Positions 1 to 64,000 of a stretch of 64,000 bases of DNA are shown piece by piece. The stretch is from Rhodocyclaceae bacterium (lineage in GTDB: Bacteria; Pseudomonadota; Gammaproteobacteria; Burkholderiales; Rhodocyclaceae). Each line of letters begins with the position of its first letter. Within the stretch, counting starts at the first letter, position 1. The notes below the pieces were generated by a model that saw only the letters and a program-made list of their open reading frames with translations, had not been told where the DNA came from and searched no databases. The stretch lies in contig VBWA01000023.1 of NCBI GenBank assembly GCA_006218025.1, forward strand, positions 1 through 64,000, read 5' to 3'. A program made the translations under genes and the position numbers.

Positions 1-18
1 CGCCAGACTCCCCCTTCT

Positions 19-60
19 AAACCCTCCTCCGGATTGCCGGACGGAGGGTTTATTGCTTTT
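19..60 (+). terminator. Rho-independent terminator of an off-window gene
   Basis: A strong GC-rich hairpin (arms about 19-32 and 37-51, loop ATTG, one bulged base) is followed by a T-rich tail ending in TTTT. It ends a plus-strand unit lying before the window. The gene it serves is not visible. Confidence 0.8.
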
Positions 61-505
61 AGCTTAGGGAACCCTTGTTTTTTGTTGATCCGCCAGGCAA
101 AGTCTTTGCGTTCTTTACCTTTCACCTCTGGCTGCGAAACTACAACCGGTCATGTTGGGCATTTCGCCCGGATCCTGATGGCAGACGCGCGCCGGGGCCA
201 CCTCTGTTGCCATCACTGACGAAGCCGGCGCGAAGACCTTGGTTTCCAATCGATCAACGTCGCGGAACTGCTCTCCTCCGGTCTTTCCGTGCAAGTGCGG
301 TGGAATGCGCTGGGGCGACGGCGCCTGTTGTGCGGAAACCACAAAATATGTCTTTCGTCGCGCGAAAGGAGCCTCGACGATTGCCCGCCATCCGACCCTA
401 AAGCAGAATGCTCCCAGCTTCCCGAAATCGGGTAGTGCAGCAAGCAGTGACCAACCACGTGGTGTCATTGCAAGCTGTTAAAACCAACTCTCTTTGGAGA
501 AATCT
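61..505. other. Non-coding leader region upstream of the porin
   Basis: About 445 bp between the terminator and the porin hold no convincing gene; the short frames here have no recognisable content. A small palindrome CTTTCG/CGAAAG with a 5-nt loop lies near 352-368. The stretch probably contains the porin promoter and a long 5' untranslated region, but I cannot place -35/-10 boxes with confidence. Long leaders are common for outer-membrane porin genes because of sRNA control; that is inference here. Confidence 0.4.
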
Positions 506-1585
506 ATGCAAAAGAAACTAATCGCTCTGGCCGTTGCTGGCCTGGTTTCCGGCGGCGCCTTCGCTCAGTCGAGCGTGACCATCTCCGGTGCCATGGACCT
601 CGGCATCGAATCCGTTAGCGCCAGCAGTGCTACCGCCGGTGTGAACGCCACCAGCCGCACCCGTATTACCAACAACACGTCGTGGCTTCGCTTCTCCGGC
701 GCGGAAGATCTGGGCGGCGGTCTGAAGGCCGTGTTCCAGATTGAGCAAGACGTGAACGGTGACACGGGTTCCGCTACCGGCATTTCCAGCCGCAATACCT
801 ACGTTGGTCTGGCTGGCGGCTTCGGCACCGCAATCATCGGTCGCTACGATGTGCATTACACGACGCACATGGGCATTGTCGATTGGGGTTCGTCTGGCGC
901 GATGCCGCATGCTGCCAACACGCTGAACATCGTCGGCCAAGTCAATGGCGTCGGCGTAATCGGCGGCCGTCTGGACAACGTTATTGCCTACATTTCGCCC
1001 AGCTTCTCCGGTTTCACCGCCCAACTCGGTTACACGACCGGTGCTGAAGCCACTACCCCGAATCTGGGCGGCAAGGACAGCGCCTGGAACCTGTTCCTGA
1101 AGTACGGCAATGGCCCGGTCGGCGCTTTCTGGAGCCACACCGACACCAACAACGGTAATGGCGCCGCTCGCACTGCGGATCTCGAAGTTACCGCCGACCG
1201 TCTCGGCGCTGCCTACGATTTCAGTGGCTTCAAAGTGGGCCTGATTTACGACCGCACCAAGATCACCTTGACCGGAGCTGATAGGGCCAGCCGTAATGCC
1301 TGGTCGCTGCCGATCAGCTACAAGGCCGGCGCCAACAATTTCTACTTCTCGTACGCCAAGTCGGGTGATGTTACCGGCACGGCGGGTGGTGCCAATACCA
1401 ATGCCAGCAGCTACGCTCTGGGTTATGCTCGCGACTTGTCGAAGCGGACCCAGCTGGGCGTGTCGTACTCCAGAATCAACAACGGCAGCGCTGCAAACCT
1501 GGACTTCTGGACCCGCGGTGTCGGCAACGTCAACGCTGGTGCCGATCCTTCCAGCTTCTACCTCGGCATGTATCACTCGTTCTAA
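506..1585 (+). CDS. Gram-negative trimeric porin (Porin_4 type)
   Basis: A 359-residue outer-membrane general diffusion porin of the Neisseria/Burkholderia/Comamonas family. The start MQKKLIALAVAG opens a classic signal peptide cleaved after GGAFA, followed by QSSVTISGAMDLGIE, the typical first beta strand (SSVTLYG-like). The body alternates short beta strands, contains a GRYD segment typical of the constriction region, and ends in YLGMYHSF with the terminal Phe needed for BAM recognition. ATG at 506 is preferred over an in-frame TTG at 494 because GGAGA at 496-500 gives good spacing and the signal peptide starts there. The gene is monocistronic between two terminators. The substrate cannot be told from sequence. 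Confidence 0.93.
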   Translation: MQKKLIALAVAGLVSGGAFAQSSVTISGAMDLGIESVSASSATAGVNATSRTRITNNTSWLRFSGAEDLGGGLKAVFQIEQDVNGDTGSATGISSRNTYVGLAGGFGTAIIGRYDVHYTTHMGIVDWGSSGAMPHAANTLNIVGQVNGVGVIGGRLDNVIAYISPSFSGFTAQLGYTTGAEATTPNLGGKDSAWNLFLKYGNGPVGAFWSHTDTNNGNGAARTADLEVTADRLGAAYDFSGFKVGLIYDRTKITLTGADRASRNAWSLPISYKAGANNFYFSYAKSGDVTGTAGGANTNASSYALGYARDLSKRTQLGVSYSRINNGSAANLDFWTRGVGNVNAGADPSSFYLGMYHSF

Positions 1586-1617
1586 TCGACTCCAGTCGAG
1601 CTGAACCAGCAGTATCC

Positions 1618-1648
1618 AAAACGGCCACCTTCGGGTGGCCGTTTTTCC
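1618..1648 (+). terminator. Porin terminator with UUCG tetraloop
   Basis: A perfect 12-bp stem AAAACGGCCACC / GGTGGCCGTTTT closes a TTCG tetraloop (1630-1633) and runs into a T tract. It lies 32 bp past the porin stop. The A-rich side also makes it usable for minus-strand transcripts coming from proB. Confidence 0.92.
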
Positions 1649-1770
1649 GTCCGGAGTCGTGTAATGGCATCGATAGCCTTCAACACCCTCAAATCGTAGA
1701 ACAACGGAACAACAGTGGAACAATAGGGGCGAGGCAGCGGTGAGGTAGACCACCTCTCCTTGCAGCTATT

Positions 1771-3942
<2,172 letters not shown>

Positions 3943-3959
3943 TCGCGAAAAGATGAGAC

Positions 3960-4223
3960 TTAAGCTGCCGCCGGAACGATGCTGACGACGCGGCGCTTGG
4001 CCGGGCCCTTGACGGCAAACAGCACCGTACCTTCGATCTTGGCGAATAGCGTGTGGTCCTTGCCCATGCCGACGTTGTCGCCGGGATGGAATTCGGTGCC
4101 ACGCTGCCGCACGATGATGCTGCCGGCGGAAATCAATTCGCCGCCATAGCTCTTGACGCCAAGGCGTTTCGATTCCGAGTCGCGGCCGTTGCGGGAACTG
4201 CCGCCTGCTTTTTTGTGTGCCAT
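3960..4223 (-). CDS. rpmA: 50S ribosomal protein L27
   Basis: An 87-residue L27 beginning [18 protein letters not shown], with the conserved basic N-terminus that reaches the peptidyl-transferase centre and the [18 protein letters not shown] core. It lies 28 bp after rplU on the same strand. Length and sequence are normal. Confidence 0.98.
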
Positions 4224-4251
4224 GTGTTAGCTCCTGATTCTCTAGTCGGGC

Positions 4252-4563
4252 TCAGGCGGCAATGCCGCTGATCTCGATTTCGGTGAAGTTCTGGCGATGG
4301 CCCTGGTGCTTCTGGTAGTGCTTGCGACGGCGCATCTTGAAAATGGTGACCTTAGGATGACGGCCCTGAGCGATCACTTTCGCGGTTACCGTGGCACCGG
4401 CGAGCATGGGGGAACCGATCTTGACCGATTCGCCCTCGCCGACCATGAGAACCTGGTCGAGAGTGATTTCAGTGCCTACATCAGCCGGTATCTGTTCTAT
4501 TTTGAGTTTTTCGCCGGCAGCAACACGATATTGCTTGCCACCGGTTTTTATGACCGCATACAT
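4252..4563 (-). CDS. rplU: 50S ribosomal protein L21
   Basis: A 103-residue L21 starting [14 protein letters not shown], with the [17 protein letters not shown] rRNA-binding segment near the C-terminus. The ATG at 4563 is chosen because all L21 proteins begin at this point; a longer open frame upstream is non-coding leader. It is the first gene of the L21-L27-Obg-ProB unit. The roughly 100 bp to iclR would hold its promoter only if the preceding gene does not read through. Confidence 0.98.
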
Positions 4564-4667
4564 GATGGAGACTCCAATGGGATGACGCAAAGAACCGCGC
4601 AGTATATAGACTGCTGCGCCCGAGGTCAAATTCTTGGTCAAGGTTTTTCACCAAACGGCTTGGCCGG

Positions 4668-5465
4668 CTAGCTGCCTGTTGCCTGCGGCTTGTAGCCGAT
4701 GGCCAGCGAAATGGCGTCGGCGGTTTCCTTGACGATCGCCGCCCAGTCGGGGCTGTGGCGCTCGGCCGGGGCCGAGACCGAGAGGCCGGCGACCAGTTCG
4801 CCGCTGTCGTCACGCACGGGCGCCGCGATGCAGCGCAGGCCTTGTTCGATTTCCTCGTTGTCGAAGGCCACGCCATGGCGCCGCGCACGGTCGACCTCCC
4901 GTTCCAGCGCTGCGAGCGTGGTCAGCGAGGTCGGCGTAAAGCCGGGCAGGCCGGTGCGCTTGACGTACTCGCGCAGCTTTTGCGGGCCGTCTTCGGCCAG
5001 ATAAAGCTTTCCCACCGCGGTGACATGCAGCGGCGCCCTGGCGCCGACCAGATGTACCACGCGCACCGAAGAGCGGCCGCTGGAGGTGCGCTCGACATAG
5101 ACGATTTCATCGCCCTGGCGCACGCCAAGATTGACGCTTTCGCCGATCTGCTGGTGCAGGCGCTGCATCAGCGGCATTGCCGCGGCACGGATGTTGATGC
5201 GCGACTTGACCACGTTGCCGAGTTCCAGCAAGCGGATGCCCAGCCGGTAGGTGCCGGGATCGGCGCGCTCGGCAAAACCGGAAGTGGCCATTGCGGCGAG
5301 GATGCGATGCGCCGTCGACGGATGCAAACCGGTCTCGAGCGCCAATTGCTTGAGACTGACCGGATCGGGGTGATAGGAGAGGACATCGAGCAATTTCATC
5401 ATGCGCTCGATGACCTGGATACCGCTGCGGGCTTCCGGTGCGGCATCCGCGGGCTTAGAGTTCAT
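4668..5465 (-). CDS. IclR-family transcriptional regulator
   Basis: A 265-residue regulator with an N-terminal winged helix-turn-helix (about 15-80: KLLDVLSYHPDP, then the HTH with GLHPSTAHRILAAM) and the C-terminal IclR effector domain (about 90-255; ESVNLGVRQGDEIVYVER, HVTAVGKLYLA, AAPVRDDSGELVAGLSVSAP). It is divergent from lutABC and is probably its lactate- or carbon-responsive regulator; most betaproteobacterial lut operons use GntR (LldR) or LysR proteins instead, so the link is positional. The ATG and its upstream sequence lie inside one arm of a 32-bp inverted repeat whose other arm faces lutA. Confidence 0.92.
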   Translation of the reverse strand: MNSKPADAAPEARSGIQVIERMMKLLDVLSYHPDPVSLKQLALETGLHPSTAHRILAAMATSGFAERADPGTYRLGIRLLELGNVVKSRINIRAAAMPLMQRLHQQIGESVNLGVRQGDEIVYVERTSSGRSSVRVVHLVGARAPLHVTAVGKLYLAEDGPQKLREYVKRTGLPGFTPTSLTTLAALEREVDRARRHGVAFDNEEIEQGLRCIAAPVRDDSGELVAGLSVSAPAERHSPDWAAIVKETADAISLAIGYKPQATGS

Positions 5466-5725
5466 TTCAGCAGGAATCATGCCCCGCGCCGGTGGACGGC
5501 GGGATGCAGTGCAAGGCACGGCTTGCGCCGTGTAGCTGATCTCCACAAGCAAGACGTAACGCAGCAATGCGCCCGCCGCCCGCCGGCCCTTTGGGTTGAG
5601 TCCAGGATCGGCGTCTGCGGCGTTGCAGCGCTTGCCAATGGAATAACCATTGGCTGCGCACCGCGCCTTGCATCCATCCGATCCTGGTCTCAACGCGGGG
5701 CATGATTCCTGCTGAAATGAACTCT
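5457..5725. repeat. Perfect 32-bp inverted repeat enclosing the iclR/lut control region
   Basis: Arms 5457-5488 and 5694-5725 are exact reverse complements and enclose 205 bp. The left arm contains the iclR start codon and the bases before it; the right arm therefore carries a copy of the same ATGAACTC start context pointing towards lutA. Repeat similarity continues more weakly inside the arms, for example GATGCAGTGCAAGGCACGG near 5503 against its degenerate complement near 5665-5680. It could be an invertible promoter segment, a miniature element with terminal inverted repeats, a local duplication/inversion, or an assembly fold-back artefact. Confidence 0.85.
5634..5654. promoter_or_regulatory. 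Operator-like palindrome between iclR and lutA
   Basis: GCCAATGG-AATAA-CCATTGGC is a perfect 8-bp inverted repeat with a 5-nt centre. IclR-family operators often read TGG(A)...(T)CCA, which the core TGGAATAACCA resembles. Its place in the divergent intergenic region suits a site for the adjacent regulator. No consensus can be derived from one site. Confidence 0.5.
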
Positions 5726-5764
5726 TCGGGCACGGCGATCTCTTCGTGGGAACGGGACTTCGGA

Positions 5765-5770
5765 TACTAT
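5765..5770 (+). promoter_or_regulatory. Possible -10 box of the lutABC promoter
   Basis: TACTAT lies about 58 bp before the TTG start of lutA and downstream of the inverted repeat. No good -35 box is seen at 17-18 bp, so an activator may be needed, or the true promoter lies elsewhere. Confidence 0.3.
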
Positions 5771-5827
5771 AGCAAATGCCTTCGCCGCCCAGCGGCGACC
5801 AACAATAACGACATACGGAGCGAGGCC

Positions 5828-6562
5828 TTGGCAAACATGCGCGTAGGACTTTTTGTGACCTGCCTGGTAGACCTGATGCGGCCGCGCATCGGCTTCGCTA
5901 CCCTGAAACTGCTGGAAAGCGCCGGCTGCGAAGTGATCGTACCGGACACCCAGACCTGCTGCGGCCAGCCGGCATGGAATTCGGGCGATGCGCCCGGCGC
6001 CGTGGCGCTGGCGAAAAAGACCATTGCCGAGTTCGAGGGCTTCGACTACGTCGTCTCACCCTCCGGATCCTGTGGCGACCACATCCGCACCGAGTACCCC
6101 GGGCTGTTTGCCGAAGAGCCCGACTGGCGCGACCGCGCCACGGCGCTGGCCAGCCGCACCTACGAACTGACGGATTTCCTGGCGACGGTGCTGAAAGTGG
6201 ACAGCGTGCCGGGAGACTATGAAGGCACGGTGACCTATCACGATTCCTGCAGCGGCCTGCGCAGCATGGGCATCAAGGAGCAGCCACGCGCACTATTGGC
6301 GAAGCTCAAGGGTGTCAGCCTCAAGGAAATGAACGGTTGCGAGGAATGCTGCGGCTTTGGCGGTACCTTTTCGGTCAAGTTTGGCGAGATTTCGGCCGCG
6401 ATTGCCGAGCGCAAGTGCGACAACATTCTGGCCAGCGGCGCACGGGCCGTGGTCGGCGGCGACCTGGGCTGCCTCCTGAACATCGAGGGCAAGCTGAGGC
6501 GCATGGGCGACGAGACGACGCAGGTGTTGCACGTCGCCGAAGTGCTGGCCGGGAGCATCTGA
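5828..6562 (+). CDS. lutA: L-lactate oxidation complex subunit LutA/LldE
   Basis: Fe-S subunit of the LutABC (LldEFG) L-lactate dehydrogenase, which oxidises lactate to pyruvate and feeds electrons to the respiratory chain. Two CCG (cysteine-rich) domains are visible: CCGQPAWNSGD and CEECCGFGGTFSVKFG, each binding a cofactor or Fe-S cluster as in heterodisulfide-reductase subunits. The frame is open back to 5702, but family members start at MRVGLFVTCLVDLMRP (ATG 5837). GGAG at 5817-5820 is 7 nt from an in-frame TTG at 5828 and 16 nt from that ATG, so TTG (giving MANMRVGL) is my choice. lutB follows after 3 nt. Confidence 0.93.
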   Translation: MANMRVGLFVTCLVDLMRPRIGFATLKLLESAGCEVIVPDTQTCCGQPAWNSGDAPGAVALAKKTIAEFEGFDYVVSPSGSCGDHIRTEYPGLFAEEPDWRDRATALASRTYELTDFLATVLKVDSVPGDYEGTVTYHDSCSGLRSMGIKEQPRALLAKLKGVSLKEMNGCEECCGFGGTFSVKFGEISAAIAERKCDNILASGARAVVGGDLGCLLNIEGKLRRMGDETTQVLHVAEVLAGSI

Positions 6563-6565
6563 ACC

Positions 6566-7987
6566 GTGGAAATCAAATCCATGCACTTCAAGGCCAACGT
6601 CCACGCCAAGCTGGCGGACGTGGTGCTGCAGGGCAACCTGAAAAATGCCAAGGGCAAGTTCGTCACGCGCCGCGCCGAGGCGATCAAGGACCTCGATGAC
6701 TTCGAAGCTACTCGCGATGCGGCCGCGGCGATCCGCAACAAGGTCATCGACAATCTCGATCTGTGGCTCGAATGCTTCGAGCGCAAGGCGCTGGATACCG
6801 GCGCCCAGGTGCTTTGGGCGAAGGACGGGGTCGAGGTCTGCCGCCTGGTGATCGAGATCGCGAAGAAACACGGCGTGACGAAGGTCACCAAGTCGAAATC
6901 GATGCTGTCGGAAGAAGCCGGGCTCAACCAGGCGCTGGAGGCGGCGGGCATCCAGCCGGTGGAGACCGATCTCGGCGAATACATTCTGCAGGTCGACAAC
7001 AACGAGCCGCCCAGCCACATCATCGCGCCGGCTGTGCACAAGAGCCTCGACGAGGTCGCCGACCTGTTCCACAAGGTGCATGGCACGCCGCGCAAGACCG
7101 ATATCCCGGCGCTGACGCGCGAAGCGCGCGAAGTGCTGCGGGCGCATTTCCTCACGGCCGAGATGGGCCTGTCGGGCGGTAATTTCCTGGTCGCGGAAAC
7201 CGGTTCGGTGGCGCTCGTCACCAACGAGGGCAATGGCCGCATGGTGACGACGATGCCGAAAGTGCACGTGGTCATTACCGGCATCGAGAAGGTGATTCCG
7301 ACCCTCGAGGATCTGTCGACCCTGATGCGGCTGCTGCCGCGCTCGGCCACCGGGCAATCGATCTCGAACTACTTCTCGATCCTCACCGGGGTGAAAAAGC
7401 CCGAGGAGCACGATGGTCCCGAGCACCTGTACTTCGTGCTGGTCGACAGCGGACGCGCTGACGTGGTGGGCGGCGACTTTCACGAGATGCTGCGCTGCAT
7501 CCGTTGCGGCGCCTGCATGAACCATTGCCCGGTGTATCAGACCATCGGCGGGCATGCCTACGGCTGGGTCTATCCGGGGCCGATGGGCTCGGTGCTGACG
7601 CCGCTGTATGCCGGTATCGAGAACTCGATCGACCTTCCGCATGCGGCCACCCTGTGCAATCAGTGCGGCATCGTCTGCCCGGTCAAGATTCCGCTGCCCG
7701 ACCTGTTGCGCAAACTGCGCGAAAAGCAGACCGAACGCGGCCTGCGGCCGCTAACGGAACGCATCGGTTTGCGCCTGTGGGCCTGGGTGGCACAACGTCC
7801 GAAGCTCTATGCGCTGGGGGCGCGCGTCGGCGCGCGCTACCTGAAGTGGCTGGCCGGCGACACGGATCGCATCCGCCTGCTGCCGACCGCTCCCGAGTGG
7901 ACCCTGGGTCGCGATTTTCCCGCGCCGCAGGGCAAGACCTTCCGCGAGCTTTATGCCGCGCGCCGCAGTTCGACGCCGCGTGCGTGA
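6566..7987 (+). CDS. lutB: L-lactate oxidation iron-sulfur subunit LutB/LldF
   Basis: A 473-residue iron-sulfur protein of the lactate oxidase. The N-terminal LUD domain (about 60-290) contains GLSGGNFLVAETGSV, and a ferredoxin-like domain (about 300-390) carries CIRCGACMNHCPVY and CNQCGIVCPVKIPLP for two 4Fe-4S clusters, followed by a C-terminal DUF3390-like tail. It starts with GTG 3 nt after lutA and runs to 30 nt before lutC. Length is normal for the family (about 470). Confidence 0.95.
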   Translation: MEIKSMHFKANVHAKLADVVLQGNLKNAKGKFVTRRAEAIKDLDDFEATRDAAAAIRNKVIDNLDLWLECFERKALDTGAQVLWAKDGVEVCRLVIEIAKKHGVTKVTKSKSMLSEEAGLNQALEAAGIQPVETDLGEYILQVDNNEPPSHIIAPAVHKSLDEVADLFHKVHGTPRKTDIPALTREAREVLRAHFLTAEMGLSGGNFLVAETGSVALVTNEGNGRMVTTMPKVHVVITGIEKVIPTLEDLSTLMRLLPRSATGQSISNYFSILTGVKKPEEHDGPEHLYFVLVDSGRADVVGGDFHEMLRCIRCGACMNHCPVYQTIGGHAYGWVYPGPMGSVLTPLYAGIENSIDLPHAATLCNQCGIVCPVKIPLPDLLRKLREKQTERGLRPLTERIGLRLWAWVAQRPKLYALGARVGARYLKWLAGDTDRIRLLPTAPEWTLGRDFPAPQGKTFRELYAARRSSTPRA

Positions 7988-8017
7988 AGTGCACCTGACC
8001 TGAACAGAGGAAATGAC

Positions 8018-8677
8018 ATGAGTTCTCGTGACGACATTCTTGGCCGCGTGCGCGCCGGCCTCCATCGCAACGCCAGCAATGCCGCTGTCGCCCGCGAAGA
8101 GATGCTGGCTGCGCTGACGAACCGCAGCCAGGGGCCGAAGCCGGGCATCGACGCCGAACCGAAGGCCCTGCTCGAACGTTTCCGGCTCAAGTCGGAACAG
8201 CAGTCGAGCACCGTGGATATCGTGGCGCAGGAATCCGACGTGCCTGCCGCGGTAGCGCGCTACCTGGCCGCAATGAATCTGCCGAAATCGGCCGTCGCCT
8301 GGCCATCGCTGGCGAGGCTCGACTGGGCCGCGGCGGGCCTCCAGGTAGAAGGGCGGGGCGCGCGCGACGCCGATCTGGTCGGCATCACCGGCTGCTTTTG
8401 CGCGGTCGCTGAAACCGGCACGCTGATGGTCTGCTCGTCGCCCGATACGCCGGCGACCGTCAGCCTATTGCCGGAGACGCACATCGCGGTTGTCCATGCC
8501 TCGCGCATCCTGGCCTACATGGAAGACGCCTGGGCGGTGGCGCGGAAGGAGTTGGGCGCCTTGCCGCGCGCCGTGAATTTCATCTCCGGTCCGTCGCGTA
8601 CCGGCGACATCGAGCAGACCATCGTGCTCGGCGCCCATGGCCCCTACCGCGTGCATCTGGTTATCGTGTCCGACTGA
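8018..8677 (+). CDS. lutC: L-lactate oxidation subunit LutC/LldG (LUD domain)
   Basis: A 219-residue LUD-domain protein, third subunit of the lactate oxidase. Visible family features are the MSSRDDILGRVRAGLHRN start, ITGCFCAVAETGTLMVCSS and the C-terminal INFISGPSRTGDIEQTIVLGAHGP (GPSRTADIE-type motif), followed by GPYRVHLVIV. AGAGGAAATG upstream is a good ribosome-binding site. It ends one base before the start of the thioredoxin-fold gene, so the four genes form one operon. Confidence 0.95.
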   Translation: MSSRDDILGRVRAGLHRNASNAAVAREEMLAALTNRSQGPKPGIDAEPKALLERFRLKSEQQSSTVDIVAQESDVPAAVARYLAAMNLPKSAVAWPSLARLDWAAAGLQVEGRGARDADLVGITGCFCAVAETGTLMVCSSPDTPATVSLLPETHIAVVHASRILAYMEDAWAVARKELGALPRAVNFISGPSRTGDIEQTIVLGAHGPYRVHLVIVSD

Positions 8678-8678
8678 G

Positions 8679-9713
8679 ATGCGCTGGCTCCTGATCGCCC
8701 TGTTCATTGCCGTATCGCCGGCGCCGTCCGCAAGGGATACCGTCTCCGGCTCAGCCGGAGACATAACTCTTGCGCAGATGGGCGATGAAGTGCTGCCGCC
8801 GGTATTCGTCGAAACCCTGCTCGAACTGCCCGACGATGCCGCCCAGGCCGCCAAGTCCGGCAAGCGCCTGCTGCTGTATTTCGGCCAGGTCGGTTGCCCT
8901 TACTGCAAGGAACTGATGCAGACCAGTTTCACGCAGAAGGCCATTGTGGACAAGACGGCCAAGCACTTCGTGCCGATCGCCTTCAACCTGTTCGGTGACC
9001 GCGAGGTCACCTGGTTCGACGGCAAGGTGCGCAGCGAAAAGGAATTCGCCAAATTCCTCAAGGTGCAATTCACGCCGACGTTGCTGCTGCTCGACGAAAA
9101 AGGCAACATCATTGCGCGCATCAACGGCTACTACCCGCCGCACCGTTTCGCCGCGGCGCTGGATTATTCGGTGAAGCGCCTCGAAGGCAAGCTGTCGTTC
9201 GCCGAGCACATGAAGGCGGTGCCGCAAACCGGCGCCAGCGCCACGCTCCACGACGAGCCCTTCTTGATGAAGCCGCCTTTCAATCTCGTCCGCAGGCCGG
9301 GCGCCAAGCCGCTCGCCGTGCTGTTCGAAACGCGGCATTGCGCTCCGTGCGATGAATTGCACAAGGAAGGCTTCAAGCGCGACAAAACGCTGGTGGCGAT
9401 TTCGAAGCTCGATGTCGCGCGCTTTTCGCTGTCCGGCCGCGAGATGCTGACCACGCCGGACGGGCGCAGCACGACTGCCGAAGCCTGGGGCAGGGAACTC
9501 AAGATCAGCTACACGCCGAGCGTGGTGTTTTTCGACGACAGCGGCAATGAAGTCTTCCGCCTCGAAGCCTACGTGCGCCCCTTCCATTTCACCTCTTCAT
9601 TCGAGTATGTCGCCAGCGGCGCCTATCGCAAGGAGCCGGAGTTCCAGCGTTTCCTGCAGAACAAGGCCGAGCATATGAAGGAGCGTGGCGAGAAACTGGA
9701 GCTGTGGAAGTAG
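8679..9713 (+). CDS. Exported protein with two thioredoxin-fold domains
   Basis: A 344-residue protein with a signal peptide (MRWLLIALFIAVSPAPS) and two thioredoxin-like domains. The first (about 55-180) has the redox motif CPYC in QVGCPYCKELMQTSF; the second (about 205-330) has CAPC in RHCAPCDELHKEGF. Both have cis-Pro-type segments, FTPTLLLLDEKG and YTPSVVFFDDSG, so both halves look redox-active. It resembles SoxW/DsbE-type periplasmic thiol proteins. The start is 1 nt after lutC, so it is probably co-transcribed with the lactate oxidase. Its stop codon is part of a 19-bp inverted repeat. A thiol-disulfide role is sound; its link to lactate use is unknown. Confidence 0.85.
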   Translation: MRWLLIALFIAVSPAPSARDTVSGSAGDITLAQMGDEVLPPVFVETLLELPDDAAQAAKSGKRLLLYFGQVGCPYCKELMQTSFTQKAIVDKTAKHFVPIAFNLFGDREVTWFDGKVRSEKEFAKFLKVQFTPTLLLLDEKGNIIARINGYYPPHRFAAALDYSVKRLEGKLSFAEHMKAVPQTGASATLHDEPFLMKPPFNLVRRPGAKPLAVLFETRHCAPCDELHKEGFKRDKTLVAISKLDVARFSLSGREMLTTPDGRSTTAEAWGRELKISYTPSVVFFDDSGNEVFRLEAYVRPFHFTSSFEYVASGAYRKEPEFQRFLQNKAEHMKERGEKLELWK

Positions 9714-9766
9714 GAGCGAGCTTGCTCGCGATTGGGCGGCCCATATTGCGAGCAAGCTCGCTCCTA
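9711..9766. repeat. REP-like palindrome, probable bidirectional terminator
   Basis: Perfect 19-bp arms TAGGAGCGAGCTTGCTCGC (9711-9729) and its complement (9748-9766) enclose 18 bp. The sequence is of the GGAGCGAGC-TTGCTCGC type known from dispersed REP elements of Pseudomonas and relatives. It lies between two convergent genes and its first three bases are the TAG stop of the thioredoxin-fold gene. Confidence 0.8.
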
Positions 9767-9777
9767 CGGTTCCTCCA

Positions 9778-12480
9778 TCATCGCCGACAGCGCTTCTCGA
9801 TCTCGATGATCAGCATGGCTGCGAGCGCGATGACAGCGATCTCGCCCCAGGCCCGAGCATCGATCGGGGCGGTGGCGAAGGCTGCATTGAGCGGCCCCCA
9901 GTAGGTGATCAGCATCTGCAGCGCCAGTTGCAGGCAGGCGCCCCACCATACCCACGGATTGGAGAAGACCGCGACGGCGCTGACCGGTAGGCGCAGCGAG
10001 CGGCAGTTGAACAGGTAGACGATCTCGATCGCGACGAATACGTTCATCGCGATGGTGCGTGCCTCGGCCATCGACTGGCCGCGGTCGAGGGCCAGCATGA
10101 ACATGCCGAATGCGCCGGTCAGCATCAGCACACCGACCAGCACGATGCGCCCGATCAGCACGGCGTCCAGCACCGGTGCGCGCGGCGGTCGCGGCGGGCG
10201 GTGCATGATGCCGTGTTCCGGCGGCTCGAAGGCCAGCGGCAGGCCGAGCAGCACCGCGGTGGTCATGTTGATCCAGAGAATCTGCAGCGGCGTGATCGGC
10301 AAGGTGACGCCGGCGAGGATGGCGGCGAGGATCACCAGGCCTTCGCCGAAGTTGGTCGGCAGGGTCCAGGTGATGAACTTAACCAGGTTGTCGTAGATGC
10401 CGCGCCCTTCTTCCACCGCCGCTTCGATGGTGGCGAAGTTGTCGTCGGTGAGCACCATCGCCGCCGCTTCCTTGGCCACGTCGGTGCCGCCCATGCCCAT
10501 GGCAATGCCGATGTCGGCCTGCTTGAGCGCCGGCGCGTCATTGACGCCGTCGCCGGTCATCGCCACCACCTCGCCTTGCGCCTGCAGCGCGCGCACCAGG
10601 CGCAGCTTCTGTTCCGGTTCGACACGGGCGAAGACATCGACGCTGCCGGTGGCGTTCTTCAGCGCTTCGTCGTCGAGCAGGGCCAGATCGCGGCCGGTCA
10701 GTACCCGGGCTGCGGCGCCATCCTTGACGATGCCGACTTGCGCGGCAATCGCCCGCGCCGTTTCGGCATGGTCGCCGGTAATCATCTTCACCCGGATGCC
10801 GGCGACATGGCAGGTGCGCACCGCGCCGATGGCGCGCGCGCGCGGCGGATCGATCATGCCGGCCAGTCCAAGAAACACCAGTTCGCTGCCGATCATGGTT
10901 TCATCCAGCGCTTCGGCGGCGGCCAGATGCTGCCGCGCCAGAGCCAGCACGCGCAGGCCGCGACTCGCCATCTGCGCGGCGGCGGCTTCCAGCGTTGCGG
11001 GCTCGAGTGGCGTTTCGCTGCCGTCGGCGGCCAGCATGCTGCGGCAGGCCGGCAGCAGCCTTTCTATGGCGCCCTTGACGTACACCACCGACTGACCGTC
11101 GACGCCGTGCAGCGTTGCCATGGTCTGGCGCGCCGAATCGAAGGGTAGCTCATCCCTGCGCGGAAAAACATTGCGCAGGGTGGTCTCATCCAGTCCGCTC
11201 TTGCGCGCCACGACCAGCAGCGCAGCTTCGGTCGGGTCGCCGGTTATCTTCCATTGCCGGTTTTCGTGGTAGAGCGCGGCATCGTTGCACAGGGCGCCGG
11301 CCAGCAAGGTTTCATGCAGAGGAGTCGGCGCTGGTGATACGGCACTTCTGTCGTCGCGTCGCAGTTCGCCTTCCGGCTTGTAGCCCCGGCCGCTGACGGT
11401 GAAGCGTTCGCCGCCGGCCCACAGCTCGGTGACGGTCATGGCGTTCTCGGTCAGCGTGCCGGTCTTGTCGGTGCAGATCACCGTGGTGCTGCCCAAGGCT
11501 TCGACCGCCGGCAGATGGCGGATGATCGCGCGGCGCTTGGCCATGCGGCCGACGCCGATCGCCAGCGTGATGCTCATGGCGGCCGGCAGGCCCTCGGGAA
11601 TCGCGCCGACGGCGAGCGCCACGGCCGCCACCAGCATGTTCGCCATGGATTCGCCGCGCCAGACGCCGATCACGAAGGTGAAGGCGGCCAATCCGAGAAT
11701 CACCCAGAGCAGCAGGCCGGCGAACTCGGCCATCTTTTTCGTCAGCGGCGTGGCGATCTCGGGGGCGCTCGCGATCAGGCCCGAGATGCGGCCGGTTTCG
11801 GTGGCGTCCGCCGTGGCGATGACGAGGCCTCGCCCCTGGCCGGCGACCACGATGGTGCCCGCATAGACCATGTTGCGGCGGTCGGCCAGCTGCGTGTCGT
11901 CCGGCAGTTCGTCGTGATGCTTTTCGATCGGCGCCGACTCGCCGGTCAGCGCGGCTTCGACGGTGCGCAACTGCCGCGCGGAGACGACGCGCAGATCGGC
12001 CGGCACCTTGTCGCCGGCGCTCAACCAGACCACGTCGCCCGGAACCAGTCCTACGGCATCGATGCGCTGCCGACGGCCTTCGCGCAACACGGTGACCTCG
12101 GTTGCCAGGGCCCGGGCCAGTGCCGCCAGTGCAGCCTCGGCCTTGCCTTCCTGCAGGTAGCCGATCACGGCGTTGACCAGCACGACACCGAAGATGACCG
12201 AGCTGTCGACCCATTCGCCCAGGGCCGAGGTGGCAATCCCCGAGGCGATCAGCACCAGCACCAAGGGTTCCTTCAACTGGCTCAGGAAGCGCTTCAGCGC
12301 ACTGCGTCCCGCTTGCTCGCGCAGGCGGTTGGGGCCGTGGCGCAGCAGGCGGGCAGCCGCTTCCTGTTCCGCCAGGCCGCGCTCCATGTCCGCGTCGTGG
12401 CGGGCCAGCACCTCGGTCGCGGACAGGGCGTGCCAGGGCGTATTGGCAGCCTGTGCCGGCGGGGAATGGGGTGTTGTCAT
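9778..12480 (-). CDS. P2-type cation-transporting ATPase
   Basis: A 900-residue P-type ATPase of the Ca2+/Na+-like P2 class in the inner membrane. In order: cation-ATPase N domain (about 15-85), E1-E2 actuator with LTGES at 178-182, membrane motif AIPEGLPAA at 293-301 (the SERCA-type PEGLP), phosphorylation site CTDKTGTLT with Asp338, an N domain, the hinge MTGDGVNDAPALKQADIG, and a C-terminal group of membrane segments. There is no N-terminal heavy-metal-binding CxxC domain. The ion is most likely Ca2+ by motif, but monovalent ions or Mn2+ cannot be excluded. It is separated by 57 bp from the upstream GGDEF/EAL gene. Confidence 0.92.
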   Translation of the reverse strand: MTTPHSPPAQAANTPWHALSATEVLARHDADMERGLAEQEAAARLLRHGPNRLREQAGRSALKRFLSQLKEPLVLVLIASGIATSALGEWVDSSVIFGVVLVNAVIGYLQEGKAEAALAALARALATEVTVLREGRRQRIDAVGLVPGDVVWLSAGDKVPADLRVVSARQLRTVEAALTGESAPIEKHHDELPDDTQLADRRNMVYAGTIVVAGQGRGLVIATADATETGRISGLIASAPEIATPLTKKMAEFAGLLLWVILGLAAFTFVIGVWRGESMANMLVAAVALAVGAIPEGLPAAMSITLAIGVGRMAKRRAIIRHLPAVEALGSTTVICTDKTGTLTENAMTVTELWAGGERFTVSGRGYKPEGELRRDDRSAVSPAPTPLHETLLAGALCNDAALYHENRQWKITGDPTEAALLVVARKSGLDETTLRNVFPRRDELPFDSARQTMATLHGVDGQSVVYVKGAIERLLPACRSMLAADGSETPLEPATLEAAAAQMASRGLRVLALARQHLAAAEALDETMIGSELVFLGLAGMIDPPRARAIGAVRTCHVAGIRVKMITGDHAETARAIAAQVGIVKDGAAARVLTGRDLALLDDEALKNATGSVDVFARVEPEQKLRLVRALQAQGEVVAMTGDGVNDAPALKQADIGIAMGMGGTDVAKEAAAMVLTDDNFATIEAAVEEGRGIYDNLVKFITWTLPTNFGEGLVILAAILAGVTLPITPLQILWINMTTAVLLGLPLAFEPPEHGIMHRPPRPPRAPVLDAVLIGRIVLVGVLMLTGAFGMFMLALDRGQSMAEARTIAMNVFVAIEIVYLFNCRSLRLPVSAVAVFSNPWVWWGACLQLALQMLITYWGPLNAAFATAPIDARAWGEIAVIALAAMLIIEIEKRCRR

Positions 12481-12537
12481 GGTCCGGATTATGCAGTGAG
12501 TCCGGGCCGGGCGCGGCAGCGTCGCGCGAGGGCGCTG

Positions 12538-15414
12538 TCAGTGGGCGCGACGCCCTGCGGCGAATTCCTCGAATGTCTCAGCGGACAGGGGCCGGCTGAA
12601 GAAGTAGCCCTGGATCTCGTTGCATCCGTAGCGCTGCACGCGATCCAGCTGCTCGACGGTCTCCACGCCTTCGGCAATGGCACGCAGCCGCAGCGAGCGC
12701 GCGATGCTGATGATGGCCCGGGCCAGCGCATCGCCCTCTTCGTCCTGATGCATGTCGGCGATGAAGGAGCGGTCTATCTTCAGCTTGTCGACGCGGAAGC
12801 GTTTCAGGTAGGACAGGCTCGAATAGCCGGTACCGAAATCGTCGATGGCGACGCTCGTGCCGATGGTCTTGAGATCCGCGATGACTTCGCGCAGCGTGTC
12901 GCTGTTTTCCATCAGCGTCGATTCGGTGAGTTCGATTTCGATCTGTTGCGGCGAGATGCCCGCATCACGCGCATGGCGCCGCAGCAGATCGACCAGGTCG
13001 GTGCGGAAGATCTGCTTGCCGGATACATTCACCGCGATCTTCCAGTCGTTGCCGCTGTCCCGCCAACGGCGGGCCTGGCGGCAGGCTTCGGCCAGCACCC
13101 ACTCGCCGATGGGCAATATCAGTCCCGATTCCTCGGCGACCGGGATGAACTCCATCGGCGAGACGCTGGTGCCGTCCGCGCAGTTCCAGCGCAGCAGCGC
13201 TTCGGCGCCAAAAATATGCCTGGAATCCGCATAGACCTGAGGCTGGAAAACCAGGCTGAGTTCCTGTCTGTCGATGGCCCGGCGCAGGCGATTGGTCAGG
13301 TCGAGCCGGTGATTGGCCCGCTGGTTCATTTCGGCCGAGAAGAAGCTGAAGGTCTGGCGCCCGGATTCCTTGGCGTGATACATCGCGGTATCGGCCTTCT
13401 GCATCAGGGTGTCGAAGTCGCGGCCGTCATCCGGTGACAGCGCGATGCCGAGCGATGCCGAGGTCGTGAGGCTTTGCGGGCCAATGTCGAAGGGTTGCGC
13501 CAAGCTTTCCTGCACCTTGTTGGCGATGCGCGCGACGGCCTCGGGGCCATCGACGTCGTCCAGCAGGAGAATGAATTCGTCGCCGCCCTGGCGGCTCAGC
13601 GTGTCCGAATCCCTGAGGCACAGCCTGAGTCGGCCGACCGCGGCGACCAGCAGGGCGTCGCCTACCGGGTGGCCGAGCGAGTCGTTGATGCGCTTGAAGT
13701 GATCGAGATCCAGGAATATGAAGGCCAGGCGCTTGCCGGAACGCTTCTGCCGCTCGCTCATCTGGCTGAAACGGTCGCGCAGCAGCAGACGGTTGGGCAG
13801 GCCGGTGAGGGGGTCATGGTGGGCCAGATGCTGAATCTGCTCTTCCGTTGCCTTGCGCAGCGAGATATCCGAAAAGCATCCGACGAAGTTCTGCACGTCG
13901 CCCTGTGCATCCAGCGTCGCCGTGATGGACAGCCATTTCGGATAGATCTCGCCATTCTTGCGCCTGTCCCAGACTTCGCCCTCCCAGACACCGGCCGCCA
14001 GTACCGTGCGCCACATGTCCCGGTAGAAACTCTCGTCGTGGCGTCCCGATTTCATGATGCGCGGGGTCTGGCCGATGACCTCCTGCGCAGCGTAGCCGGT
14101 GATATCGGTGAAGGCGCTGTTGACCCTGATGATCACTCCCTGACGGTCGGTGATCAGCAAGGCTTCGAGGGTGTTGGCGAACACCGTGTCGGCCAGTTGC
14201 AGCTCGGCCTGATGGCGCTTGCGCTCGCTGATGTCGGCATACACCCAGATCGATCCATCCTGCGGGGCCGCGGGGTCGAGCGAGCGGCCCGACGTTTCGC
14301 ACCAGATGATTCGTCCATCGCGTCGCCGATGGCGCATTTCGCGGTCGCAGTAGCCCTGTTCGACCAGATCGCGATAAGCCGCTTCGCCCTCGGCGAGCCA
14401 GTCTTCTCGGGAGGGGAAGATAACCTCGGTGCTCTGGCCGATCAATTGCTCCGGCCCGTCGAAGCCGAAGATCTCGGCCACCCGCCGGTTGCAGTTGAGG
14501 ATGACGCGATTCCTGATCAGTGCGATGCCGACATGCGCGTTGTCGAAAATCAGTCTTTGCTCGTCGAGCAGCGAGGCCATGCGTGCCTCGATGCGCTTGC
14601 GCTCGGTGATGTCGGTGTAGGAGGTGACGAAGCCGCCATCCGGAAGCGGCGAGCGCTGGATTTCAAGGACCGTACCGTCGCTACGCCTACGCTCGACGCG
14701 GTATGGCTGGCGCTGATTGACGCGCTCCATGGCGGCGGCAAATGCAGCATCGGGGTCTCCTGCGCCGTATTCGCCGCGATCGGCAGCCACACGCAGGATG
14801 GATTGGAGATCGGGTGTCCCGGCGGCAAAGATCTCGCCCGGCAGCCCGGCCAGGCGACGGAACTCTTCGTTGTAGCGAATGACGCGCAGATCCTCGTCGA
14901 TCAGCGTGATGCCGCAGGGGAAGTGCTCGATGATCGCGCGCTGCTTCTCGTGTTCCTGCAGCAATGCTTCATCGGCACGCTTGCGCAGGGTAATGTCCTG
15001 CAGCGTCTCGATCGCGCCGATCAGTTCTCCGGCGGAGTTGAGCAAGGGCGCCGCCGTGAAGTACAGCCACGTGCCGCCGGCGCCGATGTTCGGGAAAAAA
15101 TCCTCGGCCTCGTAGGACCCGGGGATCATCGTCGAGCGGCGATACTTGCCGTCGTAGAAAGTCGCAACGGCCTCGATGTCCCTCGACACCACCAGGTCGG
15201 CCATGACCGGGCGCGAGTGAGGATAGAAAGGCCGCCATTGATCCCGGCTGCCGATCATCTTTGCAGCCGGATAGTGGAGCACCACCTCGCAGGCACGATT
15301 CCAGTGCGTCACCCGGTGCTCCCGGTCGATGACGAAGGTCGGCACCGGGGAACCCTGAATGATCTTGTCGAGGAGGTCCCGTTCTGCAACGGGCACGCGC
15401 TGGCTGGCTTCCAC
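12538..15414 (-). CDS. Membrane-free PAS-GGDEF-EAL c-di-GMP protein
   Basis: A 958-residue cytoplasmic signalling protein. Four PAS-type segments can be followed (about 15-145, 150-275, 285-400, 405-520, the last being the [17 protein letters not shown] type often next to GGDEF-EAL), then a GGDEF domain (about 530-690) with SRQGGDEF intact at 610-614, then an EAL domain (about 700-955) with GAEALLRW at 736-743 and [12 protein letters not shown]. Both catalytic signatures are intact, so it could make and degrade c-di-GMP; many such hybrids are mainly phosphodiesterases. No transmembrane segment is seen. It is isolated by 160 bp from the histidine kinase. Confidence 0.93.
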
Positions 15415-15574
15415 TGGTCGTCCGTAAGGTTCCGATGCTACTCCGTCGAAGCTTACTCACACCTTACTTTAGTAATAACTCCAGCCTAACCCTGATCTTC
15501 ACTTGAGGCAAATCGGAATTCTGGCGCGGACCTTCGGATTTCTTGGCCGTAGCGGGCCGGTGCGTGTTTCCCGG

Positions 15575-16678
15575 CTATCCCGCAGCGCGCGGCAGATCGA
15601 CGAGCAGCGCAACGCCTTTGCCCGCGGCGGACGGAGCGATCTCAAGCTTTCCACCGTGCAGTTCGATGATGCGCTTGACGATGGAAAGGCCCAGTCCGCT
15701 GCCCGACGAATCCCGTGTCGCCGTGTCGCCAGCGCCGACTCCTGTGCCGCGGTAAAAGCGCTGCAATACGTGCTCGCGCTCGTCTGCTGCGATGCCGCAC
15801 CCGTTGTCGCCGACGCTGAGCACGACGCGGTCGCCATGCTGAGCGATGGAAACCTCGACCTGACTGCCGCCGCTGTGGCGAATCGCGTTGTCGACCAGAT
15901 TGCGCAGCAGCACCTGGAGCAAGGTCGCATCGCCGCGGACATGCGCGTCGCCGTCGCGCAGGACGAGGTCGCAGTGGCGCTCGATGGCCTCCCCGGCGCT
16001 CATCGCCAGAACCTCTTCGGCAAGCGGCCGCAGCGCCACGTCCTGCATCTGGTCTGCGCTTTGCGCATCCAGCCGCGCCAGGGTCAGCAGCTGCGCCACC
16101 AGATGCGTGGCGCGGTCGCAGCCGACGAGGATCTGGTCCAGCGCGTGCTGCCGCTCCGCGGCGTCCACGGATGCGAGCGCCACCTGCGCCTGTGCTTTTA
16201 GCGCGGCCAGCGGCGTGCGCAATTCATGGGCCGCGTCGGCGGTAAAGCGGCGCTCGTTTTCCAGTGCACGCATGATGTCGGCGAACAGCTCGTTGAGCCG
16301 TGCCACCAGCGGCGCGACTTCCGTCGGCAGAGTTTCGATCGGCAACGGGTCGAGCCGGTCCGGCGCGCGTGCCGCGACATCGCGCGCGAGCTGGCGCAAG
16401 GGCGCCAGCGCAAAGCCGATGGCGATCACCAGCAGCAGGGCCAGCGCGGGCAGGGCGAACAGCATCGGCTTCAGCAGCTGCCCGGCAATTTCCGCGGCCA
16501 CCTCATTGCGTTCTTCGGCCATGTGGGCGGCGGCGGTGCTCGGCGGATGGGCCAGCAGTTCTTCCAGTTCGTGACGCGCCTCGCGCCAGGTGACGAATGC
16601 GGTGAGCAGCCAGACCAGGGCCACCGCCAGCAGGGTCAGGCCGACCAGCCGGGTGCGCAGGGACAGCGGACGCTTCAT
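15575..16678 (-). CDS. Two-component sensor histidine kinase, QseC/PmrB-like
   Basis: A 367-residue inner-membrane kinase: TM1 (about 10-28), a short periplasmic part, TM2 (about 70-92), a HAMP-like linker, HisKA with His151 in TADAAHELRTPLAALKAQ, and HATPase_c with N box LLRNLVDNAIRHS and G boxes GDNGCGIA and GSGLGLSIVKRI. The true start (ATG at 16678) overlaps the response-regulator stop by 4 nt (ATGA); a longer upstream frame is only a shadow of that gene. The very short periplasmic loop resembles QseC/TctE-type sensors. Confidence 0.94.
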   Translation of the reverse strand: MKRPLSLRTRLVGLTLLAVALVWLLTAFVTWREARHELEELLAHPPSTAAAHMAEERNEVAAEIAGQLLKPMLFALPALALLLVIAIGFALAPLRQLARDVAARAPDRLDPLPIETLPTEVAPLVARLNELFADIMRALENERRFTADAAHELRTPLAALKAQAQVALASVDAAERQHALDQILVGCDRATHLVAQLLTLARLDAQSADQMQDVALRPLAEEVLAMSAGEAIERHCDLVLRDGDAHVRGDATLLQVLLRNLVDNAIRHSGGSQVEVSIAQHGDRVVLSVGDNGCGIAADEREHVLQRFYRGTGVGAGDTATRDSSGSGLGLSIVKRIIELHGGKLEIAPSAAGKGVALLVDLPRAAG

Positions 16679-17346
16679 GACGGAGCTCCCGTCTTGGCAA
16701 TGACATAGCCGATGCCGCGCAGGGTGCGGATCACGTCGGCTCCGAGCTTGCGCCGCAGATGATGGATATAGACCTCGACCGTGTTGCTGCCGATTTCGTC
16801 GCCCCAGGCGTAAAGATGCTGCTCGAGCTGGGTGCGCGACAGGGCGCGCCCCGGCTGTTGCATCAGGGCGTGCAACAGGGCGTACTCCTTGGCCGAGAGT
16901 TCGACGCTCCGGCCCGCGCATTCCACCTGCCGCGTTGCGGGGTCGAGCGTGACGCCGGCGGCGGCGAGCAGGGGGGAGGGCTGGCCGCCGGCACGCCGCA
17001 GCAGGGCGCGCAGCCGGGCGGTCAATTCGCCGAGATCGAAAGGCTTGACCAGGTAATCGTCGGCGCCGGCGTCCAGGCCGCGGATGCGGTCATCCACGGT
17101 ATCGCGCGCCGTGAGGATCAGGACCGGCAGGGCTTTCTTCTTGGCCCGCAGGTGACGCAGTACATCGAGGCCGTCCATCCGCGGCAGGCCCAGATCGAGG
17201 ACTACGGCCGCGTAGTCCTCCGTCGCCAGCGCCGTCTCGGCACTGATGCCGTCCCTGACCCAGTCGACGACGTGGTCGGCCTGACGCAGGCCGACCTGGA
17301 GCGCATCGCCGAGCAGGGCGTCATCTTCAACCAGCAGGATTCTCAT
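16675..17346 (-). CDS. OmpR-family response regulator, QseB/PmrA-like
   Basis: A 223-residue regulator with receiver domain (MRILLVEDDALLGDAL, phospho-acceptor Asp51 in VVLDLGLPRMDG, LTARD, Lys in YLVKPFDLGEL) and a winged-helix DNA-binding domain (about 125-220, SNTVEVYIHHLRRKLG). It is translationally coupled to the kinase. Upstream on the same strand lies shp-dhc-cytb, 77 bp away, and a PmrA/QseB-type direct repeat precedes shp, making this operon its likely target. Confidence 0.95.
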   Translation of the reverse strand: MRILLVEDDALLGDALQVGLRQADHVVDWVRDGISAETALATEDYAAVVLDLGLPRMDGLDVLRHLRAKKKALPVLILTARDTVDDRIRGLDAGADDYLVKPFDLGELTARLRALLRRAGGQPSPLLAAAGVTLDPATRQVECAGRSVELSAKEYALLHALMQQPGRALSRTQLEQHLYAWGDEIGSNTVEVYIHHLRRKLGADVIRTLRGIGYVIAKTGAPS

Positions 17347-17423
17347 TGACTGTGTTACGCATCTTCTTAGTTGCGGCCGCTTCGCTTAACGTCAATAAGG
17401 CCGACGTTAGCCTGCACTGAAAC

Positions 17424-17957
17424 TCAGCTGCGCCTCGTTTTCCAGCCGGTGATCATCGCCAGGACCAGGTTCTCCTGGTGCAGCCAGCTGCTGACGATGA
17501 CGCCCGCAATGTGAATGACAACAATTGCCATCATGCCATTGGCGGCGACTTCGTGCAGTTCTTCCATGAAGTGTCCGCCCATGTCTTCGTAGGTGGCCCA
17601 GCCGCTGGCTGCGGCGACGAGACCGAAGCCGAGCAGCAGAAAGATGGCCACCGCGCCCGCCGGGTTGTGACCGACATAATGCTGCGGATTGCCCCTCGTC
17701 AGGGATTTGAGGTAGTCGATCAGCTTGCGCGGTGTCGGCAGGAATTCGGCAAAGCGCGAATAGCCGCCGCCGACGAAACCCCACAGCAGGCGGAAGGCGA
17801 TCAGCCCGGCGAGGGTGTATCCGGCCACGACGTGAATGTCGCGCAGCTTCTCGGATTCCGCGGTGATGAAGGCCGTGGCGAAACTCGCCACCAGCGACCA
17901 GTGGAAGACTCGCGTCGGCAGGTCCCAGACGCGGACAGGTTTGGGTTCGGTATGCAT
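17424..17957 (-). CDS. Cytochrome b561-type membrane protein of the shp-dhc operon
   Basis: A 177-residue di-haem cytochrome b561 (Ni-hydrogenase b-type cytochrome family) with four membrane spans. Starts VRVWDLPTRVFHWSLVASF, the signature first helix; candidate haem ligands are the His in RVFHW, RDIHVVAGYTLAG, QHYVGHNPAGA and the last-helix AIVVIHIAGVIVSSWLHQEN. It would pass quinol electrons to the diheme cytochrome c encoded 8 nt upstream. It is the last gene of shp-dhc-cytb. Confidence 0.92.
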   Translation of the reverse strand: MHTEPKPVRVWDLPTRVFHWSLVASFATAFITAESEKLRDIHVVAGYTLAGLIAFRLLWGFVGGGYSRFAEFLPTPRKLIDYLKSLTRGNPQHYVGHNPAGAVAIFLLLGFGLVAAASGWATYEDMGGHFMEELHEVAANGMMAIVVIHIAGVIVSSWLHQENLVLAMITGWKTRRS

Positions 17958-17965
17958 GCGTGGCC

Positions 17966-18436
17966 TCACTTGGGAATCTTGATCGAACGGTCGTCGTAGT
18001 CGCCGGCGGCGGCCTGCGTATGGCAGGCCGTGCAGTTGGCCGGGCTCTTGATCGAGGCGCGCTTCCATGTTGCGGCGGATATCTCGCGATGCTTCTTCTC
18101 GAAGCGCGCGGTCTCGGTAATGCGCAGCAGCGGCCTGCCCTGGGCATCGCGGGTATTCCCCGTCTTGCGCCCGCCGGAATTGGCGACCAGAAAGTCGGCG
18201 ATGGCGACACGGCGTTTTTCGTCGATGCTGGCGTCGGAGCCGAAGTGGCGCGACAGATCGCCCATCATCGCGCGCCAGGAATCGGCGTGCAGCATCTGCG
18301 GCGGATAGGCCATGTGGCAGGAGGCGCATTCCTCTTCGAAGGCGGCATTCTTCGGCACGCTGTAGCGGTCCGCATGAGCCGGCAGGGCGAGAGTCGTCAG
18401 CAGGACGAGCAGGGGTGCGGCGATGATTGGTTTCAT
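17966..18436 (-). CDS. Diheme cytochrome c (DHC)
   Basis: A 156-residue periplasmic cytochrome with signal peptide MKPIIAAPLLVLLTTLALPAHA and two haem-binding motifs, CASCH (near residue 37) and CTACH (near 136). The spacing and the MAYPPQMLHADSWRAMM segment match the DHC family that donates electrons to the SHP oxygen-binding cytochrome. It sits between shp and the cytochrome b561 gene, the known cluster order. Confidence 0.93.
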   Translation of the reverse strand: MKPIIAAPLLVLLTTLALPAHADRYSVPKNAAFEEECASCHMAYPPQMLHADSWRAMMGDLSRHFGSDASIDEKRRVAIADFLVANSGGRKTGNTRDAQGRPLLRITETARFEKKHREISAATWKRASIKSPANCTACHTQAAAGDYDDRSIKIPK

Positions 18437-18449
18437 GAGAGGCTCCGGA

Positions 18450-18830
18450 TTACCTGAGGGCCAGCAGCCAAGCCATCACGTCGGCTTTTTCCTGGGCGCT
18501 GCAGACTCGATTGAGGGTGTCGTTGCAGTTGCGGCGGAACCATTTGTCCACCTTGGCCGCATCGGTAAAGCGCTCGGCGTTGGCCGCCGGGGCCAGCGGC
18601 GTGATGGCCTTGTCGGTCTTGGCGTGACGGCCCGCCTGCGTCGGTTTGTCGGTGTGGCAGGAGGCACAGCTCCACTCGCCACCCTGTTTGGTGGTGAAGA
18701 AGCGTGCGCCGCGCTCGGCGGAAGCGGCTGCGCCCGCTTCCTTCTCGAAGCGCGTGAGAAAGTCGCGCGGGGTTTCGGCGTGGGCGCTCACGGTGAAGAT
18801 GGCTGCTGCAATGACGAGAAGGTGTCGCAT
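18450..18830 (-). CDS. shp: SHP-type monohaem cytochrome c (DUF1924)
   Basis: A 126-residue periplasmic cytochrome with signal peptide MRHLLVIAAAIFTVSAHA, then ETPRDFLTRFEKEAG, the DUF1924/SHP start, one haem motif CASCHT and a candidate Asn ligand region (FRRNCNDTLNR) plus the conserved C-terminal QEKADVMAWLLAL. SHP is unusual in binding O2 or NO at a haem that releases its Asn ligand on reduction. ATG at 18830 is preceded by GGAGACTCCC; longer frames upstream have no support. First gene of shp-dhc-cytb. Confidence 0.92.
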   Translation of the reverse strand: MRHLLVIAAAIFTVSAHAETPRDFLTRFEKEAGAAASAERGARFFTTKQGGEWSCASCHTDKPTQAGRHAKTDKAITPLAPAANAERFTDAAKVDKWFRRNCNDTLNRVCSAQEKADVMAWLLALR

Positions 18831-18876
18831 GGGAGTCTCCATGAGTGTTGAGTGAAGCGAATCATGAAGGGCGCCG

Positions 18877-18893
18877 CTTAAACGGCGCTTAAG
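18877..18893 (-). promoter_or_regulatory. PmrA/QseB-type direct-repeat operator upstream of shp
   Basis: CTTAAA-CGGCG-CTTAAG is a direct repeat with an 11-bp period, matching the HTTAAK-N5-HTTAAK box of the PmrA/QseB response regulators. It lies 47 bp before the shp start and just after the kefB stop. The same region forms GCGCCG/CGGCGC, so a partial terminator role is also possible. Confidence 0.6.
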
Positions 18894-18897
18894 ACAT

Positions 18898-20619
18898 CTA
18901 CTTCTTCGGCGGCGTCTCGTAGAAGTCGCGCAGCGAGGCGTAGCGCTCGGCCCGCGCCGCGCGGACATGCTGGATCGCCTTCTTCATCGGGATGCCGGCC
19001 TGCACCAGCGTTTCGGCGGCGATCAGCAGGCTGCTTTCGAGTACTTCGGGAATCACCTCGGTGGCCCCGGCGGCCTTGAGACGGGCGACATCCCTGTCGT
19101 CGGCCGTGCGCACCACGATGGGAATTGCCGGCCGCGTGCTGCGCACAATGCGCAGCACGCGCTCGGCGGAATGGGCATCGGGATAGCTGACGACCACGGC
19201 GCGGGCGCGGGCGATGCCGGCGGCCTGCAGAACTTCTGGCCGGTCGGCGTTGCCGAAGACCACGTTGATGCCCTGGGCGCCGGCTTCGGCGATGCGCTGC
19301 GGGTCGACGTCGAGGGCGATGAAGGGAATGTTTTCGATAGCGAGGAATTCCGCGATGCGTCCGCCGGTGCGGCCATAGCCGCAGATCACCACGTGCTCGC
19401 CGAGTTCCAGGCTATGCACGGCAATGTTGTGGATCACCGCGGCCTTGTGCGCCCAGTCGCCACGCCCCAAGTCGCCCGACAGGCTTGCGGCGCGAGCGAT
19501 CAGGAAAGGCGCGATGAACATCGACAGCAGCATGGCCGACAGCGTGATCTGGAACGCGCTGGTACTGATCAGCTGCAGCTGGTGCGCGAGCCCGATCAGA
19601 ACCAGGCCGAACTCGCCGCCCTGCGCCAGTTGCGCCGAGGTGCGCAGGCTGGCGACCAGCGGGGTTTTTGCCACGCGTGTGATCAGCAGCATCACCGCGG
19701 CCTTGCCGCCGATCAGCAGGACCAGGGCCAGCATCAGCTTGTGGGCATTGGCGAGCACGTACTGGATATCCAGCATCATGCCGACCGTGACGAAAAACAG
19801 GCCGAGCAGGATGTCGCGAAACGGCCGGATGTCGGCTTCGACATGATGGCGGTAGACCGTTTCCGAGATCAGCATGCCGCCGACGAAGGCGCCCAGCGCC
19901 AGCGACAGTCCGCTTTGCGCGGTGAGGAAGGACAGGCCGACAACAATCCACAGCGTGGTCAGCACCAGCAGTTCATTCGAGCGGACTTTCGCAGCGGCAT
20001 CGAAGATGCGCCCCATCAGTTTCTGTCCGACCCAGATCAGTAGCGCCAGCACGGCAACCATCTGTGCCGCGGCGATGGCCAGCGATCGCCACAGGTCGTC
20101 GCCGGAAGCGGCCAGTGCCGGCAGCAGGATCAGGCAGGGCGCCACGGCAAGATCCTGGAACAGCAGCACGCCCATGGTCTGCCGTCCGGAGCGCGAGTGG
20201 AGTTCGAAGCGGTCGGAAAGCATCTTGGCGACGATGGCGGTGGATGACATCGCCACGGCGAGGCCCACTGCGACGCCGCTGCGCCAGCCCTGACCGTAAG
20301 CCAGCGCAGTTACCAGTCCGGTGCCAAGCGCAGTCAGCGCCATCTGCGCCGAACCGAAACCGAACACCAGGCTGCGCATTGCCTGCAGACGCTTCAGGCT
20401 GAATTCCAGGCCGATCGAAAACATCAGGAAGACCACGCCGAATTCGGCAAAACCTTGCACTTCGGCGCTTTCCGCCAGCAGCGCCAGACCATGCGGGCCC
20501 AGCGCGATGCCGATCGCCAGGTAGGCCAGCATCGATGGCAGCCTGAAGCGACGCACTACCGACACGGCGCCGACGGCGGCCGTGAGAAGAAGCAGGATCG
20601 CGAACAGATGCTGATGCAT
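18898..20619 (-). CDS. KefB-type monovalent cation/proton antiporter
   Basis: A 573-residue CPA2 antiporter. The membrane domain (about 1-380, 12 or so helices) begins HLFAILLLLTAAVGAV and includes FSIGLEFSLKRL, FQDLAVAP and GGMLISETVYRHHVEADIRPFRDILLGLFFVTVGM. A RCK/TrkA-N domain follows (about 408-530) with NAD motif CGYGRTGGRIAEFLA. There is no clear TrkA-C domain; the protein ends soon after. K+ or Na+ efflux gated by nucleotide or thiol ligands is the family role. It faces a K+ channel gene across a shared 72-100 bp control region. Confidence 0.92.
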   Translation of the reverse strand: MHQHLFAILLLLTAAVGAVSVVRRFRLPSMLAYLAIGIALGPHGLALLAESAEVQGFAEFGVVFLMFSIGLEFSLKRLQAMRSLVFGFGSAQMALTALGTGLVTALAYGQGWRSGVAVGLAVAMSSTAIVAKMLSDRFELHSRSGRQTMGVLLFQDLAVAPCLILLPALAASGDDLWRSLAIAAAQMVAVLALLIWVGQKLMGRIFDAAAKVRSNELLVLTTLWIVVGLSFLTAQSGLSLALGAFVGGMLISETVYRHHVEADIRPFRDILLGLFFVTVGMMLDIQYVLANAHKLMLALVLLIGGKAAVMLLITRVAKTPLVASLRTSAQLAQGGEFGLVLIGLAHQLQLISTSAFQITLSAMLLSMFIAPFLIARAASLSGDLGRGDWAHKAAVIHNIAVHSLELGEHVVICGYGRTGGRIAEFLAIENIPFIALDVDPQRIAEAGAQGINVVFGNADRPEVLQAAGIARARAVVVSYPDAHSAERVLRIVRSTRPAIPIVVRTADDRDVARLKAAGATEVIPEVLESSLLIAAETLVQAGIPMKKAIQHVRAARAERYASLRDFYETPPKK

Positions 20620-20718
20620 GAGGGTGAATGATACCGGCGTAGCGGCGCGGAACAGCGGGTAAAATCAGCGCATCCGAAATAGTCGGCGCCGGTGCAACGG
20701 CGCCTTGTTCATCGAGCC

Positions 20719-21765
20719 ATGATTTCCGACGGCAACACCGACGAGGTTTTTCGCCGCGCGCGCCTGTCGATCGGCATCGCGCTGATCGCCTTCGCGGCGA
20801 TCATGGGCGTCGGCACGGTGGGCTACAAGCATCTCGGCGGCGCCGATACCGGCTGGCTCGACGCGCTCTACATGACCTTCCTGATGGTCGCCACGATCGG
20901 CTACGGCGCCGGGGTGGAGATCTGGCGGCGGCCGGACGCGCAAGTCTTCACCATGGCGATCGCCTTTTCCGGCATCGCCGTGATGACCTATTTCTTTTCA
21001 AGCGTGACGGCCATCGTTCTGGCCAGCGATTTCGACAAGTCGATGCGGAGACGGCGGATGGACAAGATGATGAAAAAGCTGCACGGGCACTACATCGTTT
21101 GCGGCTTCGGCCGGGTCGGCCGCAATGTCGCCCAGGAGCTCGATGCCACCGGTCGCCACTACATCGCCATCGATGAGAAGCTGGAGCAGCTCGAGGCGCA
21201 GGCTGAAAAGAGGCCCGGCCTGCTTTACATCCACGGCGACGCGGTCGACGACGACGTGCTGATCGAGGCGAACATCGCAGACGCCCATGGTGTTTTTGCC
21301 GTCACCGGCGACGACAGCCGCAACCTGATGATCGCGCTCACCGCGAAGCAACTGGCGCCCGGCGTGCGCGTCGTCGCGCGTTGCAACGAGATGCGCAACG
21401 TCGAGAAGCTGAAGAAGGCGGGCGCCGACGCCATCGTCTCGCCCAACTTCACCGGCGGCATGCGCATCGCCTCGGCGATGATCCGGCCACACGTGGTGTC
21501 CTTCCTCGACGAGATGCTGCGTACCGAGCACAAGCTGCGCGTCGAGGAAGTGGTCGTGCCGAGGAGCTTCGTGCCCAAGGCCCTCGGCGAGCTGGGCCTC
21601 AAGGGTACGACCTACATTCTTCTCGCGGTGCGCACGCGCGGCGACTGGACCTTCAATCCCCCCGCCGATTTCATCGTCGAGCCAGGCCACACCCTGATCG
21701 CGATGGCCTCGCCGCATGGCCGCTTCGAGATCGAGTCGGCGCTGTTCCTGATGGACGACAACTAG
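20719..21765 (+). CDS. Two-helix potassium channel with RCK domain
   Basis: About 348 residues: TM1 (about 18-38), a pore loop with selectivity filter TIGYGAG near residue 70, TM2 (about 85-105), then RCK/TrkA-N ([18 protein letters not shown], from about 125) and a C-terminal TrkA-C domain (about 270-345). This is the Kch/MthK/GsuK architecture. ATG 20719 is chosen; an in-frame GTG at 20692 would add nine residues and neither has a strong ribosome-binding site. It is divergent from the kefB-like gene, so this segment seems devoted to K+ homeostasis. Confidence 0.93.
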
Positions 21766-21780
21766 TCGCGACGATTTCTT

Positions 21781-22299
21781 TCAGCGGGTCTGGATGGGGC
21801 GCGCCGTGGTGACGAAGAGCAGGGTGCGCGCTTCGCGGATGTCGGCATGCAAGGCTTCCACCAGCGGCGGATTGATCGGCTTGTCGGCGCGCCAGTCGAT
21901 GATGAAGTTGGCTCCCGAACCGCCCGATGAATCCGAGCGCGGCACGTAGAGTTCGTAGGTCCCGAGTGGCGGGATCGCCTGCGGTTTCTGCAGAAACTCG
22001 CGCAGCAGCTTGCCGTCGGTGTTGTAGTAGCGTGCGCTGACGACCTTCATGCCGGCACTGGGATCGGTGTTGCGAATGCTGATGTGGGTCGATACGAGCG
22101 TTTCGGAGGGCTTGCCGGTCCGCGGGTGTACGTCGCCATGATAGAGGTGAGAATAGATCGGCAGGTAGAGCGACTGACCGGCTGAAAGTTGCGGCATTTC
22201 CTGCGCCGCGGCCAGCCATGCGCCCATGCAGAGCAGTAGACCGACCACCCGGCGCAAGATCGCCGCCGGACGCATCGCTGAATTGGTATCGCTGGCCAC
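21781..22299 (-). CDS. DUF3124 exported protein
   Basis: A 172-residue protein (164 if ATG 22275 is used) with a signal peptide (RRVVGLLLCMGAWLAAA, cleavage before QEMPQ). The mature part matches the DUF3124 pattern: SLYLPIYSHLYHGD, LVSTHISIRNTD, VVSARYYNTDGKL, LGTYELYVPRSD, GSGANFIIDWRA and a terminal LLFVTTARPI. Function is unknown. It lies downstream of uspA on the same strand with a 49-bp gap and is convergent with the K+ channel gene (15 bp apart). Confidence 0.85.
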   Translation of the reverse strand: MASDTNSAMRPAAILRRVVGLLLCMGAWLAAAQEMPQLSAGQSLYLPIYSHLYHGDVHPRTGKPSETLVSTHISIRNTDPSAGMKVVSARYYNTDGKLLREFLQKPQAIPPLGTYELYVPRSDSSGGSGANFIIDWRADKPINPPLVEALHADIREARTLLFVTTARPIQTR

Positions 22300-22348
22300 G
22301 GGATAAGCAGTAGTTTGGTCTGGCGCCAGTCTCGGTGTGGAGCCGGCG

Positions 22349-22771
22349 CTACTTGACGACAGTAACGGGAATTTCCGCCAGGCGAATGACGTCGGTCGTC
22401 ACCGATCCCATCAGGGCGTTGCGCAGCGCGCCGGCACCGCGCGAACCCATCACGATCGCATCGCAGCCGCGCTCGCTCGCAATGCGGGTGATATTTTCCG
22501 CAACGGGACCGAGTGCCACCTCCGGCTCGTAGGCGACACCGGCAGCATCGAGCAGCGCCCGCGCCGAGGCCATGGCGTCGCCGCCGCGGGTTTCCTGCAT
22601 GGCCTCGATTTCACGCGCCGGCATATGTCCGCGGAGTTCCGGTGCATCGATCGGTGCCTGAACGTTGAGCAGCAGGATCTGGTAATCGGCACAGCCGTGC
22701 ACCATTCGAATGACATGCCGGGCGACGCGGGCGGAATGCTCGGAGCCGTCCACCGGGAGCAGTATCTTCAT
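22349..22771 (-). CDS. Universal stress protein UspA family
   Basis: A 140-residue Usp-domain protein starting MKILLPVDGSEHSARVARH, with the ATP-binding signature GCDAIVMGSRGAGALRNALMGSVT (G-2x-G-9x-G-S/T) near the C-terminus, so it is probably an ATP-binding member. ATG 22771 is chosen as the normal family start. Followed by the DUF3124 gene. Confidence 0.95.
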   Translation of the reverse strand: MKILLPVDGSEHSARVARHVIRMVHGCADYQILLLNVQAPIDAPELRGHMPAREIEAMQETRGGDAMASARALLDAAGVAYEPEVALGPVAENITRIASERGCDAIVMGSRGAGALRNALMGSVTTDVIRLAEIPVTVVK

Positions 22772-22930
22772 GGCCGAACTTTCATTTTCTAGGATGCCCG
22801 AGTTTAGCGCATTCCACGAAAGACATTGTCTTCGCGCGGTCGGCGAGAAGTGTTGCAATCGGCTCCGGGGTGGCTGTCCGCAGCTGGCGGACTGCTACAA
22901 TCCGCCGACAAGAAACGACTGGAGTGCTTG

Positions 22931-24355
22931 ATGATTGCCTTGCATAGAATGATCGCGTCTCTGGCCCATGCGGGGCGTCCGCTGGCGCTGGTAGGCCTGC
23001 TGCTTGCCTCGCCGCTGGCCCAAGCCGCTGACGCGGTGGCGGCCTCGCCGGCACTGTTCGGCATTCCCGTCGATTTCATCCTGTTCGCGGCGACGCTGCT
23101 CGGCGTGGCCTTGTTCCATCACTACGTGCTGCAGGTGGCGCTGACCGGTCTGGTTACCATCACGACCTACAAGATCCTGTTTACCGGTTTCAAGACCGGT
23201 GTCGGCATCGCCGGCTTCGGCGCACACATGGCGCACGAATGGGTCCTGCTGGTGAATCTGCTCGGGCTGCTGGTCGGCTTTGCGCTGCTGGCGCGCCACT
23301 TCGAGGACAGCGGCGTGCCCGAGGTGTTGCCCAAGTTGCTGCCAGAAGGCTGGATGGGGCCGTTCATGCTGCTGGTGATCATCTTCGTGCTCTCGGGTTT
23401 CCTCGACAACATCGCGGCCGCGTTGATCGGCGCCACGGTGGCGGCCAGCGTGTTCAAGCGCAAGGTGCATATCGGCTACCTTGCCGCCATCGTCGCCGCC
23501 TCGAACGGGGGCGGCGCCGGCTCAGTGGTCGGCGACACCACGACCACCATGATGTGGCTGGATGGCGTCAGCCCGCTCGACGTGGTGGAAGCCTATGTCG
23601 CTTCGGGCGTGGCGCTGGTGGTGTTCGGCATTCCCGCTGCGCTCTTGCAGCACAAGCACATGGCCATCAGCCGCGAGTTCAAGGCGGCGCACCACATCGA
23701 CTGGGCGCGCGTCGGCATCGTCATTTTCATTCTAGTGGGCGCCATCGTCGCCAACGTCACGGTGAATCTGAAATTTGCCGCGCTGGCCGAGCATTTCCCC
23801 TTCCTCGGTGTCGCCGTCTGGGTCGCGCTGTTGGTCGCTGTGCCTCTGCGCAAGCCGGAGTGGAGCCTGATTCCGGGCGCCTTCAAGGGCTCGGTATTCC
23901 TGCTGTCTCTGGTCACCTGCGCCTCGATGATGCCTGTGGAAGAACTGCCGCCAGCTTCCTGGCCCACGGCGCTGGCGCTGGGCTTCATCTCCGCCGTGTT
24001 CGACAATATTCCTTTGACTGCGCTGGCGTTGAAGCAGGGCGGTTACGACTGGGGCTTCCTGGCCTACGCGGTCGGCTTCGGCGGCTCGATGCTGTGGTTC
24101 GGTTCCTCGGCCGGCGTTGCCGTGGCCAACCTGTTCCCCGAAGCCAAGTCGGTCGGCCAGTGGTTGCGTCACGGCTGGTTTATTGCGGTCGGCTATGTGG
24201 TCGGTTTCTTTGCCTTGCTGATGGTGCTCGGCTGGCATCCGCACGAAAAGCACAAGGACGCGCCTTCGCCCGCAGTGCAGGTGCAGACGGCGGCGCCTGC
24301 CGCCGCCGTGTCGCCAGCGCCGGCTCCCGATGTCGGCGCGGCGGGTTACAAGTAG
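22931..24355 (+). CDS. NhaD/CitM-superfamily sodium:proton antiporter-like transporter
   Basis: A 474-residue inner-membrane protein with signal-like N-terminus (SLAHAGRPLALVGLLLASPLAQA), about 11 membrane spans and the ion-transporter superfamily features FVLSGFLDNIAAALIGATVAASVF, GGAGSVVGDTTTTMMWLDG and, in the second half, SAVFDNIPLTALAL. The paired DNI/DNIP motifs are typical of NhaD-type Na+/H+ antiporters. It ends in an Ala/Pro-rich tail. GGAG at 22921 gives a good spacing to ATG 22931. The ion is inferred only from family. Confidence 0.87.
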   Translation: MIALHRMIASLAHAGRPLALVGLLLASPLAQAADAVAASPALFGIPVDFILFAATLLGVALFHHYVLQVALTGLVTITTYKILFTGFKTGVGIAGFGAHMAHEWVLLVNLLGLLVGFALLARHFEDSGVPEVLPKLLPEGWMGPFMLLVIIFVLSGFLDNIAAALIGATVAASVFKRKVHIGYLAAIVAASNGGGAGSVVGDTTTTMMWLDGVSPLDVVEAYVASGVALVVFGIPAALLQHKHMAISREFKAAHHIDWARVGIVIFILVGAIVANVTVNLKFAALAEHFPFLGVAVWVALLVAVPLRKPEWSLIPGAFKGSVFLLSLVTCASMMPVEELPPASWPTALALGFISAVFDNIPLTALALKQGGYDWGFLAYAVGFGGSMLWFGSSAGVAVANLFPEAKSVGQWLRHGWFIAVGYVVGFFALLMVLGWHPHEKHKDAPSPAVQVQTAAPAAAVSPAPAPDVGAAGYK

Positions 24356-24493
24356 CCGCGCCCGGTGCGCGGCCTCGGCAGCCGGCCCTCTTGAATTTTT
24401 CGCATAGCGCAGCATCTAAGCCAGCGAGTGCGCGCGCCGCGCGTGGTGGATGCGCTGCGGCTGACGTATGACGTCTTTCCCGGGAGAACCGCA

Positions 24494-25375
24494 ATGAAAC
24501 GCATCGTGCTGTTTTTGGTCACCAACCTCGCCGTGATGCTGGTGCTGTCGATCGCCGCCAGCGTGCTGGGGGTGAATCGCTACCTGACCGCGAACGGTCT
24601 CAATATGGGCATGCTGCTCGGCTTTGCCGGCATCATGGGTTTTGGCGGCGCCTTCATTTCCCTGGCGATGTCGAAGATGGTGGCCAAATGGTCGACCGGC
24701 GCCCGCGTCATCGACAGCCCCTCGACCTCGACCGAGTTCTGGCTGGTCGAGACCGTGCGCAAGCAGGCGGAGAAAGCCGGCTTGGCGATGCCCGAGGTCG
24801 CCATCTACGAAGGCGAGCCGAATGCCTTCGCCACCGGGCCGAGTCGGAACAATGCGCTCGTCGCCGTATCCACCGGCCTGCTCGCCAGCATGAGCAAGGA
24901 AGAGGTCGAGGCGGTGCTGGCGCACGAAGTCAGCCACGTCGCCAACGGCGACATGGTGACCCTGACCCTGATCCAGGGCGTGGTCAATACCTTCGTGATT
25001 TTCCTGTCGCGCGTCGTCGGCTACCTGGTCGACAGCTTCCTGCGCCGCGGCGACAACCAGTCCTCCGGCCCCGGCATCGGCTACATGATTACCGTGGTGG
25101 TCTGCGACATCCTGTTCGGCGTTCTGGCCAGCATCGTCGTCGCCTGGTTCTCGCGTCAGCGCGAGTTCCGCGCCGACGCCGGCGCTGCCGGGCTGATGGG
25201 CTCGCCGCGGCCGATGATCGCTGCGCTGCAGCGTCTGGGCGGCATGGCGGTCGAACCTCTGCCGAAGAGCCTGGCCAGTTCGGGCATCGCCGGGGCGCCG
25301 GGCTGGATGTCGCTGTTTTCCAGCCATCCGAGCATGGAAGAGCGGATCGCCGCGCTTTCCGTACAAGGCCGGTGA
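24494..25375 (+). CDS. htpX: Heat-shock membrane protease HtpX
   Basis: A 293-residue M48B zinc metalloprotease of the inner membrane, involved in quality control of membrane proteins. N-terminal TMs (about 5-25, 35-55), catalytic [15 protein letters not shown] with HExxH, two further TMs, and a third zinc ligand Glu in [32 protein letters not shown] gives the start; a longer frame upstream lacks support. The psd start overlaps its stop. Confidence 0.96.
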
Positions 25376-26220
25376 CCGACCGTCTGGCCGTACTGCTTCA
25401 GTACCTCCTGCCCAAGCAGGCGCTGACGGCGCTTGCCGGCAGCTTCGCCACGGCCCGCGCGGGAGGCCTCACGACGAAGGTGATCCGCTGGTTTGTCGGC
25501 CGCTATGGCGTCAATATGAGCGAGGCGGCCAATCCCGATATTGCCAGCTATGCGAGCTTCAACGAGTTTTTCACGCGCCCCCTGCGGGCCGACGCGCGGC
25601 CGCTGGCGCAAGCCGATTTCATATGCCCGGTGGATGGCGCGATCAGCCAGTTCGGCGCGATCGAGCGCGACCAGATATTTCAGGCAAAAGGTCATCAGTA
25701 TTCGACGACGGCGCTGGTCGGCGGCGATGCCGCACTCGCCGCGCTGTTCGCGGACGGCAGCTTTGCCACGCTTTACCTGAGCCCGAAGGACTACCACCGC
25801 ATCCACATGCCCTGCGACGGCCGCCTGCGGCGCATGATTCATGTGCCGGGCGATCTGTTTTCGGTCAATCCGGTGACGGCGCGCGGCGTGCCGGGATTGT
25901 TTGCCCGCAACGAGCGCGTTGTCTGCGTCTTCGAGTCGGCGCACGGCCCGTTTGTGCTGGCTCTTGTCGGCGCCACCATCGTCGGCAGCATGGCCACGGT
26001 CTGGCATGGCGTGGTGAATCCGCCGCGCCCGGGCCATCTGCGCGAATGGCGCTATGACGATCAGCAACTGCGGTTAAGGCAGGGCGACGAGATGGGCCGC
26101 TTCCTGCTCGGATCGACCGTGGTGATGCTGTTTCCGAAGAACACCCTGCAGTTCAATGCGGAGTGGTCGCCGCAGCGACCGATTCGCCTCGGCGAGAAAA
26201 TGGGCGGGCGGCCGAACTGA
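25372..26220 (+). CDS. psd: Phosphatidylserine decarboxylase proenzyme
   Basis: A 282-residue enzyme making phosphatidylethanolamine in the inner membrane. It shows the PSD-B signatures [41 protein letters not shown] and the self-cleavage site LGSTVVML near the C-terminus, where Ser becomes the pyruvoyl group. GTG at 25372 overlaps the htpX TGA (GTGA), and the protein from there is full length. Functional pairing with HtpX is plausible only at the level of membrane homeostasis. Confidence 0.95.
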
Positions 26221-26370
26221 CAGCCCGCAGGCTGTAGCCGGTCCGCCGCCGGGCAACAAAAAAGCGTCTTTGTCGGGCCGGGACGCTGCCGGACGATACG
26301 GGCCTGGCCAAGCCAGAAAAACCCGCCAAAAACTCCTGAGAAAGCACATTCGGTTTGCTTTCTATCCATA

Positions 26371-26384
26371 TTGATTTCAATCAA
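26371..26384. promoter_or_regulatory. Perfect FNR/ANR-type box
   Basis: TTGAT-TTCA-ATCAA matches the FNR/ANR/Crp-family consensus TTGAT-N4-ATCAA at every defined position. It lies in an AT-rich stretch about 86 bp upstream of the -35 box of the proposed dcw promoter and 185 bp before mraZ. Confidence 0.65.
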
Positions 26385-26456
26385 TATTCTCTTCGTGACT
26401 TCCCTTCAGTTTTGCGCCTAAGCCCTTGTTGCGCTTGGGGAAAACTCGATCCTTTC

Positions 26457-26485
26457 TTGACCGGCGTCAAAAAGTGTCATAAAGT
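26457..26485 (+). promoter_or_regulatory. Sigma-70 promoter of the dcw cluster
   Basis: TTGACC (26457-26462), 17-bp spacer, TAAAGT (26480-26485). The -10 box is overlapped by the first complete MraZ box, as expected for an autorepressed mraZ promoter. Confidence 0.7.
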
Positions 26486-26509
26486 GGGATTTTGTGGGGG
26501 TTAGTGGGA
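26475..26509 (+). promoter_or_regulatory. MraZ operator: 10-bp-spaced TGGGN boxes
   Basis: TGGGA (26485), TGGGG (26495) and TGGGA (26505) recur with an exact 10-bp period, preceded by a degenerate box TGTCA at 26475. MraZ of E. coli and Mycoplasma binds such direct repeats (TGGGN-N5). The array covers the -10 region. Confidence 0.85.
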
Positions 26510-26555
26510 AATTTGAGACCGGTTAGCGGCCAATTTCCCGTTCGGGGGAGATTAG

Positions 26556-27002
26556 ATGTTCCAAGGTGCGACCGCGCTCAATCTCGATGCCAAGGGCCGC
26601 ATGGCGGTTCCGGCTCGACACCGCGATGCCTTGGTGGCGGCCGGCGACGGGCGCATGGTGGTCACCGCCCATCCGCATCGCTGCCTGCTGCTCTATCCCC
26701 AACCCGCGTGGGAACCGATACGCGCCCAGATTCTGGCGGCGCCCAGCCTGCAGGTGGAATCCGCCATGGTGCGGCGTCTGCTGGTGGGTTTTGCCGAAGA
26801 TGCGGAACTCGATGGCGCCGGGCGCCTGCTGATTTCCCCTTCCCTGCGTCAATACGCCGGGCTGGAAAAGGAAATCTGGTTGATCGGGCAGGGGCGCCAT
26901 TTCGAAATCTGGTCGGCTGCCGGCTGGAAGGCGCAGCAGGAGGCGATCTTTGCAGTGGGCGACAAACTGTTGCCCCCGGGCCTGGAAAATCTTGCGCTGT
27001 GA
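26556..27002 (+). CDS. mraZ: Transcriptional regulator / division protein MraZ
   Basis: A 148-residue AbrB-like MraZ with two SpoVT-AbrB repeats, each with the DxxxR-type motif: [17 protein letters not shown] (about 10-26) and [19 protein letters not shown] (about 85-105). It forms a ring that binds the repeats just upstream and represses the cluster. A purine-rich GGGGGAGATTAG precedes the ATG. It is the first gene of the dcw cluster; rsmH overlaps its stop by 4 nt. Confidence 0.96.
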
Positions 27003-27922
27003 GCGCGGACTCCCACGTCAGCGTGCTGCTGGCCGAAGCGGTCGCGGCGCTGGCGATCAAGCCGGCTGGAATCTATGTCGACGCCACCTTCGGCCGCGGC
27101 GGCCACGCCCGGGCGATTCTCGAATTGTTGGGCCCCGATGGGCGCCTGATTGCGCTGGATCGCGATCCAGCGGCGATTGCCGCCGGCGCCTCGCTTGCGG
27201 ACTCGCGCTTCAGCCTGGTCCATGCGGCATTCAGCGAGTTCGATGGAGTGCTGGACACACTCGGTGTGGCGCAGGTGGATGGCGTGCTGCTGGATATCGG
27301 CGTCTCGTCGCCGCAACTGAATACGCCCGAACGGGGCATGAGTTTTCGTTTCGACGCGCCGCTGGACATGCGCATGGATACGACGCAGGGGGAAACCGCC
27401 GCCGAGTTCCTGGCGCGGGCATCGCAGTCAGACATAGAAAAGGTGATCAGAGACTATGGCGAAGAACGGTTTGCTCATGCGATTGCAAAGGCGCTTGTTG
27501 CTGCTCGGAGCGAGCACGGTATTTCAAGGACAGGACAGCTTGCCACGCTCGTGGCGCAAGTCGTCCGCACGCGGGAACCGGGTCAGCATCCGGCGACGCG
27601 GACCTTTCAGGCTCTACGGATTTACGTCAATCGGGAGCTTGAGGAACTGTCGTTAACCCTGCCCCGGGCGGTTGAACGACTGGCTCCGGGTGGGCGCCTC
27701 GCCGTGATCTGTTTTCATTCGCTGGAGGACCGCATCGTCAAGCGCTTCCTGCGCGATGCGGCCAATCCGCCGCAGCCGCCCAAGGGTGTGCCGGTGCGCG
27801 CGGTCGATCTGCCGCAGCCGGTGGTCAGGCTGGTGGGCAAGGCGATGTTTCCGTCGGCCGCCGAAATCGCCGCCAATCCGCGCTGCCGTAGTGCGGTGCT
27901 GCGCGTGGCAGAGAAGTTCTGA
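26999..27922 (+). CDS. rsmH: 16S rRNA (cytosine(1402)-N4)-methyltransferase
   Basis: A 307-residue SAM-dependent enzyme (MraW) methylating C1402 in the ribosomal P site. It shows [27 protein letters not shown] (SAM motif), [20 protein letters not shown] and [16 protein letters not shown] near the end. It starts at GTG 26999 in the GTGA overlap with mraZ; longer upstream frames are unsupported. Normal dcw position. Confidence 0.96.
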
Positions 27923-27924
27923 GC

Positions 27925-28197
27925 ATGGCCCGTTTGAATCTCATCCTCATTCTCATCACCCTGGCCTGCGCCCTGTCGACAGTGAGCGCCAATCATCGCG
28001 CGCGCAAACTGTTTACCGAGCTGGAGGCCGCGCAGAAGCGCATGCGTGATCTGGACGTGGAATGGGGCCAGCTGCAGCTCGAACAAAGTACCTGGGCCGG
28101 CCACGTTCGGGTCGAGAAGGCTGCGCGCGAAAAACTGAACATGAAACCGCCTGCGCCGGGACAGATCATTTCTGTCGATCCGGTGCCGGGGAACTGA
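27925..28197 (+). CDS. ftsL: Cell division protein FtsL
   Basis: A 90-residue single-pass membrane protein: short cytoplasmic N-terminus, TM (about 4-22, LNLILILITLACALSTVSA), then a leucine-zipper-like coiled coil (RKLFTELEAAQKRMRDLDVEWGQ, split over heptads) and a short tail. It partners FtsB and FtsQ and helps activate FtsWI. Position between rsmH and ftsI supports the call where sequence is weakly conserved. Confidence 0.93.
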   Translation: MARLNLILILITLACALSTVSANHRARKLFTELEAAQKRMRDLDVEWGQLQLEQSTWAGHVRVEKAAREKLNMKPPAPGQIISVDPVPGN

Positions 28198-28204
28198 TCC
28201 GGCG

Positions 28205-29938
28205 ATGAAGGCGATCAAGTTCTCCAGAAGTCCGCTGCTCTCCGAGCGCCTGCCGCCGTGGCGGCAGCGCCTGGTGCTGGTGGTGCTGCTGGGCGCCTTC
28301 GTCGCGCTGATCGGGCGCTCGCTCTATCTGCAGGGCTTCAACAACGAGTTCCTCGGCGACAAGGGACGTGCCCGTTTCGAACGGGTGATCGACATTTCAG
28401 CCACACGCGGCCGCATCACCGACCGCCATGGCGACGTACTGGCGGTGTCTACCCCGGTACGCTCAATCTGGGCGATTCCGGAAGATGCCCAGCTGGCGCC
28501 CGCGCAGTCGCGCAGCCTGGCCGCCCTGCTCGACATGGACGTGCGCGAGATCACGCGCAAGCTGGCCTCCGAGCGCGAGTTCATCTACGTCAAGCGCCAG
28601 TTGCCGCCCGAACTCGCCGATCGCGTGACGGCGCTGAAGCTGCCCGGCATCCACCAGAAGGACGAATACCGGCGCTACTACCCGTCGGGCGAAGTGGCCG
28701 CGCACATGCTGGGCTTTACCGGCATCGAAGACGCCGGTCAGGAAGGCATCGAGCTGGCTTTCAACAACGAGTTGTCCGGCAAACCCGGTTCGCGCCGGGT
28801 CATCAAGGACAGGCGCGGCAACGTCGTCGAAGATGTCGAAAGCATTCATCCGCCGCTGGAGGGCCGCGACATCGTGCTCGCCCTCGACTCGAAGCTGCAG
28901 TACCTCGCCTACAGCCATCTCAAGCAGGCGCTCGAGGAAAATCGGGCCAAGGCGGGCGGCGTGGTCGTGCTCGACGCGAGGAGTGGCGAAATCCTGGCGC
29001 TGGCCAATCTGCCGACCTACAACCCGAACAATCGCGTCAAGCTGAGCGGCGCCCAATTGCGCAATCGCGCACTGACCGACAGCTTCGAGCCGGGCTCGAC
29101 CCTGAAACCCTTCACCGCGGCACTGGCGCTGGAAAAGGGCAAGGTGCGCTTCGACACGGCGATCCAGACCGCGCCGGGGAAAATGACCATCGGCACGGCG
29201 ACGATTCATGACGCGCACATGCATGGCGTATTGACCGTGGCACAGGTGATCCAGAAGTCCTCCAACGTCGGCGCCGCGAAGCTGGCCCTGTCGATGAAGC
29301 CCGAAGAAATGTGGACCATGTTCGACAGCCTCGGCTTCGGCGCGCCGCTGAAGCTCGGCTTTCCGGGCGAGGTCGGCGGCCGCTTGCGGCCGGCAAAAAC
29401 CTGGAAGCCGATCGAGCAGGCCACCATGTCCTATGGCCATGGCATTTCGGTGACGCTGATCCAGCTGGCGCGCGCCTACCAGGTCTTTGCCCGTGACGGC
29501 GATCTGGTGCCGATCTCGCTGTCGCGCCTGGATACGCCGCCACAGAGCGGCAAGCAGGTGTTTTCGGCGCAGACGGCGCGCGAGGTCCGCGCCATGCTGG
29601 AAATGGCCGTGCTGCCGGGCGGCACCGCACCCAAGGCGCAGATCCCCGGCTATCGCGTGGCCGGCAAGACCGGCACGGCGCACAAGATCGAAGGCGGTTC
29701 CTACGCCAACAAATACGTCGCGTCCTTCGTCGGCTTCGCCCCGGTTTCCGATCCGCGGCTGATCATTGCTGTGATGATCGACGAACCGTCCAACGGCAAG
29801 TATTACGGCGGCGACGTGGCGGCCCCGGTATTTGCCCAGGTCATGGCCGGCAGCCTGCGCACTCTGGGCGTGGCGCCCGATGCACCCCTGAAGCCATTGC
29901 TGATGACCAGTGCTGCGCCGGTCAAGGAAGAGATGTGA
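28205..29938 (+). CDS. ftsI: Septal peptidoglycan transpeptidase FtsI (PBP3)
   Basis: A 577-residue class B penicillin-binding protein. One N-terminal TM (about 20-38), a dimerisation domain ([15 protein letters not shown] region onward) and a transpeptidase domain with Sxx[12 protein letters not shown], Sx[11 protein letters not shown] and KTGTAHK. It crosslinks septal peptidoglycan with FtsW. It begins 7 nt after ftsL and its stop overlaps murE. Confidence 0.97.
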
Positions 29939-31548
29939 ATACGGCCATGTCGATACTTGAACAACTCGAGCGCAAGGGGATCAAGCCGGCGCACCTGACC
30001 GCCGACTCGCGGCGCGTGAGCGCCGGCGATGTCTTCGTCGCCTATCCCGGAGCGCAGGCCGATGGCCGCGACTTCATTGCGCAGGCGGTGGCCAACGGCG
30101 CCGCGGCCGTGATTGCAGAGGCCGGACGCAACGCAACTGCGAGAGTCGGCGCTGGCTCGCTCTGCGTACCTGGGATTCCGCTTCGCGGGCAGGCAACGCC
30201 GATTGTCGAAGTGACAGGGCTCGCGGCGCTCTCCGGCGAAATCGCGCACCTGGTGTACGGTCGTCCCTCCGAGCATCTCTGGCTCGCCGGTGTGACCGGC
30301 ACCAATGGCAAGACCTCGGTATCGCAATGGATCGCGCAGGCGATGAACGCCCTGCCGTATCTGCCGCCGGGCCGCCCCAAGGCAGATACAGCCAATAATA
30401 TGGAGTCGCGCAGCGACGAACAGTTGTCACCCCTTTCCACGGGAAAGGGGCCGGGGGAAAGGCGCCACAAGTGCGCCGTGATCGGCACGCTGGGCAACGG
30501 CTTCCTCGACTCGCTCGACGAAAGCCCCAACACCACGCCCGATGCCATCACCCTGCATGCGGCGCTCGCCGGCTTCGTTGCTCGCGGCGCGGAAGCCTGC
30601 GCGATGGAGGTTTCGTCGATCGGCCTCGACCAGGGGCGTGTCAATGGCGCGGCCTTCGACGTCGCCGTGTTTACCAATCTGACCCGCGACCACCTCGAAT
30701 ATCACGGCACGATGGAGGAGTATGCGGCGGCCAAGGAACTGCTGTTCCTGACGCCCGGCCTTGCCGCCGCCGTGCTCAACCTCGACGACCCTGTCGGGGT
30801 CGCGCTTGCCGCCAAGCTCAGGGGGCACGTGCGAACCATCGGCTATACGCTGGCCGGGGCCGACGGCATTGGCGCAGATGAAATCCTCCGCGCGGAAAAC
30901 CTGAACATGGGGGCCGCCGGCGTCGAGTTCGATGTGCGCGGCGTGCATTTCACGGCGCCCGTGGTGGGGCGCTTCAACGTTTCCAATCTGCTGGCGGTGA
31001 TCGGTGCGCTGCTGACGCGCAACGAGCGCCCCGAGGACATTGCTGCCGCCCTGCGCCGCATTCAGCCGCCGCCAGGACGCATGCAGGCGGTCGGCGGCGT
31101 GAATGAACCGCTGATCGTGGTGGACTACGCCCATACGCCGGACGCGATGGAAAAAGCGCTCGGCGTTCTGCGCGAAACGGCGGTGGCGCGCGGCGGACGG
31201 CTGATCTGCGTCTTCGGTTGCGGCGGCGAGCGCGACCCCGGCAAGCGGCCGCAGATGGGTGCGATTGCCGAGCGTCTGGCCGATCGCGTGGTCGTCACCA
31301 GCGACAACCCGCGCAAGGAAGATCCGCAAGCCATCATCGACGACATCCTCGCCGGGCTGCAGCGCGCGCCGAACGTCGAGATCGATCGCGGCCGCGCCAT
31401 TGCAGCTGCGGTGGCCGATGCGGATAGGCGCGACGTGATCCTGCTCGCCGGCAAGGGCCATGAGCCCTATCAGGAAATCGCCGGGGTGCGGCATGCATTC
31501 TCCGACCTCGATGCCGCAAAGTCGGCGCTGGCGGGACGGCGCTCATGA
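29935..31548 (+). CDS. murE: UDP-MurNAc-tripeptide synthetase MurE with an inserted palindromic element
   Basis: Adds meso-diaminopimelate to UDP-MurNAc-L-Ala-D-Glu in the cytoplasm. The 537 residues (family about 490-510) carry P-loop [28 protein letters not shown] and the DAP-specifying DNPRKEDP (in [13 protein letters not shown]). Between the P-loop helix (WIAQAMNAL) and the next strand ([10 protein letters not shown]) is a foreign-looking, Pro/Gly/Ser-rich stretch of about 35 residues encoded by a 94-bp two-hairpin element, in frame. It begins with GTG overlapping the ftsI stop, or ATG 29947. As an essential single-copy gene the product must tolerate the insert. Confidence 0.95.
30369..30462 (+). 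repeat. Two-hairpin palindromic element inside murE
   Basis: A 94-bp unit begins GGGCCGCCCCAAGG, then hairpin 1 GTCGC-GCA-GCGAC (30405-30417), GAACAG, TCACC, hairpin 2 CCCCTTTCC-ACG-GGAAAGGGG (30430-30450) and the end CGGGGGAAAGG. The murF copy has the same length and order of boxes. Reading in the murE frame is open and yields a low-complexity insert. Confidence 0.85.
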
Positions 31549-33023
31549 TGATGACCCTGCACGAGGCTGCCGCCGCCATCGCTGCCCGCGCGCAAGGCGC
31601 CGACGACGCCTTCAGCGGAGTCTCCACCGATTCGCGCAGCATCGCCGCCGGCGAACTTTTCGTCGCGTTGATCGGCGACAAGTTCGACGGCCACGCCTAC
31701 GTCGCCGACGTGCTCGCGCGTGGCGCCAATAGTGCCGCGGGCGCGGTGGTGAGCGAGGAGTTCGCCGCCGCCCATCCCGATCTGCCGCTGATCTGCGTCG
31801 CCGACACGCGCCTGGCGCTCGGTGCGCTGGCGGCGCAGTGGCGCGGACGATTCACGATTCCGCTGCTGGGCATCACCGGCAGCAACGGCAAGACCACGGT
31901 CAAGGAAATGTGCGCGGCGATTCTGCGTGCGCAGTTCGGCAGCGCGGACTCCGTGCTGGCCACTGTCGGCAACCTCAACAACGACATCGGCCTGCCGCTG
32001 ACCCTGCTCAGGTTGCGCGCCTCGCACCGCGCCGCGGTGATCGAGATGGGCATGAACCATACCGGAGAGATCGACTATCTGACGCGCCTCGCGCAACCTT
32101 CCGTGGCGCTGGTGAACAACGCCCACCGCGCGCACCTCGAGGGTCTCGGCTCGGTGCAGGATGTCGCGCTGGCCAAGGGCGAAATATTCACCGGGCTGGG
32201 GGCGGATGGCGTCGCCGTATTCAATGCCGACGACGCACATGCCGATATCTGGCGCGAACTTTCGCGCGATCGTCGTCAGCTGACGTTTGGCCTCGACCAG
32301 CCCGCCGACGTACAAGGACAGTTCACCAGTCACGGCCTCGGCGGGGAATTGCAACTTGCCACCCCGTGGGGAGCGCTCACGGTGACGCTGGCCGTGCCGG
32401 GCAGCCACAACGCCAGCAATGCCTGTGCGGCAGCGACGGCGACACTGGCAGCAGGCGCGTCGCTCGGCGCGGTCGAACAGGGACTGACAGGCTTTGCCGG
32501 CATCAAGGGCCGGCTGCAACGGCGAGCCGGTCGCGAAGGCGCGTGCGTGGTGGATGACAGTTACAACGCCAATCCCGATTCGATGCGGGCCGCGATCGAC
32601 GTGCTGGCGTCGGTGCCGGGCAGGCGCATCCTGGTCATGGGCGACATGGGCGAGGCGGGGGCTGCCGCAGGGCAGTTCCACGACGAGATCGGCGGCTATG
32701 CCAAGAGCCACGGCATCGACCGCCTGCTGTGCCTCGGCGAATTGTCGGCGGCGGCGGCACACAATTTCGGCGCGGGCGGCCAGCACTTTCCGCGCGTCGA
32801 AGACTTGATAAAAACCCTGCTGGCCGAGCTCGAGGCGCAGACCACGGTGCTGGTCAAGGGATCGCGCTTCATGCGCATGGAGCGCGTCGTCGACGCGATC
32901 GTGGACAGCGCCGACGCAGGGCCGTCCCAAGGCGGCGCAAGCCATCAACCGGAGCGGGCGCAGCCCGCGAACAGCCGTCACCCCCTTCCCGGGGAAGGGG
33001 GCGGGGGAAAGGTAAATGAATAA
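31545..33023 (+). CDS. murF: UDP-MurNAc-tripeptide:D-Ala-D-Ala ligase MurF
   Basis: Last cytoplasmic ligase of the UDP-MurNAc-pentapeptide. The 492-residue protein has P-loop [45 protein letters not shown] and a C-terminal domain ending normally near [11 protein letters not shown]. The last 35 or so residues ([17 protein letters not shown] and on) come from a 94-bp palindromic element covering the 3' end of the gene. It starts in an ATGA overlap with murE and ends on the first base of mraY. Confidence 0.95.
32919..33012 (+). repeat. Two-hairpin palindromic element at the 3' end of murF
   Basis: A 94-bp unit in the same orientation as the murE copy: GGGCCGTCCCAAGG start, hairpin 1 GCGGGC-GCA-GCCCGC (32954-32968), GAACAG, TCACC, hairpin 2 of CCCCCTTCC / GGAAGGGGG (32981-33001), and end CGGGGGAAAGG. 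It forms the C-terminal codons of murF in a different reading frame from the murE copy. The AAAGG end lies 11 nt before mraY and could serve as its ribosome-binding site. Confidence 0.87.
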
Positions 33024-34192
33024 TGCTGCTTGAACTCGCTCAATGGCTGGCCAAGGATCTCCGCGCCTTCAACGTCTTCGGCTACATCACGCTGCGCGCG
33101 GTGCTGGCGACCATGACCGCACTGGCGATTTCCTTCGTCTTCGGTCCGGCGGTGATTCGCTGGCTGGCGGCGAAGAAGATCGGCCAGTCGGTGCGCAGCG
33201 ACGGGCCGCAAACGCATCTGATCAAGGCCGGCACGCCGACCATGGGCGGCGCGCTGATCCTGATCTCGCTCGGCGTGTCCACGCTGCTGTGGGCGGATCT
33301 GTCCAATCGCTTCATCTGGATCGTGCTGATAGTCACCTTCGGCTTCGGCGCGATCGGCTGGGTCGATGACTGGCGCAAAGTGGTCTATCGCAATCCTGCC
33401 GGGCTTTCGGCCCGCTCCAAGTTCTTCTGGCAGTCCGTGGTGGGCCTGGTCGCCGCAATCTACCTCGCATTCTCGATCTCGGCGCCCAACAACGAAAAAG
33501 TCGTCCAGCTGTTCTTCCAGTGGGTGTCCTCCGGCTTCACGCTGGAACTGCCGCAGCAGACCGCCCTGATCGTGCCCTTCTTCAAGAGCGTGACCTATCC
33601 GCTCGGCATGTTCGGCTTCATCCTGCTGACTTACCTGGTGATCGTCGGTAGCAGCAATGCAGTGAATCTGACCGACGGCCTCGACGGCCTCGCGATCATG
33701 CCGACGGTGCTGGTCGGCGCCGCGCTGGGCATCTTCACCTACGTCGCGGGCAACTCGGTGTTCTCCAAATACCTGCTGCTGCCCTACATTCCGGGCGCCG
33801 GCGAGCTGACGGTATTCTGCGGCGCGCTGGCCGGTGCCGGGCTCGGCTTCCTGTGGTTCAACGCCTATCCCGCCGAGGTGTTCATGGGCGATGTCGGCGC
33901 CCTGGCCCTCGGCGCGGCGCTCGGCGCGGTGGCCGTGGTCGCCCGCCAGGAAATCGTGCTGTTCATCATGGGCGGCGTCTTCGTCGCCGAGACCCTGTCG
34001 GTGATGCTCCAGGTCGGCTACTTCAAGTACACCAAGAAGCGCTACGGCGAAGGCCGGCGGATCCTGCTCATGGCGCCGCTGCATCACCACTTCGAGCAGA
34101 CCGGGTGGAAAGAGACGCAGGTGGTGGTGCGCTTCTGGATCATCACGATTCTGCTCGTGCTGTTCGGCCTGTCGACGCTGAAGATACGATGA
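33023..34192 (+). CDS. mraY: Phospho-MurNAc-pentapeptide-transferase MraY
   Basis: A 389-residue polytopic enzyme that makes lipid I from UDP-MurNAc-pentapeptide and undecaprenyl phosphate. Ten or so TMs with the family motifs [42 protein letters not shown] and [14 protein letters not shown]. Starts at ATG 33023 directly after murF; AAAGG from the palindromic element is the nearest ribosome-binding sequence. Confidence 0.97.
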
Positions 34193-35598
34193 ATCTCGCC
34201 GGCAAACACGTCCTCGTTCTCGGCCTCGGCGAATCGGGGTTGGCCTCTGCGTGCTGGTGCGCGCGGCAGGGCGCACGGGTGCGGGTGGCCGATACGCGTA
34301 CGGCGCCGCCGTATCTGGACGAGTTGAATCGCCGTGTCACCAGCGCCGACTCGCAGCTTGAATTCGTTGCAGGCGAGTTCGACAAGGCGCTGCTCGACGG
34401 CATCGACCTGCTGGTGTTGTCGCCGGGACTCTCGGGCGGGCTGATGGTGGTGATCCACGCGCGCGCCGCCGGGATTCCGGTGGTCGGAGAGATCGAATTG
34501 TTCGCCCAGGGCCTGCGCAGTCTGAATTCGAGCGCTCCGGTGCTGGCGATTACCGGCACCAACGGCAAGACCACCACCACCGCGCTGACCGGGCATCTGC
34601 TGCGCGGCACGGGGAAGACGGTCGGTGTCGCCGGCAACATTTCTCCTGCGGCCCTGACGGCATTGATGGATGCGCTGGATGCCAATGCCCTGCCGCAGAT
34701 CTGGGTGCTCGAGCTGTCGAGTTTCCAGCTGGAAACCACCGAGACGCTGAATGCCGCCGCGGCAACGGTGCTCAACATTTCCGACGACCATCTCGATCGC
34801 TACATCGACCTCGACGAATACGCATCGGCCAAGGCCAAGGTCTTTCAGAGCGCCGAGGGCGCGCCCGGCGTCCAGGTGCTGAATCGCGACGATCCGCGCG
34901 TGTGCCGCATGACGCTGCCCGACCGCCAGATCATCAGCTTCGGCCTCGACGCACCCGCCGGCGAGGATGACTTCGGCCTGCGCCAGCATCGGGGCGAAGT
35001 CTGGCTGGCGCAGGGTCAGCGCCTGTTGCTGCCGGTCTCCGAATTGCCGCTGGCCGGGCTGCACAATGCGGCCAACGCGATGGCGGCGCTGGCGCTGTGC
35101 AGCGCGCTCGGCTTCGATGCAGAAACCTTGCTGCCGGCTTTGCGCAGTTTCCGCGGCTTGCCGCACCGGGTCGAGCAAGTGGCCGAGATCGGCGGTGTGA
35201 CCTGGTATGACGATTCCAAGGGCACCAACGTCGGCGCCACGGTCGCCGCACTGAATGGCATTGGCGGACTGGGGCGCAAGATCGTGGTGATTTTGGGGGG
35301 TGACGGGAAAGGACAAGACTTTTCTCCGCTTGAGAAAGCCGTGGCGACGCACGCGCGCGCCGCAGTGCTGATCGGCCGCGACGGGCCGCTGATCGAGAAG
35401 GTCATCGTCGGCACCGGGGTGGCGATCGAAAACGCAGCCGACATGGGTGATGCCGTGCGGCGGGCCCGGCGCAGGGCGCAGCCGGGCGATGCCGTACTGC
35501 TGTCGCCGGCCTGCGCCAGCTTCGACATGTTCCGCAATTACGAGCATCGGGCGCAGGTATTCGTCGCCGCAGTGCACGCACTGGAGAGCGAAGCGTGA
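34189..35598 (+). CDS. murD: UDP-MurNAc-L-alanine:D-glutamate ligase MurD
   Basis: A 469-residue cytoplasmic ligase starting [20 protein letters not shown] (Rossmann-like UDP-binding domain), with P-loop [29 protein letters not shown] and a C-terminal domain containing [17 protein letters not shown]. The ATG overlaps the mraY stop (ATGA); longer upstream frames are shadows of mraY. Confidence 0.97.
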
Positions 35599-36758
35599 GC
35601 CGCGCCTATGCCGCGCCGGCGCAGCGCGCGCCCGCCGAGCTCGACGCCTTCCTGCTGTGGCCGGCTGTCGGGCTGCTGCTGCTGGGATTGGTGATGGTGT
35701 ATTCGTCCTCGATCGCGATGGCCGAGGGCAGCCGCTTCACCGGCAACCAGTCGGCCTATTTCCTGTTCCGCCACGCGGTGTTTCTCTGCGTCGGATTGGT
35801 CGCCGGCATCATGGCCTTCCAGATTCCGTTGCGCCTGTGGCAGCAGGCGGCACCCTGGCTGTTCCTGACCGGAGTCGTGCTGCTGCTGCTGGTGCTGATT
35901 CCCCATGTCGGCCGTTCGGTCAACGGCGCCCAGCGCTGGATCGGCCTCGGCCCGATCAACCTGCAGCCTTCCGAATTGATGAAGCTTTTCGTCGTGCTCT
36001 ATGCCGCCGACTACACCACGCGCAAGCTCGACGACATGGGCAGTTTCCTGCGCGGTTTCGGGCCGATGGCACTGGTCATGGTGCTGGTCGGATTCCTGCT
36101 GCTGAAGGAGCCGGACTTCGGCGCGCTGGTGGTGATCCTCTGCATCGCGACCGGCATCCTGTTTCTCGGCGGCATCAATGCGCGGGTGTTCGGCGTGCTG
36201 GTGGTGGTGCTGGCGGTCAGCTTCGTCATCATGATCTGGGTCTCGCCCTATCGGCGCGAGCGCATCTTCGGTTTCATGGACCCCTGGCAGGACGCCTTCG
36301 GCAAGGGCTACCAGCTCTCGCACGCCCTGATCGCCTTCGGCCGCGGCGAGTGGTTCGGCGTCGGGCTCGGCGCCAGCGTCGAGAAGCTGTTCTATCTGCC
36401 CGAGGCGCATACCGATTTCCTGCTGGCGGTGATCGCCGAGGAACTCGGCTTCGTCGGTGTCTGCGTCGTGGTCGGGCTGTTCGCCCTGCTGGTGCAGCGC
36501 TCCTTCGCCATCGGCCGCCAGGCGCTGGTGCTCGGCCGCGTGCATTCCGGTCTGGTCGCGCAAGGCATCGGCATCTGGCTCGGCGTCCAGGGCTTCATCA
36601 ACATGGGCGTGAACATGGGCCTGTTGCCGACCAAGGGTCTGACCCTGCCGCTGATGAGCTTCGGCGGTTCGGGCATCGTCGCCAACTGCCTGGCGCTCGG
36701 CATCCTGTTGCGGGTGGACTGGGAGAATCGACAACTGATGCGGGGCCAGCAGGTATGA
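35595..36758 (+). CDS. ftsW: Septal peptidoglycan glycosyltransferase FtsW
   Basis: A 387-residue SEDS-family protein with about ten TMs, polymerising lipid II at the septum together with FtsI. Motifs include [30 protein letters not shown], and [21 protein letters not shown] followed by FAVIAEE-like [17 protein letters not shown] start overlaps the murD stop (GTGA). Confidence 0.97.
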
Positions 36759-37813
36759 GCAAGACGCTCCTCGTCATGGCCGGCGGCACGGGCGGGCACA
36801 TCATGCCGGGCCTCGCCGTGGCCGAGCATCTGCGCGAGCAGGGCTGGAAAATCGCCTGGATGGGCAATCCGGATGGCATGGAAGCAAAGCTGACCACTGG
36901 GCGCGGCTACGAGATGGCCTGGGTGCATTTCACGGCCCTGCGCGGCAAGGGCCTGCTGCGCAAATTGCTGCTGCCTTTCAACCTGCTGCGCGGCTTCAGC
37001 CAGGCGTGGTCGCAGCTCAAGCGCATCCAACCCGACGTCGTGCTCGGCATGGGCGGCTACGTCAGCTTTCCCGGCGGCATGATGGCCGTGCTGCGGGGCA
37101 TTCCGCTGCTGCTGCACGAGCAGAATTCGGTGGCCGGCCTGGCCAACCGCGTGTTGGCCGGTGTCGCCGACCGCATCCTGACCGGTTTTCCCGAGGTGCT
37201 GAAGAAGGGTATCTGGGTGGGTAATCCGGTACGTCCGGAAATCGCCGTGCTGCCAGCGCCGACTATTCGCTACGCGCAGCATAGCGGCCCGCTGCGTGTG
37301 CTGGTGGTGGGCGGCAGCCTCGGCGCGCAGGCCTTGAACGAAGTTGTGCCGAAGGCGCTGGCGCTGATTGCGGAAGACCGGCGACCGGTGGTGCTGCATC
37401 AGGCGGGCGAGAAGCATCTGCCGCTGCTGAAAAGCCTCTACCTCTCGGCGGGTGTCAGCGCCGACTGCGTGGCCTTCATCAACGACATGGCCGGAGCCTA
37501 CGACTGGGCCGATCTGGTGATCTGCCGCGCCGGCGCACTGACCGTGGCGGAACTGGCGGCGGCCGGCGTGGCCAGCCTGCTGGTGCCTTTCCCGCATGCG
37601 GTGGATGACCACCAGACCTCGAACGCACGCTTTCTCAGTACGGCCGGCGCCGCGATCCTGCTGCCGCAGGATGAGCTGACGCCGGCGCGACTGGCCGAGA
37701 TCGCGAATCTGCCGCGGAGCCAACTCGCCCAAATGGCCGAAAAGGCCCGTGAGCTGGCGCGGCCCGAGGCCACGGCGGCCGTGGCGCAGGCTTGCGCGGA
37801 GCTGGCCAAATGA
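36755..37813 (+). CDS. murG: Lipid II synthase MurG
   Basis: A 352-residue GT28 glycosyltransferase on the inner face of the membrane, adding GlcNAc to lipid I. N-terminal loop [54 protein letters not shown] and the UDP-GlcNAc site [15 protein letters not shown] with [16 protein letters not shown] overlaps the ftsW stop (ATGA). Confidence 0.97.
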
Positions 37814-37823
37814 AAGGCACGCC

Positions 37824-39250
37824 ATGAAACACAAAGTCAAACGCATCCACTTCGTCGGCATCGGCGGCTCGGGCATGTCGGGCATCGCCGAGGTGCTGGC
37901 GAATCAGGGCTACGAGGTCAGCGGGTCCGATTTGAGCGAGAGTGCGACGACGCGGCGCCTGGCGGCGCTGGGCATCCGCATTGCGATCGGCCACAGCGCG
38001 CAGAACGCCGCGACGGCCGATGCGGTCGTGGTGTCCACCGCCGTGCGCGAAGACAACCCGGAAGTGGTCATGGCGCGCGAGCGCCGCGTGCCGGTGGTGC
38101 CGCGGGCGCAGATGCTGGCGGAGCTGATGCGCATCAAGCAGGGCATCGCGATCGCAGGCACCCATGGCAAGACGACGACCACCAGCCTGGTCGCCAGCCT
38201 CCTGGCTGAGGGCGGCCTCGATCCGACCTTTGTCATCGGCGGCCGGCTGAATTCCGCGGGGGCCAATGCGAAGCTGGGCAGCGGCGAATTCCTGGTGGCC
38301 GAGGCCGACGAGTCGGATGCCTCCTTCCTGTATCTGTCGCCCGTGGTTTCGGTGGTCACCAACATCGACGCCGATCACATGGAAACCTACGGCCATGATT
38401 TCGGCCGGCTGAAGCAGGCCTTCGTCGATTTCCTGCATCGCCTGCCCTTCTATGGCGTGGCCGTGGTCTGCGGCGACGACGCCAACGTGCGCGAGATCAT
38501 GCCGCGCGTGGCGAAGCAGATCGTCACCTACGGCATCGACAGTGAGGTCAACTTCCGCGCCGAAGACGTGGTGGCCGATGGCGGCACGATGCGCTTCACC
38601 TGTGTGCGCACCAACGGCGGCGTCAGTCGCTTGCCCATCGTGCTCAATCTGCCGGGGCGGCACAATGTGCTCAACGCGCTGGCCGCCATTGCGGTGGCGA
38701 CAGAAGTCGGCGTTGGCGACACGGCGATCATCCGGGCCCTGGCCGAGTTCCGGGGCGTCGGCCGGCGCTTCCAGCGCTACGGCGAGCTTGCCTGCCCGGC
38801 GGGCGGAACATTTACCCTGGTCGATGACTACGGCCATCATCCGGTGGAAATGGCCGCGACGCTGGCGGCGGCGCGCGGCGCTTTCCCCGGCCGCCGGCTG
38901 TTCCTGGCGTTTCAGCCGCATCGCTACACGCGCACACGGGATTGTTTCGAGGATTTCGTCAAGGTGCTGTCCGGGGTCGATGCGCTGGTGCTCGGCGAAG
39001 TGTATGCCGCCGGCGAGGCACCGATCATCGCCGCCGACGCCCGCGCGCTGGTGCGTGCCTTGCGCGTTGCCTGCGCGCAAAGCGCCATTCCAGGCATGCA
39101 AGGCACCGGCAAGGTCGAGCCGATCTTCGTCGAAGACATCGCGGCCATGCCGGCAGCGATTCTCGCCGCGGTGCGCGACGGCGACGTGGTGATCACCATG
39201 GGCGCCGGTTCCATCGGCGGCGTGCCGGGGCGATTGAGCGGGGCAGCTGC

Positions 39251-39254
<4 letters not shown>
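37824..39254 (+). CDS. murC: UDP-MurNAc:L-alanine ligase MurC
   Basis: A 476-residue ligase making UDP-MurNAc-L-Ala. Starts [21 protein letters not shown]-loop [57 protein letters not shown]. The ATG at 37824 follows murG by 10 nt; murB overlaps its stop. Confidence 0.97.
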
Positions 39255-41883
<2,629 letters not shown>

Positions 41884-41884
<1 letters not shown>

Positions 41885-43116
41885 TGGCTAAAGAAGCAAA
41901 ACGCGACCTGATCGTCGGCCTCGACATCGGCACCTCGAAGATCGTCGCCATCGTCGGCGAACTGGATGCCGAAGGGCGGCTGGCCATACTCGGGCTGGGC
42001 ACCCAGGAGTCCAGCGGCCTGAAGCGCGGCATGGTGATCAATATCGAGGCCACCGTGCATTCGATTTCCAAGGCCATCGCCGAGGTCGAGATGATGGCCG
42101 GCTGCAAGGTACGCGAGGTGTACACGGGCATTGCCGGCAGCCACATCAAGAGCAAGGATTCCACCGGCATGGCCGTGGTGCGCGACAAGGAAGTCACCCA
42201 GTTCGATGTCGAGCGCGCGATCGAGGCGGCCAATGCGACTTCGATTTCGGCGGACGACCAGATATTGCACACGCTGGTGCAGGAGTTCATCGTCGATGGC
42301 CAGGACGGCGTCAAGGAACCGATAGGCATGGATGCCAGGCGGCTCGACGTCAAGGTGCATCTGGTCACCGGCGCGGTCACCGCGGTGCAGAACATCGTCA
42401 AGTGCGTGCATCGCTGCGGCCTCGAAGTGGTCGACCTGGTGCTGCAACCGCTGGCCTCCGGCTACGCGGTGCTGACCGAGGACGAAAAGGATGTCGGCGT
42501 CTGCCTGGTCGACATCGGCGGCGGCACCACCGACGTCGCCGTCTTCGTGCATGGCGCGATCCGCCACACCGCGGTCATTCCGATCGCCGGCGACCAGCTG
42601 ACCAATGACATCGCCATCGCCCTGCGTACCTCGACCCAGGATGCCGAGGAAATCAAGATTCGCTACGGTGTCGCGCTGCAGCAGCTGGCCGATCCGGAAG
42701 ACATGATCGAAGTGCCCGGCGTCGGCGATCGTCCGGCGACCCAGTTGTCACGTCAGACGCTGGCCGGCTTCATCCAGCCGCGCGTCGAGGAGATATTCCA
42801 GAAGGTGCAGGAGGAACTGCACCGCAGCGGCAAGGAGCGTCTGTTGCGCGCCGGCATCGTGCTGACTGGTGGCGCGGCGCAGATGGCCGGCATGGCCGAG
42901 CTGGGCGAGGAGATTTTTCACAATACCGTGAAGCTGTCGATGCCGCATTACGACGGCAACTTGCGCGATTACGTGCGTAATCCGCGCTATTCCACGGCGA
43001 TGGGTTTGTTGCTGGAAGGGGTGGCGCAGCGCCACCGTGGCATGAAGGCGCAGAGCCCCAAAAGTCTCGGCCAGATTCTGGCTCGGATGCGGGCGTGGTT
43101 TACCAAGAATTTTTGA
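41884..43116 (+). CDS. ftsA: Cell division protein FtsA
   Basis: A 410-residue actin-like protein anchoring FtsZ filaments to the membrane. LIVGLDIGTSKIVAIVGEL, the 1C SHS2 domain (AGCKVREVYTGIAGSHIKS), VDIGGGTTDVAVF and GIVLTGGAAQMAGMAELGEE; C-terminal amphipathic helix LGQILARMRAWFTKNF for membrane binding. Starts on the last base of ftsQ. Confidence 0.97.
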
Positions 43117-43142
43117 TTCAGTGGGTCTAAAAGGAGGCGAGT

Positions 43143-44324
43143 ATGTTTGAACTTGAAGAAGTAGTGACGGCGGAGACGGGCTCGACGGTCATCAAGGTCG
43201 TCGGCGTCGGTGGCGCAGGCGGCAACGCGGTCGAGCACATGATCCGCGAAGGCGTCGGCGGCGTCGAATTCATTTGCTGCAACACCGATGCGCAGGCGCT
43301 GAACAAAAGCACTGCCCACGTCAAGTTGCAGCTCGGCCCAGGCCTGGGCGCCGGCGGCAAACCGGAAAAGGCCAGAGAGCTGGCAGTGCTCGACCGCGAA
43401 CGCATCGCGGACGCGCTGCGTGGCGCACACATGGTCTTCATCACCGCCGGCATGGGCGGCGGCACCGGCACCGGCGCCGGTCCGGTGGTTGCCGAGGTCG
43501 CGCGCGAACTCGGCATCCTGACCGTGGCGGTGGTGACCAAACCCTTCGAGTACGAGGGCAAGCGCAAACGCCTGGCCGAAGAAGGCGTGGCCGAACTCGC
43601 GCTTCACGTCGATTCGCTGATCATCATCCTCAACGAGAAGCTCGAAGAAGTGCTCGGCGACGAGATCAGCATGCTCGAGGCCTTCCAGGCGGCCGACAAC
43701 GTGCTGCGCAATGCGGTGGGTGGAATCGCCGAAATCATCAACGTGCCGGGTCTGGTCAACGTCGACTTCGAAGACGTGCGCACGGTGATGGGCGAGATGG
43801 GCAAGGCGATGATGGGTTCCGCCGTTGCCGCCGGCGTCGATCGCGCCCGCGTCGCTGCCGAAGAGGCGGTGGCCAGTCCCTTGCTCGAGGGCATCGAGCT
43901 TTCAGGCGCCCGCGGCGTGCTGGTGAACATTACCGCCAGCACCACGCTCGGTCTCAAGGAATACAAGGAGGTGATGAGGACCATCCGTCAATACACGGCG
44001 CCCGAAGCCACCGTGATCTGCGGCGCGGTGTTCGACGAGACCATGGAAGACCAGTTGCGGGTTACCGTGGTCGCCACCGGCCTCGGCATCGTCGCGGCAC
44101 GCGAGGCAGCCAAGCCGAGCATGCGCGTGGTCGAGACCATCGGTCTGCGCACCGGCACCGACAACCTGCAGGTATTCGATGTAGGGACCGGCCAGGTCGA
44201 TCTTTCCAGCGTCACCAGCAGCGCGCGCGGCAGCATGCCGCGCAACGCACAGGCGGATGCCATGGCGGCTTCCGGAGTGGACAAGTACGACATCCCCGCC
44301 TTCCTGCGCCGCCAGTCGGACTGA
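43143..44324 (+). CDS. ftsZ: Cell division GTPase FtsZ
   Basis: A 393-residue tubulin homologue forming the division ring. GVGGAGGNAVEHMI, tubulin signature MGGGTGTGAGPVVAEVA, NVDFEDVRTVM, and C-terminal conserved peptide YDIPAFLRRQSD for FtsA/ZipA binding. AAAAGGAGG at the proper distance is the strongest ribosome-binding site of the cluster, fitting the high FtsZ demand. Confidence 0.98.
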   Translation: MFELEEVVTAETGSTVIKVVGVGGAGGNAVEHMIREGVGGVEFICCNTDAQALNKSTAHVKLQLGPGLGAGGKPEKARELAVLDRERIADALRGAHMVFITAGMGGGTGTGAGPVVAEVARELGILTVAVVTKPFEYEGKRKRLAEEGVAELALHVDSLIIILNEKLEEVLGDEISMLEAFQAADNVLRNAVGGIAEIINVPGLVNVDFEDVRTVMGEMGKAMMGSAVAAGVDRARVAAEEAVASPLLEGIELSGARGVLVNITASTTLGLKEYKEVMRTIRQYTAPEATVICGAVFDETMEDQLRVTVVATGLGIVAAREAAKPSMRVVETIGLRTGTDNLQVFDVGTGQVDLSSVTSSARGSMPRNAQADAMAASGVDKYDIPAFLRRQSD

Positions 44325-44391
44325 ATGGCCGGCCGCAGAACCGGTCCGGCGGGCGCCTCCTCCCGTCGGGCCGGGCTTGCGTGGTAGAATT

Positions 44392-44400
44392 ATTGCCCCG
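44392..44400 (+). promoter_or_regulatory. Extended -10 promoter before lpxC
   Basis: TGGTAGAAT (TGn plus TAGAAT) lies 27 bp before the lpxC ATG in the 102-bp gap after ftsZ. No -35 box is evident, as usual for extended -10 promoters. It would let lpxC be expressed apart from the dcw operon. Confidence 0.45.
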
Positions 44401-44426
44401 CACCATTCCATTTACATCGCAGCACT

Positions 44427-45341
44427 ATGCTTCGTCAGCGCACCCTGAAATCAGTCGTCAAGGCCACCGGCGTGGGTCTCCATTCCGGGGTCAAGGTGTC
44501 GCTCATGCTGCGTCCGGCGCAGGTCAATACGGGCGTGGTGTTCCGCCGCGTCGATCTGACGCCCCCGGTAGACCTCAAGGCCGATCCCTTCGGCGTCCGC
44601 GATACGCGGCTGGCCTCCTGCCTGGAAAAGGATGGGGTCAAGGTCGCCACGGTCGAGCACCTGATGTCGGCGCTGGCCGGCTTGGGTATCGACAACATCT
44701 ATGTCGATGTCGACGCCGCCGAACTGCCGATCATGGATGGATCTGCCGCTCCGTTCGTGTTTCTGCTGCAATCGGCAGGCATCGAGGAACAGAACGCCGC
44801 GAAGAAATTCCTCCGCGTGAAAAAGACCGTGGAAGTGAAGGATGGCGACAAATGGGCCAAGCTGTCGCCCTACGACGGATTCAGCCTCGATTTTTCGATC
44901 GTCTTCAACCACCCGGCCGTGGACCGCGCCGCCTCGCGCGCCCACATTGATTTTGCCGATCAATCCTACCTGCGCGAAGTGGCGCGGGCCCGCACCTTCG
45001 GCTTCATGCAGGACGTCGAAACCCTGCGCGACCAGGGTCTGGCGCTGGGCGGCAGCCTCGAAAACGCCATCGTGATGGATGAATACCGGGTTCTGAACAG
45101 CGAAGGCCTGCGTTACGCCGACGAGTTCGTCAAGCACAAGATCCTCGATGCCATCGGCGACCTCTACCTCGCCGGCCATCCCCTGCTGGGGGCATTTTCG
45201 GCGCACAAGTCGGGCCATGCGTTGAACAATCAGCTGCTGCGTGCCTTGCTGGCCGACGCCTCCGCCTGGGAACTGGTCAGCTTCCAGCGCGCCGAGGAAG
45301 CGCCGGGAAGCATCGCCCGGCTCTACCCGAAACTGGTCTAG
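44427..45341 (+). CDS. lpxC: UDP-3-O-acyl-N-acetylglucosamine deacetylase LpxC
   Basis: A 304-residue zinc deacetylase, the committed step of lipid A synthesis. [21 protein letters not shown], zinc His in [35 protein letters not shown], and [19 protein letters not shown] with [15 protein letters not shown]. Regular length and dcw-terminal position. Confidence 0.97.
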
Positions 45342-45343
45342 AG

Positions 45344-45526
45344 ATGCTCCTGCTGCGGATCGTCGGCATACTCACGGCGATCACCATCGGCAGCGGACTC
45401 GTCGCCTGGTTGTTTACCCGTGATCGGCGCTATCTTGTCCTGTCGGGGCGCGTCGCCAAGGCTGCGCTGATCTTCTCGCTGCTTGTGCTGGTCCTGATGG
45501 CCGCCGAGCGCCTGATCATTCTTTGA
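45344..45526 (+). CDS. Small two-helix membrane protein
   Basis: A 60-residue protein with two hydrophobic helices (about 3-24 and 38-58) joined by a basic loop FTRDRRYLVLSGR. It starts 2 nt after lpxC and its end overlaps the convergent dciA-like gene by 11 bp. I recognise no function; similar small proteins occur after lpxC in other betaproteobacteria. Topology suggests a hairpin with the basic loop in the cytoplasm. Confidence 0.7.
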   Translation: MLLLRIVGILTAITIGSGLVAWLFTRDRRYLVLSGRVAKAALIFSLLVLVLMAAERLIIL

Positions 45527-45953
45527 CGCTGCGGAGCAAACGCTCCAGCGCATCCTTCAGCGGAGACTCAACGGGCAGGCGTTGCGCCAAGGCAGTGAGT
45601 CCTTGCTTTTGTTTTAAACCAGGCAGGGCGGGCCTTTCGTGAGGGGGCTGGGGCGGGGAAGGGTTGCGGGCTTGCACTCGTACCTCGATTTGAGTAATCT
45701 TCACCTCCTTGTTCGACAAATCGCTGGCGAGACTAGGTCCGAATTGACGGATTTTCGCGGCGACCGCGCCATTGGCGGCGTGGATAAAAAGTTTCCCCAG
45801 ACGGAAGTTGGCTACCCGGACATGAGGCCTCAGCGCCTCCGGCAATGCAGCTTCCAGAAGACGCTGGAATTGGAGCAGACGATGGGCGTGGCTTGCAAGC
45901 CGCGCCATGCTGTCACCGGAGGCGAGATGTTCCTGGAGACTGCGCGCTGTCAT
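45516..45953 (-). CDS. DUF721/DciA-like protein
   Basis: A 145-residue protein starting MTARSLQEHLASGDSMARL. The N-terminal part (LLEAALPEALRPHVRVANFRLGKLFIHAANGAVAAKIRQ, spread over several strands) matches the KH-like DUF721 fold of DciA, the DnaB helicase operator; a Pro-rich linker and a basic C-terminus follow. Its place between lpxC and the M23/secA genes, on the opposite strand, is typical of DciA in proteobacteria. Assignment rests on fold pattern and context. Confidence 0.8.
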   Translation of the reverse strand: MTARSLQEHLASGDSMARLASHAHRLLQFQRLLEAALPEALRPHVRVANFRLGKLFIHAANGAVAAKIRQFGPSLASDLSNKEVKITQIEVRVQARNPSPPQPPHERPALPGLKQKQGLTALAQRLPVESPLKDALERLLRSVKE

Positions 45954-45981
45954 CGATAACGAAGTTTTAGGGAGGGAAGGG

Positions 45982-46929
45982 ATGCATATTATTCTCGTCT
46001 CCGACCGGCTGGCAACTGCCAGAAGCATTACGCTGACCTGGCGCCATGCCTTTCTCTTTGCAGGCGCCCTGTTCGGCTCGGTCCTTGTACTGTCTTCGCT
46101 GTTTTCCTATGTCACCGTCCGCCATGCGGCGGAAATTCGCCTGCCCTTCCTGCAGGACATGGTCCGCGCCGTCAATGCCGAAGAGACCCAGCGCTCCAAG
46201 GATTTCGTCCGTGAAAACCTCAACGCCATGGCGGTCAAGCTGGGCGAGATGCAGGCGCAATTGATGCGCCTCGACACCATAGGCGAGCGACTCGCCGCCA
46301 TGGCAGGCGTCAAGCCCCAGGCACTCAAGGCATTCGACGCCAGCGTCGATGGCCGTGGCGGTCCGCTGGTGCTGCCCGCAGCGATGTCTTCAACCGACCT
46401 GCAGCGCGCGGTCGATGCGCTGGCGAACCAGGTGGAAGCAAAATCCGACGCAATTTCGATGATCGAGTCCCAGATGCTGGAGGACCGGATCAGGAAAAGC
46501 CTGTTGCCCACCAGCCTGCCGGTCGAGGCCCAATGGAACGCTTCGACCTATGGCTGGCGTGTCGATCCCTTCACCGGCGAGCGGGCGATGCACGAAGGCG
46601 TCGATTTCGTGGCGAATCCCGGAACCGGCATTCGCGCCGCGGCGGCCGGAGTCGTCATCAGTTCAGAGCGCCATCCGCAATACGGCAATATGGTCGAAAT
46701 CGATCACGGCAAGGACCTGACCACGCGCTACGCCCATGCATCGAAGCTTCTGGTCAAGCCAGGGCAACTGGTCAAACGTGGCCAGAAGATTGCCGAAGTG
46801 GGTACCACCGGCCGTTCCACCGGGCCGCACCTTCATTTTGAAGTGCGCATTCGCGGTCTGGCGCAGAATCCGGATCGATTCCTGCGCATGGCGCAGGCGA
46901 CGCAGCGGCCGGCTGCGAATCGTCACTGA
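45982..46929 (+). CDS. M23 family metallopeptidase
   Basis: A 315-residue envelope protein with an N-terminal TM (about 22-45), a coiled-coil region (about 60-170) and a C-terminal LytM/peptidase M23 domain with HEGVDFVANPGTGIRAAAAG, MVEIDHGKDLTTRYAHAS and GRSTGPHLHFEVRI (zinc ligands H..D and HLH intact), so catalysis is expected. Probably a peptidoglycan endopeptidase; family members here may also act as division activators. ATG 45982 follows GGGAGGGAAGG. Divergent from dciA by 28 bp. Confidence 0.92.
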   Translation: MHIILVSDRLATARSITLTWRHAFLFAGALFGSVLVLSSLFSYVTVRHAAEIRLPFLQDMVRAVNAEETQRSKDFVRENLNAMAVKLGEMQAQLMRLDTIGERLAAMAGVKPQALKAFDASVDGRGGPLVLPAAMSSTDLQRAVDALANQVEAKSDAISMIESQMLEDRIRKSLLPTSLPVEAQWNASTYGWRVDPFTGERAMHEGVDFVANPGTGIRAAAAGVVISSERHPQYGNMVEIDHGKDLTTRYAHASKLLVKPGQLVKRGQKIAEVGTTGRSTGPHLHFEVRIRGLAQNPDRFLRMAQATQRPAANRH

Positions 46930-46934
46930 GCTTC

Positions 46935-46955
46935 CGGGGAGGTCTGACCTCCCCG
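46935..46955 (+). terminator. Hairpin after the M23 peptidase gene
   Basis: CGGGGAGGT-CTG-ACCTCCCCG is a perfect 9-bp stem starting 6 nt after the stop. The following bases are not a clean T run, so termination may be partial. Confidence 0.55.
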
Positions 46956-47030
46956 CATGCTAAAATTCCCTCCTTGTTTTCACGGCCAATTTGCGGCCGC
47001 GCACCCCATGATCTCCGGTTTTGGTTCCAG

Positions 47031-47056
47031 CCGAGGCCCGCTTGCGCGGGCATCGG
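47031..47056 (+). repeat. GC-rich hairpin in the secA leader
   Basis: CCGAGGCCCGC-TTGC-GCGGGCATCGG is a near-perfect stem-loop 34 bp before the secA start, of the CCCGCTTGCGCGGG type that is dispersed in many betaproteobacterial genomes. It may affect secA translation; no SecM-like arrest ORF is seen. Confidence 0.5.
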
Positions 47057-47089
47057 CTTTCTCTGAAGCCAGTTTCTGACTGATAAAAA

Positions 47090-49777
<2,688 letters not shown>

Positions 49778-49778
49778 G

Positions 49779-50282
49779 TTGAGCCAGGAGCGGCACCCGA
49801 CACTGATCGAGGACGGCGAGTCCGTCCTCATTCTCGACCAGACACGCTTGCCGCGCGAAGCGGTGATGCTGCGGCTGGCCACCCTGGAAGATGTCGCCCA
49901 CGCCATTCGCGTCATGCAGGTACGCGGTGCGCCGCTGATCGGAGCTACCGCCGCCTACGGCGTGGCACTAGGGCTGACGGACGATGCCGGCGATGCACGT
50001 CTCGTCGAGGTGATCGATACGCTTGCCGCGACGCGGCCGACCGCCGTCAATCTGCATTGGGCCCTGGCACGTATGCGCCGTGTGCTGCAAGAGTCGGCGC
50101 TGGCGACACGGCGCCAAGCCGCCTGGAACGAAGCGCGCGCCATCGCCACGGAAGACAAGGCCGCCAATGCGAAGGGGGTGCGCGTGCCGCGCCCCCCAAG
50201 GGGAAATCGGACAGCCATCCCCCCAGCCCCCTTCCCGGGGAAGGGGGTGACTATTTCAGGCAGGCTGCGCCTGCAATCGTGA
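49779..50282 (+). CDS. mtnA: Split mtnA, N-terminal half (methylthioribose-1-phosphate isomerase)
   Basis: A 167-residue product whose first 130 or so residues are the MtnA N-terminal domain: [57 protein letters not shown]. Then a palindromic element takes over and the frame ends at TGA 50280-50282 before the catalytic part. It starts at TTG 49779, 1 nt after secA. The stop overlaps a GTG that opens the frame of the C-terminal half (GTGA). MtnA isomerises methylthioribose-1-P to methylthioribulose-1-P in thioadenosine salvage. Either a pseudogene or a two-piece enzyme split near the domain boundary. Confidence 0.8.
50182..50274 (-). repeat. Two-hairpin palindromic element interrupting mtnA
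   Basis: On the minus strand: hairpin 1 GCAGGC-GCA-GCCTGC (50260-50274), spacer, TCACC with hairpin 2 CCCCCTTCC / GGAAGGGGG (50227-50247), CTGGGGGG, then a further box with CCCCTTGGGG near 50190-50203. Orientation is opposite to the murE and murF copies, and the GGGCCG box preceding hairpin 1 there is absent. Exact ends are uncertain. The insertion shifts the mtnA frame. Confidence 0.75.
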
Positions 50283-50830
50283 ATGTCATGACCCATTGCA
50301 ACGCCGGACGCCTGGCGACCGTTGAACATGGCACGGCGCTCGCGCCGGTGTATGCGGCGCACGCGGCCGGTTTGCCGGTTCATGTCTGGGTCTCCGAAAC
50401 GCGACCGCGCAACCAGGGGCTGCTCACCGCCTGGGAACTCGCCGAGACCGGCGTGCCGCATACCCTGATTGCCGACAACGCCGCGGGCCTGCTGTTGATG
50501 CAGGGCAAGGTCGATCTGGTGATCGTCGGCGCCGACCGCATTGCCGCCAACGGCGACACGGCGAACAAGGTCGGCACCTATCTCAAGGCACTCGCCGCGC
50601 GCGCCCATGGCGTGCCCTTCTATGTCGCGGCGCCGCTGTCGACCATCGATTTCGCCTGCGCTTCGGGCGCTCAGATACCCATCGAGGAACGCGCCGCGGA
50701 TGAACTCGGCGCTGGCAACACACCGGTCGCGAACCCGGCTTTCGACGTGACGCCGGCAGACCTGATCAGCGGCATCATCTCCGAGCGCGGCATTGCCCGG
50801 GCCGGCGAGCTTGGGCAGTGGAAGCCATGA
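50279..50830 (+). CDS. mtnA: Split mtnA, C-terminal half with the catalytic residues
   Basis: A 183-residue frame from GTG 50279 holding the catalytic domain of methylthioribose-1-P isomerase: [19 protein letters not shown] with the active Cys, [43 protein letters not shown] with the catalytic Asp, and [15 protein letters not shown]. All expected motifs to the C-terminus are present and no stop or frameshift occurs inside, which argues against long decay. The aldolase gene starts in an ATGA overlap with its stop. Confidence 0.8.
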
Positions 50831-51471
50831 GCGATCCCGCCACTGGTTTGGCCAGCAAGGTGCTCGCCACGGCGCGGGCGATGAACGCCTCGGGCATCAA
50901 TCGCGGCAGCGCAGGGAATGTCAGCGCGCGCTGCGAAGGCGGCTTTCTGATCACGCCGACCGGCATGGCCTACGACGACTGCGAGCCTGCCGACATGGTG
51001 AAAGTCGGCGCTGATGGTACGCCGACCGGCCGCCGCAAGCCTTCATCCGAATGGCGTTTCCATCGCGACATCTATGCCGCATGGCCCGAGGCGGGCGCCG
51101 TGGTGCATACCCACTCGCCCTTCGCCACCGCGCTGGCCTGCCAGGAGCAGGGTGTGCCGGCGTTTCATTACATGGTGGCGCGCTTCGGCGGCGCCGACGT
51201 GCGCTGCGCCGCGTATGCCACTTTTGGCAGCCAGGAACTGTCGGATGCCATCATCAGCGCCCTTGCCGGTCGCTGCGCCTGCCTGATGGCGCATCACGGC
51301 CTGGTGGTGTTCGGCCGCGACGTGGATCACGCACTGGCCCTGGCGATCGAGCTGGAAACTTTGTGCGAGCAGTATTGGCGGGTGCTGCAACTGGGCGCGC
51401 CAAAGCTGCTGCCGTCCGACGAAATGACGCGCGTGATCGCGAAGTTCGCCACCTACGGACAGCAGGACTGA
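50827..51471 (+). CDS. Class II aldolase (FucA/Ald2-like), probable DHAP-shunt aldolase
   Basis: A 214-residue zinc aldolase of the FucA/AraD family. [42 protein letters not shown] (split over helices; catalytic Glu in SSEWRFH), zinc ligands VHTHSP and [20 protein letters not shown]. It is close to E. coli FucA in pattern. Coupled to mtnA, the best guess is Ald2, which splits methylthioribulose-1-P or deoxyribulose-1-P into DHAP and an aldehyde; a methylthioribulose-1-P dehydratase (MtnB, same fold) is the alternative. mtnP or mtnK is not in the window. Confidence 0.83.
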
Positions 51472-51496
51472 ACAGCCCCGCAGCCCGACGCGCCTC

Positions 51497-52495
<999 letters not shown>

Positions 52496-52627
52496 GGTGG
52501 CTGCCGTCGATGGACAAGAAGGCGGGAATTATACCGACCAGGCGTTCTGGCTTGCGGCAAGGCTACTGCGCCGTGGAGCCCGTCTTTGCTGCTATTCTGG
52601 GCGTCATGTCCAGCGCTGGTTGATCGC

Positions 52628-55600
52628 GTGAACGCACTTTCCCTGAAATCGATTCTCACTACCGATGTAGTGACTTGCCGCACCGAAGAGGTGCTGGGCG
52701 AGGTGCTGCGCGTCATGGAGCGCAATCGGATCAGCTGCGTTGTAGTGGTCGATGAAGAACGGCGTCCCTGCGGCATTTTCACCGAGCGCGATGCCGTGGC
52801 CCTGCTGGCCGCGGACGGGCTTTCTCCGACAAGACCCGTTGGCGAGGTGATGAGTTGCCGGGTGGTGAGCTTTTCCCTTCCGTTCGATTCGCGCGATGCG
52901 TACCGGCTCATGCTGGCGAACGATGTGCGCCATCTGGTGGCCGTGGATCCCGGGGGCCGGGTCGCGGGCGTGCTGACCGAGGCGGATCTTCTTGCGGAGT
53001 TCGGCGACGTCGATCCGCTCGCTGGCGGCGCATCGCCGGGCGACGCCCTGCGTCGCGAAGCCGTCGGGTCCGGTGGGCGCGACGGCGAGTTCGGCCGGCA
53101 CATGATTCTGGGTGGCGTCTTCGACCGCATCGGTGACGGCATTTTCCTGGTGGACGCCGCGAGCGGTGTCTATGTCGAAGCCAACGACAGGGCTTGCGAG
53201 TTTCTTGGCTATTCGCGCGACGAAATTCTTGGCCGCCACGTCTGGGAGATTTCCACCAGTTTTGCGGATACCGCGGCGTGGCGTGCAAGAAATGCGGATT
53301 TGAGCGACAAAGTGCGAGTGGTCAATACCGACTTTCGGCGCCGCGACGGCAGCCTGCTCCCGGTCGAGGTTCGCGTTTATCAGGTGCACGATGGCGAGCG
53401 CCTGCTGCATGTAGCGATTTTTCGCGACGTCTCGGCCACGCGCAAGATCGAAGCCGCGCTGCGCGAGGGCGAACGCTACTATCGGCATGTGATCGACAGC
53501 GCCGTCGACGGCTATTTCGCCATGGACCCGCAGCGCCGCTTCATTGAGGTCAATGACACGCTGTGCACTCTGTTCGGCTATCCACGCGAGGAATGGCTGG
53601 GACAAACGCCGATCGGCTTCATCGCCGAGGAGAGCCGTGCCGAGCTGATCGCCCAGATGCAGCGCATCGACACCACCGATCGCCGCCGTTATCAACTGCT
53701 TGCCCGGCGCAAAGATGGCAGCACATTCCCCATCCTGCTCAACAACACGACCCATCGCAACGAGGAGGGCGAGATCGTCGGTTCTTTCGGCTTTATCACC
53801 GATCTGACGCCGATTGTCGAAGCGCAGCGCGCCGTGGCCGAATCGGAGCGCGAGCTGCGCGGAATTCTCGACGACCTGCAGGATACCTACTACCGTACCG
53901 ACCAGACCGGCACGATCGTGCGCGCTTCGCGCTCCGTCGAACAACTGCTCGGCTATACGGCGGAGGAGATGCTGGGCCGCAAGCTGGCCGATTTTTACTG
54001 CTCGCAGGCCGACCGCGACGAGTTTCTCGCCAGGATGCAGGCCAATGGCGGACATATCGTCGGTGGCGAGTCGCGCTTGCGGCACAAGGACGGCCACGAG
54101 CTGTGGGTACTGACCACGGCGCATTTCATTCGTGACGCCGCCGGCAATATCGTCGGCGTCGAGGGCACCACCCGCGACAACACCCGCCAGCGTCGCGCCG
54201 AAGAGGAGTTGCGACTGGCGGCAAAGGTGTTCGAGAGCAGCGGCGAAGCGATCATGATCACCGACGCCGAAGGCTGCATGATCTCGGTTAACCACGCGTT
54301 TTCAAGGATTACAGGCTATGCCGCCGCCGATGCCGTCGGCCGCAACGCCAGCGTGCTGGCGTCAGGCAGGCATGGCCGCGAGTTCTTTGCCGAGATGTGG
54401 CGCGAGATGCTCGATTCCGGATACTGGCATGGCGAGATATGGAATCGGCGCCGCAATGGCGAGGTCTTTCCCGAGTGGCTGGGCATTTCGTCGGTGCGCG
54501 ATGCGAATGGAAGGATCACGCATTTTGTCGGGATATTCTCCGACATCAGCGAACGCAAGGCGGCCGAAGCCAAGATCGCGTTTCTCGCCCATCACGATCC
54601 GCTGACGGGCCTGCCCAACCGTCTGCTGCTGAAGGATCGCATGGAGCAGGCCATGGTTCACAGCGAGCGCAGCGGCAACAAGGTGGCGCTGTTGTTTGTC
54701 GATCTCGATCGCTTCAAGGCGGTGAATGATGCCTTCGGCCATCCGGTGGGTGATGCGCTGTTGCGCGATGCGGCGCAGCGACTGCTGGACTGCGTGCGCG
54801 ACTCCGACACGATCAGCCGTCATGGCGGTGACGAATTTCTGGTGGTGCTCACGGATATGACCAGTTCCGAAGTGCCGGCCCAGATCGCCGGCAAGATAAT
54901 GGCGGCGCTGGGCGAACCGTTTCACATTGAAGGGCACGAGGCGACGATCTCCGCCTCGGTCGGCATTGCGGTATATCCGGAAGACGGCGCGGCGTTCGAC
55001 GAGCTGCTGAAGAAGGCCGACATCGCCATGTACCACGCCAAGGAAGCCGGTCGCAACGCCTTCCGTTTCTACACCGAGCGCATGAACGCAGATGCGCAGG
55101 CAAGGCTGGATCTGCACAGCCGCCTGCGCCGCGCGGTTGAGCGCGGGGAGTTCGTACTGCACTATCAGCCGCTGGTCGATCTGAGGAGCGGCCGCATCGT
55201 CGGCGGCGAAGCGCTGCTGCGCTGGCAGAGCCCCGAGCACGGGCTGATCGGGCCGGAGCATTTCATTGCCGCCGCTGAGCACAGCGGCCTGATCGTGCCG
55301 CTCGGCGAATGGGTGTTGCAGGAAGCCTGCCGTGAGCTCGCGCACTGGCACGCGCAGGGCTACCTGGAGCTTTCAGTGGCGGTGAATATCTCCGCCATCC
55401 AGTTTCGCCGCGGCGATGTCGAGGAGACCGTGCTGCGCGCGCTGGATGCCGCAGGCGCGACACCTGCGGCGCTGGAACTGGAACTTACCGAGTCGATCCT
55501 GATCGACGGCGCCGAACAGGTGCTGGCGACCATCACGCGCCTGCAGGCGCTGGGTGTGAGGCTGGCGATCGACGATTTCGGTACCGGCTATTCCAGCCTC

Positions 55601-55873
55601 GCCTACCTCAAGCGCTTCGCGGTGGACAAGCTGAAGATCGATCAGTCATTCGTCCGCGACATCGTGACCGATCAGGACGACGCGGCGATCGTGCGCGCCG
55701 TGATCCAGATGGCCCGCAGCCTCGGCCTGAAGGTGCTGGCCGAAGGCGTCGAGAGCGAAGCGGTGGCCGCCGAACTGCGCGCCATGGATTGCGATCTGGT
55801 GCAGGGCTACCATTTCGGCCGGCCCATGCCGGCCGCAGAATTCCGTCGCCTGATCGGCACGGAACCGGGCTAG
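52628..55873 (+). CDS. CBS-PAS-GGDEF-EAL c-di-GMP signalling protein
   Basis: A 1081-residue cytoplasmic protein. In order: two CBS domains (about 8-60 and 75-125; SILTTDVVTCRTEE, GIFTERDAVALLA, VAGVLTEADLLAEF), four PAS domains (about 160-270, 285-395, 410-520, 530-645), GGDEF (about 650-810, RHGGDEF intact at 733-737) and EAL (about 830-1075, GGEALLRW with EAL at 861-863). CBS pairs bind adenine nucleotides, so energy charge may feed into c-di-GMP turnover. It starts at GTG 52628; upstream frame is non-coding. Divergent from fbp. Confidence 0.93.
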   Translation: MNALSLKSILTTDVVTCRTEEVLGEVLRVMERNRISCVVVVDEERRPCGIFTERDAVALLAADGLSPTRPVGEVMSCRVVSFSLPFDSRDAYRLMLANDVRHLVAVDPGGRVAGVLTEADLLAEFGDVDPLAGGASPGDALRREAVGSGGRDGEFGRHMILGGVFDRIGDGIFLVDAASGVYVEANDRACEFLGYSRDEILGRHVWEISTSFADTAAWRARNADLSDKVRVVNTDFRRRDGSLLPVEVRVYQVHDGERLLHVAIFRDVSATRKIEAALREGERYYRHVIDSAVDGYFAMDPQRRFIEVNDTLCTLFGYPREEWLGQTPIGFIAEESRAELIAQMQRIDTTDRRRYQLLARRKDGSTFPILLNNTTHRNEEGEIVGSFGFITDLTPIVEAQRAVAESERELRGILDDLQDTYYRTDQTGTIVRASRSVEQLLGYTAEEMLGRKLADFYCSQADRDEFLARMQANGGHIVGGESRLRHKDGHELWVLTTAHFIRDAAGNIVGVEGTTRDNTRQRRAEEELRLAAKVFESSGEAIMITDAEGCMISVNHAFSRITGYAAADAVGRNASVLASGRHGREFFAEMWREMLDSGYWHGEIWNRRRNGEVFPEWLGISSVRDANGRITHFVGIFSDISERKAAEAKIAFLAHHDPLTGLPNRLLLKDRMEQAMVHSERSGNKVALLFVDLDRFKAVNDAFGHPVGDALLRDAAQRLLDCVRDSDTISRHGGDEFLVVLTDMTSSEVPAQIAGKIMAALGEPFHIEGHEATISASVGIAVYPEDGAAFDELLKKADIAMYHAKEAGRNAFRFYTERMNADAQARLDLHSRLRRAVERGEFVLHYQPLVDLRSGRIVGGEALLRWQSPEHGLIGPEHFIAAAEHSGLIVPLGEWVLQEACRELAHWHAQGYLELSVAVNISAIQFRRGDVEETVLRALDAAGATPAALELELTESILIDGAEQVLATITRLQALGVRLAIDDFGTGYSSLAYLKRFAVDKLKIDQSFVRDIVTDQDDAAIVRAVIQMARSLGLKVLAEGVESEAVAAELRAMDCDLVQGYHFGRPMPAAEFRRLIGTEPG

Positions 55874-55877
55874 CCGG

Positions 55878-57638
55878 CTACTTTCCCTTCGTCCACGAAT
55901 CCTTCAGCGTCACCGCGCGGTTGAACACCGGCGCACCGGCTTTGGAGTCGAGGCGGTCAGCGACGAAATAGCCGTGGCGCTCGAACTGGAAGCGGTCTTC
56001 GGCGGCCGCGTCCTGCAGCGCCGCTTCGAGTTGCGCGGTGATGACGACCTTCGAATTCGGGTTGAGATCGGCGATGAAGTCGCTCCCATCCGCGCCGGGT
56101 GCCTCGGCGGCGAACAGGCGGTCGTACAGGCGCACTTCGGCGGCATAGGCGTGCTTCGCCGAGACCCAGTGGATATTGCCCTTGACCTTGTAGTTGTCGG
56201 AGCCCGGCGTGCCGGATTTGGAATCGGGCATGTATTCGCAATGTATTGCCGTGATCCTGCCGTCGGCATCCTTGTCGCAGCCAATGCACTTGATCACGAA
56301 GCCGTAGCGCAGGCGCACGGTGTTGCCGGGGAACAGCCGGAAGTAGCCCTTGGACGGCGCTTCCATGAAGTCCTCGCGCTCGATCCAGAGTTCCTTCGAA
56401 AACAGCACCGGGCGCTTGCCCCACTCGGGCTTTTGCGGATGATTGGGGGCGAGGCATTCTTCTTCCTGCCCTGCCGGGTAGTTGTCGATGACCAGCTTGA
56501 CCGGATCGAGCACGGCGATGCGGCGCGGCGCCGTTTCGTTGAGGTGCTCGCGCTGGCATTCTTCCAGCACGCTGATGTCGATCCAGGAATCCGACTTGGT
56601 GACGCCGTTCATTTCGTTGAAGCGGCGGAAGGCTTCGGGCGTGAAGCCGCGGCGGCGCGCCCCGACCAGGGTCGGCAGGCGCGGATCATCCCAGCTGTCG
56701 ACGTAGCCCTCCTCGACCAGCTGGATCAGCTTGCGCTTGGATAGCACGACGTAGGAAAGATTCAGCCGGGCGAATTCGATCTGCTGCGGCAGCGGCGTAT
56801 TGACGCAATCGAGCTCGGCCAGCCGCGTCAGCAGCCAGTCGTAGAAGGGGCGCTGATCCTCGAATTCCAGGGTGCAGATGGAGTGGGTGATGTTCTCCAG
56901 CGCATCCTCGATGGGATGGGCGTAGGTGTACATCGGATAGATGCACCAGGTGTCGCCGGTGGCATGGTGGGTGGCGTGGCGGATGCGGTAGATGGCCGGG
57001 TCGCGCAGGTTGATGTTGCCCGAGCTCATGTCGACCTTGGCGCGCAGGATGTGCGTGCCGTCGGCGAACTCGCCGGCCTTCATGCGGCGAAACAAATCGA
57101 GATTCTCGGTCGGGGTACGATCCCTGTACGGCGAGTTCTTCCCGGCCTCGGTCAGCGTGCCGCGGCTGGCACGCATTTCGTCGGCGGATTGCGAATCGAC
57201 GTAGGCATGGCCGGCTTCGATCAGCCTCTCGGCGAAGTCGTACATCCACTGGAAATAGTCGGAGGCGAAATACTGGTTGATCGTGCCCGCATTTTCCCAA
57301 CTGAAACCCAGCCAATGCACGGCGTCGATGATGGAGTCGACATACTCCTGCTCTTCCTTTTCCGGATTGGTGTCATCGAAGCGCAAGTGGCAGGCGCCGC
57401 CGTAATCCCGCGCCAACCCGAAATTCAGGCAGATCGACTTGGCATGGCCGAAGTGCAGGTAGCCGTTGGGCTCCGGCGGGAAGCGGGTACGGATTTTTGC
57501 CGTGTCGCCAGCGCCGACTTTCTGCTGTGCGGCCGGGCCGGGTTTGCCCGACCAGTGGCGAGTGGCATAGACATCGGCGGCCAGATCGGCATCAATGATG
57601 TGACGAATGAAGTTGGAAGGTTTTTCAATATCAGCCAT
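55878..57638 (-). CDS. glnS: Glutaminyl-tRNA synthetase
   Basis: A 586-residue class I aminoacyl-tRNA synthetase. HIGH-type motif PPEPNGYLHFGHAKSICLNF, ATP-site KMSKS variant VVLSKRKLIQLVEEG, and the C-terminal anticodon-binding beta barrels. ATG 57638 (MADIEKPSNFIRHIID) is preferred to 57653 by family alignment. Ends 4 nt after the convergent GGDEF-EAL gene. Presence of GlnRS is normal for betaproteobacteria. Confidence 0.97.
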   Translation of the reverse strand: MADIEKPSNFIRHIIDADLAADVYATRHWSGKPGPAAQQKVGAGDTAKIRTRFPPEPNGYLHFGHAKSICLNFGLARDYGGACHLRFDDTNPEKEEQEYVDSIIDAVHWLGFSWENAGTINQYFASDYFQWMYDFAERLIEAGHAYVDSQSADEMRASRGTLTEAGKNSPYRDRTPTENLDLFRRMKAGEFADGTHILRAKVDMSSGNINLRDPAIYRIRHATHHATGDTWCIYPMYTYAHPIEDALENITHSICTLEFEDQRPFYDWLLTRLAELDCVNTPLPQQIEFARLNLSYVVLSKRKLIQLVEEGYVDSWDDPRLPTLVGARRRGFTPEAFRRFNEMNGVTKSDSWIDISVLEECQREHLNETAPRRIAVLDPVKLVIDNYPAGQEEECLAPNHPQKPEWGKRPVLFSKELWIEREDFMEAPSKGYFRLFPGNTVRLRYGFVIKCIGCDKDADGRITAIHCEYMPDSKSGTPGSDNYKVKGNIHWVSAKHAYAAEVRLYDRLFAAEAPGADGSDFIADLNPNSKVVITAQLEAALQDAAAEDRFQFERHGYFVADRLDSKAGAPVFNRAVTLKDSWTKGK

Positions 57639-57688
57639 GGTGGCGGTGGGCATTGCGGCGAAGCTGCAATTCTACCGGCAGGCGTAAA

Positions 57689-58081
57689 ATGACGACAATG
57701 AATTGGACAAGTCTTCTCGCCATCGGCGGCGGTGCCGTATTGGGCGCCTGGCTGCGCTACGGGCTGGGGCTCTGGCTGAATCCGGTGTTCGTCGCCGTGC
57801 CGATGGGCACGCTCGCCGCCAACCTGATCGGCGGCTATCTGGTCGGTGCCGCGGTGATGGTGTTCCACATCAATGCCGAGATGCCGGCCGAACTCAAGCT
57901 GTTCTTCATCACCGGCTTCCTCGGCGCGCTGACCACCTTCTCGACTTTTTCGGCGGAGGTGGTGCACCTGATCCAGAGCGCTCGCTACGGTTGGGCGGCA
58001 GGTGCCGCCGCCTTGCACCTGTTCGGTTCGCTCATCATGACCGGGCTGGGGATTTTCACCATCCACAAGCTGGCGCAATGA
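57689..58081 (+). CDS. crcB: Fluoride channel CrcB/Fluc
   Basis: A 130-residue four-TM protein exporting fluoride as a dual-topology dimer. GGGAVLGAWLRYGLGLWL, TLAANLIGGYLVGAAVM with the pore Asn, FFITGFLGALTTFSTFSAEVV with the Phe-box/TFST motif. No fluoride riboswitch fits in the 50 bp to glnS. hrpA starts in its stop codon (ATGA). Confidence 0.95.
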   Translation: MTTMNWTSLLAIGGGAVLGAWLRYGLGLWLNPVFVAVPMGTLAANLIGGYLVGAAVMVFHINAEMPAELKLFFITGFLGALTTFSTFSAEVVHLIQSARYGWAAGAAALHLFGSLIMTGLGIFTIHKLAQ

Positions 58082-61000
58082 GGTTCGACCCCGAGGCGCG
58101 GCGGGCGGCGCGGCCCGCGCTGAGCTATGACGAAGCGCTGCCGGTGAATGTGCGGCGGCAGGAGATCGGCGCGGCCATACTCAAGAACCAGGTGGTGGTG
58201 ATCTGCGGCGAGACCGGCTCCGGCAAGACCACCCAGTTGCCCAAGATATGCCTTGAAATCGGCCGCGGGCTCAATGGCCTGATCGGCCACACCCAGCCGC
58301 GGCGCATCGCCGCGCGCGCCACCGCGACGCGCATCGCGCAGGAGCTGAAGTCCGAGCTCGGCCGCCATGTCGGCTTCAAGATCCGCTTCACCGACCGCGT
58401 CACCTCGGACAGCTACATCAAGCTGATGACCGACGGCATCCTGCTCGCCGAAACCCAGACCGACCCGCTGCTGCGACAGTACGACACGATACTGATCGAC
58501 GAAGCCCACGAGCGCAGCCTGAACATCGACTTCCTGCTCGGCTATCTCAAGCAGCTGCTGCCCAGGCGGCCGGACTTGAAGGTCATCGTCACCTCGGCGA
58601 CGCTCGACGCCGAGCGTTTCAGCAAGCACTTCGATGGTGCTCCTGTCATTGAAGTTTCAGGCCGACTGTATCCGATCGAAACGCGCTTCCGCCCCTTCGA
58701 CGAGAAGAAGGACAGCGACCTCAACGACGCCATCGTCGATGCCGTCGACGAAGCCCATCGCACGGGGCCCGGCGACGTGCTGGTGTTCCTGCCCGGCGAG
58801 CGCGAGATACGCGAGGCGGCTGAGGCGCTGCGTAAGCATCATCCACCCGGTCTCGAAGTGCTGCCTCTGTTTGCACGGCAGACCGCCGTCGAGCAGGCCC
58901 GCGTCTTCGCGTCGCACCAGGGGCAGCGCGTGGTGCTGGCGACCAACGTCGCCGAGACCTCGCTGACCGTGCCGGGCATCCGCTACGTGATCGACTCGGG
59001 GCTGGCGCGCGTCAAGCGCTACTCGCATCGCAGCAAGGTTGAGGCCCTGCAGGTCGAGCCGATTTCGCGCGCGGCGGCCAGTCAGCGCGCCGGGCGCTGC
59101 GGTCGGGTCTCGGCCGGCGTCTGCTTCAAGCTCTACGACGAGGAGGATTTCAATCAGCGGCCGGCCTACACGGAACCGGAGATCCTGCGCTCCAGCCTTG
59201 CCGGCGTCATCCTGCGCATGAAGTCGCTGCACCTGGGCGACGTCGAGGACTTCCCTTTCCTCGAAGCGCCGCTGCCGCGCATGATCGCCGACGGCTACCA
59301 ACTCCTGACGGAGTTGGGAGCTTTAACCACACCCCCTCCCAGCCTCCCCCGCCAGGCGGGGGAGGTGACCGATCAGCCCGCTGGCGCGGGAAATGAACAG
59401 TGGCAACTCACGCCACTTGGACACGAGCTGGCGAAACTGCCACTGGACCCGAAGATCGGCCGCATGATCCTCGCCGCACGGGAGCACAACTGCCTGCGCG
59501 AAGTGCTGATCATCGCCGCCGCGCTGGGCACCCAGGACCCGCGCGACCGGCCGCAGGAGCATGCCGCGACGGCCGATCAGGCCCACGCCAAGTGGAAGGA
59601 CGAGAAATCCGAGTTCCTTTCCTACCTGAAACTCTGGGCCGCCGGCGACGAAATCTGGAAGCACGAGACATCGAACAAGCAGCGGCAGTGGTGCCGGCAG
59701 AATTTCATCAACTGGTTGCGCCTGCGCGAGTGGCGCGACGTGCATGGCCAGCTGATGACCCTGTGCCACGAACACGGCTGGAAGGAGAACCAGATTCCCG
59801 CTTCCTACGAGGCGATCCACAAGGCGCTGCTGACCGGCCTGCTCGGCCACATCGGCCTAGTCAGCGAAGAAGACAAGAACTACCTCGGCGCGCGCGGCAT
59901 CCGCTTCTACATCCATCCCGGCTCGTCATTGATCAAGAAGGCCGGGCGCTGGATCGTCGCCGCCGAACTGGTGGAAACCTCGCGCCTGTTCGCGCGCTGC
60001 ATCGCGAAGGTCGAGCCGGAATGGCTGGAGCAGGTCGGCGCGCATCTGATCCGCAAGCATGTCTATGAGCCGCACTGGGAGAAGGGCCCGGGCCAGGTCG
60101 TGGCTTGGGAGCGCGTGACGCTGCACGGCCTGATGCTGCATGCCAAGCGGCGCGTGCATTACGGGCCGAGCGATCCGAAGCTCGCGCGCGAAATCCTGAT
60201 CCGCGAGGCGCTGGTCGAGGGTCAGGTCGGCGAAGACTGGGTGCGCAAGTGGCGCTTCTTCCAGCACAACGCCAAGCTCATGAAGGAAATCCAGGCGCTG
60301 GAGCACAAGTCGCGGCGGCCCGATGTGCTGGTCGATGACGAGCTGATTTACGCCTTTTACGACGACAGGATTCCCGAGGGCGTCATCACGCTGGCGGCCT
60401 TCGATCACTGGCGGCGCGAGGCCGAGGCCGCCAACCCGAAACTGCTTTGCCTGGAAAAGGAGCAGTTGATGCGCCACGAGGCGGCGGGCATTACGACCGA
60501 CGCTTTTCCGCCGGCACTGACCCATCGCGGCCAGAGCTTCAGGCTCAGTTACCACCATGACCCCGGCGCGGCGGACGACGGCGTCACGCTGACGTTGCCG
60601 CTGGCCGCGCTCAACCAGCTGCCGGCCAATCGCTGCGAATGGCTGGTGCCGGGCCTGCTCAAGGAAAAGATCCTCGCGCTGCTGAAGACGCTGCAACAGA
60701 AGTACCGCCATCGCCTGCAGCCGCTCGACGAGTTCGCCTCGGACTTCTGCGAGACCGAACATGATCTCGACGAGCCACTGGTGCGCGCGCTGACGCGAGC
60801 CGCGGAGGAGCATCTGGCGATGAAGCTGCCGCTCGACGCCTTGCGCAGCGGCGAGTTGCGCCCTCACCTGTTCATGAACTTCCGCCTCACCGACGAGCAT
60901 GGCGGCACGCTGGCCATTTCGCGCAACCTGGCCGAATTGCGTGCCGAGTATCGCGACCGCGTCGAGCAGGCCTATGCCGCGGCGGAAATGCAGCACGAGG

Positions 61001-61875
61001 CCGCGGCCGGCGATTTGTCCGGGCTCACCGCGTGGACCTTCGGTGCCTTGCCCGAGTTGATGGAAGTGAAAGTCGGCGCTGGCACTACGGTGGGTTTCCC
61101 GGCGCTGGTCGACATGGGCGAGAGCGTGCGCCTGGCCGCCTTCGATACCGAGGACAAGGCGCGTACCGAGCACAGACGCGGCATGGCGCGGCTGTTCGCG
61201 CTGCAACTGGCCGCCCAGGTCAAGGCCATCGAGAAGCTGCCGGGGCTGCGCGAACTGGCCTTGCAATTCATGTCGCTGGGCACAGAGAAGGAACTCAGGG
61301 AGCAGTTGGTCGCGGTGACGCTGGAGCGCACCTGCCTGATGGACCCGCTGCCCGCCGAAGAGTCGGCGTTCGCGACACGGCGCGAAGCGGCGCGCGGCCG
61401 CATTCTGTTGGTGGCGCAGGAGATCCTGCGCCTGATCGGGACGATTCTGGCCGAGCATGCCGTGCTGGCGAAGAAACTCGCCGCGATGCAAAAGGCTTAC
61501 CCGCAGGCTTGCGCCGACATCGGTGCGCAGCTCGCCGAACTAATGCCCAGGAGATTCATCGCTACCACCCCCTTCGAGCGGCTGCAACACTATCCACGCT
61601 ACCTCAAGGCCATCAGCCTGCGGCTCGAAAAGGCCCGCAGCGATCCGGCGCGCGACACGCGCCTCATGGCAGACTGGCAGGCCCTGGGCAAACCCTGGGA
61701 GCGCGAACGCAATGCGATGCTGAAGTCCGGCCAGATGGGCGACGCGTTTCTCGACGAATTCCGCTGGCTGCTCGAAGAACTGCGCGTCGCGCTGTTTGCG
61801 CAGGAACTGAAGACCTCGTCGCCCGTTTCGGTGAAGCGATTGCAGAAGATGTGGGATAGTCGGGTACACAAATGA
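58078..61875 (+). CDS. hrpA: DEAH-box RNA helicase HrpA with an inserted palindromic element
   Basis: A 1265-residue ATP-dependent RNA helicase. Walker A VICGETGSGKTTQLP (about 41-55), DEAH in ILIDEAHERSLNID (141-144), SAT in IVTSATLDAERF, QRAGRCGRVSAGVCF, then HA2, OB and the long DUF3418 C-terminal region typical of bacterial HrpA. Residues about 415-438 (LTTPPPSLPRQAGEVT and on), between LLTELGA and QLTPLGHELAKLPLDP, are encoded by a palindromic element and replace a normally short loop. Overlaps crcB by 4 nt. Acts in ribosome rescue and mRNA processing in E. coli. Confidence 0.94.
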   Translation: MRFDPEARRAARPALSYDEALPVNVRRQEIGAAILKNQVVVICGETGSGKTTQLPKICLEIGRGLNGLIGHTQPRRIAARATATRIAQELKSELGRHVGFKIRFTDRVTSDSYIKLMTDGILLAETQTDPLLRQYDTILIDEAHERSLNIDFLLGYLKQLLPRRPDLKVIVTSATLDAERFSKHFDGAPVIEVSGRLYPIETRFRPFDEKKDSDLNDAIVDAVDEAHRTGPGDVLVFLPGEREIREAAEALRKHHPPGLEVLPLFARQTAVEQARVFASHQGQRVVLATNVAETSLTVPGIRYVIDSGLARVKRYSHRSKVEALQVEPISRAAASQRAGRCGRVSAGVCFKLYDEEDFNQRPAYTEPEILRSSLAGVILRMKSLHLGDVEDFPFLEAPLPRMIADGYQLLTELGALTTPPPSLPRQAGEVTDQPAGAGNEQWQLTPLGHELAKLPLDPKIGRMILAAREHNCLREVLIIAAALGTQDPRDRPQEHAATADQAHAKWKDEKSEFLSYLKLWAAGDEIWKHETSNKQRQWCRQNFINWLRLREWRDVHGQLMTLCHEHGWKENQIPASYEAIHKALLTGLLGHIGLVSEEDKNYLGARGIRFYIHPGSSLIKKAGRWIVAAELVETSRLFARCIAKVEPEWLEQVGAHLIRKHVYEPHWEKGPGQVVAWERVTLHGLMLHAKRRVHYGPSDPKLAREILIREALVEGQVGEDWVRKWRFFQHNAKLMKEIQALEHKSRRPDVLVDDELIYAFYDDRIPEGVITLAAFDHWRREAEAANPKLLCLEKEQLMRHEAAGITTDAFPPALTHRGQSFRLSYHHDPGAADDGVTLTLPLAALNQLPANRCEWLVPGLLKEKILALLKTLQQKYRHRLQPLDEFASDFCETEHDLDEPLVRALTRAAEEHLAMKLPLDALRSGELRPHLFMNFRLTDEHGGTLAISRNLAELRAEYRDRVEQAYAAAEMQHEAAAGDLSGLTAWTFGALPELMEVKVGAGTTVGFPALVDMGESVRLAAFDTEDKARTEHRRGMARLFALQLAAQVKAIEKLPGLRELALQFMSLGTEKELREQLVAVTLERTCLMDPLPAEESAFATRREAARGRILLVAQEILRLIGTILAEHAVLAKKLAAMQKAYPQACADIGAQLAELMPRRFIATTPFERLQHYPRYLKAISLRLEKARSDPARDTRLMADWQALGKPWERERNAMLKSGQMGDAFLDEFRWLLEELRVALFAQELKTSSPVSVKRLQKMWDSRVHK
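59329..59390 (-). repeat. Two-hairpin palindromic element inside hrpA
   Basis: On the minus strand: hairpin 1 CCCGC-GCCA-GCGGG (59377-59390), CTGATCGG spacer, TCACC, hairpin 2 CCTCCCCCGC / GCGGGGGAGG (59343-59365), then CTGGGAGGGGG. Same architecture as the murE, murF and mtnA copies but with diverged stem sequences. The hrpA frame stays open through it. Confidence 0.72.
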
Positions 61876-61897
61876 ACTGCATCCGTGAGGGAAGGCG

Positions 61898-62611
61898 ATG
61901 ATCGAGGTAGTTGCGGCATTCAGCAAATCGCTGCGCGACCTGACGCGGGCCGACGTCCTGTGGCAGGCGCTCTGGCCGCCGCTGGCCGCGCTGGTGTTGT
62001 GGATTGCCGTGGCCGTCGCCGTGTGGACGCACGGCGTGGCGCTGATGGCGCGCGTCGTGCCCGAACTGCCGTGGTCAGGCTGGGAATGGGTGGCGCACTG
62101 GGGTGCCGTGTTCCTGTTGCTGGCATCCTTCGCTGCGCTGGTCTATTTCACCGCGATTTTCCTGGTGGCGGTGTTCGCCCTTCCGCGCCTGGTCAATCTG
62201 GTGGCGGCGCACGACTACCCGGATCTCGGGCGTCATGGCGAAAACGTGTTCTGGGGCAGCCTGGGCAATACCCTGGGCGTTGGCGCGATCTTCGTTCTAG
62301 GCTGTCTCGTAACGCTGCCCCTGCTGTTGATTCCGGGAGTGCTGCTGGTGCTGCCGCTGGTATGGGCCAGCTGGTTGAACCAGCGTACCTTCCGCTTCGA
62401 TGCCCTGGCCGAGCATGCCACGCGTGCGGAAATGCGGCGCCTGGTGGCGGAGAATCGCAGCAGCTTCTACTTCGCCGGGGTTGGTACGGCGGCGGCAGCG
62501 CACCTGCCGCTGGTCAATCTGCTGGTGCCTGCGTTTACTGCGCTGGTCTTCGTGCATCTGGGTCTGAGGACGCTGCGCCGTCAGCGTCACGAAGGAGGAG
62601 TTGAACTGTGA
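61898..62611 (+). CDS. EI24 domain-containing membrane protein
   Basis: A 237-residue inner-membrane protein with about five TMs and the EI24/CysZ-type pattern: starts MIEVVAAFSKSLRDLT, central VFWGSLGNTLGVGAIF, and LVLPLVWASWLNQRTFRFDALAEHAT. GAGGGAAGGCG gives the start, 22 bp after hrpA. Some family members transport sulfate (CysZ), but nothing here fixes the substrate. The next gene starts in its stop codon. Confidence 0.85.
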   Translation: MIEVVAAFSKSLRDLTRADVLWQALWPPLAALVLWIAVAVAVWTHGVALMARVVPELPWSGWEWVAHWGAVFLLLASFAALVYFTAIFLVAVFALPRLVNLVAAHDYPDLGRHGENVFWGSLGNTLGVGAIFVLGCLVTLPLLLIPGVLLVLPLVWASWLNQRTFRFDALAEHATRAEMRRLVAENRSSFYFAGVGTAAAAHLPLVNLLVPAFTALVFVHLGLRTLRRQRHEGGVEL

Positions 62612-63366
62612 CAGGCATCGGCGCCATCATCATCGGTGACGAGATCACCCGCGGAAAGCGCGAGGACAAGCATTTTGCGAAGCTCATCGAGCTGCTCGCG
62701 GCGCGCGGCCTGGTGCTGGACTGGGCGCTGCATATCGGCGACGACCGGGAACGCCTGACCGAGACTCTGCGCCGCACCCTGGCGAGCGAAGACATCGTGT
62801 TCAGCTTCGGCGGCATCGGCAATACGCCGGACGACCACACGCGACAGGCCGCCGCTGCTGCTGCCGGCGTCGACCTGGTGCTGCATCCCGACGCCGAGCG
62901 CGAGATCAAGGCGCGCTTTGCCGAGCTCAAGTTCGAGCTCACCGAGATGCAGCTGGCGCTGGGCAATTTGCCGAAGGGCAGCCGCATCATCCCCAACCCT
63001 TTCAATCGCATCCCCGGCTTTTCGCTGGGCGACCATCATTTCGTGCCGGGATTCCCGCAGATGGCCTGGCCGATGATCGAGTGGGTGCTCGACAGCTATT
63101 ACTCCTGGCGCTTCAACGCGAACCCGACCGACGAGGCCGCGATTCTGGTGTGGAAGGGCAGCGAGGGCGCGCTGATTCCCCTGATGCGGCATGTGGAAGC
63201 CGACTTCCCCGGCGTCAAGGTATTCAGCCTGCCCTTCCTCGGCTCGAAGGAAATCCAGCGCCATATCGAACTCGGAGTGCGCGGCGCGCCGGAACTGGTG
63301 CCAGCGGCGATGGCGGCAATTCGACGCGGGGTGGCAGAGTTGGGCTACAGCATCGACGAGAAGTAA
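62608..63366 (+). CDS. CinA/MoaB-type molybdopterin-binding domain protein
   Basis: A 252-residue protein. The first 170 residues form a MoCF/CinA N-terminal domain (TGIGAIIIGDEITRGKRED, FSFGGIGNTPDDHTRQAAA, NPFNRIPGFSLGDHHFVPGFPQM). The C-terminal part is specific to the YfaY-like subgroup. Some CinA-like proteins are nicotinamide mononucleotide deamidases or ADP-ribose pyrophosphatases, but those domains are not clear here, so I leave the role open. GTG start overlaps the EI24 gene stop (GTGA). Confidence 0.82.
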   Translation: MTGIGAIIIGDEITRGKREDKHFAKLIELLAARGLVLDWALHIGDDRERLTETLRRTLASEDIVFSFGGIGNTPDDHTRQAAAAAAGVDLVLHPDAEREIKARFAELKFELTEMQLALGNLPKGSRIIPNPFNRIPGFSLGDHHFVPGFPQMAWPMIEWVLDSYYSWRFNANPTDEAAILVWKGSEGALIPLMRHVEADFPGVKVFSLPFLGSKEIQRHIELGVRGAPELVPAAMAAIRRGVAELGYSIDEK

Positions 63367-63434
63367 TTCCGCCAGGGTTCGGGTCTATTTGATTTATGCT
63401 GTTCACCTTGGTCAATGAAAAATGAGATCCCGCC

Positions 63435-64000
63435 ATGATCGATAGCAAAGACCGTCTGCTTCTCGACCGCGCCAGCTTGTTCGCCAGTGTCAGCCTGGAA
63501 AGCGTCGAGCACCTGTTCGAACGCTGCTATCCCCTGACTCTGGAACGCGGGGAGCATCTGCTGGAAGCCGGCGCGGCCAACAATAATCTGTATCTGATTC
63601 TGGACGGCGAACTGCGCGTTTACCTGAGCGATCGCAGCCTGCCGCCGCATGCCGTGTTGGGTGCGGGCGATTGTGTCGGCGAGATGTCGCTGCTGGATGG
63701 CCAGATGGCCTCCGCCCTGGTGCTGGCGGCAAAGGATACGCGGCTGCTGGCGGTGCCGCGTGACGTGCTCTGGTCGCTGGTGGATTGCTCCCACGGCGTG
63801 GCGCGCAACCTGTTGGCGATACTTTCCGGGCGCATGCGCGACACCAGCCAGGCGCTGGTCGCCGCGCAGAGCCAGAGTCTCGAATTCGAACAGGCGTCGA
63901 GCGTCGATGCGCTGACCGGGATCCACAACCGGCGCTGGGCGCTCGAGGCCTTCCCGCGCGCCATCGCCCGCTGCAACCACGACCACGATCCGCTCTGCAT
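63435..64000 (+). CDS. Cyclic-nucleotide-binding/GGDEF protein, truncated by window end
   Basis: The first 188 codons of a larger gene beginning MIDSKDRLLLDRASLFASVSLE (several family members start this way). A cyclic-nucleotide-binding domain covers about residues 15-130 (LYLILDGELRVYL, GDCVGEMSLLDGQMAS; the usual RA/AA pocket ending is SALVLAAKD). A linker follows, then VDALTGIHNRRWALEAF, the DxLTGxxNRR opening of a GGDEF domain, which runs off the window. Likely a diguanylate cyclase with a CNB input. No stop is seen. Third c-di-GMP protein in the window. Confidence 0.88.
   Translation, partial: MIDSKDRLLLDRASLFASVSLESVEHLFERCYPLTLERGEHLLEAGAANNNLYLILDGELRVYLSDRSLPPHAVLGAGDCVGEMSLLDGQMASALVLAAKDTRLLAVPRDVLWSLVDCSHGVARNLLAILSGRMRDTSQALVAAQSQSLEFEQASSVDALTGIHNRRWALEAFPRAIARCNHDHDPLC

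Follow-up and report, generated by a model that had tools for sequence, protein, structure and literature searches.

G+C-rich palindromic elements of a Rhodocyclaceae bacterium lie in frame within genes and at gene joints

Background

Palindromic repeats that enter or adjoin bacterial genes are a kind already known from RPE, REP and BRE. RPEs are described as palindromic elements of 105-146 bp that occur as in-frame inserts in conserved protein genes and also outside genes (PMC2229807). In the part of that source dealing with ORF-bearing MITEs, the open frames of NEMIS 107, ERIC and YPAL fuse to host ORFs, with terminal inverted repeats listed for NEMIS and ERIC, and target duplications for all three. 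The account of GTAG/CGTC-tagged REPs places these palindromes near or inside genes and between unidirectional genes, where they can supply stop codons (Di Nocera et al. 2013, PMC3733652). Among betaproteobacteria, the section on BRE gives full-length copies of 75-91 bp in Bordetella, G+C-rich, often in tandem and mostly intergenic with some wholly within coding sequences, and lists one copy for Azoarcus sp. EbN1 (Hot et al. 2011, PMC3110155).

In this study, we describe a palindromic family with copies of about 95-120 bp, found in a window of 64,000 nucleotides (the whole stretch of DNA analysed) in which an earlier note had pointed out four copies and proposed a coding-tolerant, perhaps undescribed, betaproteobacterial parallel to RPEs. 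In-frame inserts facing empty orthologous sites support the parallel. As with RPEs in the account cited, the elements are palindromic and lie in frame in conserved protein genes as well as outside genes, but the host group is another, there are three hairpins without terminal inverted repeats, and many copies stand at operon joints as coupled mini-ORFs. Compared with the REPs as described, they likewise lie near or in genes and between unidirectional genes, but are longer and multi-hairpin and lack a fixed tag (GTAG in 5 and CGTC in 14 of 28 copies). With NEMIS, ERIC and YPAL, as listed in that source, they share small size and open frames fusing to host ORFs, but neither terminal inverted repeats nor a target duplication of fixed length were found here. 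The claim of an undescribed family stood only in part, BRE having been published in 2011. BRE are also betaproteobacterial, and going by their description, our class 2 units are alike in size and habit, each being a G+C-rich unit within 75-91 bp, in tandem, with some copies in ORFs. Class 1, in contrast, has another body (H2, GTCACC-H3) by the same description, and the BRE section neither suggests a function nor looks at reading frames (PMC3110155). A search of the open-licence PMC literature found no description of the class 1 architecture, its mini-cistron behaviour or its copy-specific H1 stem.

Structure and abundance

Each full copy consists of three hairpins (H1, H2 and GTCACC-H3), not the two of the earlier proposal. 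The inner loop of H1 is constant (GGGCCGYCCC) while its arms are copy-specific, and an almost constant TCAC precedes H3. Pattern searches of the genome gave 34 matches for H3 and 37 for the H1 loop against 0 for reversed-pattern controls; these numbers are far above chance and the element family is real. The covariance-model search suggested earlier was carried out with a model built from 28 copies, those of murE and murF among them, and returned 65 matches in the own genome, matches in 31 of 31 genomes of its Sulfuritalea-like genus, and at least 1192 matches across the 31 related genomes, where up to 121 candidates were scored in each. Covariation analysis points to separate helices and not to the one long stem-loop of RPEs; in the 28 copies no terminal inverted repeats were found, the terminal 12 nt being complementary at only 1-7 of 12 positions. 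Rfam at gathering thresholds gave no match in the 64-kb window, and fold-energy z scores (murE -2.47, murF -1.25, mtnA -1.12, hrpA -0.49) are by themselves weak evidence.

Besides the own genome, a draft in 141 contigs, we used a one-contig genome (G002). We analysed 36 of the 37 loop matches (L052, close to a contig end, was omitted; L068/L069 duplicate L057/L058), and 33 of the 34 H3 matches entered the frame tests, including 12 H3-only copies and omitting L030 with a variant loop near a contig end. The frame tests overlap at most 61 of the 65 model matches (48 + 13), the weakest being left out.

Copies in the window and in other genes

Table 1. Elements and host genes in the 64-kb window, with window positions.
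Feature	Position	Strand	Details
Class 1 element in murE	30351..30462	+	Covariance model, 108.1 bits
H1 of murE element	30357..30389	+	Arms 30357-30365 / 30381-30389 flanking GGGCCGCCCC (30369-30378)
H2 of murE element	30405..30417	+	GTCGC GCA GCGAC
GTCACC, H3 and G-rich tail of murE element	30426..30462	+	H3 arms 30430-30438 / 30442-30450
murE gene	29935..31548	+	Pfam
Class 1 element at murF 3' end	32901..33012	+	Covariance model, 90.4 bits
murF gene	31545..33023	+	C-terminus lengthened through element
H2-H3 type element in mtnA	50215..50298	-	Covariance model, 47.2 bits; without H1 loop motif
mtnA gene	49779..50830	+	Broken reading frame
Degenerate element in hrpA	59329..59390	-	21-residue in-frame insert
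hrpA-type helicase gene carrying the insert	57703..61875	+	

The four copies named earlier were recovered by two routes, murE, murF and mtnA by the covariance model (Table 1), and hrpA, which has only H2/H3-like parts and is absent from the model list, by orthologue comparison. The murE element is a net insert of 108 nt (36 codons), in frame, missing from the closest genomes G028 and G010 in the orthologue alignment and present in 3 of the 27 genomes in which the site was seen (G000, G013 and G017). In an AlphaFold2 model of MurE (mean pLDDT 88.7), the sole segment with pLDDT below 50, residues 149-173, falls inside the insert, and the element is predicted to code for a disordered loop. The tail of the murF element, GGGGGAAAGG, occupies the position of the mraY ribosome-binding region in relatives; the murF stop TAA (33021-33023) overlaps the mraY ATG at 33023 (TAATG, 33021-33025), and the insert at this joint was seen in five assemblies. 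The hrpA insert is shared by G000 and G001, G029 has another family element at the same site, and the site is filled in 3 and empty in 27 of the 30 genomes shown, thus we take this copy to be real. Orthologues have empty sites for the copies in murE, murF and hrpA, which are true insertions. The element in mtnA is in frame in G010 and missing in G028, but in the own genome the N part of the gene stops at TGA 50280-50282, overlapped by GTG at 50279, and the C part lies in a different frame. The host frame stays open in murE and hrpA, and in murF as a C-terminal extension, but not in mtnA.

Genome-wide, the element lies in frame inside nine ORFs (murE, hrpA, rsmB-like, smc, mutL, DnaQ-domain, RNase II/R-like, ileS and cusA-like), and four of these (murE, hrpA, rsmB-like and mutL) were seen to have orthologues with an empty site, the in-frame entry into conserved-protein ORFs that marks RPEs. 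For 22 of 36 loop copies, one or both of the two closest genomes lack the core. Stop-codon depletion was rejected as the source of coding tolerance, with 121 open frames against a mean of 131.5 in 200 shuffles (minimum 120); since no depletion was found, composition explains the openness of the frames.

Reading frame at gene joints

The earlier note found no copies between genes and held that a majority of such copies would tell against coding tolerance. The automatic caller places 48 of the 61 own copies where two same-strand ORFs meet, which is such a majority, but we judge the rule too strict because intergenic copies can often be read as short coupled ORFs. The caller is codon-based; it wrongly made the murE copy (L047) divergent, assigned L049 to the inside of a single ORF whose strand is doubtful, and took mtnA (L004n) for a joint.

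Both edges are overlapping NTGA stop/start codons in 26 copies, which occupy 24 distinct junctions. The NTG-to-NTG distance is 2 mod 3 in every one of these copies, whichever the orientation and across ten lengths. The mini-ORF, starting on the upstream gene's stop and ending on the next gene's start, is open end to end in 25 of them, and within the two orthologous pairs of this set the distances are 6 and 63 nt apart, each divisible by 3. An upstream NTG(A) is present in 39 copies, of which the other 13 have no downstream NTGA start in the searched range: four are in-frame fusions, three (L021n, L473 and L486) count as coupled under the strict chain, and six (L063, L008n, L453, L463, L477 and L487) fall outside the rule.

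In a strict test, 28 of 44 codirectional copies were coupled or in frame, against a mean of 14.9 and a maximum of 21 in 300 indel controls; at 13 further own sites the figure was 7 of 12 codirectional copies against 1.7, with 0 of 500 controls reaching 7. This control also credits in-frame fusions, so the strict test understates the effect. The same family and frame rule appear in G002 (30 of 33 loop matches analysed), where the indel control is weak (17 of 27 against a mean of 13.2, with 7 of 500 controls reaching 17) and two chance matches within ordinary ORFs coding GRPK (L458 and L466) were kept in the denominators. A permissive coupling test scored 38 of 48 against a mean control of 0.49; it was discarded because its control was so high, and was replaced by the strict and frame-distance tests.

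Proposed explanation and alternatives

From comparison of sequences, we consider it likely that we are dealing with a mobile palindromic element of Rhodocyclales, G+C-rich and non-autonomous, which is retained wherever ribosomes are able to cross it. The element would land in genes and at tight joints within operons. Where it interrupted translation, by polarity or by loss of stop-restart coupling, it would be purged, and the copies that remain would be those read as a loop or tail, as an N-terminal extension or as a coupled mini-cistron; the G-rich tail (GGGGGAAGG) could provide the next gene with a ribosome-binding site. On this reading, a second bacterial group beside Rickettsia would have palindromic selfish DNA entering important genes in frame, and small mobile DNA in packed operons would follow a simple rule, 2 mod 3 between overlapping stop and start codons, a hint of how selfish DNA may persist in packed bacterial genomes. 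Given this many matches, the many sites where a copy is present in one genome and absent in another, and a genome in one contig, it becomes possible to test directly how intragenic palindromes arise and whether they are put to use or tolerated. We offer more tentatively, as a doubtful extension, that the element might be a portable translated mini-cistron for ATGA joints with a frame built in for either orientation, at which ribosomes would terminate, restart, cross and restart again, and that a new H1 stem might be made at each insertion, partly from the target by fold-back copying of the flank; in L031 and L049 the 5' arm equals the native site sequence.

The H1 arms vary among copies yet pair within each copy (7.8 of 9 positions with own arms against 5.4 with arms swapped, maximum 6.2 in 2000), and their covariation is 0.353 against at most 0.102 when slid, a value that 0 of 500 shuffles reach. 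Arm distance does not track core distance. Because arms are unrelated even in copies with near-identical cores, yet pair within the copy, the H1 stem may be set anew at each insertion, a step in which we have less confidence. Alternatively, H1 stems may be maintained by ordinary selection on RNA or DNA structure in old, diverged copies, to which we give a little under an even chance. This alternative accommodates the strong covariation, a single two-sided difference that separates the G000 murE copy from those of G013/G017, and, between close orthologues, three pairs kept via wobble (L032, L039 and L059) and one gained (L032), but it sits badly with the four copy pairs whose arms differ by about 0.6 at core distances below 0.1, and with three changes that break a pair (L035, L044 and L061) and three at already unpaired positions. 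The orthologue counts, which ignore the poor alignments of L046, L064 and L059 (all against G010), are mixed and favour neither reading.

A target site duplication of fixed length was rejected, as end direct repeats vary, from 0 to 13 nt in clean cases, or deletions occur; by eye, the scripted lengths of 24 for L055, 13 for L049 in G010 and 12 for L013n are over-extended. With neither a fixed duplication nor terminal repeats, it is presence and absence between genomes that argues for mobility. A RAYT transposase flanked by the repeat, as in GTAG-class REPs, was sought through one family (PF01797); the single Y1_Tnp fragment, at a contig end and seen in part, has no element in its 1737-bp locus, and this partner was set aside. 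We think it unlikely, though worth keeping in mind, that the copies spread by homologous exchange between gene starts sharing short ATGA/SD motifs and not by a transposition enzyme. The variable end repeats coincide with such motifs in, for example, L031, L050 and L055, and the L035 joint holds a different copy in G028, but in-gene sites such as murE have no start motif.

Rather improbable, in our estimate, is an ordinary intergenic REP- or MITE-like RNA hairpin acting in mRNA stability or operon expression, with translation a by-product of high G+C and short distances. The majority at same-strand joints and the lack of stop-codon depletion agree with it, as does the placing of known REPs between unidirectional ORFs and sometimes in genes in the account of PMC3733652, but by-product openness predicts neither 2 mod 3 in 26 of 26 copies over ten lengths nor in-frame gene inserts with empty orthologues. 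That the in-gene copies are artefacts of draft or metagenome assembly or annotation, a thought raised by the fragmented own genome, is very hard to credit when inserts recur across assemblies (that of murE in three genomes, that of hrpA in two besides a related insert in another, that of the murF joint in five) and the one-contig genome has the same family and rule.

Class 2 units

Class 2 units form tandems of 78-81 bp in L148 (Methyloversatilis), L349, L352 and L353, with one triple tandem within a single open frame. Class 2-like units occur in 12 records of Burkholderia, Paraburkholderia, Variovorax and Azoarcus, and presumably class 2 units resemble repeats of Comamonadaceae.

Architecture and distribution of the element

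The four places described in the earlier note, in murE, murF, mtnA and hrpA, are real, but the two-hairpin form proposed for them gives way to three helices: H1, whose arms of about 9 nt flank a constant inner loop GGGCCGYCCC; H2, a short variable stem; and the C-rich/G-rich H3, preceded by GTCACC and followed by a G-rich tail, e.g. GGGGGAAGG. In class 2 elements (6 of 37 loop matches in this genome, by inspection) the same H1 stands on a different body (GCCCCCC..GGGGGGCAGCGAGC..GCGAGCGTGGGGGGC). The G+C content is 0.71 in element copies versus 0.645 in the window, itself part of contig C39 of a 4.44 Mb draft genome (141 contigs, completeness 99.97) to which, judged by MurE, the closest named relatives are Rhodocyclales and Sulfuritalea metagenome genomes. 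Some copies are longer, with additional sequence inside H3 (GGCGGGGTTTCGCGGAGCAC..GCCGGCCGGCTGTGCAAAGCCGGCCG): a murE copy (L078), an mtnA copy (L311) and the copy of the relative G028 at the L032 joint. In the murE copy and the one at the L032 joint the addition is 72 nt long, a length divisible by 3. Tandem class 2 units at 78-nt spacing were identified in Methyloversatilis universalis (L148) and in genome G088 (L349), the latter with three copies in frame within a single open frame.

The H3 pattern matched this genome 34 times and the H1-loop pattern 37 times, with no match to reversed-pattern controls. The covariance-model search suggested earlier, with a model built from 28 copies, found 65 places in this genome at E <= 0.01, and each of the 31 genomes searched in the genus, this one included, held matches at E <= 1e-4 (10 to 90 per genome, 1192 in total). 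The loop pattern was present in 65 of 101 genomes searched (31/31 of the genus, 34/70 others), where a lone match may be chance, as were 2 of 30 in genome G002. Among IMG/VR stretches, 66 carry GCCGGGCCGCCCCAAG (L356-L421); the 71 loop places analysed included 43 class 2-like and 8 class 1-like copies, and H1 pairing there was 5.73 of 8 positions versus 3.78 with swapped arms.

Pairing of H1

H1 arms pair at 7.8 of 9 positions within copies versus 5.4 when arms are swapped between copies (maximum 6.2 in 2000 trials), with two-sided changes at 8 of the 9 pairs. Covariation over the whole structure was 0.353, versus at most 0.102 for slid structures, and was reached in 0 of 500 shuffles. The arms differ equally between copies with near-identical cores and distant ones (only 4 pairs of copies have a core distance under 0.1). 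The few arm changes between close orthologues are of several kinds: three disrupt a pair and one creates a pair, wobble preserves pairing in three, and three fall at unpaired positions. At L031 and L049 the 5' arm is identical to the native target, from which it differs at other loci, e.g. L034, L037, L038, L045 and L064. From these comparisons, the arms look to have been set at or near insertion.

Insertions within genes

MurE of this genome contains 36 additional residues at a single codon, where the relatives G013 and G017 also carry an element; the joint is plain in 24 of 27 genomes in which the site was seen (three loci not reaching it are left out), including the closest relatives, G028 and G010. 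The flanks of the insert resemble G028, not G013, thus there is no visible sign of a long exchange with a G013-like donor. The AlphaFold2 model of MurE is confident (mean pLDDT 88.7), and residues 149-173, which lie in the insert, form its sole segment below 50. HrpA has 21 additional residues here and in G001, and G029 carries a different element of the same family; the site is empty in 27 of 30 genomes.

Further ORFs read in frame across the element encode an RsmB-like protein (class 2), SMC, MutL, a DnaQ-domain protein, an RNase II/R-like protein, IleS and a CusA-like pump, the names coming from NCBIfam and some scoring below the family cut-off. The comparison with orthologues, proposed in the earlier note, covered four of these: empty sites were found for RsmB (G028, G010) and MutL (G010), and related inserts occur in G028, G010 or both for the DnaQ-domain and RNase-like proteins. 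Extensions through the element are C-terminal in MurF and in UrtD-like and LolD/MacB-like proteins, and N-terminal in SdhB, MetW and HpnE. At mtnA, the element is missing from G028 and lies in frame, with a nested insert, in G010; this genome also carries it, but the N part is in a different frame, so mtnA is probably damaged here. In G002, an element (L459) joins an upstream frame to a CusA-like gene, and the single open frame that results spans 1004 codons or more.

Stop codons are not depleted in element copies: their G+C-rich composition suffices to leave reading frames open, and the remainder would fall to selection on where copies land. Terminal inverted repeats, a fixed tag and a fixed target duplication were looked for in the element and not found, and no transposase was seen adjoining it. 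RPEs, REPs, ORF-bearing MITEs and BRE each show parts of its behaviour, and we therefore file the element as a variant of an already known kind, the coding-tolerant small palindromic elements.

A frame rule at gene joints

The abstract of PMC6728339 states that overlaps of the ATGA or TGATG kind occur in many gene pairs of prokaryotes, whose translation may be coupled. Among the 48 sites of this genome analysed first, 44 are codirectional as called, and the native joints in relatives are overlapping ATGA pairs in several cases (e.g. L031, L038, L042, L050, L055). Where a joint is filled, the stop of the upstream gene often carries the start of a short ORF that then crosses the element. Joints were examined in those 48 sites, 13 others of this genome and 30 of G002, a one-contig genome that played no part in forming the idea; a copy was taken whenever an NTG lay on the upstream stop and the next start, in its called frame, was an NTGA, whatever the relation between the two frames. 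Twenty-six copies qualified, with distances of 92, 107, 113, 116, 119, 122, 125, 128, 131 and 170 nt, and in 26/26 the NTG-to-NTGA distance is 2 mod 3, therefore the short ORF terminates at the TGA within the following NTGA. It is open throughout in all copies except L043 (25/26). These copies sit at 24 junctions, the orthologous pairs L452/L057 and L468/L053 differing by 6 and 63 nt. Another 13 copies have the upstream overlap and no NTGA start within the range searched: four make in-frame fusions, three count as coupled under a strict chain and six fail the rule.

Other repeats

The murF-mraY joint (loci L182-L211) is a hot spot, holding in other species of the genus three unrelated palindromic repeats, of types CGCAGAGGCGCAGAGG, CACAGAGGACACAGAG and CACGGCGACACGGCG. 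A 21-mer has 11 copies in the window at <=3 mismatches (0.01 by chance), some within genes (murE end, mtnA), and 524 genome-wide at <=2 mismatches (269 forward, 255 reverse; control 0). One possibility is that it acts as a recognition motif throughout the genome, for instance in DNA uptake or chromosome architecture.

Repeats and repeat-bearing joint located in the window
Feature	Position (strand)	Remark
21-mer AGTCGGCGCTGGCGACACGGC	11323+, 15720-, 18193+, 24305-, 31520+, 34331-, 37244-, 38705+, 50092+, 57499-, 61361+	
Perfect 32-bp inverted repeat	5457-5488 and 5694-5725	205 nt separating arms
murF-mraY joint	33000-33025
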